From: an uncultured Alphaproteobacteria bacterium
Lineage (GTDB): Bacteria > Pseudomonadota > Alphaproteobacteria > Micavibrionales > Micavibrionaceae
Reading direction: 5' to 3'
Assembly: GCA_937934135.1 (NCBI GenBank)
Contig: CALHAW010000010.1
Location: forward strand, 1 to 39,560
Length of the DNA stretch: 39,560 nucleotides
A program made the position numbers and the translations under genes. Below the pieces are notes generated by a model, which had not been told where the DNA came from, did not search any database, and was given only the letters and a program-made list of their open reading frames with translations. Shown here piece by piece: positions 1-39,560 of this stretch (positions are counted from its first letter, which is position 1; the number at the start of each line of letters is the position of its first letter).

Positions 1-56
1 TGTGGCGCGGCGGCGGCTTCTGGACTAATCGGCACTTGCTTCTGGATGAAATAAAT
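1..56 (+). other. Right-end-type transposase binding region with two tandem sites
   Basis: Two copies of the pattern CGGC-N4-GCTTCTGGA lie at 8..24 and 30..46, in the same orientation and exactly 22 bases apart. Mu has two adjacent MuA sites (R1, R2) of about 22 bp at this end. The window opens with TG, the terminal dinucleotide of Mu-family elements. The last prophage gene stops at 57, so this stretch is noncoding. Site assignment is inference from geometry and from recurrence of the same pattern at the other end. Confidence 0.6.
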
Positions 57-389
57 TTACTGACAATAAGCCTTGCCTAGCTGTTTAGGTGATGCGGTGG
101 CCATGCTGGCCTTATCCCACGCCGTGACCGCTATAAACTCACCCTGTGGCCGTCCAGCTTCATTCAAGACCAGACATAGATAAGAGGCAAAGCCATCGCG
201 GCTGGTGCCATCATCATTCATTGACACCCAAAGGCTTTCTTCCTGCGACCAGGTTGCTTCATGGACCTTCTGTTCAGCCGTGGCCAGTTCTAACGCCTTG
301 GTGCGCCAGTCAGCCTGGGCGGATGCCGTTGTGATAGCCTGGGCGGTGATGATGGTGGTAAGGGCAAGGGCGTGAAGTGACAATTTCAT
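57..389 (-). CDS. Small exported protein of unknown function
   Basis: Codes for 110 residues. The first 24 or so form a typical Sec signal peptide (MKLSLHALALTTIITAQAIT then ASA just before the mature chain), so the product is probably periplasmic. The mature part is polar, with two cysteines (around residues 72 and 109) that could form a disulphide. I recognise no family. The start is preceded by AAACAGGA, a leader shared with several other genes of this prophage. It is the last gene before the end sites and sits in the terminal cargo block, so it is more likely an accessory gene than a virion part. Confidence 0.75.
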   Translation of the reverse strand: MKLSLHALALTTIITAQAITTASAQADWRTKALELATAEQKVHEATWSQEESLWVSMNDDGTSRDGFASYLCLVLNEAGRPQGEFIAVTAWDKASMATASPKQLGKAYCQ

Positions 390-426
390 GATGGTGTCCT
401 GTTTGTGTTAGGAGCTATTTAAAGCA

Positions 427-687
427 TTAGCCCTGAATTTTATCAATGAATTCTTCGCAAGACTTAGATAGGGATATTATTAAAAAACAAAACAGAACTA
501 ATGGCCAAGCAAAAATGGAAGTCAATAAAGCTGTCCATTTGATATCAAATTCCCCGCCGTTTTTTTTATAAATTATCATAACGACTATAAAAAACAACGT
601 CATGCAAACCACGCCAATGCTATATATATAGATCGGTTTTAATGCATCATACTGCCAATACTCAACAATCAAATCACTATAACCCAT
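427..687 (-). CDS. Small membrane protein, two transmembrane segments
   Basis: Codes for 86 residues with hydrophobic stretches at about 19-40 and 51-74 separated by a short polar loop (KKNGGEFDIK), so a two-pass inner-membrane protein is expected. No family is recognised. The gene is clearly more AT-rich than its neighbours, with runs of AAA/TTT codons, which suggests recent acquisition. It follows the adenine methyltransferase by 12 bases and may be co-transcribed with it. A role in exclusion or lysis is possible, but nothing in the sequence shows it. Confidence 0.65.
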   Translation of the reverse strand: MGYSDLIVEYWQYDALKPIYIYSIGVVCMTLFFIVVMIIYKKNGGEFDIKWTALLTSIFAWPLVLFCFLIISLSKSCEEFIDKIQG

Positions 688-699
688 GGTCTTATTTCC

Positions 700-1398
700 C
701 TATTTTTGGCTTGTTAAAACTTCCATGATCGCCAGCCGTTCAAGGCGTGGCATCTGTTCAAACTTGGATTGGAAGCGGTTCTTCTTGCGCTTGATGCGCT
801 CACGTTCGCGGTAGTTTTCACCAAGATGCGAATAGTCATGAAGCCTGTTTGGCGGCTCAAAATTCATCCAAAGGCTTTCATCCACCAAGCCTTGGCGGGT
901 CGTTGTCTGGTAGTCGATGCGGTGGAATTCAGACAAATATTCATCATAGATTGCGCTTCTATAGCCTGAAATCATCACCATACTGGGACGTTCACAAACC
1001 ACGGTTAGAAGCTTTATGTGGTCCAAATCACTCATTTCAAAGTCGTAAAGCTCACCGCCTTTGCGGGTTGAAAGCACATAAGGCGGGTCTAAGTAGATCA
1101 ATGTTTTTGGGTTTTCGATTAACGGCTGGTCACTAGAAAAGTCACAAAGTTGCGGAAGTGTTTCCAGGGCATCGCCTTCCAGGAAGACTGCGCCAAGGTG
1201 CCTGCCTTTGCAAAGTTTCATACACAAATCCAAAGCGTCTTTTGACTTATCAATAGCAACGTTGTGTTTGGCTGGTCGCTTATTACGTAGGACGGCACCA
1301 GAACCGCAAAAGCCTTCAATATAAGCGTCATGTGGTGGCATATGATTGATTATGCGCTGATACACGCCAGAACCATTCTTGCCGCCTGGATAGGTCAT
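700..1398 (-). CDS. D12-class DNA adenine N6-methyltransferase (Dam-like)
   Basis: Codes for 232 residues. It has the N-terminal PGGK signature (residues 4-7), the S-adenosylmethionine loop GFCGSGA (29-35) and the catalytic DPPY (104-107), in the order of D12/Dam-type enzymes. It should transfer a methyl group to the N6 of adenine in a short target that I cannot predict. Its ATG overlaps the stop of the upstream DnaA-like gene. Position matters: Mu keeps its DNA-modification gene mom at this same end, so this enzyme may likewise protect phage DNA from host restriction. No endonuclease partner is visible nearby, which fits a solitary methyltransferase. Confidence 0.92.
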   Translation of the reverse strand: MTYPGGKNGSGVYQRIINHMPPHDAYIEGFCGSGAVLRNKRPAKHNVAIDKSKDALDLCMKLCKGRHLGAVFLEGDALETLPQLCDFSSDQPLIENPKTLIYLDPPYVLSTRKGGELYDFEMSDLDHIKLLTVVCERPSMVMISGYRSAIYDEYLSEFHRIDYQTTTRQGLVDESLWMNFEPPNRLHDYSHLGENYRERERIKRKKNRFQSKFEQMPRLERLAIMEVLTSQK

Positions 1399-1898
1399 TT
1401 TAAAGCTCTAAAATGAGTTGCCGCCATACCCGCCATAGCCACAACTGCGTCACGGGTTTTTTGGCTCATTGCGTCCCATTCACCTGACTTCACAATCATG
1501 ATGTCCGCCTGGTCATGAACGCCACTAAGTGCCGCCAATTCATCCATCTTCACATCAAAGGAAGTTAGGTCGCGTAACACTTCAATAGCGCAACAAGCTT
1601 GGCTAACGCTGGTTCTATACGTATCAAAATATTCGGCCACATCAGCCATTCGGACTGACCATTCAACATGCGCTAAATACATGACAATTTTTCTTGCCCT
1701 AGTAACTTGCGCAAGTTGGCAAGACACGTCTTTGATGGCTTCTAGGTTTTGATTTTGATGACAACCAACCAGCAAAACCAAAGCGTCAATAATGCGTTTG
1801 CAATCTGATTTTGAGTTGCGGCCGACACCACCATTCTTGGTGGTATCGGATTCAACCATCGCACGTTTTGGCGATGCGATTGGAACAAAGGCTTTCAT
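1395..1898 (-). CDS. Orphan DnaA domain IV-like helix-turn-helix protein
   Basis: Codes for 167 residues. The stretch from about 68 to 125 (RKIVMYLAHVEWS, then ADVAEYFDTYRTSVSQAC and a following LRD...FD) resembles the C-terminal DNA-binding domain of DnaA, in the diverged form common in alphaproteobacterial genomes. There is no AAA+ ATPase domain, so it can bind DNA but not act as an initiator alone. It overlaps the methyltransferase downstream (ATGA) and adjoins the 75-aa gene upstream. It is the second such protein here; the other is at 32146..32826 in the early region. The target could be a regulatory site for the terminal genes; that is speculation. Confidence 0.7.
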   Translation of the reverse strand: MKAFVPIASPKRAMVESDTTKNGGVGRNSKSDCKRIIDALVLLVGCHQNQNLEAIKDVSCQLAQVTRARKIVMYLAHVEWSVRMADVAEYFDTYRTSVSQACCAIEVLRDLTSFDVKMDELAALSGVHDQADIMIVKSGEWDAMSQKTRDAVVAMAGMAATHFRALK

Positions 1899-2125
1899 TA
1901 GTTCTTTTCCATCACCGCAATGGTTTGGAATAAAGTGAAAGCACCTGCAATTTTCTTCACAAGGAAGGTGTCAAATTTGCCCGTATAAGGCACGTTCTTC
2001 TTGGCTTTAGATTTCCACTGTGAAGGGATGAATTGCGCCAATGTCCATTCACCATCTTTGATGTTTGGTTCCATCACATCAGCAGTGCCAAGGACTTCTT
2101 TTTTTTCGTTTAAAATGGTGTTCAT
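1898..2125 (-). CDS. Hypothetical protein, 75 aa
   Basis: Soluble, basic, with no cysteine and no evident motif; residues 26-45 hold a W..AQFIP..WK pattern followed by a lysine cluster. I recognise no family. The ATG has a strong leader with AAACAGGAAA upstream, and its last base is shared with the start of the DnaA-like gene, so the two are probably translated together. It is likely part of a terminal operon with the DnaA-like protein and the methyltransferase. Confidence 0.65.
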   Translation of the reverse strand: MNTILNEKKEVLGTADVMEPNIKDGEWTLAQFIPSQWKSKAKKNVPYTGKFDTFLVKKIAGAFTLFQTIAVMEKN

Positions 2126-2159
2126 AATCTAAGTCTTTCCTGTTTGTTTTCGGGTTGGT

Positions 2160-2705
2160 TTAACTGTTGCAAGTGCCTTTGATGGCCTTGGCAATTCGGG
2201 TGTGAATTTCGGGTACCTGGTCCATGACAATATGCGGGTAGCCATTAAGCTTTTTATTCGTCAGATTTCCGCTAAATTCATGTGTGGGCTGTAACGGGCC
2301 AAAGGGCGGTTGATACCAGTTTAAGGCTTCAAAAACGTTGGGTGAAACATAAGGGCTTCCCACTGGGTCGATAGTTGCCAGGACACAAACGGAAATGCCA
2401 TTTTCACCAAGTGCAAAAGCCATCCGCTTGGCGGTGATGCAACCTGCTGAATGACAGACCAGGGCAACTGTCTTCTGGCGCGATTTAATGATGGTCTGAA
2501 GCACCGTGCGGCCCTTCCAGTGAGGCTGAACCATAACCTTGTGACCTGATGCACTTAAACGGGTTCCTAGCGTGTCCAGACCAGTGGAAGTGACAACACC
2601 AAACATGCCGCGAAAAGCATAAACATCAACAGGCGATGGAAGCGGTGAAACGACTTGCGGCGCGAGTAGCAGGAAGGCAAAAATTGATATTGAAAAAAGT
2701 CGCAT
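2160..2705 (-). CDS. Exported alpha/beta-hydrolase (esterase or lipase-like)
   Basis: Codes for 181 residues beginning with a hydrophobic signal segment (about 1-22). The nucleophile elbow reads LVCHSAGC with Ser86; Asp113 in ATIDPVGSP and His158 in GYPHIV are placed to complete a Ser-Asp-His triad. The usual GxSxG is changed to CxSxC, which is uncommon. The fold and triad indicate ester or amide hydrolysis outside the cytoplasm; the substrate is not evident. It lies in the cargo block beyond the tail genes, so it may be a lysogenic conversion gene, or it may help envelope breakdown at lysis. Signal plus triad make it a confident hydrolase; the role is open. Confidence 0.75.
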   Translation of the reverse strand: MRLFSISIFAFLLLAPQVVSPLPSPVDVYAFRGMFGVVTSTGLDTLGTRLSASGHKVMVQPHWKGRTVLQTIIKSRQKTVALVCHSAGCITAKRMAFALGENGISVCVLATIDPVGSPYVSPNVFEALNWYQPPFGPLQPTHEFSGNLTNKKLNGYPHIVMDQVPEIHTRIAKAIKGTCNS

Positions 2706-2720
2706 TGGATTGGCCTTTCT

Positions 2721-3005
2721 TTAGCAAAATTCAGCGATGTTGGGTGTGCGCCATAGGTGGCGATAATTACCGCGATTAATTAAATCGGTTTGGGCTGGAT
2801 AAACTTCCACGCAAGTGACGTTCTCACCAAAGAAATCATTTTTGATGGCCTGCATTGTGTCCCATGTGACGTTGCCGTCATGCTCAATTTCAAGCCAGAA
2901 ATCTTTTGCCGTCCAACACACATCAATGACGTTTGGATATTTGTCTTTCTTGTCGCCATGTTCAGCACAATAAGCGGCTTTTGCATCTGCTACTTTCTGG
3001 TTCAT
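2721..3005 (-). CDS. Small phage protein, DUF7694-like
   Basis: Codes for 94 residues from the ATG at 3005, which overlaps the upstream stop as ATGA; a longer reading frame upstream is less likely. The C-terminal half (TWDTMQAIKNDFFGENV, CVEVYP, RHLWR) matches a pattern I recall in small phage proteins grouped as DUF7694, with no known function. It is translationally coupled to the DUF1353 gene. The family name is from memory and needs a profile search. Confidence 0.65.
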   Translation of the reverse strand: MNQKVADAKAAYCAEHGDKKDKYPNVIDVCWTAKDFWLEIEHDGNVTWDTMQAIKNDFFGENVTCVEVYPAQTDLINRGNYRHLWRTPNIAEFC

Positions 3006-3385
3006 TTGGAAACCGCCTTTCTGCGCTTCCAGGCAGTCCAAACCAGCGTGGTGGTGAATAGTGTCCAAGCAAACGTTTTGGATGCACCACGGGCAATGGC
3101 CGCACGTCTAAACTCTGAAGAGGCAAAGGCTACATCATGGCCACGTTTAAGCAGTTCATCATGAACAAGAGCCGCCAAAAGAATATCGCGGTTGTGTGGG
3201 TCTAAAAGCCATTCAAGTGAACGTGGGACTGAAATATCAAACCGCGTTCCCTTTTCAATTTCCAAAACCCAACCACTTCCTTTTGTGCCGATTTCCCAGC
3301 ACAAAGGGTGATGCGTTTTATAAAGCTTCTTGGTGTCCCTTACTGGGCTAAAGCTTTGAAATTGAGAGAATGAAACGGGTGACAT
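3002..3385 (-). CDS. DUF1353 family protein
   Basis: Codes for 127 residues. It shows the DUF1353 layout: an N-terminal strand region, GTRFDISVP, then a helix with LVHDELL around residue 80 and a hydrophobic C-terminal helix ending in a basic tail (WKRRK). DUF1353 proteins are common next to phage tail genes; their function is unknown. The HDELL segment recalls a metal-binding HxxxH or HE pattern, but I see no complete metalloprotease motif. It begins 3 bases after the tail fibre accessory gene and overlaps the next gene by 4 bases, so it is probably late-expressed. Confidence 0.8.
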   Translation of the reverse strand: MSPVSFSQFQSFSPVRDTKKLYKTHHPLCWEIGTKGSGWVLEIEKGTRFDISVPRSLEWLLDPHNRDILLAALVHDELLKRGHDVAFASSEFRRAAIARGASKTFAWTLFTTTLVWTAWKRRKAVSK

Positions 3386-3388
3386 TTT

Positions 3389-4081
3389 TTAGATATCCCA
3401 GCCTGATGTTGCCGCCGCCAAAACCGCCTGCTGGTCACCTGATTGAATGGCAAAACCAATAGCCGCCTGTTTAGCTTCCAGAAGGTCCGTGACAGCCTTG
3501 ATAGCTTCAACAGTGCCATCCGTGGCATCAATCAGCGCAGTGGCCCTGGTGCGAACACCAGCGGCAAGATGAGGCAACATACCCGTGATGGTAGCCGCCG
3601 CAATGATGCCTTCCGCAACATCTTTCAATGGTGCTTGTTCAATGGCCGCTTGCAAAGAAAGGCCAGGTGCATCTTCAAGGTTTTCACTGGCCATGAAAGC
3701 TTTTGCTTCAGGCAAAAATAACGGCCAGCCCTGTTGTTCGGTTTGAGTGTATTTGGCTAATAAAGAATTCTTAAACCCGTCAATATTAATTCTTATTAGT
3801 TCTTTAGCTTTTTGTTTACGATTATCACCTGCATCAGTTAAATAAATCTCCCAATCCTTTTGCTTCGGAGCTTTAGATTTGGGTGGTGGAGTTTCTTTTT
3901 TCTCACCAGTAGGATTACCATCTTGATCGATAACATCTTCAAAGCTACTCACAAGAATTTCATTAAGTAATGAGACAGTAACTTCATCACCATTTCTGGC
4001 GATAGAAAAATCGTTGTGGCCTAAGTGTTTTTCAACGGCTGAATTTATTTCACTTGTTGTATATTCTGATATATTAGACAT
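3389..4081 (-). CDS. Tail fibre accessory or assembly protein
   Basis: Codes for 230 residues from the ATG at 4081, chosen because GGAG lies 7 bases upstream; an upstream TTG is possible. The N-terminal 60 residues are acidic and variable, residues 65-80 are a KKETPPPKSKAPK linker, and the C-terminal half is alanine-rich and helical. Its place directly after the fibre gene is where fibre chaperones lie, but I do not see a clear tail fibre assembly (Tfa) domain. The start overlaps the fibre stop by 8 bases. The N-terminal half is AT-rich like the fibre C-terminus, so the two may be exchanged as one cassette. Confidence 0.65.
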   Translation of the reverse strand: MSNISEYTTSEINSAVEKHLGHNDFSIARNGDEVTVSLLNEILVSSFEDVIDQDGNPTGEKKETPPPKSKAPKQKDWEIYLTDAGDNRKQKAKELIRINIDGFKNSLLAKYTQTEQQGWPLFLPEAKAFMASENLEDAPGLSLQAAIEQAPLKDVAEGIIAAATITGMLPHLAAGVRTRATALIDATDGTVEAIKAVTDLLEAKQAAIGFAIQSGDQQAVLAAATSGWDI

Positions 4082-5849
4082 TTGCAATCTCCTGTATTAC
4101 CCAACCAGCACCACGAATTTGAAGTTCTGCACCGACATGATTAACTTGACCATGTAGACGAATGGTCCAACTGCCTAAGCTAGTCAGCGAACTAATCGAA
4201 GATGGTCTTCTATGAGCTGGTGTGAAAAGGGATACTAAACCTGCACTCTCAAAGAGTTGGTCACCAGCGCCCACCCCCGCTTGCCCTAGTTCAGCTTCTT
4301 GCCCGTTCATGATGTATTCTACGTCATTAAAATATGCTAACTGCCTGTCAGCTATGACACTGCCTGCACTATTTGTTAAAGCCCGTGAAGTTATCTGAAA
4401 ATTAGCGATAAGACTTGAATTAGGGACGGTTTGAGGGATTGTAAAAATATTCCCCAAAGGAACAAACCCAATAGCACTTGTGACAAAGTCAGTATTGTCA
4501 TGACCTGCATAAACCTTCACCACTTCAGAACGTTGATCGCCTGATATGGTGTAAATATTAGTACCCTTAAATGAGGTTTGTAACGATACTTTGATAGCAT
4601 CATCAGCGGCCCACAAATCACTTTCGGCACTACCAAGCCTTAATACTAAATCTGTTATAACAGCAGATGGATAATCAGCAATATCGTCTGTTTCACCTAT
4701 ATAGATATAACCCTTTCCAGCCGTAGCATCATAATTGAAGCGCACATTTTTCTGTTTTGCGGGGTCAGAACACCAGACACTTGATATGCTAAAATTACCA
4801 AAAGTATTGCTTGAGCCAATTAAATACGTATGTATTTTATACTCAACCCGACCTACGTTTACACCCCTATAAGTATCAATGAAAAAACTGAAAGCCATTA
4901 CGGTATTTAAGACACTGACGTCATTTGAAAATGCAATTTCAAAAGCGCCTTGAGCGAGCAATCCGTGACCATAGAACATTGAACTTTCAACAACAGGAAT
5001 TACAGACATAATTCCTGTGGCGTTATCATCATTGCCGTTTTTCTTGCCGTCAATTAATCTTGGCAAAAACACTTTACTGGCAACATCTGGTGCAATAGCT
5101 TTATCAGAAACATCCGCAAAGCCATCCTTGCTGGAATTTCTGACTTCGGTTTCCGTTGCAATTTCGAGTGTTGTGTCCTCTGCTTGCCCAGGAAGGTCAC
5201 CAAACTTTACAAGTCTATCATCGTTGCGGCTGGCATTTGACAGGTTATCGATAAGCCAATCCGCATGTTCACCAGTAGTCACCTTTCGTTGGGTTGTGCC
5301 TTGGCGAAGGTTGAAGCTATGAGTGGCGGCAATGTTGGCTTTATTTGGAAGATTAGACCAATTAGTTTTAAGTGTGCGGTCTGCTGATAGATCGCCACCA
5401 CCATCAAGGCCAGTGTCCGCATCAATGCGGCGGTCACCAGAAATTCCATGAATTGGATCAACCGTAACAACCAAAGCTTCAAGCTGTTCAAAGAAAACTT
5501 CAAAGCGATAAACAAAATCATCCTCTTCACCAACGGCCAACGCTTCACCGCGCCTGCCAATTGCGACCAGCTTGCCATCATCAGTAAACAGTCCAATTTC
5601 GCGAACCACAAAACCGCCAATACCAACACCAATTGGACCATCAAAGAAGGCACCAATGTCACCAGCAAGAATGCCAGTTTGTGAAAGCGTTGTGCGATGC
5701 ACTTCATTTTCAAGCGTAGTTTCATTGCCGCCTGGTATGCGGTCACCATCACCAAAAGCCATTTCCGTGATAGCTGGGACGGCCTGGCCTGAAAAAGCCA
5801 AGGCGTTCCACTGCCTGCCATAATTTGTTGGGACTGCTGTATTGGTCAT
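4074..5849 (-). CDS. Tail fibre protein (phage tail-collar fibre N-terminus)
   Basis: Codes for 591 residues. The N-terminal 150 residues (NYGRQWNALAFSGQAVPAIT, AFGDGD, LENEVHRTTL, REIGLFTDDGKLVAIG) match the P2 gpH-type collar fibre domain that attaches to the baseplate. Residues about 155-200 carry a fibre repeat-like passage (ADTGLDGGGDLSADRTLKTN). The rest is unrecognised beta-rich sequence and presumably holds the receptor-binding tip. The start overlaps the gpI stop (ATGA). The 3' two thirds are more AT-rich than the 5' third, a common sign of exchange of host-range segments. Confidence 0.88.
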   Translation of the reverse strand: MTNTAVPTNYGRQWNALAFSGQAVPAITEMAFGDGDRIPGGNETTLENEVHRTTLSQTGILAGDIGAFFDGPIGVGIGGFVVREIGLFTDDGKLVAIGRRGEALAVGEEDDFVYRFEVFFEQLEALVVTVDPIHGISGDRRIDADTGLDGGGDLSADRTLKTNWSNLPNKANIAATHSFNLRQGTTQRKVTTGEHADWLIDNLSNASRNDDRLVKFGDLPGQAEDTTLEIATETEVRNSSKDGFADVSDKAIAPDVASKVFLPRLIDGKKNGNDDNATGIMSVIPVVESSMFYGHGLLAQGAFEIAFSNDVSVLNTVMAFSFFIDTYRGVNVGRVEYKIHTYLIGSSNTFGNFSISSVWCSDPAKQKNVRFNYDATAGKGYIYIGETDDIADYPSAVITDLVLRLGSAESDLWAADDAIKVSLQTSFKGTNIYTISGDQRSEVVKVYAGHDNTDFVTSAIGFVPLGNIFTIPQTVPNSSLIANFQITSRALTNSAGSVIADRQLAYFNDVEYIMNGQEAELGQAGVGAGDQLFESAGLVSLFTPAHRRPSSISSLTSLGSWTIRLHGQVNHVGAELQIRGAGWVIQEIANV

Positions 5850-6511
5850 GCCGCGCTCCTATGCGTAAGGCGACCACTAACCCTTAAGTTGGTGGCCATG
5901 AATGTTGGGGATTGAATTGACTGGTCTTCAGGCGGTGCATTTTTGTGATGGATAATTCCGCCAACATGGGCAATTGCGCCCATAAATATGTTTTGCTTTA
6001 AGCGATAACCAAAAGTCACATAGACGGTTTGGCTCCAACGCTTGGTGGCATCAATGATGCGTTTCACTGCGAATTGGTCACTTGCATCATCAAGCGCACT
6101 TCCATCCACTAACGTTTCATCAAAGAAGACTTGAACCTTATGCGTGTCATGAAGGGCTTTAGGTGTTTCTTCAAACCACTGTGTCCAGGTCATCTGAAGA
6201 TTGAACGCATCAAGCGCCTTGCGAACACCTGCAATGGTTCCTTTTTCCGCGTGGATTTCAGGGGCAAAGTCAATAAGGCGGCGCAGATGTTCTTCACGGA
6301 TGCCAGTGAAGATATATTCATCAAGGCTTCGCTCTATAACCAAGAAAGGCAACAGACTGGTATCAACCGTGTAAGGGTCTGTTAGCAGGTGCGCGTTCAC
6401 ATCAATGGTTGCAAGTTGCATGCTTAATGTCTTGCGGATTGCTTCACCGCGTTCATCACGGATTGCATCTGGCAAAAGGGCTGGATGAATGGTGTTGGCG
6501 ACATCAGACAT
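5846..6511 (-). CDS. I: P2 gpI-like baseplate wedge / tail protein I
   Basis: Codes for 221 residues from the ATG at 6511, which overlaps the gpJ stop (8 bases), the usual I-J arrangement. It has the gpI hallmarks: HPALLPDAIRDERGEAIRKTL near the start, then LPFLVIERSLDEYIFTGIREEHLRRLIDFAPEIHAEKGT and a C-terminal FGYRLKQNIFMGA. gpI joins the baseplate edge and connects it to the fibres. Upstream in-frame codons exist but would run far into gpJ, so they are not used. Confidence 0.88.
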   Translation of the reverse strand: MSDVANTIHPALLPDAIRDERGEAIRKTLSMQLATIDVNAHLLTDPYTVDTSLLPFLVIERSLDEYIFTGIREEHLRRLIDFAPEIHAEKGTIAGVRKALDAFNLQMTWTQWFEETPKALHDTHKVQVFFDETLVDGSALDDASDQFAVKRIIDATKRWSQTVYVTFGYRLKQNIFMGAIAHVGGIIHHKNAPPEDQSIQSPTFMATNLRVSGRLTHRSAA

Positions 6512-7637
6512 TTGGTCTAATCCTGATGTCGATAGTCCATTCCGTGAAATTTGGGTATTCATTGAAGGCAAGGTCTGTGAAGCCAAGGCCCGTCACTTCC
6601 GCTTCAGTAACGCCGTCAAATTTACGCACTTCAGAAGTTAGTTTTGACGGTGCCAATTGAAGGCCAAGCGATTGGGTCCAAGGGTAAGTCACATCAAAAA
6701 TGGCTTGACGTGCCAAATCTTCAAGACCTGCGACAGCTTCCAAAACATACAAAATCAAAGTAGGTGAAAAATCACGGGCAACAGGGTCGCGCACTTCAAC
6801 ATAATCACCCATTGCACGGCGGACTTCTGGGTCAAGGTAAAGAAGAATTGCTTCTTTGATTTCTTCACTGGCCACGCCGTTACGCATCAATGGATAAATA
6901 TGAATAACACCAGGTTCAAAGCGGTGAGGGTTTACATCAACAATGTCTGGATGAACTTCCTTCACAAACTCACGATAGCCGCCACGGGTGCCCGTCTTGG
7001 CAATCTTTTCAAGAGCATTAGCAACGCGAAGCCTGAAGCGTTCTTTCTCTTCATTGTCACTGCCGCCACTTGTCACGGCCAAGTTACTTGCCGCCGTCAC
7101 ATAGGCAACTGGGTCAAGGATTGTCTTAACTGAACCAACAGGCAAATCATTGGAAGCGCGACCAGCTTCAAAAGCCGTTGCCGTCACCATGCCATGAACT
7201 TCACCAACAGCAATGACGCAATCCCTATCCGTTACAAATATATTAGGACCACCAGCAGAAACGCGGGTTCCTTCTGGAATGTTCACATCTTGTGTGCGGG
7301 CTTCAGTGAGTGAAAAACGAATGGTGGTGACTGCTTTTTGGGCAAGCAATAGATAGGTGGAAACATCCGCACCTTTATTTGCCAGATGGTCACCTTCAGC
7401 AAACACAACGGTGTTTTGTTCAGCCGCTAATTGCGCCGCCTCATTATAAAGCGAATGGGCATAAGCCATCATTTCAACAACAAACATTTCTGTTTGCGCT
7501 GGGTATAGAGTACGCCCAGTTTCGGCTTCAAATTGAAGCTTATATCTTTCTTTCAATACTTCCGTGTTGCGCTCAAAGAAATCTGGTGCGCCAATAGCCC
7601 GCAAATCTTCAATTGTCTGGCGAATAGAATTACCCAT
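6504..7637 (-). CDS. J: P2 gpJ-like baseplate assembly protein
   Basis: Codes for 377 residues, close to the family length. Seen in order: an N-terminal helical region with TEMFVVEMMAYAHSLYNEAA, a central VNIPEGTRVSAGGPNIFVT barrel-like passage, and the NEEKERFRLRVANALEKI plus GTRGGYREFVKEV stretch typical of baseplate J proteins. It forms the baseplate wedge with gpW and gpI. Its ATG overlaps the gpW stop, and its stop overlaps the gpI start. Confidence 0.92.
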   Translation of the reverse strand: MGNSIRQTIEDLRAIGAPDFFERNTEVLKERYKLQFEAETGRTLYPAQTEMFVVEMMAYAHSLYNEAAQLAAEQNTVVFAEGDHLANKGADVSTYLLLAQKAVTTIRFSLTEARTQDVNIPEGTRVSAGGPNIFVTDRDCVIAVGEVHGMVTATAFEAGRASNDLPVGSVKTILDPVAYVTAASNLAVTSGGSDNEEKERFRLRVANALEKIAKTGTRGGYREFVKEVHPDIVDVNPHRFEPGVIHIYPLMRNGVASEEIKEAILLYLDPEVRRAMGDYVEVRDPVARDFSPTLILYVLEAVAGLEDLARQAIFDVTYPWTQSLGLQLAPSKLTSEVRKFDGVTEAEVTGLGFTDLAFNEYPNFTEWTIDIRIRPNV

Positions 7638-8040
7638 TAAATGCGACCTCGGTTAAAAGCAAATCATCCAAAACACTTTCGACTGGCCGCCAAAAAACCT
7701 GCGTTGAAAATCGGGCAACATCAACCATCTTGACCTGGACGTTATCGACCACAATGCGCGGTTCCCAGATTTTAATAGCATCAAAGATTTCACGGGTAAG
7801 AAGCGGAATTCCAACATCAGGGTGCTTGTCAATCACACCGTCATAATCAACACCCTTTTCAGGCTCGGTTGGAACCGACCCTTTGCGTGTTAAAACAATA
7901 TTGGTGACTGACTGATGAAGATCATCAACCGCGAAAACAATAGCGCCCGCAACATCAGGAATTGGCGCGTCAATGAATGGCGCTTGCCTGCCCACTTTAA
8001 GGGACCAATGTTGGTAAGGAATTTCGTGACGGTTTATCAT
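7630..8040 (-). CDS. W: P2 gpW / T4 gp25-like baseplate protein
   Basis: Codes for 136 residues. The GSVPTEPEKGVDYDG passage (about 53-67) and the following ISWEPRI-like KIWEPRIVV correspond to the lysozyme-like gp25/gpW baseplate fold, where EPRI is the most conserved motif. It initiates wedge assembly with gpJ and gpI. AGG lies 5 bases before the ATG. The 134-base gap upstream holds two stem-loops, so this gene begins a new segment of the late transcript. Confidence 0.88.
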   Translation of the reverse strand: MINRHEIPYQHWSLKVGRQAPFIDAPIPDVAGAIVFAVDDLHQSVTNIVLTRKGSVPTEPEKGVDYDGVIDKHPDVGIPLLTREIFDAIKIWEPRIVVDNVQVKMVDVARFSTQVFWRPVESVLDDLLLTEVAFNG

Positions 8041-8074
8041 GAACCTGTTTTAAGGGCTAACACCAACCAAAAGA

Positions 8075-8092
8075 GGCGGAACTAATTCCGCC
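8075..8092 (-). terminator. Repeated stem-loop terminator, copy 1
   Basis: Stem GGCGGAA / TTCCGCC with loop TTAG on the minus strand, followed by TCTTTTGG. It lies between the PAAR and gpW genes. The 18-base core is identical to the copies at 13664 and 28035 and differs at one base from that at 19683. The U-tract is short, so termination may be partial. Confidence 0.75.
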
Positions 8093-8096
8093 CTAT

Positions 8097-8125
8097 CTGG
8101 CGGTGTGCGACTCGGACACCGCCAG
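8097..8125. repeat. Perfect 10-bp inverted repeat next to a terminator
   Basis: Arms CTGGCGGTGT (8097..8106) and ACACCGCCAG (8116..8125) with a 9-base GC-rich loop. It sits 4 bases from the adjacent terminator hairpin. It has no U-tract of its own. It could be an RNA processing site, a protein-binding site or the remnant of another element; the sequence does not decide. Confidence 0.7.
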
Positions 8126-8174
8126 AAATGACGATTAGATCCCTCACCACCAAAAATGACGTTACTGCAGTTAA

Positions 8175-8456
8175 TTATTCAGTGATGAAAAGCAGGTCTG
8201 AACCTTCAGCACGGGCATGACCACAACTGTCTGAATTGGTTTGAAAGTTGACTGGTATGCCATCAATAAAAACAAAGCTGGAACCATTAGCCGTGACGGG
8301 CGCAAGGTGTGGTGGTGCAAATGGCGTGTGGGATGAAACACCACTGCCATCTGTAGCAACTTCCTTGCCCTGGTCAAAAACAAAATCTTGGATTGGGGAA
8401 ACAACCACGCCGCCAGCGGTGTTTGGGTCGTCCCTTCTATGGACGGGCTTGGCCAT
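8175..8456 (-). CDS. PAAR-type tail spike tip protein
   Basis: Codes for 93 residues. The start MAKPVHRRDD, the internal PHLAPVTANGSSFVFIDG and CGHARAEGSDLLFI are typical of PAAR-repeat proteins, which form a metal-stabilised cone on the tip of the gpV spike. His and Cys residues suitable for metal binding are at His49 (APPHL), Cys79 and His81 by approximate count. It follows the gpV spike gene by 2 bases, the expected partner. Confidence 0.85.
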   Translation of the reverse strand: MAKPVHRRDDPNTAGGVVVSPIQDFVFDQGKEVATDGSGVSSHTPFAPPHLAPVTANGSSFVFIDGIPVNFQTNSDSCGHARAEGSDLLFITE

Positions 8457-8458
8457 GA

Positions 8459-8866
8459 TTACCCCTTCACCATGAAGATGTTTTTGGCCTTGATTGTTAG
8501 ATCGCCTTGAATATCAAGCGTCACATTTCCTGTTGATTTGTCCAGGTGGAAAGAACCCCAATCACCAACCAAAGAAACATCATCATTTGTTGAATGCGGT
8601 GGTGTGTCTTTGTCGTTGTACTTAGAGCCAACAACACAACCATCTTCACCTTTTGGGTCAAAGGCGCACCAGACTTCATCATCCTTGTCTGGCATCATAA
8701 AAGACTTGGTGCTTCCTGAAGATCGCGCAAGGACATCAACCCACTTGGAAACGGTTTCGTCTTCATCTTCAAAGTTCACCTTCACACGCATCTTCTTTGG
8801 GTCGCGGTCAACCACAACACCACGCTTGGTCACGTTGTTTTGGTTATAATCACTTTTCGCGCGCAT
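8459..8866 (-). CDS. V: P2 gpV-like baseplate central spike
   Basis: Codes for 135 residues. The N-terminal OB-fold passage (RGVVVDRDPKKMRVKVNFED, then WVDVLARSSGS, PDKDDEVWCAFDP) is that of gpV/gp45 spike proteins. The C-terminal GSFHLDKSTGNVTLDIQGDL looks like the start of the beta-helix. It is shorter than P2 gpV, with the tip supplied by the separate PAAR protein. GGGGAA precedes the ATG; the gene overlaps the end of gpD by 17 bases. Confidence 0.87.
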   Translation of the reverse strand: MRAKSDYNQNNVTKRGVVVDRDPKKMRVKVNFEDEDETVSKWVDVLARSSGSTKSFMMPDKDDEVWCAFDPKGEDGCVVGSKYNDKDTPPHSTNDDVSLVGDWGSFHLDKSTGNVTLDIQGDLTIKAKNIFMVKG

Positions 8867-9854
8867 TTAGAAATTCCCCTGATGATGTATAGCCGCCACG
8901 GGTCATGGCGTGGGTGGTTGTGTCCAAAAGATAGGTGTCAGAATAATTTCCCATACCAAGCAATTCAAAAGTATTGCCCGCAAGCATTTTCACGTTGCCA
9001 ACCATATCAATGGAACCTGAAACGCTTTTCCGATTGGCAAAATGCAACTTTGATTTGGCCATGGCTTCAGCATGTTTTGGGCTTTCCACCCGCTCACCAG
9101 AAATCTTCAATTCATCAGCCGTTTTGATATCCGCATCAACCTCTTCATGGCGTGTTGTTTCTTTCTTGTCTGGGTCAAGATAGGAAACTTTAGCTTTTGA
9201 ATAAGTGTCTGAAGTCTGGCGTTTGAAATTGTAGTCTGTCAAAGCATGGTCACCATGGAAGGTGGCAAACGCTGGGCTTTGTCCATCCACTGATTTGAAG
9301 CTAGTGAAGATGGCCTTGGTACCTTTAATTGTAAAATAATGGCCCGTGTCTTCTGCAAGCCTGGTCAAGAATTCAAGATCACGTTCCCGCCTTTGCGTCA
9401 CCCTCTCAAAAGGTAAGTTTTGAATATCACCTTCAACACTTAGGCCCGCACGGCCTGCAACCTGGTTCACGATTGCTGAAAGGTCTTGGTCATCATAACC
9501 ATGGGTCTTTTCTGTGCGCAGTGATTTGGTAACAGGCGCGGCCAGACCTCTTGCCGTCATGATGTCACCGCCACGGCCACCTGAAAAATCAGGTTCATCC
9601 AGTTCAAAATCACCACACGGAAGAACGCCACCCCAACCGTCAAAGAAAGTTAGGTTCATGATGTCACCTGCTTGCGGCTCCCACGACCCTTTCCAGCGGC
9701 CATCCTTGTCATGGACTTCCACATCAATTTCATCCACTTCACCATGGTGGTGGTCTGTGTAGCTGACTGAAATCAACATTGGGTCAATCTCGGCTGTAAT
9801 GTCCACACCGCGATAAATTAACGTCACATAGGGTTTTGCAGGGCCAAAGATCAT
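8850..9854 (-). CDS. D: P2 gpD-like baseplate hub (late control protein D family)
   Basis: Codes for 334 residues. Recognisable are the N-terminal SVSYTDHHHGEVDEIDVEVHD strand pair, GGRGGDIMTARG, and the central RRERDLEFLTRLAEDTGHYFTIKG, which match the hub domain shared by P2 gpD and T4 gp27. It forms the trimer at the centre of the baseplate that holds the gpV spike and the end of the tube. It overlaps the gpX stop as ATGA. Confidence 0.92.
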   Translation of the reverse strand: MIFGPAKPYVTLIYRGVDITAEIDPMLISVSYTDHHHGEVDEIDVEVHDKDGRWKGSWEPQAGDIMNLTFFDGWGGVLPCGDFELDEPDFSGGRGGDIMTARGLAAPVTKSLRTEKTHGYDDQDLSAIVNQVAGRAGLSVEGDIQNLPFERVTQRRERDLEFLTRLAEDTGHYFTIKGTKAIFTSFKSVDGQSPAFATFHGDHALTDYNFKRQTSDTYSKAKVSYLDPDKKETTRHEEVDADIKTADELKISGERVESPKHAEAMAKSKLHFANRKSVSGSIDMVGNVKMLAGNTFELLGMGNYSDTYLLDTTTHAMTRGGYTSSGEFLNAREK

Positions 9855-10120
9855 TGGGCCACATATTCTGGGTTCTTACGCTTCCAAGGTGGAAGACCAG
9901 CTTCATCCGCCTGGTCAATAACCAGAACAGGGATGCGCAACGTTAAACCACCTTCAAGCACCATAGGCGGCACGGTGAGCGGCTCAAAGAAAATATTGCG
10001 GTTAGCTTCAATCAAAACCGTTTGCTTGTGCTGGTCGCCATAATAGCGATAGGCAAGCAAATCCCAACGGTCACCCGCAATGGTTCTGTGTTCAAAATAG
10101 CCGTTAGATTGTTCTGTCAT
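9851..10120 (-). CDS. X: P2 gpX-like tail protein with LysM-like fold
   Basis: Codes for 89 residues. HRTIAGDRWDLLAYRYYGDQHKQT, then LIEANR and LRIPVL, is the gpX/LysM signature found between gpU and gpD in contractile tails. It probably binds the hub or helps it assemble. It lies 11 bases after gpU and overlaps gpD by 4 bases. Confidence 0.9.
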   Translation of the reverse strand: MTEQSNGYFEHRTIAGDRWDLLAYRYYGDQHKQTVLIEANRNIFFEPLTVPPMVLEGGLTLRIPVLVIDQADEAGLPPWKRKNPEYVAQ

Positions 10121-10131
10121 CTTACGCCTTT

Positions 10132-10608
10132 CTAACGCCTAATATTTGGGTTGATTGATGCCGTGATACTTATGGCTGGTGCGCGACTTTTCGCAATGGA
10201 TGTGATTAATCCAAACAAAGATTGAACAGGGCTTTCCAATAAAGAAATAGACGCTTCAACTCGCACAACCGCGCCGCGCTTATTTGTCTTCTGGATAGTT
10301 TCGGAAAGTGCATCCACAACATAACGCTTGCCGTCATATCCACCCGTGCCAAGTGACAACGGCAAAGGTGTCTTCAAAGCAAAAGCCAATTCCAACTTGG
10401 CAAGTTCGGTTAATGGGTCGCAAAATTCTTCAGAAAAGAAGAATTGAAAATCTTGCGTGTCCAGTTCCTCACCAATTTCATGCAGGACGGGTTTGCCACG
10501 GGTAACGGGATATTCAGCCCATGTGTTTTGCCGCTCGATGCCGCGCCCTGTTGGCCCAGAAAGAGCGGTTGAACCAAAAGGGATAGAACCTAAGTGAAAA
10601 GCAATCAT
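10132..10608 (-). CDS. U: P2 gpU-like tail terminator or baseplate protein
   Basis: Codes for 158 residues. The beginning (AFHLGSIPFGSTALSGPTGR, then QNTWAEYPVTRGKPVLHEIGE) and central GGYDGKRYVVDALSETIQ fit the P2 gpU family, which is associated with tape measure and baseplate. The C-terminal 40 residues are variable. Its ATG shares a base with the tape measure stop, so the two are coupled. Confidence 0.87.
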   Translation of the reverse strand: MIAFHLGSIPFGSTALSGPTGRGIERQNTWAEYPVTRGKPVLHEIGEELDTQDFQFFFSEEFCDPLTELAKLELAFALKTPLPLSLGTGGYDGKRYVVDALSETIQKTNKRGAVVRVEASISLLESPVQSLFGLITSIAKSRAPAISITASINPNIRR

Positions 10609-13034
10609 CAGTGCTTCCTTCTGTCTTTTAGACGCATTTGCTCGGTGATGATTTTTTCAATCACAATTGAGTGGTCTTTTAGTTGTTTTGCAAAATCCTG
10701 TTTGGCATTGGCCGCATCACCACTCAAATGGATGGTTGGGCTATATGTGATACTAGCGCCGCCTGATGCGGATTGACTTTGTGCGGATGTAACAGCGGGT
10801 GACCGCGCCACATTAGCACCAGCACTTGCAGGCGATGCCATTGCACCTGGACCCGCAACAGCCATGGTTGCCGCTGTAGCCGCCTGCATGGCCTTCACCA
10901 TTGGGCCAGCTTTGATTGAACCTGCAATTGTTTCCGCAAATTTCAGTTTATGAATATCTGATAAAGGACCAGTCTTCGCAGGTGATGATGGAAGATGGTC
11001 GCGCATGGACTGGGCAACACTATCCACCGCATTAATGACCGTTTGCTTATTGGCAAGAATACCAGCGGCAAGCGTGTTCATCAGACCTTGGCCATGACTA
11101 TGCCAAGACATTGTTGCCATCTTGGAATTTAATTGGTCCATAAGGCCATCAACAGCAGTCAATCCAGACTTCAGCTTTTCAGTTGAAGCAACCGCCTTGT
11201 CAATAGATTGCGGATTGGACAAAGCCATTTTGATTGGGTCTTGTTTTTCACTGCTGAAGATGCCTTTCAGCTTCGCCCAGGCGACACCTGCTTTTTCAGC
11301 CGCGCCACTAATAAAGCCGCTTACCTTCTCACCAATCTTGCCAAAGTTCTTTTCAATGGCTTCCATAGGCGACCAATCAAAGATTGATTTTATTTTATCC
11401 CAAACAGCACTCACCGCACTAAAGGCCAATTCAACAGGCGCAGAAAGAGCGGAAGAAATCTTGTCCCAATTTCGATAGATCAAAACAGCAGGCGACCAGT
11501 CAAATAGAAGCTTGATTGCGGACCAAGCCAAATCAATGGCACCTTTGGCAATTTCCAAGGGCGAAGAAAGCGCGGCGGAAATACCGTCCCAGTTGGCAAT
11601 AATAATGCCAAGCGGTGTCCAACCAAATGCGGCTTTTATGAAATCCCATGCCGTGCTGAACGCCGTCTTGATGCCTTCCCAGATCGCAATGAAGTAAGGC
11701 TTGATTGCATCCCAATTTCGATAAATCAGATAAACACCAGCGGCAATGGCGGCAACAGCAAGGCCAATTGGGTTTGCAAACAATCCAAGACTAAGCAAGC
11801 GCAGGCCATTGGCTATTTGAACAATACCAATTGCGGTGGAAACCAGCGTAGGACCAAAAGCCATAGCACCCAAAATCATGGAAAGGTTTTTCCACCCGCC
11901 AACGTATTCTGAAGCGGTCTTCATATATCCTGATAATGTTTTAATGACTTCATATGCGCCCTTGCCAAACTCCCAGGCACTAACCAGCGCGTCCTTGATA
12001 GATTGGCCAATGTTCTTTGCCCAGACTTCCAGACTGCCATCAGCTTCCATTTTGTTGATGGTATCAAGCACAAGCTTCAACTTGCTTTTCATCCAGTCAA
12101 ACAGACCAGCATTCATGATGGCCAATTGGAACTTCATCCACATATCAGACATATTGGAAACCATGCCCGACCAGGTAGCAGAAAGCCTGGTCATGGACCC
12201 GCCAAACTTTTCATTGAATATTTCCATCAACTTTATTTGGATGCCCGCACGGTCACTTGCTTTGACCGTGGCCTTCATACTTTCGCCAGCCGCGTTGGTG
12301 TAGGCATAAGTTATCTTGTCGCCTGTCTTGGCGGCGGTGATGCCAAATTCCTTCAGGCGTTCATTCTCACCCGTCACCGCATCTGCCATTGCTTCAACCG
12401 CTTGCATCAATGGCTTACCCATAGCGGCGGCGGTATCACCCAACGAACGTAAAGTTCCATTGGTTGGGTCAATGCCGTAATTCTTCAGCGCAACAAAGCC
12501 TTCTGTTACCTGGTCAAGTTCATAAGGCGTGGTTGCGGCAAACGTTGTGACCCAGCCCATGGCTTTGCGGGCTTTTTCTTGACTACCAGTGGATGAAATA
12601 AGAATGGTTTCATAGCGTTCAAATGCACTTGCAACATCCACCATGGAACCAGCGGCCAGCGCCGCACCACCATAAACAGATGCAAGAATTCCAGTTGCCA
12701 GCGCGGCGGACCTGCCTATCCTGCCATCACCTTTTTTGATGTCTTTAAAGCCTGCCTTTGAAAGCACCTTCAGGCGGCGATAATAGCGGGTAGTTGCTTG
12801 CCCTGCTTTCTTCGCACCAGTAACGGTGGCATTCCATGCTTTGGTTGAAGTATTCTTCAGGCCAGTCATTGCCCGTGAAATCTTGCCAATGCTTTTTTGT
12901 TGTCTTTGATTTGCGCGTTGGGCTTTGGAACTATGCCCTTTATTGGCCGCCGCCATTTTCTTTTCAGCCGCCATTAGTTTCCGCATGACTTTCGATGCCT
13001 TATCGACACCTTCAAAAATCATGGAAAACTTCAT
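10608..13034 (-). CDS. T: Tail tape measure protein
   Basis: Codes for 808 residues, the longest tail gene. The N-terminus is a basic helical region (KKMAAANKGHSSKAQRANQRQQK). Residues about 110-330 are the TP901-like core (GSMVDVASAFERYETIL, ATTPYELDQVTEGFVALKNYG). After that come hydrophobic segments (about 380-440) and repeated W-rich units: WDAIKPYFIAIWEG, WDFIKAAFGWTPLG, WDGISAALSSP, WDKISSALSAP, WDKIKSIFDWSP. It sets tail length and occupies the tube lumen. The AGGAATTTAGG upstream is its likely ribosome site; the frameshifted chaperone ends 11 bases before it. Confidence 0.93.
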   Translation of the reverse strand: MKFSMIFEGVDKASKVMRKLMAAEKKMAAANKGHSSKAQRANQRQQKSIGKISRAMTGLKNTSTKAWNATVTGAKKAGQATTRYYRRLKVLSKAGFKDIKKGDGRIGRSAALATGILASVYGGAALAAGSMVDVASAFERYETILISSTGSQEKARKAMGWVTTFAATTPYELDQVTEGFVALKNYGIDPTNGTLRSLGDTAAAMGKPLMQAVEAMADAVTGENERLKEFGITAAKTGDKITYAYTNAAGESMKATVKASDRAGIQIKLMEIFNEKFGGSMTRLSATWSGMVSNMSDMWMKFQLAIMNAGLFDWMKSKLKLVLDTINKMEADGSLEVWAKNIGQSIKDALVSAWEFGKGAYEVIKTLSGYMKTASEYVGGWKNLSMILGAMAFGPTLVSTAIGIVQIANGLRLLSLGLFANPIGLAVAAIAAGVYLIYRNWDAIKPYFIAIWEGIKTAFSTAWDFIKAAFGWTPLGIIIANWDGISAALSSPLEIAKGAIDLAWSAIKLLFDWSPAVLIYRNWDKISSALSAPVELAFSAVSAVWDKIKSIFDWSPMEAIEKNFGKIGEKVSGFISGAAEKAGVAWAKLKGIFSSEKQDPIKMALSNPQSIDKAVASTEKLKSGLTAVDGLMDQLNSKMATMSWHSHGQGLMNTLAAGILANKQTVINAVDSVAQSMRDHLPSSPAKTGPLSDIHKLKFAETIAGSIKAGPMVKAMQAATAATMAVAGPGAMASPASAGANVARSPAVTSAQSQSASGGASITYSPTIHLSGDAANAKQDFAKQLKDHSIVIEKIITEQMRLKDRRKH

Positions 13035-13045
13035 GGCCTAAATTC

Positions 13046-13581
13046 CTATTTACCCGCCTCGCGTTTGGCGTGTTCTGCGCGGGCCTCTTCTATTTCAACC
13101 CGCGTGTCCAGGATGAAGAGAAATTCCTCTTCATCCATTTTGTTTAGGGTGTCATGGTCCCACCCTAATTCAACCAACCAAACATGGTCAGCCGCTTGAG
13201 AAACTCTTAGGCCGCCGCCGTGTCGTTTCCCACGTCATCAGTGCCGTCACCGGCGTCGTCATCATCATCACCACCAAAAACTTCACCAATAAGGAAAAGC
13301 ATATCTTTTCCGTCCAGCAATTCGCGAAGATCGGCCAAGTTTAATTTCTCGCCTTCAAACTTAACGACCTGGGCAACAAGGGCTGTTTGACCCATAGCCA
13401 TATCGCCCTTTGCTTGGCGCTGGGATGCCATGACAAGGCCGTGGTTTATGAATTTTGGGATTTGGCAAACAATGCCACATTCTGGAAGTGTTACTTCACG
13501 GCTATCTTGGTTGGCGGCTTTGTGCTTTGCCAACTTTGCGCGAACACCAGTGACTTCTTTTTCATCAGATTTGTTGGTCAT
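13046..13581 (-). CDS. Tail assembly chaperone, long form made by -1 frameshift
   Basis: Reading the short chaperone frame to the AAC codon at 13225 and slipping back one base continues openly for 59 codons to TAG at 13046. The predicted product is 178 residues (119 plus 59). The added part contains ADHVWLVELGWDHDTL and KMDEEEFLFILD, the usual look of the second chaperone segment in P2, lambda and Mu-type tails. It has no start codon and ribosome site of its own, so the frameshift is the only sensible route. Short and long forms together normally hold the tape measure during tail assembly. Confidence 0.82.
13207..13581 (-). CDS. E: Tail assembly chaperone, short form (P2 gpE / Mu gp41-like)
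   Basis: Codes for 124 residues. REVTLPECGIVCQIPKFINHG and the following LVAQVVKFEGEKLNLADLRELLDGKDMLFLIGEVFG are the pattern of gpE/gp41-type chaperones. The C-terminal tail is a low-complexity DDDDDAGDGTDD stretch that spans the frameshift site. It lies between the tube and tape measure genes, as in all contractile tails. A strong AAACAGGAAA leader precedes the ATG, just after a terminator. Confidence 0.88.
   Translation of the reverse strand: MTNKSDEKEVTGVRAKLAKHKAANQDSREVTLPECGIVCQIPKFINHGLVMASQRQAKGDMAMGQTALVAQVVKFEGEKLNLADLRELLDGKDMLFLIGEVFGGDDDDDAGDGTDDVGNDTAAA
13225..13231 (-). promoter_or_regulatory. Programmed -1 frameshift slippery site GGGAAAC
   Basis: On the minus strand the short chaperone frame reads GTG GGA AAC, giving an X-XXY-YYZ heptamer in the correct phase. 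Lambda uses the closely similar GGGAAAG for its tail G/GT frameshift. The -1 frame is open from here to 13046. GC-rich sequence (ACACGGCGGCGGCC) follows directly and could slow the ribosome. Confidence 0.8.
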
Positions 13582-13663
13582 TTTTTTGTTTCCTGTTTTA
13601 GATTAATTACATCAGCCGCATGGGCGGATGTGACCGTGATACCTAAATCAAGACACAAAAAAA

Positions 13664-13681
13664 GGCGGAACTAATTCCGCC
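13664..13681 (-). terminator. Repeated stem-loop terminator, copy 2
   Basis: The same 18-base GGCGGAA-loop-TTCCGCC stem-loop, here followed on the minus strand by seven T residues, which makes it the strongest of the four. It lies just after the tail tube gene and before the chaperone, and would lower expression of the chaperone and tape measure relative to sheath and tube. Confidence 0.87.
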
Positions 13682-13710
13682 CTTTCTTCTATTCAATTGT
13701 TAGTCAGCTT

Positions 13711-14223
13711 TTACGTTGGCCAGACATCTTCGCCATTAATGCGATAGATGCAATTAAAGGCATCATATTCAACAATAGGCGTTTCCGCACCATATACTTT
13801 TTGCATGAATGACTGGATGCAAATATCATGTTCTGAAGCCATCTGTTCGCCAAGCTTTGCCGTGCGACCACCAACTTTCATTGTTTGGAAATTGATGTGT
13901 GTCACTAACGTGTGAGACTTATCAACATTCAAACCATCCGCGTCAAAAACATCTACATATGAATGCAATTGAAGTTTGTGCATCTTGGTTGGGTTTCCAA
14001 GGTTGCGTTCAATTTCTTCATCAACCCATTCAAAGCCAATCTTGCCTTCAATCGCATCTACTGGGCGACCAGGCAACTTGATGACACCAATCATGCCAAG
14101 TGCTGAATGTTCAACTTCAGCATGACCGATTTCGCCAAGGTCTAATTCTGAAACACGGCCTTTGACATCCGTGCCGTTCACATAGGCATCCGCGTTTGTA
14201 ACGTTAGCAATTTTCTGAACCAT
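13711..14223 (-). CDS. FII: Major tail tube protein (P2 FII-like)
   Basis: Codes for 170 residues, the usual size. The N-terminal NVTNADAYVNGTDVKGRVSELDLGEIGHAEVEHSALGMIGVIKLPG followed by EGKIGFEWVDEEIERNL follows the P2 FII tube family. It polymerises as hexamer rings inside the sheath. Hairpins lie on both sides of the gene (14248..14280 and 13664..13681), fitting a separately stabilised, abundant message. Confidence 0.88.
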   Translation of the reverse strand: MVQKIANVTNADAYVNGTDVKGRVSELDLGEIGHAEVEHSALGMIGVIKLPGRPVDAIEGKIGFEWVDEEIERNLGNPTKMHKLQLHSYVDVFDADGLNVDKSHTLVTHINFQTMKVGGRTAKLGEQMASEHDICIQSFMQKVYGAETPIVEYDAFNCIYRINGEDVWPT

Positions 14224-14247
14224 GTTCTTTTCCTTTTAGAGTTTGAA

Positions 14248-14280
14248 TGGGTACGGCCAAAACAGGGAAGGCCGCACCCA
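14248..14280 (-). other. Stem-loop between sheath and tube genes
   Basis: An 11-base arm (14248..14258) pairs with 14270..14280 with one A-C mismatch, leaving an 11-base loop. There is no U-tract. It lies 25 bases upstream of the tube start. It may protect or process the mRNA between two abundant structural genes. Confidence 0.6.
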
Positions 14281-14292
14281 CGCGCCCATCAC

Positions 14293-15540
14293 TTACGCGG
14301 CAAGCGCAAGTGCATTTGCAATGAATTTGGTGTCCACATAACTGTCAATTGTGATGCGTTCCATCACTGAAGTTGGGTGGTATGAAAGATTATAGAAAAA
14401 GCGACCATCTGCAATTTGCTCTGGTGTATTCTTGTTTCTATCAAAGAAGAAACGGCCACCATAAATCACGCCCTCACCTTGCTTGGTGCGAAGGTAAGCG
14501 TTCACGCCCTCTTCAAACGCTTCAATATTTGCGTTTGTGCCAAGGCGGTCAACATACTGCATTGCAAAGAAGACGATAGCTTCATGAAGCTGGTCTTGGA
14601 TGCGGCGCGAATGAATGAAGTTCTCATGATGGCTTGATGTTGGGAAAGCCGCTGAACGGTTACCAAAGACACGGAAGCCCGTTGCAAAAGAACGCATACA
14701 AGTAACAATGCCCGCTTCATTTAAGAAGTTGGTGTCATTCTGGTAGTCGGTTGGGTAAAAGTTGATATCAACTTCAGAACCAATGACACCCTTTATTTCA
14801 CGGTTTGATGGTGAATGATGAAAGCCTTGCGTCAAGTCTGTTTGGATCATCACGCCAGCAAGACGGGAAGACAGTTTGTCAAGACGTTCATCACCCGTAA
14901 CCGTGTCCAACACTTTTACATGCGGGTAAGTCAGAATTGTTCGCGCACTAGATGTGTTGGCGTTGTGGATGCCACCCGTGCCACGGGCTTCAACAGCCTG
15001 TTGCTTGGTTAAACCAACGGGCAAGTCTGCAATTGCATGACCACCCAAACGGTGCGCAACCTGGTCCATTTCAACCCGCATTCCAGGTTCATAAGAACGG
15101 TCTGAAAGATAGATTTTAGGGAAGTAGCCAAAACGGTTGTAACATTCATAAGCGCCAGACATTCCAGTGGCCACACCCTGGGCATTAATTTCGCCAACCA
15201 ATTCAGGAAGGGTCACATCAGAAATGCCATTTGCGTGGGTGTCTGGGTCAAAGACGTTGTTGACAATAATAGTGCCGCCCGCGCCCTGGTCAAAGATCGC
15301 ATCCAATTCATTTGGAATATTGAAGCCATCTGTTTGCGGACCAAACTGCGCGGCATCTTCACGACTGCGAACAATCACACGCTTGTTGATGAACGCGGCA
15401 CGTTTTTCAGCCGTGTCATGCACATCCCCGATTGGGGCCGTACCATTAATATATGTGACCGCTGATTTAACATCACGAACAACGGTAACGCCGTCCTTAT
15501 GTTCAATTACTTCTGGGCCGTGGTGAAAATTGGTTGTCAT
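14293..15540 (-). CDS. FI: Contractile tail sheath protein (P2 FI-like)
   Basis: Codes for 415 residues. The start FHHGPEVIEHKDGVTVVRDVKSAVTYINGTAPIGD is the P2 FI sheath signature. In the middle there are GGTIIVNNVFDP and NREIKGVIGSEVDINF, and near the end RRIQDQLHEAIVFFAMQYVDR plus the C-terminal ITIDSYVDTKF. It forms the outer contractile tube. GGAAAGAACGTC precedes the ATG; the next gene downstream is the tube, as expected. Confidence 0.93.
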   Translation of the reverse strand: MTTNFHHGPEVIEHKDGVTVVRDVKSAVTYINGTAPIGDVHDTAEKRAAFINKRVIVRSREDAAQFGPQTDGFNIPNELDAIFDQGAGGTIIVNNVFDPDTHANGISDVTLPELVGEINAQGVATGMSGAYECYNRFGYFPKIYLSDRSYEPGMRVEMDQVAHRLGGHAIADLPVGLTKQQAVEARGTGGIHNANTSSARTILTYPHVKVLDTVTGDERLDKLSSRLAGVMIQTDLTQGFHHSPSNREIKGVIGSEVDINFYPTDYQNDTNFLNEAGIVTCMRSFATGFRVFGNRSAAFPTSSHHENFIHSRRIQDQLHEAIVFFAMQYVDRLGTNANIEAFEEGVNAYLRTKQGEGVIYGGRFFFDRNKNTPEQIADGRFFYNLSYHPTSVMERITIDSYVDTKFIANALALAA

Positions 15541-15552
15541 GACGTTCTTTCC

Positions 15553-15786
15553 TTACTGGGCTTTAGTATCGGATTTGTCATCCGCACTTGGTTTTGGTTC
15601 TGCTTCAGTTAGCAATCCGCTTGCAACTAAGTTCATCACCATCTTGTTGTCTTCAGGCAAAGAAACGGGCTTGCCTGGGAAAAGGTCAATTGACTTGCCT
15701 TCCGTTTCAATCTGGCCGTCTTTGCCAAGCTTTGCAGGCTTGACAGTTACGGAACTAACTGGGCCAGCGTAATTATATTTTTTCAT
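15553..15786 (-). CDS. DUF2635 family protein (Mu gp38-like)
   Basis: Codes for 77 residues from the ATG at 15786, preferred over one four codons upstream because GGAG lies at a good distance before it. VTVKPAKLGKDGQIE...GKPVSLPEDNKMVMNLVASGLL fits DUF2635, the small protein encoded between gp37 and the sheath in Mu. Its function is unknown; position suggests the head-tail junction. Confidence 0.8.
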   Translation of the reverse strand: MKKYNYAGPVSSVTVKPAKLGKDGQIETEGKSIDLFPGKPVSLPEDNKMVMNLVASGLLTEAEPKPSADDKSDTKAQ

Positions 15787-15787
15787 T

Positions 15788-16297
15788 TCAAACTCCATTG
15801 TTTGCTATTTGGTAATTATTAGGCTCACCAATTAAACCTGTTGGGCGTAGGCGCTCACGGGCAACCGCTGGCGCACCAAGCGCGATAGAGATATCCCAAC
15901 GCCATTTTCCTTTGACTTCGCTGACAAGCTGGTCACGAATGATTTGCGCTGGACCCGCACCGTTAAAAACCTGCCCTTGAATTGTTTTTCTAACGTCTTC
16001 AAGGTTTGTATATGCACCACCCTGGCCGCGTAATTCTCGCGCCAAAAGGGCAATTGAATATGTCATGCGGCGCATCTGTGATGTGTCCGCTGGACCGTTG
16101 GGCGGCGTGTATTGCGACCCACTGTAATGAACAAGAACAGCCGCCTTCAAACCTGCAAAGTCATAATCATCTGGGTCTGCTGGGAAGGCATCAACTTTCA
16201 CGGAACCATCAACACCAGCCTTCAAACCGTCAACAATTGCGATTTCTACTTTTTCAAGAAAAGAGATTTCACGGGAATGGATTACGCTTTCGTTCAT
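15788..16297 (-). CDS. DUF1834 family protein (Mu gp37-like)
   Basis: Codes for 169 residues. EKVEIAIVDGLKAG near the start, FAGLKAAVLVHYSGSQY in the centre, and MTYSIALLARELRGQGGAYTNLEDVRKTI match the Mu gp37 (gene K) family. It probably acts in head-tail joining or tail completion. The start overlaps the gp36-like stop by 4 bases. Confidence 0.85.
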   Translation of the reverse strand: MNESVIHSREISFLEKVEIAIVDGLKAGVDGSVKVDAFPADPDDYDFAGLKAAVLVHYSGSQYTPPNGPADTSQMRRMTYSIALLARELRGQGGAYTNLEDVRKTIQGQVFNGAGPAQIIRDQLVSEVKGKWRWDISIALGAPAVARERLRPTGLIGEPNNYQIANNGV

Positions 16298-16776
16298 GAC
16301 CCATAGCCATTCAAAATGCTTGCAGAACGCGCAGGTGGTATTGAAGCCCTAACCTTGCCTGATGTTGAAGTTTGGGTCTGGTCTTCCAAACCCTCAATTC
16401 CACCAAAATCAATATTTGTCTTACTAAGTGCAACGCGCTTCAACCAAGCCATTGCGTCTTCATAGCGAATGCGGACTTCATCAGTGACCGTATTTCTATC
16501 ACCCGAACGTGGGCGCAGTTGGTAACGGACAATATCAGATGCATAACCCTTCACCACTTCTGGGAAGTCGATTGTCTGCATATTAGAAAAAAGCGGATAT
16601 CTTGAAAGCAAGTCGCCTGCAAAAAGGCTGGTAACAAATTTAATTTGCTTGTCTATTTTCTCTTCATCCAAAGAGCGTCCGCCCTCGGTATTAAAAGAAC
16701 CATGGCCAGCGACCTGAAGAAGTTCATCTTCTCCAAGCCGCTCGACAAGATCATCCATGGTTAGAAGATCATTCAT
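16294..16776 (-). CDS. DUF1320 family protein (Mu gp36-like)
   Basis: Codes for 160 residues. The pattern begins MDDLVERLGEDELLQVAG, followed by DEEKIDKQIKFVTSLFAGDLLSRYPLF and ASDIVRYQLRPRSGDRNTVTDEVRIRYEDAMAWLKRVA. That is the DUF1320 family (Mu gp36, gene J), a helical adaptor of the head-tail connector. The C-terminal 40 residues are variable. Confidence 0.87.
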   Translation of the reverse strand: MNDLLTMDDLVERLGEDELLQVAGHGSFNTEGGRSLDEEKIDKQIKFVTSLFAGDLLSRYPLFSNMQTIDFPEVVKGYASDIVRYQLRPRSGDRNTVTDEVRIRYEDAMAWLKRVALSKTNIDFGGIEGLEDQTQTSTSGKVRASIPPARSASILNGYGS

Positions 16777-16779
16777 GGG

Positions 16780-17082
16780 TTACTCACCCACCTTGATGTT
16801 CTTCAAGGCTTCATCAACCTGCTTGCGTTTTACCCGCTTAGGCAACAAAGCATTGATGTCTTCCATGTTCATTTCGGCAATGTCTTTGCCTTCTGAAATC
16901 AGTTTGGCCAAAGCCTCGCCCAAATCAAAATCACCTTCATCAAGTTCAACAGATGAACCAGGCGCAAGAACACCATCACGCGCCAAAGCTTTTGCTTCAT
17001 CAGCGTCACACTCGAATACTTCGCCAGTCGGGACAATCTTTCCCTTAACTTTCACTGGCATAATTGCTGTAAACTCTTTCAT
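16780..17082 (-). CDS. Mu gp35-like small head protein
   Basis: Codes for 100 residues. The N-terminus (VKVKGKIVPTGEVFECDADEAKALARDGVLAP) resembles a short domain repeatedly found between capsid and DUF1320 genes in Mu-like phages (gp35). The remainder is acidic and helical, ending in KRVKRKQVDEALKNI. The function is unknown. GGAAGGACAAAGC before the ATG gives a clear ribosome site just after the capsid hairpin. Confidence 0.7.
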   Translation of the reverse strand: MKEFTAIMPVKVKGKIVPTGEVFECDADEAKALARDGVLAPGSSVELDEGDFDLGEALAKLISEGKDIAEMNMEDINALLPKRVKRKQVDEALKNIKVGE

Positions 17083-17096
17083 TGCTTTGTCCTTCC

Positions 17097-17124
17097 ATTG
17101 TTAAGCCCAAACGGGCCTAACAAT
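17097..17124 (-). other. Stem-loop downstream of the capsid gene
   Basis: Twelve-base arms (17097..17108 and 17113..17124) with one G-U wobble in the minus-strand RNA and a 4-base loop. No U-tract follows; the next gene's ribosome site comes directly after. Likely an mRNA-stabilising or processing hairpin rather than a strong terminator. Confidence 0.65.
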
Positions 17125-17147
17125 AAGATTTAGAATTGGTCTTATGT

Positions 17148-18098
17148 TTAAGAAACAACAGACTTGAAGAGGAATGCACCTTCAGCGCCAACCATGTGCG
17201 GGCGGCGTTCAGTAGTGGTTGGGTACAACCAAGAACGGCGACTGCGATTATACCAAGGCTGTTCAACTTGCGGGTAACCCGTCAACTCATACGTGTAACC
17301 GAATGATGGCATCTGGAAGTTGCCAGTTGATTGATTTGGCACATAAGCAAGAATTGCATCATTACCCCAAACATCCTGGGCAAGCTGGTCATCACCTGCA
17401 TTAGCAGGAAGATAAACCGCCTTACCAACAACCACCTTTTCAATATCAAAGTAGTTTGCAAGCATTTCAGCAGTGATGCTGTCTGAACTTGTATATTTGA
17501 ATTGTTCTTTGATTTTAGGGTGGCGTTTAAGCGCCTTGAAAGCATTCGCAGACAGAGCAAGCTTGTTTGGATAACGGCCAATCATGCGGCGCACGATTTC
17601 TTTTGCCTCATCAATATCCGTGGCTGGGTCACTTGCATCATCATCCCAACGGTCAGTGCCAGTCAGCGCAACTTTGTTGGTGTCAGCATAAGCCAAAGCT
17701 GACGTTGCCATCTTGGCGCTTTCAACTTCAAGATTAAGGTCCATGATATCCATCACTGAATTAACAGCGTTAGAACCAAGATCAATATTTGGAACGGCCT
17801 GCGCCTCTTCTTGATGTTCAACAGGAACAAGACCTGCAAGACTATCCTGGTCAAGTGCGATTGGGTCGCCATCATAACCAAACTGGATTGTCTGAATGTC
17901 CGCACCAGGCGCACGGCGGGTTTGAACAGCGCGGAAACTTTCCTTGCCAAATCGGATAGTCTTCATTGAACGGCTTGCCACACCAGCGCGTGGAAATAAT
18001 TCATGGGAAATCATTTCTTGATTTCGGTAACCACGAGCATGTGTTGACAAGATAACATCAACAACAGCGGCGGTGTTTGTATTAAGAATTTTTGACAT
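17148..18098 (-). CDS. Major capsid protein (Mu gpT position)
   Basis: Codes for 316 residues. It sits directly after the decoration protein and before gp35/gp36-like genes, as Mu gene T does. Visible features are RGYRNQEMISHELFPRAGVASRSMKTIRFGKESFR near the N-terminus, a central helix NSVMDIMDLNLEVESAKMA, a DLDEAKEIVRRMIGRYPNKLALSANAFKALKRHPKIKEQFKYT-like passage (with IDEAKE here), and a C-terminal YPQVEQPWYNRSRRSWLYP. These fit phage capsids of the HK97 fold. It forms the head shell. Confidence 0.88.
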   Translation of the reverse strand: MSKILNTNTAAVVDVILSTHARGYRNQEMISHELFPRAGVASRSMKTIRFGKESFRAVQTRRAPGADIQTIQFGYDGDPIALDQDSLAGLVPVEHQEEAQAVPNIDLGSNAVNSVMDIMDLNLEVESAKMATSALAYADTNKVALTGTDRWDDDASDPATDIDEAKEIVRRMIGRYPNKLALSANAFKALKRHPKIKEQFKYTSSDSITAEMLANYFDIEKVVVGKAVYLPANAGDDQLAQDVWGNDAILAYVPNQSTGNFQMPSFGYTYELTGYPQVEQPWYNRSRRSWLYPTTTERRPHMVGAEGAFLFKSVVS

Positions 18099-18122
18099 TT
18101 TAAAACTTCCTAGTTGGTCCGC

Positions 18123-18461
18123 TTAACGGATAAGGATTTCGACAAGTTCACCATCTGCCGCTGAAGTCAGCGCCTTGGCAAAAACATTGCTAGGGTCAGC
18201 GGGTGCCTTCTTGACACCACCACCAATGGCGGAAACAAGACTGTCACCAGCGGCCACAACACCAGATGCCGCAACCTGGACTGTGCCAAGCACTTCAACA
18301 GCAATGAGATCACCAGCCTTGTCAGCAGGGTTCATGGACACGCCTTTAACGGGCGCATCATCAGCGTTAATTTCCGCATCATCAAAGCCTACACATTTGT
18401 AAGCACCGACCACGGCAATTGCGGCAACAGAAATTGAAAGAAGAGAACGGGAAAGGTTCAT
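18123..18461 (-). CDS. Capsid decoration protein, DUF2190-like
   Basis: Codes for 112 residues, rich in Ala, Val and Gly. GVSMNPADKAGDLIAVEVLGTVQVAASGVVAAGDSLVSAIGGGVKKA is the pattern of DUF2190 capsid cement proteins, which bind the outside of the capsid shell. The hydrophobic N-terminus (LLSISVAAIAVVGAYKCVG) could be mistaken for a signal peptide, but family and position argue against export. It lies between the protease/scaffold and the major capsid genes. Confidence 0.8.
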   Translation of the reverse strand: MNLSRSLLSISVAAIAVVGAYKCVGFDDAEINADDAPVKGVSMNPADKAGDLIAVEVLGTVQVAASGVVAAGDSLVSAIGGGVKKAPADPSNVFAKALTSAADGELVEILIR

Positions 18462-18473
18462 TAGATTAGCCTC

Positions 18474-18932
18474 CTAGCTAACAGCTTTGACGGCATCAAT
18501 ATAAGTCATGCCTGGGTTAGAACTCATGTGGGTGCGGGCCTTGGCATCAATAGCAAGTTGACTTGTATCAACTGCATTACCATCGGACGCGAATGAAGAG
18601 GTGGAGCCATCATCTGGGTCACCACCAAGGTCAGCTTGTGAAAAATCAACCGCAACAGGTTGTTCTTTCAAAATAGCCATCAAGGCATCTGCAACAGGTG
18701 CGGCGGTGTCGCCTTCAGAAAAAGAGACTTCAGCTTCAGCAGGCAAAGCATTAAGCAATGCAACAACCTTGTCTTTAGAAGCTGGAAGCAGTTTTCCTTC
18801 AGTCACTAGCGTTTCCGCAAATGATGTATGCGTTGCCGTCCGACCTTCAGCGGCAAGCGCCGCAAGTTCAGTTTCACGGGTTGCAACATTTGTTTCCCGT
18901 TGTTCAAGGTTTGCGATTTCTTCAGGGGTCAT
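18474..18932 (-). CDS. Capsid scaffold made from an internal start (Mu gpZ-like)
   Basis: An in-frame ATG at 18932 inside the protease gene begins MTPEEIANLEQRETNVATRE. AAAGGA lies 7-8 bases before it, better than the site of the full gene. The product would be 152 residues, acidic and mostly helical, like known scaffolds. In Mu the scaffold Z is likewise the C-terminal part of the protease gene. This start is predicted from the ribosome site and the parallel. Confidence 0.7.
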   Translation of the reverse strand: MTPEEIANLEQRETNVATRETELAALAAEGRTATHTSFAETLVTEGKLLPASKDKVVALLNALPAEAEVSFSEGDTAAPVADALMAILKEQPVAVDFSQADLGGDPDDGSTSSFASDGNAVDTSQLAIDAKARTHMSSNPGMTYIDAVKAVS

Positions 18933-19595
18933 GCCTGTGTCCTTTGGTTCAGGTTCAACATAAGAGGGGGTTGGATTATCCAGCGGCAATGTGACTTCAG
19001 TGTCATCAAGCCATTCAAGACGATAAGAAGGGATAACGCGGTCAGCGTCTTCAATTCCGAATTTTTCAATAAAGAACTCGCGGACGTTGCGAAGAATGCT
19101 GGCGGTTTCTTCAAAGCCACGTTCACCAAAGGAAGCAACAAAGGTCACCACTTCAGCGTCATCACCAGCAAGTTCAACTGGCGCTAGGCCAGAAACAGCA
19201 GGCGCGGCGGCACCAAGAAAGCCAACATGCTTTGCGTACCAATTACCAGGGGAAGGATTGTTGGACGCATCAGGCTTAAAGAAAGACATTGAAACTTTCT
19301 TGTAACGCCCCTCTTTAACCGCATCCGCAAAAGCGGGTTCTAGTTCATCAATGTCAGCATAAAGACGGTCAGCGTCCGCATCATATTCAAAGCCTTTGAC
19401 CCAACCATAAGCTGGGGCATCGGTTTTTGGATGACCAACAACAACAGGCGCAGGCGCAGTGTCGGGGTCATAATTTGTGACAATGCCCGCCAAGTCCGCA
19501 GCACTGTATGAAACTGAAGGCCCGTTCATTGGCGTAAATTCACCAGTACGGAAAACTTCAATTCGGGCTGATTTTTTTGCTGCTTGTTTAGTCAT
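18474..19595 (-). CDS. Prohead protease with C-terminal scaffold region (Mu gp32-like)
   Basis: Codes for 373 residues from the ATG at 19595; more upstream in-frame starts are possible. The N-terminal half fits the Mu protease I family: FTPMNGPSVSYSAADLAGIVTNYDP, APVVVGHPKTDAPAYGWVKGFEYDADADRLYADID, GRYKKVSMSFF (Ser in VSMSFF a candidate nucleophile), YAKHVGFLGAAAPAVSGL. The C-terminal part is acidic and helical, ending in MSSNPGMTYIDAVKAV. Mu gene I carries its scaffold Z as an internal in-frame product, and the same is visible here. Confidence 0.87.
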   Translation of the reverse strand: MTKQAAKKSARIEVFRTGEFTPMNGPSVSYSAADLAGIVTNYDPDTAPAPVVVGHPKTDAPAYGWVKGFEYDADADRLYADIDELEPAFADAVKEGRYKKVSMSFFKPDASNNPSPGNWYAKHVGFLGAAAPAVSGLAPVELAGDDAEVVTFVASFGERGFEETASILRNVREFFIEKFGIEDADRVIPSYRLEWLDDTEVTLPLDNPTPSYVEPEPKDTGMTPEEIANLEQRETNVATRETELAALAAEGRTATHTSFAETLVTEGKLLPASKDKVVALLNALPAEAEVSFSEGDTAAPVADALMAILKEQPVAVDFSQADLGGDPDDGSTSSFASDGNAVDTSQLAIDAKARTHMSSNPGMTYIDAVKAVS

Positions 19596-19929
19596 GTTAC
19601 ATAACAACCTCATCATTCGAGTAATTTGCAAAACGCAATATTTCGTGTGGGTTGAATATGGCTGAAGGCAAGAACCAAAAAAGGCGGAACTATTTCCGCC
19701 CTGCCTTTTTATTTAATTTTTCTTACTGTTTGGGTTTTTGTGGATTTGGGCGTTTTGCTGATGATTTGCAAATCCTGCGCCAAATTATAGTCCATCAAGC
19801 GTTTTCCCGCGTTTCTAACGGGCTTCTAACGCATCACAACTGAAATTTGTGGGTCGATACACTTGCCAGCTTCCTAAATCTCGCCAGCGATGCCTTAAAA
19901 TCAATCTACGTTTTTTTCGTATTTTTTGA
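19596..19929. other. Central noncoding gap, candidate strong gyrase site region
   Basis: This is the longest gap within the late genes (334 bases), between the gpG-like and protease genes. It contains the terminator at 19683..19700, the centre of the prophage (about 19670), and near 19801..19835 a closely spaced pair of TTCTAACG repeats inside a GCGTTTTCCCGC context. No credible gene is present. In Mu the strong gyrase site lies at the centre of the genome in the G-I interval, the same place. The sequence itself does not prove gyrase binding. Confidence 0.5.
19683..19700 (-). terminator. Repeated stem-loop terminator, copy 3
   Basis: GGCGGAA / TTCCGCC stem with loop ATAG on the minus strand (one base different from the other three copies), followed by six T residues. 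It closes the terminase-portal-gpG transcript; the protease/capsid block then needs read-through or its own promoter. Confidence 0.85.
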
Positions 19930-20391
19930 CTAATTTGCAAAAAAATCTTCAGCAATTGCGATTATTTCACTTTCATCATCTGATGAAAGTCCAAGGATAG
20001 GACGGGATGGAATTTCGACATTGCCACCGCGCCCAGCTTCGCCACCATAATGATGGATTGCGGCATAGATCACGGGTGACCCAATTTTGGCGTGGTCTGA
20101 ATTAGCTTCATAGTTAAATGAACCTGCAAGCCTTCCACTTTCCCGCAAGATCGTGATTGGTGAATTTCCATTCCTGCGAAGCCTTGAACGGATAGTTGCT
20201 GGCGCGTGTCTCTCCCACGGACTTCCATCTGGGGCCGTTTCTGTGTCAAAGCGGTCTTGGGTGGAGTTAAGCAGATGTTCACCAACAGAAGCATGGAAAG
20301 GCTGTAGGTCTTCTGCCTTTTTTAAAAGCTCGTTTAATTCTTTGATGGCGGCTTCATTTTCAAGCCTGACAGTGTAGCTTAAACCAGTCAT
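19930..20391 (-). CDS. Phage virion morphogenesis protein (Mu gpG-like)
   Basis: Codes for 153 residues. The sequence NSTQDRFDTETAPDGSPWERHAPATIRSR, then ILRESGRLAGSFNYEANSDHAKIGSPVIYAAIHHYGGEAGRGG and IPSRPILGLSSDDE is characteristic of the gpG / P2 gpS-type virion morphogenesis family. It acts in head-tail joining. It is the last gene before the central gap. Confidence 0.92.
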   Translation of the reverse strand: MTGLSYTVRLENEAAIKELNELLKKAEDLQPFHASVGEHLLNSTQDRFDTETAPDGSPWERHAPATIRSRLRRNGNSPITILRESGRLAGSFNYEANSDHAKIGSPVIYAAIHHYGGEAGRGGNVEIPSRPILGLSSDDESEIIAIAEDFFAN

Positions 20392-20481
20392 TGATTTTTT
20401 ACCTTTCCAGGCTTATATTAAGGGCGTTGCATGAAAGGGCGGTTGATGCCCCTGAAATAGTGCAACCAAGAGGCTGAAGGA

Positions 20482-20715
20482 TTACCCCCTGTCAGCCTTT
20501 TTCTTTTTCACTGATACATCAGCAATTCTTTGCATTCTAAATTTGCAATTACTAAGCGGCCTATATGCCTTAGTTCCCTTTGGAAAAAGAAATCCTGTTT
20601 CGGCGCAAAAAAACGACTTTCGAGTTTTGCATTTACTCCAAAGACCATTGAAGACCCCTGAAGAATTAGAAACCACCATCAATCCATCATTAGGAAATTT
20701 AACACTACGTATCAT
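20482..20715 (-). CDS. Small cysteine-containing protein following the MuF-nuclease fusion
   Basis: Codes for 77 residues, basic at the C-terminus (KKKKADRG). Residues 28-60 show WSKCKTRKSFFCAETGFLFPKGTKAYRP, with a C-x7-C pair and a third cysteine at about 57. This is reminiscent of small metal-binding phage proteins but not a clear zinc knuckle. Its start overlaps the stop of the large fusion gene (ATGA), so it is made with it. It could be a partner or inhibitor of the C-terminal nuclease-like domain; no sequence evidence shows this. AT-richer than neighbours. Confidence 0.65.
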   Translation of the reverse strand: MIRSVKFPNDGLMVVSNSSGVFNGLWSKCKTRKSFFCAETGFLFPKGTKAYRPLSNCKFRMQRIADVSVKKKKADRG

Positions 20716-23609
20716 TTAATCGGCCTTTTATAGACCAGCTTGCCACCGCGTCTTTTATTAATCTGGTTCACATCCGTTTTCACACTGTCTTTTTTCAAAG
20801 GTTGAAAAGCAGTCTTACCAGTCCATACATCCTGGAACAATTCAAAGATCGCCAGCAAACCAGTTTTTGGGTCAGCTTTAATATAACGGCGGTCAATCAC
20901 CTTTTCAGTTCCACCACCCTGGGCGCTCGGAATTGCGCGGTCAACCACACCAATCCAGATTTCATCAGGGTCACGGATAGCTTCAGCAAGTTGGGCGGCA
21001 TGTACTTCACGGCCACGCTTTAATGATTTCAGATTGCCACGGCCATCACGGAATAATTCATCTGACACCAGAACGTTTCCACCTGCCTTGTCTTTGAACA
21101 AAACTGACTGGCCAAGCTTGGCACCAAAGACATTCAAAAACTTGCCAACATAAAATTCCGCGTCTTTACCCGTTGCAAGCTTTTTTTGCTTGAAGGCTTT
21201 GCCGTTAGCAACCAGGTCCGCAATAGGAACAACATCATCAATCTGGAATGCAAGGTTTGCTTTTTGCCCTTCAATGGCAGATGGAACCAAGCCACGTTGC
21301 CAGAAGTCTCCTGGTGCATAATCCCAACCGAAATCTATGCCTTGCGGTTTTTCAATCATCTTGCCTGTTGTCTTATCCAAATAAGGCTCTTGCAGGGTTG
21401 CTGGTGATGTGTCTGGCCCTGACTTGCCCAGGCGTTTAAGATCGCGCAGGGAAAGCGTTCTAACGCCACACGAACACATCCAGCCATTAGGCGGGAAATG
21501 AATTTGCCACCAAGGGTCATCATGTTTCAAAACAATACCGTCCCAGTCACGGTGTTGACGGCGTGGGATTTTAGGCAAACGGGTCGCGCCATGTTTATAT
21601 TGCCAATAAGGTCTGGCCTTGATGACGGCTGGGTCACGCATTTGTTGCAACCGTCCTGCCATGTAAGATGTGCGGATGTTGGTTTCAAAAATAACCTTAC
21701 TACGCCAGCCGCGTTCGCCTTTATATGACCAGCCGTGGCGGGCAACAATATCATCAAAATCTTTGCGGAAAGTTTCAAGCGTGGTGCCATCATTTATGGC
21801 TTTGCCAATTACTGTTTGAAAGTCTTTGACCAGCTCACGGTTTTTTGCGCCCGCAACAACAAAAGCACGGTCATGGTCACCACGGAAAACATCAGTCCAT
21901 TCTTTGGAAGGGCGTGGTTCCTTCTGATTGAAAAATTCAACCTGTTCCTTGAATGGCTGGTTGAAGACATCAACATCAGCGAAGTCTTCACCACCTTCAT
22001 CCATTTCTTCAACAACCGCATCACGGCCCGTTAGTGCTGAAGCTTGGAAGGCTTGTTCAAACATATTAGCAAGTTCAGTTTCATCCCAACTAGCAAATGC
22101 TTCAAGAACCAAAACACGGGCTTGTTCTAAATCACCGGCTTTTTCTATGCTGGCACGAATATCATCAATTGCCCTGGTAATAATTGGGCTGGTAATGTCA
22201 TCAAGCTGACTGGCAAGGATTTCAATTGGTTCTTCTGGTTCTGCAAATTCGGGCGTGATGATATTGCTCTTTACATCATAACGCGGGTCTTTTTTTTTAG
22301 GGTTGGATGGTTCTGCTTGTTGTTGTGCAAACTGGTTTCTATTTGCCACCAATGCGGTCAACACATCTTCATCAAGATCACGCGGGCTAAATGCCTGAAT
22401 ATAATTTCTGGCATCATCATCATTTTCAAACTTTGAAGATATCGCAACAATAGCGGTGATTGCCTCGTTTTCATCTGTTGAAGCTTTGGCTTTCTTTTCG
22501 CGAACTTCAGCTTGTTCTTTTTCGTTAGACGGGCGAACACGCCAAACCTTTGGAACCTTCGCACCAGGAAAGTTATATTCAGTCATCCACTTGAAAAGTG
22601 TTTCACTTTGCGTGTCAGATAATAGATCGCCATCCGCATCAACCAACAATTGCAAGATGTCTGCATGGGTTTGTGATGCCGCCTTTGAACCAACATCACC
22701 AATGTCAGTGGTCAGCGTTTCACCAAGCGTGGCGATTGAAATTTGCTTATCCCAATATGAACACCAATCTTCATAACCTGCATTGCCTGCGCGTGTAGCT
22801 TCAAGCAATTCAACTTCAGTCCCCATTGGAACGGTTACGGCTGAATTTTGGATTACGCTGGCAAGAATTTCAAGCAACATATTTTGTTGACCATCATCAA
22901 GGCCGAATGGTGTCTTGCCAATGACGGTTGGTCCTGCAAACTTTTCAAGGAAGGTCATCCAAAAAGCAACGCCTTCGCGCTTGAATAACACGGGCCAGAA
23001 TAAGCGAGTACCAAGACCAAGGCCATATGGGTTGTTACCTTTAACGCCATGGCGGTGAGTGATGAACTTGCGTTCTGGTAATTGCAAACCATCATTCATA
23101 TTACCAAGAGTTAGAAGCCTAAGCTTCCATTCCAAATCAAAAACAAAGCGGCGCTGGTCATGGCTGACGATTTTATCAGGAACAATATAATTCCCGTCAC
23201 GCTTCCAAACTATTTCACTAACTGAAAAGCCCTTTAAGGTTGCGTCCAGCATATCTTCACAAATGCGGTCATATGGCAAAGTCTTCAGTTGCGCTTCAAT
23301 GAATTCAGCCGCATCCAAATCAATCTGGTCTTCACCACCTGGTTCAACAGTCCATTCACGGGCAATCAAAACCTTCTTACGTTTTTGAAGAACAGCCCAG
23401 GCGTGGGTGTCACGCTCTATTTCATCATAGATTTTTAAACCCTTGCCACCGCCGCGCTGGATTAGCGTGTCATCAGTGGGTTGCATGGTGTTGGAATAAA
23501 ACGGGATGGTGATGTCAGATCGCGCATCCGCAATAACAACGTTTGAACCTTTAGGAAGGTTTTTGCGGGCCGCTTTCAAATCTTTGTTTTTACTCTTAGG
23601 GGTTTTCAT
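20712..23609 (-). CDS. Portal (DUF935)-MuF-PBECR nuclease fusion protein
   Basis: Codes for 965 residues, carrying what Mu splits into gp29 and gp30. Residues 1-430 form a DUF935 portal (VLQKRKKVLIAREWTVEPGG, KGFSVSEIVWK, NPYGLGLGTRLFWPVLFKREG, KFAGPTVIGK). Residues about 555-735 form the MuF head morphogenesis domain (FETNIRTSYMAGR, then HFPPNGWMCSCGVR at 704-717). Residues about 805-950 resemble a PBECR domain, a barnase/EndoU/RelE-like nuclease fold often attached to MuF. The portal is the dodecameric DNA channel; MuF proteins are injected in some phages. The reading frame is continuous with no stop or weak joint. Confidence 0.88.
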   Translation of the reverse strand: MKTPKSKNKDLKAARKNLPKGSNVVIADARSDITIPFYSNTMQPTDDTLIQRGGGKGLKIYDEIERDTHAWAVLQKRKKVLIAREWTVEPGGEDQIDLDAAEFIEAQLKTLPYDRICEDMLDATLKGFSVSEIVWKRDGNYIVPDKIVSHDQRRFVFDLEWKLRLLTLGNMNDGLQLPERKFITHRHGVKGNNPYGLGLGTRLFWPVLFKREGVAFWMTFLEKFAGPTVIGKTPFGLDDGQQNMLLEILASVIQNSAVTVPMGTEVELLEATRAGNAGYEDWCSYWDKQISIATLGETLTTDIGDVGSKAASQTHADILQLLVDADGDLLSDTQSETLFKWMTEYNFPGAKVPKVWRVRPSNEKEQAEVREKKAKASTDENEAITAIVAISSKFENDDDARNYIQAFSPRDLDEDVLTALVANRNQFAQQQAEPSNPKKKDPRYDVKSNIITPEFAEPEEPIEILASQLDDITSPIITRAIDDIRASIEKAGDLEQARVLVLEAFASWDETELANMFEQAFQASALTGRDAVVEEMDEGGEDFADVDVFNQPFKEQVEFFNQKEPRPSKEWTDVFRGDHDRAFVVAGAKNRELVKDFQTVIGKAINDGTTLETFRKDFDDIVARHGWSYKGERGWRSKVIFETNIRTSYMAGRLQQMRDPAVIKARPYWQYKHGATRLPKIPRRQHRDWDGIVLKHDDPWWQIHFPPNGWMCSCGVRTLSLRDLKRLGKSGPDTSPATLQEPYLDKTTGKMIEKPQGIDFGWDYAPGDFWQRGLVPSAIEGQKANLAFQIDDVVPIADLVANGKAFKQKKLATGKDAEFYVGKFLNVFGAKLGQSVLFKDKAGGNVLVSDELFRDGRGNLKSLKRGREVHAAQLAEAIRDPDEIWIGVVDRAIPSAQGGGTEKVIDRRYIKADPKTGLLAIFELFQDVWTGKTAFQPLKKDSVKTDVNQINKRRGGKLVYKRPIK

Positions 23610-25258
23610 AATCTATAGCCTCTTAAACTTCCGCCAGAAGATGAACTTCCAGCCGTGGCGATACCACCGCCGCCATTATTGGCACCCTTGGAATAATGAA
23701 CCGCATTCTGCCAAAGCATATCCAGACAGTCTGGCCCGTCATCATATGGCGCATTTGGCCACTGCTGAAGCTGTTCAATCATTGTCGTTTGGGTTGAATT
23801 AAATCGAATAAGGCCAGCCGCCGTTGGTGGTTGCAATCGTTCAATCCGCAAATCTTTATCAGCGTGTGGAATGATTGGAAGCGCTGGAAGCGCAACACCT
23901 GCTTTGATGGCTTCCTTCATTAAACTGGTGCGCAAGAACTCTTGAAATTGAACAGCTTCAACAAACCATAAATGACACTTATATTCTTTTTGCAAAGCAA
24001 TGGTGTCAGCAATAATGATGTCTGGAAGACGGCGGCGGATTGATGCAACCAACAAATCCATCACACCCGTCACTGGGTCCAGGCCACCAATCAAGATTGC
24101 GGACGGGTCACGGCCATGACCTTTTTTACCAAGGGACGGGTCAATGGCTCCAAAGTGAAGCAACTTAGGTTTTGTCTGCTTCCAATATGTAAGTGACCCA
24201 AACGGGTTGCCGTCTGCAATAGGACTGTTCTGATATTCTGTGGCAAAACTTGAATGGCTACCTGCCCGCTTTGTCATCAAGAATAAAAGAGGCTGAACAG
24301 ATGGCCAGTTGATGACGGCACCCTTGTCCATTTCTTTTTTGTTCTTCAGATAAAAACGCTCTGCAATAGTCGGCCCGTCATTGTGGTAAACCTCTTCAAA
24401 CTTGTCCCACATATCCATGTTGTCTGGGAATACAATGATGGCTGGGAATTGGGTTGTGTTCCAGGCGGGTGACCTGGACTTGCGGGCAAGCACCGCATCA
24501 AAGTGAAGAATGGTGCCCACATAAAGCGCATCCATTGAACCATCAGGCGGGCCAACTTCAAGCGCGGCTCTATCAAGCCAATTTTCCAACTTGTCACGCT
24601 GTTCTGGTGACCTAACAGTTTCATCATTTTCAAGATCATCAAAAATAAACAAATCTGGACGGTGCGGACCATGACGCAAGCCCCTAACTTTTTGACCAGA
24701 CCCAACGCCCTTCAATCGAATGTTGTTGCGGGTAATGATTTCGCCTTCACGCCACACACGGCCTTCACCACACGCTTCTGGGAAATCATTCTGCAATCGT
24801 GGGTTGGATGTTAATTCCGCCTTGATGGCTTCAACAAGCAACACCACTTGCGAATAAACATCTGAAGCAATAAGGGGGAAATTCTTTATTTCACAAACAA
24901 GGCAATAGATCACAAAGCCCAATGAAATATGCGTGGATTTTGAAGAACCACGGTGAGCAACAAAAAGTTCACGGCACCCTTTTGAATTGGCAATAATTTT
25001 AGGAACTTTCTTGAAGACATCTTCATGGAAAAGGCTTGCTTCACCTTTCACATAATGCGGCAAATAGGTTTCCACAAAATAACGATAGCCATTCTTTGGG
25101 TCACGAACTTTCTTGCGGCGTTCTTCACGCGCTTTTGGGTCAGATGGGAAGGCTTCAACATTCAATTCAATCCAGCGGTCTAGTTCAAACGCATAGCCTG
25201 CGATTGCATCCGTGAATTTCTTGACTGATGTTGCCGATTGAAGTTTTGGCCGTTTCAT
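23606..25258 (-). CDS. Terminase large subunit (Mu gp28-like)
   Basis: Codes for 550 residues. The ATPase P-loop is the variant LFVAHRGSSKST (98-109), the Walker B is PDLFIFDDLEND (about 200), and the C-terminal nuclease region starts at FGAIDPSLGKKGHGRDPSA with a later DLLVASIRRRLPDIIIADTIAL. It cuts phage DNA out of replicated Mu-type insertions and pumps it into the prohead. It overlaps genes on both sides by 4 bases. Confidence 0.93.
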   Translation of the reverse strand: MKRPKLQSATSVKKFTDAIAGYAFELDRWIELNVEAFPSDPKAREERRKKVRDPKNGYRYFVETYLPHYVKGEASLFHEDVFKKVPKIIANSKGCRELFVAHRGSSKSTHISLGFVIYCLVCEIKNFPLIASDVYSQVVLLVEAIKAELTSNPRLQNDFPEACGEGRVWREGEIITRNNIRLKGVGSGQKVRGLRHGPHRPDLFIFDDLENDETVRSPEQRDKLENWLDRAALEVGPPDGSMDALYVGTILHFDAVLARKSRSPAWNTTQFPAIIVFPDNMDMWDKFEEVYHNDGPTIAERFYLKNKKEMDKGAVINWPSVQPLLFLMTKRAGSHSSFATEYQNSPIADGNPFGSLTYWKQTKPKLLHFGAIDPSLGKKGHGRDPSAILIGGLDPVTGVMDLLVASIRRRLPDIIIADTIALQKEYKCHLWFVEAVQFQEFLRTSLMKEAIKAGVALPALPIIPHADKDLRIERLQPPTAAGLIRFNSTQTTMIEQLQQWPNAPYDDGPDCLDMLWQNAVHYSKGANNGGGGIATAGSSSSGGSLRGYRL

Positions 25259-25755
25259 CCGTAAGCCTCAACTAAGCGTTCACCGAACGGTTCAATAATT
25301 TCAAGAATAACATCTGCATGTTGTGGAAAGTTTTCACGAACAAATTCAAGCTGGCGGCGCAACACGTCTTGCGCAACACCTAGTTCAGAAATCTTTGGTG
25401 CAAGCTTGCCAGCGGATGCCGTCATCTTGTTCATGGCATCTGCAAGGGATGTGATTTGGCTGACACGTTTTTCCAAAGGCTGGTCTTTACCATCCTTCAA
25501 TTCTTCAATCATGTGCTGGGCCATAATCATGAATTCTTCAACTACATTGATGATGACCGCATCAAGACCTTCACCAGCAATTGTGTGAGCGGCCCGCGCA
25601 GTGTCCCAATTATCACCAACGCTTTCAGCTTTCTTTTTCCAGCGACGAATGGTTCCAGCAGAAACACCACAAGACAAGGCAATCATCACCATTGTCTTGC
25701 GCTTGTAGATATATTCAGAACGCGCTTTGCGTTTGATGTCGGTTTCTATGGCCAC
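25255..25755 (-). CDS. DUF1804 protein (Mu gp27-like, small terminase position)
   Basis: Codes for 166 residues. The N-terminal helix-turn-helix (IKRKARSEYIYKRKTMVMIALSCGVSAGTIRRWKKKAE) followed by GDNWDTARAAHTIAGEG is the DUF1804 pattern. The C-terminal half is helical (EKRVSQITSLADAMNKMTASAGKLAPKISELG). It probably recognises the phage packaging end. It overlaps the large subunit by 4 bases. Confidence 0.88.
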   Translation of the reverse strand: MAIETDIKRKARSEYIYKRKTMVMIALSCGVSAGTIRRWKKKAESVGDNWDTARAAHTIAGEGLDAVIINVVEEFMIMAQHMIEELKDGKDQPLEKRVSQITSLADAMNKMTASAGKLAPKISELGVAQDVLRRQLEFVRENFPQHADVILEIIEPFGERLVEAYG

Positions 25756-25766
25756 AATGGAACCCT

Positions 25767-26036
25767 TTAAAGTTTCGAAAATCGTTTATGATGAAAAAGA
25801 ACAATTCCAATAAACATAAGTAACAAGAAAAATTTGAATGTTGGCGATGTCCAAAACGTTGGCATATATTTAAAATGAAGAACTTCATCAGTTGCCAAAG
25901 TAAGTGCAAAACCTGCAATCCCGAACCGCATCAAAAAATTAGCAATAGTCATAAGACTGCCACCCGTTTGATGAATAATCCAAAGACAAATAATAATGAT
26001 TGCCCATGAAATTATTTGGTCCATAAAAATGATCAT
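25767..26036 (-). CDS. Small membrane protein in the lysis cluster
   Basis: Codes for 89 residues, mostly hydrophobic, with predicted membrane segments at about 7-22, 30-50 and 65-82. No family is recognised. It overlaps the holin candidate by 4 bases. It could be a second holin, an antiholin or an unrelated membrane protein. It is the last gene of the lysis block. Confidence 0.7.
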   Translation of the reverse strand: MIIFMDQIISWAIIIICLWIIHQTGGSLMTIANFLMRFGIAGFALTLATDEVLHFKYMPTFWTSPTFKFFLLLMFIGIVLFHHKRFSKL

Positions 26037-26344
26037 TTTTTTGCCTCACCAAGAATTTTGTTTTGAATTGCAGACATAATGGTTTCACCACCAAAAGCGC
26101 ACACATACCCAGCCGCCAGCCAGGCATAAACTTCCTTCTGAACATAACCACCCAGGAAGCCCGCAAGAATTGGTCCAATGAAGATTGCGGTCAAAACCCC
26201 AATTGCACCTTGACCCAATCGACGCTTCCAACGTTTTTCAGGCGCAACTAATGCTCTTGTAAAAGCACCAAACAAACCAGCCAAAATTAAAATCTTCAGA
26301 TTGGATGCGATGTCTTTCAAAATAGTTCCCACACTCTCGTCCAT
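26033..26344 (-). CDS. Holin candidate, three transmembrane segments
   Basis: Codes for 103 residues. Hydrophobic segments lie at about 17-34 (LKILILAGLFGAFTRALV), 45-68 (GAIGVLTAIFIGPILAGFLGGYV) and 74-92, with a basic loop KRWKRRLG between the first two and a charged C-terminus (GEAKK). Size, topology and place directly after the spanin genes fit a holin that permeabilises the inner membrane at lysis. The family name is uncertain. Confidence 0.72.
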   Translation of the reverse strand: MDESVGTILKDIASNLKILILAGLFGAFTRALVAPEKRWKRRLGQGAIGVLTAIFIGPILAGFLGGYVQKEVYAWLAAGYVCAFGGETIMSAIQNKILGEAKK

Positions 26345-26652
26345 TATTTGGCACCTTCACCAGTTTGGGTGGATTGTAATTTATTATAAAACTTAACCAC
26401 CCGCTGATGACGCAAACTGCAATCAATCAAAGCGACTTCATAACGCTTAATAACGGAAAGGGCGTTCTGGCCAGCCTTGTAACCAGGGGCAAGACAAACA
26501 CGCTTATCCGCCGCTGGGATATCAGGAAAAGCCGCCTTGTTAACAATAGGGGCAACAGGCAAATAAACGCTAGTTCCCTGACAAGATGCCAACGTCATCA
26601 TGGCTAAGAATAAAACGGTCATTTTTAGGACCAAGTTTTGCATCAAACGCAT
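26344..26652 (-). CDS. Outer-membrane spanin lipoprotein (Rz1-like)
   Basis: Codes for 102 residues. The N-terminus is a lipoprotein signal with lipobox LASC (Cys24), and a short Pro-containing segment (YLPVAPIV) follows. The first 83 bases overlap the end of the inner spanin gene in another frame, the classical Rz/Rz1 layout. It should be anchored in the outer membrane and join the inner spanin to fuse the membranes at lysis. AAAGG precedes the ATG. Confidence 0.82.
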   Translation of the reverse strand: MRLMQNLVLKMTVLFLAMMTLASCQGTSVYLPVAPIVNKAAFPDIPAADKRVCLAPGYKAGQNALSVIKRYEVALIDCSLRHQRVVKFYNKLQSTQTGEGAK

Positions 26653-26935
26653 CTGCTTTACCTTTCAAGGTTTTGATTGTTTCGGCATCAAGATCACTTT
26701 GAACTTGAGAAAGACGAAGGGCTTTATTGGCACCTTCAATTTGCTGGGAAAGGCGGTCACGGTCCGCCGCCAATTCTTCTTTGGCTTTTGTAAGCTCCCT
26801 AATTAGTGATTTTTGAGAACCAACAATACGGCCCTTTGTGTAACCAGTAACGAACACACCAAGAGCAACAGCAACCAGAATAATTGGCAAAGTGCCACCA
26901 CCCAAAAACGAACGGATTGCGGTTTTAATAATCAT
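26570..26935 (-). CDS. Inner-membrane spanin (Rz-like)
   Basis: Codes for 121 residues. A single transmembrane segment at about 15-33 (LPIILVAVALGVFVTGYTKG) is followed by a long charged coiled coil (SLIRELTKAKEELAADRDRLSQQIEGANKALRL in outline). That topology and the overlapping lipoprotein gene identify an i-spanin. It lies right after the amidase and overlaps its stop. Confidence 0.82.
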   Translation of the reverse strand: MIIKTAIRSFLGGGTLPIILVAVALGVFVTGYTKGRIVGSQKSLIRELTKAKEELAADRDRLSQQIEGANKALRLSQVQSDLDAETIKTLKGKADAFDAKLGPKNDRFILSHDDVGILSGN

Positions 26936-27969
26936 AACGTCTTCCCCGTGTTGTGGTCATTTGCCCGCGCACGACCTGCCTTGATTGATTGGAAGACAAC
27001 GAAGACACCAGCAACAAGCACCAGGCAACCGACCCATGGGCCAAGATTAGCAAGCGTTTCCTTGAATGGTGCAACGCCTTCAGTGATGCGGGACACGGTG
27101 CCTGATGTTTGTTCCAGAATAGAAAGTGCAGAACCACCCATTAGCGCGGTTCCTGTAATGCCCTGCGCAATTGAAGCCTGGGCAATACGTGAACCATCAC
27201 TAGCCAAACTAACAACGGTCTTTGATTTCCGTTCTTTGCCTAGTTCACGTTTTTCAGCGTCTTCCAAGGCTTCATATGTGCCACTGCCAACAATAGCATC
27301 TTCAATTAAATGATTGTCAGATTGGAAGGAAAGAACCGCGTCACGCGTCATTCTCCCAAAGTCACCATCAACAGCGCCAGAATGATAACCAAGCTCTTTT
27401 AGCTCTTGTTGCAACCAAACAACCATCGGGCCTTCAGAACCCATTCGCAAAGTCGCACGGTCTGGGAAACGCTTAACTTCAGGCGCTTCCAAGTCACCAA
27501 TCTTGTCATCCGCAACAAGACCAACCTTGCCACTTGACTTCACACCAAGACGGCCTTCGCTATCCAGTTTTAAAACAGCTTTATAGTCAAGCACGGGGCA
27601 TGACTTAGCTGACACTTCACAATGACCGTGGAAAGTCACCTTACCGCCATAAGCGGCATTAATCTGACAACAGATATCAATAAGAAATTTCTTTTGCGCA
27701 GATGTAAATTTGTTTTCCTTCAACCCATGAAGGCAAATGGCAATTGTGCCACGATTGTTTCCACCCTGCGCGGCGGGTGTCTTTTCAAGAGAACGCCCAT
27801 TTTCAGCAGAACCGCTTTTTTGACCAAAGATGTGATAGCCAACACCTGACCAGCCATTTTCCTTGTGCCACTTATCCATTGTGGCAACATTGTCATGTTG
27901 CGGATAATCACTAGCAGAACAGTGAATAAAAACTCTTGTTACGGGACGGTTTGGTTTTGTAAAATTCAT
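26932..27969 (-). CDS. Endolysin: amidase_2 with peptidoglycan-binding domain and C-terminal membrane segment
   Basis: Codes for 345 residues from the ATG at 27969 (AAAGG upstream). Residues 9-150 are an N-acetylmuramoyl-L-alanine amidase; zinc ligands are visible as His in VFIHCSA, His in VTFHGHCE and Cys in AKSCP. Residues about 175-240 are a PG_binding_1 repeat (LQQELKELGYHSGAVDGDFGRMTRDAVLSF in outline). Near the end, LGPWVGCLVLVAGVFVVFQS is a membrane helix followed by a basic tail. It cuts the peptide side chain from glycan. A C-terminal anchor is unusual for a phage lysin. Confidence 0.88.
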   Translation of the reverse strand: MNFTKPNRPVTRVFIHCSASDYPQHDNVATMDKWHKENGWSGVGYHIFGQKSGSAENGRSLEKTPAAQGGNNRGTIAICLHGLKENKFTSAQKKFLIDICCQINAAYGGKVTFHGHCEVSAKSCPVLDYKAVLKLDSEGRLGVKSSGKVGLVADDKIGDLEAPEVKRFPDRATLRMGSEGPMVVWLQQELKELGYHSGAVDGDFGRMTRDAVLSFQSDNHLIEDAIVGSGTYEALEDAEKRELGKERKSKTVVSLASDGSRIAQASIAQGITGTALMGGSALSILEQTSGTVSRITEGVAPFKETLANLGPWVGCLVLVAGVFVVFQSIKAGRARANDHNTGKTL

Positions 27970-27975
27970 CAACTT

Positions 27976-28022
27976 GACCTTTGGGCTTCAGATACAATCT
28001 GCAACCACTGTCAAACATTTGA
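27976..28022 (-). promoter_or_regulatory. Candidate Mor-dependent late promoter before the lysis genes
   Basis: Between the Mor terminator and the endolysin the minus strand has a TTGACA (28014..28009), but with no good -10 at 17 bases; only TGTATC-like sequence follows. A 12-base imperfect palindrome (TCAAATGTTTGA) overlaps it at 28011..28022. A promoter with a poor -10 and a dyad near -35 fits activator-dependent middle or late promoters of Mu-like phages. This is inference. Confidence 0.4.
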
Positions 28023-28034
28023 ACCTTAATAAGA

Positions 28035-28052
28035 GGCGGAACTAATTCCGCC
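28035..28052 (-). terminator. Repeated stem-loop terminator, copy 4
   Basis: Identical 18-base stem-loop to copies 1 and 2, located one base after the Mor stop codon and followed on the minus strand by TCTTATTAAG. It separates the early transcript from the lysis and late genes. Confidence 0.8.
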
Positions 28053-28053
28053 C

Positions 28054-28452
28054 TTATTCGGCAAACAAATCTAGTTGAGTTTTAGGCTTTCTTTCGCTAT
28101 TGGCCAGCTTGCGCACATAGCGTTGCGTGATGCCTAGCGTCTTTGCAATTTCCCAGCGTTTCAAACCAAGACCTTCAAGTCTTTTGACTTCGCCTTGCAT
28201 GTCTTTTTTGGCCATTGATATTGGCACAAGGATTGTGTCGTTTGGGCAGAACTCACATAACGCAATGGCGTGTTCTTCACCAAGCACCATCAACTTATGG
28301 TTAGGTGTCAGCTTGTGAGGGATGCGAAGTTCAACACCAGCGAAGTGGGCAACCAGTTTTTCAAGAATGGTAAGGCCAAGCACTTCAGCAATGTCTTGAA
28401 CGGAAGTGGGCAAGCTGGATATATCAACAAGTGGGTGGAATTTTTCAGCCAT
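28054..28452 (-). CDS. mor: Mor-family transcription activator
   Basis: Codes for 132 residues from the ATG at 28452 (GGAAG upstream); a TTG six codons earlier is less likely. SVQDIAEVLGLTILEKLVAHFAGVELRIPHKL is the Mor/C dimerisation region, and RLEGLGLKRWEIAKTLGITQRYVRKLANSE (about 92-121) is the helix-turn-helix. In Mu, Mor activates the middle promoter and C the late ones. Only this one family member is seen here, so it may serve both. It overlaps the 62-aa gene upstream by 8 bases and ends at a terminator. Confidence 0.9.
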   Translation of the reverse strand: MAEKFHPLVDISSLPTSVQDIAEVLGLTILEKLVAHFAGVELRIPHKLTPNHKLMVLGEEHAIALCEFCPNDTILVPISMAKKDMQGEVKRLEGLGLKRWEIAKTLGITQRYVRKLANSERKPKTQLDLFAE

Positions 28453-28633
28453 TGGACGCTTCCAATTCAAGGGCTGATGCCGTTAATTGCTTCATGCGGA
28501 CTTCCAATGCAATCCGCTTATGTGAATAACGTGGCAACGCATTAATCCGCGATTTCATAGCTTGACGCTGTTCTTCCAACCTGGAAGCCTCTTGCGTCAT
28601 CTGCCATGAAAAAAGCGGAAGGGCGTTGTTCAT
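28445..28633 (-). CDS. Hypothetical helical protein, 62 aa
   Basis: Nearly all helix: QEASRLEEQRQAMKSRINALPRYSHKRIALEVRMKQLTASALELE. Small proteins of this type commonly precede Mor in alphaproteobacterial Mu-like phages. It overlaps the genes on both sides (ATGA with the upstream stop, 8 bases with Mor). Function unknown. Confidence 0.7.
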   Translation of the reverse strand: MNNALPLFSWQMTQEASRLEEQRQAMKSRINALPRYSHKRIALEVRMKQLTASALELEASNG

Positions 28634-28893
28634 TTTTTAACGCCTTTTTTGTTTGACCAAGTTTCAAACTTCTTTGCAACAACACGGCCTGATTTTGGGG
28701 TTGGGACAACAGTGACCACGCGACCATTTGTTATGCGGTATCTGAAGCCATCAACCGTCACGGATTTTGCACCGCTTTCAATTGCAGTCTTGGTCTTCAG
28801 ATGAATGTTCTTGCGGACCTCTTCCATGTTCAAGCCTGCAACGTGTTCTAGGTAGCGCAGGACGGCATGGTCTGTGATTGGGTAGCGGTTCAT
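28630..28893 (-). CDS. Hypothetical small phage protein, 87 aa
   Basis: Begins with YPITDHAVLRYLEHVAGLNMEEVRKNI, then a two-stranded stretch VTVDGFRYRITNGRVVTVVP. The DHAVxRYLE opening followed by helices and strands resembles small BECR-type proteins such as DUF4258 (HAxxRxxxR), but this is a layout likeness only. Basic C-terminus. It is coupled to the next gene by ATGA. Confidence 0.7.
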   Translation of the reverse strand: MNRYPITDHAVLRYLEHVAGLNMEEVRKNIHLKTKTAIESGAKSVTVDGFRYRITNGRVVTVVPTPKSGRVVAKKFETWSNKKGVKK

Positions 28894-28907
28894 TACTATG
28901 TCGCTTT

Positions 28908-29180
28908 CTATAGGGCTTCAAAATCAGTTTCATGGTTGGTACTTTCAACAACACCATTCATATTAACCGCGTTCCCAAAATCAGTGACGCGAACCCTGCG
29001 CTTGTTCATGTAAAATTCAACCATTTCAAAACTGGCTAGCTTGGTCCAAGTGCCGCGCATTGCAGGCGCTTTCTCACCTGATGCAACCAGAACTTGATTG
29101 CGGTCAAAAACCCCATCACCGTTGCGATTTCGCAACCACAATAAAGCTGATATTTGGGCGTTTGTTGGTGTGTCTGACAT
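28908..29180 (-). CDS. Hypothetical protein with winged-helix-like layout
   Basis: Codes for 90 residues. TNAQISALLWLRNRNGDGVFDRNQVLVASGEKAP followed by RGTWTKLASFEMVEFYMNKRRVRVTDFG looks like a small winged helix (helix, helix, basic hairpin). No family is recognised. It lies among the minor early genes between GemA and Mor. Confidence 0.65.
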   Translation of the reverse strand: MSDTPTNAQISALLWLRNRNGDGVFDRNQVLVASGEKAPAMRGTWTKLASFEMVEFYMNKRRVRVTDFGNAVNMNGVVESTNHETDFEAL

Positions 29181-29181
29181 T

Positions 29182-29388
29182 TTAATTTTTCCTTTTTTTA
29201 GATGTAATAAATTCGCGTATGTCTTTTATATTTTCCTCACAAAACAAAAGTGTTTCACGGATGGCCATTGCATGGGTCACTAGCAATTCCTTTTCAGAAG
29301 GACGCAATTTCGAAGTGCCGCCAGACTTCACCTGACTGATGATCGCGTCCATTGAACGGGCTTGTGTTTGGATGGAAACTTTAGCCAT
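29182..29388 (-). CDS. Hypothetical protein, 68 aa
   Basis: Helical and basic, with no cysteine-based motif; SKLRPSEKELLVTHAMAIRETLLFCEENIKDIREF is the most distinctive stretch. Starts at the ATG overlapping the GemA stop. Function unknown. Confidence 0.65.
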   Translation of the reverse strand: MAKVSIQTQARSMDAIISQVKSGGTSKLRPSEKELLVTHAMAIRETLLFCEENIKDIREFITSKKRKN

Positions 29389-29780
29389 TACTTGCGTTTC
29401 TCCATTTTCTTCAATGCTTCAATCACTGGTGATGCCTGGCCGTAAGTCAGAAATTCTGGGTCAGACACTTCCGTCATGTTTTCGACAAACGCCCGCAACG
29501 CTCTTTTTGACCCACTCTTCACCACTTTCTTTTCAGCGCATGAACGCCACAAAGCATGAATAAGACGGACATAAGGCTTGTCTGATTTAGGTGTGAAAGT
29601 GCCTTTAGGTTTTGCTTGGAAACCTTTGTCTTTCATTCCAGCAACAACCTTGATGCGGTCGCCTTCACTCATAGCCCGCAAGCTATCTTTTCCAGTGACG
29701 TTTTTCAGGAAGGCACGATAGTCATCATCTTCCATGCCAAGGTCTTTTTTTGCGATGTTGATTAATGCAAACGTGTTCAT
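29388..29780 (-). CDS. gemA: GemA-like regulatory protein (DUF1018, Mu gp16)
   Basis: Codes for 130 residues. The N-terminus INIAKKDLGMEDDDYRAFLKNVTGKDSLRAMSE and the later YVRLIHALWRSCAEKKVVK are the GemA/DUF1018 signature. In Mu, GemA affects host gene expression and DNA supercoiling. It overlaps the methyltransferase-like gene by 4 bases. Confidence 0.9.
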   Translation of the reverse strand: MNTFALINIAKKDLGMEDDDYRAFLKNVTGKDSLRAMSEGDRIKVVAGMKDKGFQAKPKGTFTPKSDKPYVRLIHALWRSCAEKKVVKSGSKRALRAFVENMTEVSDPEFLTYGQASPVIEALKKMEKRK

Positions 29781-30406
29781 GCCGTCACTTCACTTTCTAA
29801 GGGCAAAAGGTCACCCCATTGATTGGCCATAGCTTCAGCTATTCCCGTAAAAAATCGTGAACGCTCTTTCCAACGATTTGGACCTGGTGCTTGTTTGTGA
29901 ACTCTGTTTTCACGACCATCCACAATGTTGGTTGGTTTAAGGTTTGGTAAGTTTTTTAACCAAAGACACGTCCGCTTTGTTTCGCCATGGCCGAATTGCC
30001 AAGGCTGAATGCTTTGCGCAAAATCTTCATAGCCTCTGATGCGTTGCTTTGCGTGTTTGTGCATCACTGGATTTTCAACCGCGACACGTTCAATGTCAGC
30101 ATTCCAAAAATCAGAAAATAGACTTGCACCCTCATCAAGATCAGCCCACATCTGTTCAAGTGTTTTGCCATTGGGCGGTTTTGACAACCACCGAACACCC
30201 GAATTGCAAAGACGGGTGCAAGGTGGATGCGCAACCATAAGCAAGTCCCAGCCGTCACCCAGATAGTCACGGGCATCACCCATGATGTGGCGGTTGCTTC
30301 CATCTTCGCTGGGTAATAGATCGCATGAAAAAGCATCATGACCTTTGGCCAAAAAAGCATTCCTGACAATCCCAGAATATTCACAAGCAACAAGTACACG
30401 GGCCAT
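29777..30406 (-). CDS. Cytosine C5-methyltransferase-like protein, short form
   Basis: Codes for 209 residues from the ATG at 30406, just after the MazG-like stop. It has a motif I-like opening (VLVACEYSGIVRNAFLAKGHDAFSCDL), the catalytic PPC (61-63, in VAHPPCTRLCNSG) and ENP (111-113, in VAVENPV). Motifs VIII-X and a target recognition domain are not visible, and it is much shorter than typical C5 enzymes. Such short forms recur in phages; activity is uncertain. It could modify phage DNA early in growth. Confidence 0.78.
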   Translation of the reverse strand: MARVLVACEYSGIVRNAFLAKGHDAFSCDLLPSEDGSNRHIMGDARDYLGDGWDLLMVAHPPCTRLCNSGVRWLSKPPNGKTLEQMWADLDEGASLFSDFWNADIERVAVENPVMHKHAKQRIRGYEDFAQSIQPWQFGHGETKRTCLWLKNLPNLKPTNIVDGRENRVHKQAPGPNRWKERSRFFTGIAEAMANQWGDLLPLESEVTA

Positions 30407-30410
30407 TAGA

Positions 30411-30782
30411 TTAATACCTCTTGCCGTGGGCTTCTGAACGTTCAGACCGCTTATGGTCAGCGCGGGTTTTGTTAAATTCAAACTTGTCTTCAATTGCGCC
30501 TGCAATATCCAATTTCAAAGCACCACCCAAATCCAGAATTCGAATGACAGCATCCGCCAATTCAACTTCAATCATTTTCCTGTTTGGGATTTTGTCATCC
30601 ATAAGGTTTTTGCGGTGACCTTCCATGGCTTCACTGATTTCACTATGAATAAGACAAAGCTTTTCAGGGACACGCGCATTGACATCAGGCGTGTCATCCC
30701 ACCACCCAACATTCACATTATGGCAATGAAGGGTAGTTTGTATTTGGCGCAGGCCATTTATTGATTGGTTAGTTAAGAACAT
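30411..30782 (-). CDS. MazG-like nucleotide pyrophosphohydrolase
   Basis: Codes for 123 residues. The all-alpha NTP pyrophosphatase metal motif is visible as E48-x2-E51 (LIHSEISEAMEG) and E74-x2-D77 (MIEVELADAVIRILD). It would hydrolyse a nucleoside triphosphate to the monophosphate and pyrophosphate, either cleaning the pool or countering ppGpp-type signals. An AAACAGGAAAA leader precedes the ATG. Confidence 0.87.
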   Translation of the reverse strand: MFLTNQSINGLRQIQTTLHCHNVNVGWWDDTPDVNARVPEKLCLIHSEISEAMEGHRKNLMDDKIPNRKMIEVELADAVIRILDLGGALKLDIAGAIEDKFEFNKTRADHKRSERSEAHGKRY

Positions 30783-30819
30783 GATGTTTTCCTGTTTGGT
30801 TGTGAGTGATATTTAGGTT

Positions 30820-31341
30820 TTAGTCTTCACCACAACCGCGCCCAACCTGGGTGCTGTTTCCTGTTTCATCAAAGCTTGTGAAAATCTTCCAATGCCGCCA
30901 ACCTTGCGGGCAATGGAAACCCCAATCGCGAATGCGTGGGCCAGTGATAAACAAAGTTTGGCAAGTGCTTTTGTCGCGCACTTCAAGACGGTGTGCTGAC
31001 TTTGCGCCACGACAAACAAGATTGCCTTGCTTCAGATACCTATTTGTTTTAGGGCGCTGGCCAATTGGAATAGAACCAAACCCTTTGGCGGGCATAACTT
31101 CCAACATGCCACCATCAAGGATAAAGCTGATATTCCACCATGGATGGTCATGAAGCGCACGGTCATCATCAGACCTTAAAATTCTATGCAAATAGATATT
31201 AAAGAACTTGTTGCGTGGGATAATATACCAACGCAAAAGGTAAGGGTTTTCAGCGTCACCAATTTGCAAGTTTGGTGGCGTGGTGATGCGTTTTGCTGTT
31301 GCCTTTTTTAGCAGGCTGGCAAGCCATTTAATTCTAATCAT
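30820..31341 (-). CDS. Cupin-like phage protein
   Basis: Codes for 173 residues. RALHDHPWWNISFILDGGMLEVMP (about 62-85) followed by RGAKSAHRLEVRD gives the HxH and later H of a cupin barrel, and WRHWKIF lies near the end. Such proteins are frequent in phage early regions with no proven function. It overlaps the zinc-finger gene stop. Confidence 0.75.
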   Translation of the reverse strand: MIRIKWLASLLKKATAKRITTPPNLQIGDAENPYLLRWYIIPRNKFFNIYLHRILRSDDDRALHDHPWWNISFILDGGMLEVMPAKGFGSIPIGQRPKTNRYLKQGNLVCRGAKSAHRLEVRDKSTCQTLFITGPRIRDWGFHCPQGWRHWKIFTSFDETGNSTQVGRGCGED

Positions 31342-31505
31342 TGCGCACCTGCTTTCTTGGCTTCCATAATTTCTGGGTGTTGATTAATCATGTGCATTCG
31401 CGCCCCCTTTTGGCCGCGAAGCTTTTTGCCACAATGAAGACATTCAGATGTTGCACCTGAACGGCTTCTTTTATTTGAACGGCGTGGGTTTTTACCTGTT
31501 GTCAT
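31338..31505 (-). CDS. Small C2H2-type zinc-finger protein
   Basis: Codes for 55 residues from the ATG at 31505, with GAGGG upstream; a GTG at 31520 that overlaps the previous stop would add five residues. CLHCGKKLRGQKGARMHMINQH supplies the C-x2-C and H-x4-H ligands of a single finger. The N-terminus is very basic (KNPRRSNKRSRS). Probably nucleic-acid binding. Confidence 0.78.
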   Translation of the reverse strand: MTTGKNPRRSNKRSRSGATSECLHCGKKLRGQKGARMHMINQHPEIMEAKKAGAQ

Positions 31506-31516
31506 TTGCCCAACCC

Positions 31517-32146
31517 TCACGCGCTTGCAGCATCTAGTGAAATCGGGACATACTCTTCCGTGTCACCAACACGTTCATAAAAACGCACATAGCGTTTAGA
31601 GCCTGTTACCTGGACGGCATCCGCAATCGCCTTCATTGCGTTGTCCCAGCGCGGGTCTTCAATATCCAGCCTACGCAGGCCCATAACCTTTGAAGTTGAC
31701 ACACGGCCTTCCTTGTCCACCTGAAAGGCATCAGAAACCAAAGCCTGAATGTTTTTGTTGGAACCCTTCATCCATTCATGGATGCATTCATCAATTAATG
31801 ACTTTGCAATCTGCAAGCGTTCATCAAAAGATTTGTTCTCTGACTGGGAAAGTTTAATCATCAGACTGCCATCAAATGAAAACAGCGTCATGTTGCCTTT
31901 TTTGCCGCCTAGCTTCGCACCATATTTTTCAGCGGAAACATTGGCAAAAGCACCAATGTCTTCAAATGATTTTTCTCTGAATTCAGCAATCGTGCCAGAA
32001 ACCTTACGGGCTTCTTTGGTTAGTTTCTTGACAAGATCATCACGGGCCTTGTCAACAGGCTTGATGCGGTCTTTGTGAACCAGTCGGCCATCACGGTCCA
32101 TGATGTAGCCTGCTGGGATTTCTTCTTTTTTAACTTCGGTATTCAT
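31517..32146 (-). CDS. DUF3164 family protein
   Basis: Codes for 209 residues. MDRDGRLVHKDRIKPVDKARDDLV near the start and MGLRRLDIEDPRWDNAMKAIADAVQVTGSKRYVRFYER near the end identify DUF3164, a standard early protein of Mu-like phages with no known function. It overlaps the DnaA-like gene by one base. Confidence 0.9.
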   Translation of the reverse strand: MNTEVKKEEIPAGYIMDRDGRLVHKDRIKPVDKARDDLVKKLTKEARKVSGTIAEFREKSFEDIGAFANVSAEKYGAKLGGKKGNMTLFSFDGSLMIKLSQSENKSFDERLQIAKSLIDECIHEWMKGSNKNIQALVSDAFQVDKEGRVSTSKVMGLRRLDIEDPRWDNAMKAIADAVQVTGSKRYVRFYERVGDTEEYVPISLDAASA

Positions 32147-32826
32147 TAGATTGTCCTTCCAAGGGTTGGTCTGATTTTGTGGTACTCTTTGGCAAAGGCG
32201 ATTGCCGCCTTTTCCATTTTTTGTTTTGCAAGGTTTTCATTCACTGTGTGTTTGGCTTGCTCCGCTTCTAACGCGGCAATAGAAACCGCCGCCGCCGCTT
32301 TACAGAAAGCACCGTCTGGGTTCATTAGATCGTGTTGGATGATTGCATCACTCACGTTTTTTGGTTGTGATTGGGCCAAGTCAGTTGACTTTATCGCCGC
32401 GCTAATCTGGGCTTGTTGTTTGATGTCTGGAATGGGCGCACTGTTTTCTTTTCTAAGCTTCCGCGCCAAGGCATCCCGCAACGCATCAAGGTCTAAAGCT
32501 TCCATATAGATGGCGACTTCATCATCAATCGTTTTGTGGTTCAGGACACGTTCTTTCAAAAGCAGAACTTCTGAACGAAGCGCACTACCTTCAATACTAT
32601 CTTGGGCGATTGCTTTATCCGCACCCAATACAGTTGCATGGTCACGGCCACCAAATTCTTTACCAATTTCAACTGATGATAATGATGTCATCTGCAATGC
32701 AAGGTGCATTGCAACCCTACGCGCTTTTACGGCTTTGGTGCTTCTGCGCCCACTGCTGATGACAACGATAGGGACATCATAATATTCAGATACAACATCC
32801 AAGATTGCGGTAACGGTAACGGTCAT
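32146..32826 (-). CDS. Early orphan DnaA domain IV protein
   Basis: Codes for 226 residues. Residues about 33-73 (KARRVAMHLALQMTSLSSVE, IGKEFGGRDHATVLGADKAI) carry the GGRDHxTV signature of the DnaA-box binding domain. The rest is helical and unrelated to the DnaA ATPase domains. Such a protein could bind DnaA-box-like sites and block or recruit host replication factors, fitting a replicative transposon, but no function is demonstrated here. It overlaps neighbours on both sides. Confidence 0.82.
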   Translation of the reverse strand: MTVTVTAILDVVSEYYDVPIVVISSGRRSTKAVKARRVAMHLALQMTSLSSVEIGKEFGGRDHATVLGADKAIAQDSIEGSALRSEVLLLKERVLNHKTIDDEVAIYMEALDLDALRDALARKLRKENSAPIPDIKQQAQISAAIKSTDLAQSQPKNVSDAIIQHDLMNPDGAFCKAAAAVSIAALEAEQAKHTVNENLAKQKMEKAAIAFAKEYHKIRPTLGRTI

Positions 32827-33080
32827 CTGACTGGAACCTCGCGGGCTGGGTTTTCATCATCCCCTTCTGTCGATGGCAGAACCAATTCACCATCAACAAC
32901 AGCTAGGAAAGGAACAAAGCCAACTGTTCTTTCTTCATTTATTTGCCCGCTTGCTTCGGAAGCTTCAGCTTCCAATTGAACGGCGCAAGTCTTCCAGTGC
33001 TGAAGAACTTCCAACATTGTGCCATCAAGGTTTGGTGACAAATCAAGAACGTTTTGAATTGAGCGACTAAGCAACTTCAT
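32823..33080 (-). CDS. Hypothetical protein, 85 aa
   Basis: Starts at the ATG at 33080, chosen for the strong GGAAAGGAGA ribosome site; the frame is open upstream but that part would lie inside the previous gene. SRSIQNVLDLSPNLDGTMLEVLQHWKTCAVQLEAEAS is helical, and the C-terminus is acidic. It overlaps the HTH gene by 14 bases. No family is recognised. Confidence 0.68.
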   Translation of the reverse strand: MKLLSRSIQNVLDLSPNLDGTMLEVLQHWKTCAVQLEAEASEASGQINEERTVGFVPFLAVVDGELVLPSTEGDDENPAREVPVR

Positions 33081-33399
33081 GATTGTCTCCTTTCCCCACG
33101 GCGGCTGGGCAAGATTGGCAAGCCCGCCAATGGCGCAGTGCGGTTGCGTTTGATTGTGGAATTGGTCGGCTTTGAAAATCCACGCACTCATCAGGGTTGA
33201 TGGTTGCCTGAAGGTGCGGGCAATGTAGGTTGTCGCTGAAGGTGCTAATCACCGCCTGGGCAAGCTTTTCAGTTGAACCAACATATTTGCCAGACAAGGC
33301 AAGGGATATTGCGGTCCTGCTATATCCAATCTGCCTGCCAACTTCTGCCTTGTTTGATTTCTCACATTCGGCGGCCAAGATATCTAACCAGTTCACCAT
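33067..33399 (-). CDS. HTH DNA-binding protein with C-terminal cysteine cluster
   Basis: Codes for 110 residues. The helix-turn-helix is AEVGRQIGYSRTAISLALSG (about 18-38). The C-terminal half has Cys in HCPHL, DECVDF and CQSCP, four in all, suitable for binding zinc or an iron-sulphur cluster. Proteins of this layout occur in early regions of Mu-like phages. Regulation of early genes is likely; a redox-sensing role is only a possibility. Confidence 0.75.
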   Translation of the reverse strand: MVNWLDILAAECEKSNKAEVGRQIGYSRTAISLALSGKYVGSTEKLAQAVISTFSDNLHCPHLQATINPDECVDFQSRPIPQSNATALRHWRACQSCPAAVGKGDNHEVA

Positions 33400-34001
33400 T
33401 TGACCACCTCACGCGTGTTTGGGTCATAGATCGCTTTTTCGCGAATTCTAACGATTGGTGATAGTTCGCCAGTGTCATTGGTAAGTTTGAAAAGCTTATA
33501 TCCATTGGACCCTGGGCGGGTTCCTGCTTGACGGCGCGTTAACGTTAACAGATAACCCGTTTTTTTTAATTGACGCAGATATTGCCTTGCATTGTTTTCA
33601 GTGTGTGCGGTTTGCTCACCGTCATTCAAGGCAATCATCAGCAAATCATTAAGACTAAAGCACTTGCTTAATCCGCCAACGTTATAACTGCGCATTGCAT
33701 TCCAAAGGCGTTGTTTGAACGCTGTTGGTTTTGGTTTTTTGGCACCTGTTCGCGGGCCTTTTTTGCCGCTCTTGATTGGTTCACCACTATCACGCTGTTC
33801 TTGGCCTAATTTGGTCAAACGATAGTGGCCACGTTCTGAACGTTCAATAAGACCTGAAATCACCATCCGCCCAACAGCGCTTTTGACGCTATCGAGATTT
33901 TGAGAAACAGCCGCATTAAAATCCGTTAGGGTTAACACTTCTGATGTTTCGGAAAATGAATTTAAGATTTCCATTTGTGTGGTTGCTTGCCCTGACATCA
34001 A
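33393..34001 (-). CDS. Winged-helix DNA-binding protein, two HTH regions
   Basis: Codes for 202 residues. The first HTH region is about 20-68 (NLDSVKSAVGRMVISGLIERSERGHYRLT). The second is at about 95-155 (LNDLLMIALNDGEQTAHTENNARQYLRQLKKTGYLLTL). A basic linker (KKGPRTGAKKPKPTA) joins them. It overlaps the MuB-like gene by 4 bases, so it may work with transposition or replication. Confidence 0.75.
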   Translation of the reverse strand: MMSGQATTQMEILNSFSETSEVLTLTDFNAAVSQNLDSVKSAVGRMVISGLIERSERGHYRLTKLGQEQRDSGEPIKSGKKGPRTGAKKPKPTAFKQRLWNAMRSYNVGGLSKCFSLNDLLMIALNDGEQTAHTENNARQYLRQLKKTGYLLTLTRRQAGTRPGSNGYKLFKLTNDTGELSPIVRIREKAIYDPNTREVVKW

Positions 34002-34768
34002 ACCACCTCTGGAACTTTGATTTCAACACCAGTCTGGCGGTCATTCATCAAGAATTGCCCAGCCATATCCGCCATTGTAAACGGTTGGTCATCAGGCTTT
34101 GCATTACGAAAACCAAACCGCTCAATGGATGCAATTGCTTCCTTGATTTCACGGTTAAAGCCTTTTGATGTTTTATGGACAAACTCCAATAAATCATCTG
34201 CAACTGGGATTTCAGAAAGGCCATCAACCAAGGCGCGAATGTCTGCTTTTGTCGCAACATTAAATTCAACATATTGGGACACGCGGGACATCACTTGCGG
34301 AAACTTCGCAAGGTTATGGCGGATGCGCCCCATGCCAACAAAGATGATGACCACTTCCAAGCTGTCTGAAAGATCGCGCATGGTTTCCATGCACTCGACA
34401 TTGCGACTGATGAAATCAGCTTCATCAATAACAATTGCAAAGGTTTGTTGGTCAATTGTGGCGCGGTCTATGCGCTGGCCAATAGCGCCCAACGCCATCT
34501 TATACTTATCTTCAAAACGGTGTGGTGGCGACATCCGTAATTCTTCCAGCAATTCGTTCATCATCCAAGATGCCCGCCATTGCTTTTTGGCGCGAAGGTA
34601 AAGGCATTGGTTCTTAGCAGTCCAGTGTTGAAGTGTTGTGGTCTTACCCAATCCAGGCTTCCCGTCCACCACCATCAAGCTTGCTTCACCAGCACCACGC
34701 CTGTTCACAACCTGCAAAGCTTTGTGAAAGGTTTTAACGTTGCTTGTCTCGACAAATTTGCTTTTCAT
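33998..34768 (-). CDS. MuB-like transposition ATPase (AAA)
   Basis: Codes for 256 residues. Walker A is GKPGLGKTT (36-44), Walker B is IVIDEAD (112-118), and a sensor-like VVIIFVGMG follows at about 143. The C-terminal helices resemble the MuB DNA-binding region. MuB delivers target DNA to the transposase and enforces target immunity. It is shorter than Mu MuB (about 312) and begins only about 30 residues before the P-loop, so the N-terminal HTH domain is missing. An AAACAGGAAA leader is present. Confidence 0.92.
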   Translation of the reverse strand: MKSKFVETSNVKTFHKALQVVNRRGAGEASLMVVDGKPGLGKTTTLQHWTAKNQCLYLRAKKQWRASWMMNELLEELRMSPPHRFEDKYKMALGAIGQRIDRATIDQQTFAIVIDEADFISRNVECMETMRDLSDSLEVVIIFVGMGRIRHNLAKFPQVMSRVSQYVEFNVATKADIRALVDGLSEIPVADDLLEFVHKTSKGFNREIKEAIASIERFGFRNAKPDDQPFTMADMAGQFLMNDRQTGVEIKVPEVV

Positions 34769-34798
34769 TGTTATGTATTTCCTGTTTTGTTGTTTAGT

Positions 34799-36976
34799 TT
34801 AGGCAACCGATTGGGATAGTTTTCTAAGGGCTTCCAAATCGACACCTTCAAGACGCAGATACTCACGGTCGCTTTTGCTGTTAAGTAATTCACGCAAAAG
34901 CGACCTATCCATTGCAGTGACTTCCCCTTCATTTTCGCAACACCATTTTGCAAGACTTGCATCATCTGAAAATGCGGGCCTTCCATTAATGATTGTGCGC
35001 TTCTGAATTTTTGCCGCGCCGCCTTGGCCAATGGTTTGTGGCGCGGCTTCAACTGGGTCATGGAGGAGGTTATCGCCAGTTGAATTATTAATGATTTCCA
35101 TTGGTTTATTTGCGGATTGGTCAAGGAAGCGATTTGGGTTTGCTTCAGCTTCAACTTCATCCATTTTGTTTTGCAGGCGACCCATGCGGGCTTTGGTTCT
35201 TTTTTCCATAGCGGCACGTTCAGCCGTAAGCGGCACATAGCGAGTTTTGTTACCTTCAAAGATAGCAACTGCAATCAATCGGCCTGGGCGTTCCTCGCCA
35301 TCAACCACGTCAATTTCACGGCACCAAACTTTTCCGCCATCATGGATGTCAAAACCAACCAAAATGTCAGTGCCGTGATGTGCTTCAAGATCAATGTGAA
35401 AATAACTGTTTGTAAATATTTCAACCATGGCGCGGTTGGTGCGGCGGCGTACATATTGACGGAATAAATCATCCGCTTCACCTGGGTGAACACCAACAGC
35501 TTCAAAACCATCAGAAACACATTTTTCCCACGCTTCATTTGGCGACTGCAAAACTTTACGGCCTGATTGGTCTTTGATGGTTAAACCAGCATGGGCTTTG
35601 TCGTTGTAAACTTTGATTTCATACTTCATTTGTTCAATGAAATCTGGCCAAGATAAAAGCAGATTAGATGTGCCTGTTGTCTTGATATCTTTGCGGGTTA
35701 TTTTGAAAGCCTTATGGCGGGCTTCGCGGTCCATATCCACGCCAATGTATGTTGGCAACTTTCTGGCCATTGGATTGTAAACAGACCCGTTAAAACGCTC
35801 GATGATGCCACGCGCTTGCGAGTTATACGGTAGCGAGTGCATTTTGGTTGTCCCAAAACGGGCGCAGAAACCAGTTAGATCATTATCAAGTTTGTCATTC
35901 TTAAAGCCTGGGCCACGGTCAACATAAAAGATGGCTGGGATGCCGTATTCCATGCAAGACATTCTCAAGGCATCCAGAACGCCGTCACTATTTTCAGCCA
36001 AGCCAATTGACCACCCAACACACACCCGTGTTGCCACATCCAAAATGGATGTTATTTCTGGGCGGAATGGACGGCCATGAATTGGGTGCTGAACTTCCGC
36101 ATCAAAAGTTTTTCCGTCCGCTGTATAGACAGAAGTTGGAAGCAATCCTGATGTATCACGCACAACGTAAGCGTGACGGGCTTTAATGGCCAAAGCGCCT
36201 TCACGCCCACGGAAACGCGCTTGCGTCCCCTTGGACTTATCCAGCTTCTTTAAACAGCGGCGAACTTGGTCATATGATGGCGGGTTATTGGTGCGCGTAT
36301 CGTATTTATAATTATCCAAAGCTTCCGTGATAGTTGGCGCTTGCGGTCTGGCATAATACGCCATGAATTTTGGGAACCATTCTGGAAAACTGTGTGTGTC
36401 ACGGGTGGCCTTTGGGGCAAGAGCAGACACGCCACCTGCCTTGTGTAGCTTCAACCATTCATAAAGTGTTGCGCGGGAAATTGTGCGGACTTTTCCAGCG
36501 CGGTCATTTGCTTCCCGTGCAAGCTTTGAAAGCTGAATATCTGAAACCGTCATTTCAAGAACAGCGGCAACAGCTTCGCCTTTGGTGCTTCCTTTTCCTA
36601 CATAATATTGATTGACAGCATTGACGATTGAAGCACGGGCTTCCATCACCATTCTTTGACGTGCTGACAAGCTGGTTGAAGCAAGTTTTTCAAGGGCGTT
36701 TTCTTGCGTCACCATTGCTGTTTTTGCATCTGCTAAAGCTTGCGCTTTTTGCTCATCTGCAATCATTGCTGAAACCATAAATTCTGGTAACAGACTGAAG
36801 TGGTATTCATGACCGCCGCCGCGCCCAGAACGCACCCGTGAAAGTGGCGAAGATGCCCACCCCTCACGGACAATCAAATCCTGGACCCTGCGCTTGGTTT
36901 GTGGCATGGCAGAAACGTCAAGACGCTTTGCTAATTCCGCAATCTCCAAAGCGGTGAAATACTCTTGACGGCGCAT
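34799..36976 (-). CDS. MuA-like DDE transposase
   Basis: Codes for 725 residues. The N-terminus (EYFTALEIAELAKRLDVSAMPQTKRRVQDLIVREGW) is the Mu-type winged-helix domain. It is followed by HTH regions around 105-185 for the end sites. The rve catalytic core has D287 (TADGKTFD), D353 (YVDRGPGF) and E393 (RGIIERFN). A Mu C-terminal barrel lies at about 490-590. The acidic/basic tail may contact the ATPase. All three catalytic residues are intact, so the element could be active. It shares one base with the ParB-like stop. Confidence 0.95.
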   Translation of the reverse strand: MRRQEYFTALEIAELAKRLDVSAMPQTKRRVQDLIVREGWASSPLSRVRSGRGGGHEYHFSLLPEFMVSAMIADEQKAQALADAKTAMVTQENALEKLASTSLSARQRMVMEARASIVNAVNQYYVGKGSTKGEAVAAVLEMTVSDIQLSKLAREANDRAGKVRTISRATLYEWLKLHKAGGVSALAPKATRDTHSFPEWFPKFMAYYARPQAPTITEALDNYKYDTRTNNPPSYDQVRRCLKKLDKSKGTQARFRGREGALAIKARHAYVVRDTSGLLPTSVYTADGKTFDAEVQHPIHGRPFRPEITSILDVATRVCVGWSIGLAENSDGVLDALRMSCMEYGIPAIFYVDRGPGFKNDKLDNDLTGFCARFGTTKMHSLPYNSQARGIIERFNGSVYNPMARKLPTYIGVDMDREARHKAFKITRKDIKTTGTSNLLLSWPDFIEQMKYEIKVYNDKAHAGLTIKDQSGRKVLQSPNEAWEKCVSDGFEAVGVHPGEADDLFRQYVRRRTNRAMVEIFTNSYFHIDLEAHHGTDILVGFDIHDGGKVWCREIDVVDGEERPGRLIAVAIFEGNKTRYVPLTAERAAMEKRTKARMGRLQNKMDEVEAEANPNRFLDQSANKPMEIINNSTGDNLLHDPVEAAPQTIGQGGAAKIQKRTIINGRPAFSDDASLAKWCCENEGEVTAMDRSLLRELLNSKSDREYLRLEGVDLEALRKLSQSVA

Positions 36977-37827
36977 TAGACTTCGCCACGCTCGTTAAAC
37001 CATGCGCGAACGCGTTCAAGCTGGGATGCCATCACCCTGTCAAAAGTGTCATCATCCAGCTTTTTAAATGATGAAATAACAGCGCCAACTTTCTTTTCTT
37101 GTGACGTTGCAAGACGACCCTGTTCAATGAACTCTATTGCATCAGAAATACTGGCAATTTTCTGTTCTGGGTCCATAACTATTTTAAGGATTTTTGCCTG
37201 CATGGCGGCACTGGTTGAAGCAAGTGATTGAAGCCCTGCTTGGTGGTCTGCTAGCCATGTTCCATCAACTGCTTGACGGGTAGCAACTGACAAGTCTTTC
37301 CAAAGCTTAACAGCAAGTTCAATTGAGCGTGAAGATACGCCCAGTTTTTTGGCGGTGTCTTGGCTAAACGAAAATATTTCGTTTTGATTTTCTTGCGCTT
37401 CTTTGCTTTTACGGTCACCGCCTTTTTTAGTTTCAGGGTGCGCAGTCTCATAAGCTTTTTTCAACTCAAAAAGATGGTGCGCACGGTCAAGGACATTTAG
37501 GTCACGGCGGCCAATGTTTTCCATGACCTCATGGATGCGGTAATGGGCGGCGGCTTGGTCGCTTTCAACAACCAAAACCTTGACGGTCATTTCAGTCCAA
37601 TCAATTGACTTAGCACCTTCTAAACGGTGCAAGCCTGCAATAAGAATATATTCCCCTTTGTTGTCACCTGGGCGAACTTCAATTTCAACCTTATTGCCGT
37701 GTTCAAGAAACATCTGGCCAAGTGCTTTTGCCCATACTGGGTCAAGCGAACGTGCGCGGTCTTCAGGAATAATGATTGATGAAATCGGGATGGTGACTAG
37801 ATGGGTTTTGATGTTTTCAGGGTTCAC
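36976..37827 (-). CDS. ParB/Spo0J N-terminal domain protein
   Basis: Codes for 283 residues. Typical ParB motifs: PISSIIIPEDRAR, the GLHRLEGAK box (about 70) and VMENIGRRDLNVLDRA (about 101). A KorB/HTH-like region is suggested at FSQDTAKKLGVSSRSIELAVKLW (about 154-176). ParB family proteins bind CTP at the GxHR/ENxxR motifs and clamp DNA. No ParA partner is present. It is next to the transposase gene, so it may assist in transposition or regulate early genes rather than segregate DNA. Confidence 0.87.
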   Translation of the reverse strand: MNPENIKTHLVTIPISSIIIPEDRARSLDPVWAKALGQMFLEHGNKVEIEVRPGDNKGEYILIAGLHRLEGAKSIDWTEMTVKVLVVESDQAAAHYRIHEVMENIGRRDLNVLDRAHHLFELKKAYETAHPETKKGGDRKSKEAQENQNEIFSFSQDTAKKLGVSSRSIELAVKLWKDLSVATRQAVDGTWLADHQAGLQSLASTSAAMQAKILKIVMDPEQKIASISDAIEFIEQGRLATSQEKKVGAVISSFKKLDDDTFDRVMASQLERVRAWFNERGEV

Positions 37828-37874
37828 GTTTTGAATTCCTATTTAGAAAATTAAGTGGATTGATTTGGGTGGTT

Positions 37875-38006
37875 TTATTGAACCAACAAAGCGAGTTGGT
37901 GAGCGGCAGACATTTCACTAAGGAAAAGTGCAAACGCACAAATAAAACCTGTAACCGCCAAGGCGGCGCAAATGTCTTGGAGCCAGTGCTTCAACCAACG
38001 CTTCAT
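37875..38006 (-). CDS. Small single-pass membrane peptide, 43 aa
   Basis: A short frame (MKRWLKHWLQDICAALAVTG, then FICAFALFLSEM) with one hydrophobic helix at about 12-30 and a basic N-terminus. The ATG overlaps the stop of the upstream 83-aa gene as ATGA, the coupling style used throughout this prophage; that is the main reason to accept it. No family is recognised. It lies before the ParB-like gene, among the first early products. Confidence 0.5.
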   Translation of the reverse strand: MKRWLKHWLQDICAALAVTGFICAFALFLSEMSAAHQLALLVQ

Positions 38007-38254
38007 GATGCCACCCGCATGTCTAATTGACGCGCTGGGCGTTCAAGTCCTTCAGGCCAATCCAAATTGGCTGGCCAGTTTGCCGCAAACCATTCGGTGG
38101 CACGGGTTGTTGTTGTATGAAAGCAATTCTTGCCATCATCAAATCTTGAGAAGACATCACCACGGCCAAAGATGCGGGCTGATATAGCCCAATGGGTAAT
38201 GCCTTCATGTTCAGCAAGGGTGTTGGCTAAGTAGGAAAGTTCTTTAGGTGTCAT
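38003..38254 (-). CDS. First early gene: small HTH-like protein (Ner/Cro position)
   Basis: Codes for 83 residues. ITHWAISARIFGRGDVFSRFDDGKNCFHTTTTRATEWFAANWP resembles a group of small alphaproteobacterial phage proteins with a degenerate HTH and a C-terminal NWP...WP pattern. It is the first gene after the early promoter, where Mu has Ner and other phages Cro. A role as an early-promoter regulator is inferred from position. An AGGTGTC lies just before the ATG region. Confidence 0.7.
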   Translation of the reverse strand: MTPKELSYLANTLAEHEGITHWAISARIFGRGDVFSRFDDGKNCFHTTTTRATEWFAANWPANLDWPEGLERPARQLDMRVAS

Positions 38255-38289
38255 GATAGCTTCCAGAATTAATTATTTCGTCTGAAAGC

Positions 38290-38318
38290 ATATAAAAGCT
38301 ATATATAGCCAATGTCAA
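38290..38318 (-). promoter_or_regulatory. Early promoter, near-consensus
   Basis: On the minus strand TTGACA (38318..38313) and TTATAT (38295..38290) are separated by exactly 17 bases. It reads into the early genes. The 14-bp operator at 38297..38310 fills the spacer, so bound repressor would block it. Confidence 0.8.
38297..38310. promoter_or_regulatory. Repressor operator 1
   Basis: AGCTATATATAGCC, containing a perfect 12-bp palindrome GCTATATATAGC, within the spacer of the early promoter. It matches operator 2 at 13 of 14 bases in inverted orientation, with centres 23 bp apart (about two helical turns). A weaker AGC...AGCT copy overlaps at 38287..38300. Confidence 0.7.
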
Positions 38319-38319
38319 G

Positions 38320-38333
38320 GGCTAGATATAGCT
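38320..38333. promoter_or_regulatory. Repressor operator 2
   Basis: GGCTAGATATAGCT, the inverse of operator 1 with one change. It lies upstream of the -35 of the early promoter and toward the repressor gene, where it could support cooperative binding or control of the repressor's own promoter. Confidence 0.7.
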
Positions 38334-38361
38334 AATTTAACCTTAATTGTAATTTTAGTTT

Positions 38362-38382
38362 GTCAGCCCGCAGGGCGATGAC
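38362..38382. other. Stem-loop just before the repressor start
   Basis: GTCA-GCCC and GGGC-(GA)-TGAC arms around a 3-base GCA turn, 14 bases before the repressor ATG. The repressor has no clear ribosome site, so the hairpin may influence its translation. Confidence 0.4.
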
Positions 38383-38396
38383 TTATTCAATCCGTT

Positions 38397-39038
38397 ATGA
38401 CGGGAATAATTAAAATCATTGAGAAGGCATTGAAACTTAGGAAGCTAACTGCAACCAAGGCATCAAAACTTGCGACTGGAAAAGACGGTCTGATTAAAAA
38501 CATAAAGGCTGGCCATTCACCTTCATTTGAAAACATTGAAAAGCTGTTTGCCGTCCTTGGTGTCAATCTGACTTATTCTTTTGAAGACACCATGGAACCT
38601 GCAATTGGGCATGTGCCTTTGCTTGGCTATATATCCGCTGGCGGTGATGACCTGCCTGATGACACATCAGTCAGTTTTTTCCCAGACAATGAAAGCAACG
38701 AACAAACAAACATGCCGCCTGGTGCCTACCTGCAAAGGCGGGGCAATATTTTTTCATTGCAGGTTAAAGGCTCGTCAATGCGCCCTATTTATTCGGATGG
38801 TGATATCCTCTTCATGTACAAGGATGACCCAGCGCGTGGCGACCTTAAAAAGCTGATTGGCACTTCTTGCGCCGTCACACTGGAAGATGGTGAAGTTTAT
38901 GTGAAGACACTGCGGCGGCCTGATAGCGGTAAACTTGGTGAATGGAACCTTGAGAGCTTAAACCCAGTTTGGCCAATGATGACAAACCAACGACTGCTGG
39001 AAGCTTTGCCAGTGCGGCACGTCACACATCCAGTTTGA
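38397..39038 (+). CDS. Phage repressor, S24 (LexA/CI-like) family
   Basis: Codes for 213 residues on the strand opposite all other prophage genes. The N-terminal 60 residues form an HTH (KLTATKASKLATGKDGLIKNIKAG). The self-cleavage site is Ala81-Gly82 (YISAGGDD), the nucleophile is Ser127 (VKGSSMRP) and the general base is Lys170 (VYVKTLRR). RecA-stimulated cleavage after DNA damage is therefore expected. Mu's own c repressor is of a different type, so induction here should be SOS-linked. No strong ribosome site is visible before the ATG. Confidence 0.92.
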   Translation: MTGIIKIIEKALKLRKLTATKASKLATGKDGLIKNIKAGHSPSFENIEKLFAVLGVNLTYSFEDTMEPAIGHVPLLGYISAGGDDLPDDTSVSFFPDNESNEQTNMPPGAYLQRRGNIFSLQVKGSSMRPIYSDGDILFMYKDDPARGDLKKLIGTSCAVTLEDGEVYVKTLRRPDSGKLGEWNLESLNPVWPMMTNQRLLEALPVRHVTHPV

Positions 39039-39139
39039 CTTAAACGAACGTCCCACTTCCTTCATTTAAGAAAAATGCACAACCAAGGCCAAACCCCTTG
39101 CTTATCAATGCATTCAGGTAAAATAGAAGCCGACCAATT

Positions 39140-39162
39140 AAGTGGGACGCAAAGACCCACTT
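39140..39162. other. Hairpin downstream of the repressor
   Basis: Perfect 7-base arms AAGTGGG and CCCACTT with a 9-base loop. It might end repressor transcription, but the U-tract after it is poor. The same AAGTGGGACG also pairs with CGTCCCACTT at 39049..39058. Confidence 0.45.
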
Positions 39163-39286
39163 CTTTCAAAATTTAAAATTTTTCGCTTTGGATTGATTAC
39201 CTGCTAAAATGGCCAGAACCCCATAAGAACGAACACTTTGCGCACATTTTCGGTGTTTTATGATAGGATTATAGTCCTTGCATGAT

Positions 39287-39303
39287 CGGCGGTTGCTTCT
39301 GGA
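39287..39303 (+). other. Transposase site matching the left-end consensus
   Basis: CGGCGGTTGCTTCTGGA fits CGGC-N4-GCTTCTGGA, the pattern of both left-end sites; TTGCTTCTGGAT is a 12-base exact match to the site at 30..46. It points outward, opposite to the adjacent terminal site. Confidence 0.6.
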
Positions 39304-39314
39304 TTTCTATTGTT

Positions 39315-39340
39315 CATCCAGAATAGGCAAATTTCACCCA
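39315..39340 (-). other. Prophage terminus (Mu-left type) with inner TTCTGGATGAA site
   Basis: Read inward on the minus strand this starts TG at 39340 and has ATTCTGGA beginning 16 bases in, exactly the offset of CTTCTGGA at the other end. TTCTGGATGAA is an 11-base match to 41..51 at the left. Other CA dinucleotides nearby (such as 39335..39336) do not give this offset match. Confidence 0.55.
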
Positions 39341-39385
39341 TTTAAATTTCTTTAATGATTACAATATTTTGTAATTTTTTAGAGC
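39341..39385. other. Flanking DNA before an integrase gene
   Basis: AT-rich. It contains a perfect 7-base inverted repeat ATTACAA/TTGTAAT (39358..39375) followed by a T-run, just upstream of the integrase ATG; this could be an operator or a terminator. The first five bases, TTTAA, are the predicted target duplication. Confidence 0.45.
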
Positions 39386-39560
39386 ATGGCCTTTAGTCCA
39401 GAACCTACCACCCCCCCACAGTTTACAGCAAAGAAGGCCAAGCCATCTAAGAAACCTTATAAAATCTTTGATGGCGGTGGGTTATATCTCCACGTTCAAC
39501 CAAGTGGTTCGAAGCTTTGGAAACAAAAATACAGGTTCAATAAAAAAGAAAAGGTTTTAT
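39386..39560 (+). CDS. Tyrosine integrase, N-terminal part (DUF4102 domain)
   Basis: The frame is open to the window edge, giving 58 residues. The passage KPYKIFDGGGLYLHVQPSGSKLWKQKYRF is the DUF4102 N-terminal arm-binding domain of P4-type integrases. It is not part of the Mu-type prophage, which has its own transposase, so it should belong to an older integrated element into which the prophage inserted, about 46 bases upstream of this start. The catalytic domain lies outside the window. Confidence 0.85.
   Translation, partial: MAFSPEPTTPPQFTAKKAKPSKKPYKIFDGGGLYLHVQPSGSKLWKQKYRFNKKEKVL

What the first reader, a model, noticed from the sequence alone, without database searches (positions are those of the whole stretch)
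1..39340. Both termini of the transposable prophage can be placed, with a shared MuA-type site pattern
The pattern CGGC-N4-GCTTCTGGA occurs at 8..24, 30..46 and 39287..39303, and an inverted TTCTGGATGAA at 39315..39325. At both ends TG is followed by a TTCTGGA core at offset 16-17. The 22-bp tandem spacing at the left copies the Mu R1/R2 layout. This gives a prophage of 39340 bp and a new site sequence, unlike the Mu consensus as I know it.
Basis: partly seen in the sequence, partly recalled or inferred. Interest (0 to 1): 0.8.

Follow-up and report, generated by a model that had tools for sequence, protein, structure and literature searches.

The report
Mu-like phage ends, corrected and decoded
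This is a nearly ordinary Mu-like jumping phage whose right-hand end was placed 80 bases too far in; comparing its ends with those of its relatives points to two amino acids of the phage's transposase that appear to read the end sequence.

Summary
The repeated site is real. CGGC-N4-GCTTCTGGA occurs exactly at 8, 30 and 39287; the inverted TTCTGGATGAA is at 39313..39323, not 39315. Position 1 is a true terminus. The other is 39420, not 39340. A profile of 36 relatives' genetic-left ends picks 39420 (28.6 bits); 39340 scores -18.4, with 1377 of 79,068 positions above it. The element is 39,420 bp and the predicted duplication GTTTA. That cannot be checked, because the window is a whole contig starting at base 1. 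The site is not new: RR1-B and RcapMu have the same kind of ends.

Following the sites led further. The inner half of the site varies between phages and covaries with two residues of one MuA helix: Arg169 with C23 in 61 of 62 phages, Arg173 with G21 in 62 of 62, over at least 19 and 13 changes on a tree (one phage left out of the count fits only the first). An alignment places them on R77 and R81 of CRISPR-transposon TnsB, reported to make base-specific contacts. My searches found no earlier report of this code.

The parts
1..17 (+). genetic-right terminus, TGTGGCGCGGCGGCGGC; contig also starts here
   Evidence: R-end profile of 17 relatives: position 1 is best (36.0 bits), next 39420 with 15.1
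8..28 (+). transposase site R1 (core TTCTGGAC at offset 18-25)
30..50 (+). transposase site R2 (core TTCTGGAT at offset 40-47), 22 bp from R1
   Evidence: a core at offset 40 also in the 18 relatives listed
39287..39303 (+). L3-like inner site, inverted relative to L1 (offset 124 from 39420)
   Evidence: same inverted position (-125) in the closest relative L039 with its own core
39313..39323 (-).
39393..39403 (-). terminal site L1, core TTCTGGACTAA at offset 18
39404..39420 (-). genetic-left terminus, read inward TGTGGGGGGGTGGTAGG
   Evidence: L-end profile of 36 relatives best at 39420, 28.6 bits
39421..39425 (.). predicted copy of the 5-bp target duplication (GTTTA); other copy not in the assembly
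   Evidence: inference from 5-bp duplications in relatives
39421..39560 (+). host DNA: N-terminal part of a tyrosine-integrase gene, interrupted at about its 6th codon
   Evidence: homologues in 67 of 104 family genomes, own included; in the 11 best other matches homology starts between 39419 and 39434; start of the gene compared
34799..36976 (-). MuA-type DDE transposase, 725 aa
36452..36481 (-). start of the proposed DNA-reading helix, MuA residues 166-175 ISRATLYEWL (A169, E173)
   Evidence: covariation with site core; helix 168-181 in the model
33998..34768 (-). MuB-like AAA+ ATPase
   Evidence: PF13401 above cut-off, PF05621 TniB just below; same place as DNA transposition protein in RR1-B
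36976..37827 (-). ParB-like protein; RR1-B and RcapMu also have one upstream of the transposase
38397..39038 (+). S24-peptidase repressor, next to the genetic-left end
   Evidence: PF00717

Best explanation
The window is one contig holding what looks like a complete genome of a Mu-type transposable phage of the RR1-B/RcapMu group, from 1 (genetic right end) to 39420 (genetic left end), plus 140 bp of host integrase gene. The transposase (34799-36976) binds L1, L2 and an inverted L3 at one end and R1 and R2 at the other, pairs the ends and inserts them with a 5-bp staggered cut. Each terminal site has two parts. The outer part is end-type specific (G-run at left, GCGC or similar at right). The inner 8-base core is phage specific and shared, or nearly so, by both ends. 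The core is read by a helix of the I-beta domain: Arg at 169 goes with C at core position 23, Arg at 173 with G at position 21. The window's transposase has Ala169 and Glu173 and its core is TTCTGGAC (T21, G23). Shown by computation: termini, sites, covariation. Inferred: that binding and cutting occur there, and the contact geometry.
For: Termini: profiles; L-end pattern in relatives with differing flanks; isolated phages RR1-B and RcapMu share the ends; among 12 same-contig L/R pairs 37-43 kb apart, exact 5-bp duplication in 8 (11 pairs, plus L039). Inner L sites: 45 within offset 30-330 against 13.6 expected, in 30 of 37 phages. Code: found in 36 phages; tested on new loci with a rule written beforehand: R169/C23 in 24 of 25, R173/G21 in 25 of 25, plus D3112 right for both. 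Tree made from the catalytic part only: independent pairs 12 of 13 and 10 of 10 (p 0.0005, 0.002). Best two of 19,899 residue-base pairs. Structural agreement with TnsB R77/R81.
Against: No duplication can be seen for this element, as the contig lacks its right flank. 4 of the 12 relative pairs lack an exact duplication (L041 4 of 5 bases; L060, L082 and the closest relative L039 none). 7 of 37 phages show no inner L site by the same scan. Exceptions to the code: L090 (Ser169 with C23); L068, left out of the first set for its odd core, has Glu173 with G21 if its core is in register. The 25 test rows depend on a terminus filter added after the rule was written; without it 28 of 32 and 30 of 32 non-duplicate rows fit (from the rows). 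In one of three cyanobacterial TnsB loci looked at, the apparent terminal site has T21 although the helix has Arg at the 173 place (L236). No third R site was seen.
Confidence: 0.87

Rival explanations
1. One reading: genetic-left terminus at 39340, with 39313..39323 as the terminal site and TTTAA as the duplication.
For: CA at the right place to end at 39340 and a TTCTGGA core at offset 18 from there (sequence).
Against: 39340 scores -18.4 bits with the L-end profile, 39420 scores 28.6. The bases 39341-39420 hold an L1 site identical in 11 bases to R1 and the G-run seen in relatives. Host integrase homology starts only at about 39419-39434.
Confidence: 0.02
2. The inner inverted pair at 39287-39323 is an operator or other regulatory palindrome rather than transposase L2/L3 sites.
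For: Arms TTCTGGAT/ATCCAGAA form an inverted repeat with an 11-base spacer (sequence); it lies between the repressor gene and the end.
Against: The closest relative L039 keeps the two positions (+100, -125) but with its own transposase core, so the pair follows the transposase. Direct inner sites at about 100 and 143 occur in L046, L059, L061 and L064. D3112-group phages have L2/L3 at 93 and 124 (PMC4378225, passages).
Confidence: 0.12
3. The residue/base association is shared ancestry: helix and end sequence travel together in modules, without contact.
For: Helix and left end sit in the same early region; crossed pairings also agree in part (about 8 of 13 and 8 of 10).
Against: At least 19 and 13 changes on a tree made from the other part of the protein; each residue fits its own base better than the other (12 of 13 and 10 of 10). 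Only these two residues, four apart on one helix, do so among 19,899 pairs. The R ends lie about 37-43 kb away and change with the L ends. TnsB's aligned arginines are reported to make base-specific contacts.
Confidence: 0.07
4. The contig is DNA from phage particles with a stretch of packaged host DNA, not an integrated prophage.
For: The contig breaks exactly at the right terminus, where packaged or inserted copies would have many different flanks.
Against: One single 140-bp left flank; RcapMu and three P. aeruginosa phages of the D3112 group carry mostly 31-36 bp of host DNA at the left end (PMC5977238, passages), although 50-100 was reported for two others (PMC4378225, passages).
Confidence: 0.25

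Closest known systems
Rhizobium phage RR1-B (NC_021557)
   Same: Transposase 41.6% over the whole length, similar gene order, tail-sheath gene, L end with core TTCTGGAC at offset 18, R end with cores at 18 and 40
   Different: Portal and MuF are separate genes in RR1-B, one fused ORF here; no inner L site found in RR1-B by the scan
Rhodobacter phage RcapMu (NC_016165)
   Same: Same L and R end types and 22-bp R1/R2 spacing; its record annotates attL1, attR1, attR2 as possible transposase repeats
   Different: Core TTCCGGAC/TTTCGGAC; siphovirus-like (PMC5488378, passages), whereas a tail sheath gene is present here
Pseudomonas D3112-group phages
   Same: TGT ends, three L sites at 10, 93, 124 bp (PMC4378225, passages), close to 18/98/124 here; D3112 follows the same code
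   Different: R sites at 4, 46, 93 with R1 inverted relative to R2/R3 in that group; two direct R sites 22 bp apart here
ShCAST TnsB (7svw, 8rdu) and phage Mu MuA (4fcy)
   Same: Fold match over model residues 103-600 (8rdu) and 103-574 (4fcy); helix 166-174 aligns with TnsB 74-82 and R77/R81
   Different: Authors of the TnsB structure doubted that I-beta adds much to end recognition (PMC9371665, section 9 read); the covariation here says that it does in this phage group

Membership tests
Mu-type transposable phages (RR1-B/RcapMu group) | MuA-family DDE transposase with Mu DNA-binding domain | tested here: met
   PF09299 and PF02316 above cut-off; 41.6% to RR1-B; fold match to 4fcy and TnsB
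Mu-type transposable phages (RR1-B/RcapMu group) | MuB-like AAA+ protein beside it | tested here: met
   PF13401 in 33998-34768
Mu-type transposable phages (RR1-B/RcapMu group) | TG...CA termini with phage-specific transposase sites | tested here: met
   binding itself not tested
Mu-type transposable phages (RR1-B/RcapMu group) | 5-bp target duplication | not testable with these tools
   Contig starts at the right terminus. In relatives exact in 8 of 12 same-contig pairs
Mu-type transposable phages (RR1-B/RcapMu group) | Mu-type head genes | tested here: met
   Portal_Mu, Phage_Mu_F; major head protein, protease, terminase
D3112 group | R1 inverted relative to R2/R3, at 4, 46, 93 bp | tested here: not met
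   Two direct R sites at offsets 18 and 40 against positions in PMC4378225
Phage Mu itself | Mu's own end-site sequence | tested here: not met
   First 190 bases of the Mu record hold no TTCTGGA core; transposase only remotely similar (hhalign 21% identity)

The most novel reading that the evidence does not exclude
MuA/TnsB-type transposases read the inner half of their end sites with a short helix code (Arg169 for C23, Arg173 for G21). The code holds from alphaproteobacterial phages to D3112 and perhaps to CRISPR-associated transposons. Phages switch it repeatedly, so that prophages in one cell do not mobilise each other: Martelella mediterranea carries two whose transposases are 94% identical in the catalytic part and follow different codes.
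Probability: 0.5. Interest if true: 0.75.

Novelty: new member of a known kind. Interest (0 to 1): 0.55.

Why it matters
The phage itself is an ordinary member of a known group, with its ends now placed by comparison. The wider result is a simple rule linking two residues of the transposase to two bases of its end sites. It suggests which part of the site each DNA-binding domain reads, gives a way to predict or check prophage ends from the protein (useful where the duplication is lost or the contig is cut), and offers a direct test of how transposing phages living in one cell keep their ends apart. It also bears on TnsB, where the role of this domain in end recognition was left open.

Tried and rejected
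Rejected: terminus 39340. Rejected: 'new site unlike any known'. The transposase alone against viral contigs found nothing; an alignment query did. Patterns on viral contigs gave 1 and 6 loci, which I did not follow. Own genome: only the window itself holds the right end and the integrase flank; the rest of the integrase was not found (besides the window one 82-residue, 33% match on another contig), so the other junction was not found. No transposase of this kind in the 9 same-genus genomes examined; matches in 9 of 193 genomes in all, own included.

A regression of DNA-binding-domain identity on core difference gave only a weak signal (correlation -0.30 for one part, 0.08 for the other); the per-residue view replaced it. 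Aligning phage Mu's MuA to the helix worked with MAFFT (Ser and Asp at the two places, no conflict with the rule) but hhalign placed that stretch differently, so Mu is not counted.

Cyanobacterial TnsB loci were an exploratory look, not a test. L233 fits both positions, L236 fits C23 only, L235 has no located terminus; L234 was fetched and not used.

Rows left out of counts. One search scanned 43 alphaproteobacterial loci; 33 with a usable L end went into and later. The ten left out: L048 (same end and protein as L047), L068 (G-run end, odd core; fits 169/23, not 173/21), and L045, L052, L058, L065, L069, L074, L086, L088 (no convincing end). The search for those ends used a consensus that included the core, so rare cores may be under-represented. 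In one search, 43 preset-rule candidates plus D3112 were examined: 10 duplicates with an accepted terminus were dropped; 8 with an unconvincing terminus (L084, L096, L167, L186, L200, L211, L225, L227) were dropped by a filter that does not use positions 21/23 but was added, once the ends had been seen. Of these 8, L200 is also a duplicate; of the other 7, 4 fit at 169 and 5 at 173 (one of them by a gap in the alignment), so unfiltered the counts would be 28 of 32 and 30 of 32. D3112 is counted apart because it falls outside the preset pattern. L224, a remote relative, is among the 25. 75 of 118 loci had no preset-pattern terminus. Five further exact duplications (L044, L049, L055, L075, L091) lie on split contigs or a shortened element and are left out of the 8 of 12, since they were recognised by the match itself. 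L/R contigs were paired by coordinates, not by accession. The right-end pattern required GCGC, so the uniformity of right ends is partly built in; L039's right end, found otherwise, reads TGTGGCTCGG.
Full report
Observation. The inverted TTCTGGATGAA is at 39313..39323, two bases from the stated place. The same listing shows what was missed: TTCTGGACTAA on the minus strand at 39393..39403, identical to the first left site at 18..28; these are the only two copies in the window. Read inward, 39420 gives TGTGGGGGGGTGGTAGG-TTCTGGACTAA and position 1 gives TGTGGCGCGGCGGCGGC-TTCTGGACTAA, the core at offset 18 in both.

Where the ends are. The window is a whole contig of 39,560 bases in an unnamed 1.72-Mb genome, so nothing precedes base 1. 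The transposase is closest, among the phage records searched, to those of RR1-B (41.6%), RcWaterboi and RcapMu. RR1-B and RcapMu end in TGTAGGGGGG... at the genetic left and TGT[AG]GCGCG... at the genetic right, with cores at offset 18, and at 18 and 40. RcapMu's record already annotates attL1, attR1 and attR2 as possible transposase repeats. A scan of genome contigs with four transposases gave 97 relatives, of which 80 were kept. In 43 alphaproteobacterial ones I looked for the left end: 33 had a usable one, 1.3 to 6.3 kb upstream of the transposase, with differing sequence before it. Right ends were sought by pattern in 29 genomes; 23 had a match, some of them plainly chance. Of 11 L/R pairs on one contig, rightly oriented and 37-43 kb apart, 8 are flanked by the same five bases, one by 4 of 5, two not; the closest relative, L039, whose right end was found separately, has no such match. 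So 8 of 12 exact, each 1 in 1024 by chance. The integrase homology of the right flank begins between 39419 and 39434 in the 11 best matches to other genomes, which fits a junction at 39420/39421 and not one at 39340.

Layout. Genetic left lies at the window's right, beside the repressor and the transposase. There are five sites: R1 (offset 18) and R2 (40) at the right end, L1 (18), L2 (98) and an inverted L3 (124) at the left. The closest relative, L039 (Hoeflea, 59% transposase identity), has inner sites at +100 and -125 with a different core, TTTGAGAC, while the outer part GATCGGCG of its L3 is the same. Other relatives have direct inner sites near 100 and 143 (L046, L059, L061, L064) or near 152 (L040-L044, L073). 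Over 37 phages 45 core-like sites lie at offsets 30-330 against 13.6 expected; 30 of 37 have at least one and 7 have none. The D3112 group has L sites at 10, 93 and 124 (PMC4378225, passages seen).

A reading code. In the 19 phages with both ends known, the window included, the first 10 bases differ between the two ends (G-run left, GCGC right; the latter partly built into the search), while the core is phage specific and the same or nearly so at L1, R1 and R2. Aligning 36 transposases showed that a helix (window residues 166-175) follows the core: Arg at 169 in 15 of 15 phages with C at position 23 and none of 21 with G; Arg at 173 in 9 of 9 with G at position 21 and none of 27 without. As this was seen after the fact, I wrote down a rule and applied it to loci not used so far, mostly beta- and gammaproteobacterial ones and new viral contigs. 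After removing duplicates and unconvincing termini (all listed under Tried and rejected), 24 of 25 and 25 of 25 fit, and D3112, outside the preset pattern, fits both; without the terminus filter 28 of 32 and 30 of 32. Pooled, 61 of 62 and 62 of 62; L068, left out at first, fits only the first position. On a tree of the catalytic part the two residues change at least 19 and 13 times; independent pairs agree 12 of 13 (one does not differ) and 10 of 10 (sign test p 0.0005 and 0.002), better than the crossed pairings (about 8 of 13 and 8 of 10). Among 19,899 residue-base combinations these two are the best, with 1 and 0 mismatches; the next distinct ones have 6. In Martelella mediterranea two prophages (L049, L075) have catalytic parts 94% identical, yet helices SRATVYEW and STRTVQRW and cores TTCTGGAC and TTTGACAC/TTTGGCAC.

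What is known. Mu-type ends, TGT termini, 22-bp sites and I-beta/I-gamma as end-binding domains are known (PMC4378225, PMC5977238, PMC3362531, passages). I found no report of the residue-base rule in the listings of searches; the library lacks most subscription papers, including the RcapMu and B3 genome papers, so this is weak evidence of novelty.

Verdict. Observation partly confirmed, one end right and one wrong. The element is a new member of a known phage group. The interest lies in the code, which is well supported by sequence and untested at the bench.

Noticed in passing
window 1 and 39421..39560: The contig begins exactly at the phage's right terminus and ends 140 bp beyond the left one. 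RcapMu and three D3112-group phages mostly carry 31-36 bp of host DNA at the left end of packaged DNA (PMC5977238, passages), so this favours, but does not prove, an integrated copy.
   Followed up: partly
window 20712..23609 (-): One 965-aa reading frame joins Mu-type portal (59-374), MuF (596-716) and a C-terminal PBECR2 nuclease-like domain (823-961); in RR1-B portal and MuF are separate genes.
   Followed up: no
window 30820..31341 (-): PHROG names this protein cysteine dioxygenase (phrog_4786) but Pfam finds nothing; RR1-B has a host nuclease inhibitor gene of similar size in its early region. The label may be wrong.
   Followed up: partly
window 39386..39559 (+): Insertion at about the sixth codon left the integrase gene open: a start codon inside the phage end reads in frame into it, giving a possible phage-host fusion protein.
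   Followed up: partly
L130 1501, 1578 and about 70 bases further in: The right end of the Rhizobium herbae prophage holds three right-end-like sequences in tandem with three different cores (TTCTGGAC, TTTGGCAC, TTTGGGAT), perhaps relics of earlier specificities or of other phages.
   Followed up: no
L044, L049, L055, L075, L091: Prophages apparently split over contigs or shortened (L091 spans 20 kb) that still show matching five-base flanks at both ends.
   Followed up: partly
L039 and L149: The closest relative has conserved sites at both ends, about 41.7 kb apart, but no matching five-base flanks, hinting at a later rearrangement.
   Followed up: no
window 38397..39038 (+): The repressor has an S24 peptidase domain, suggesting LexA-like self-cleavage and induction by DNA damage.
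   Followed up: no
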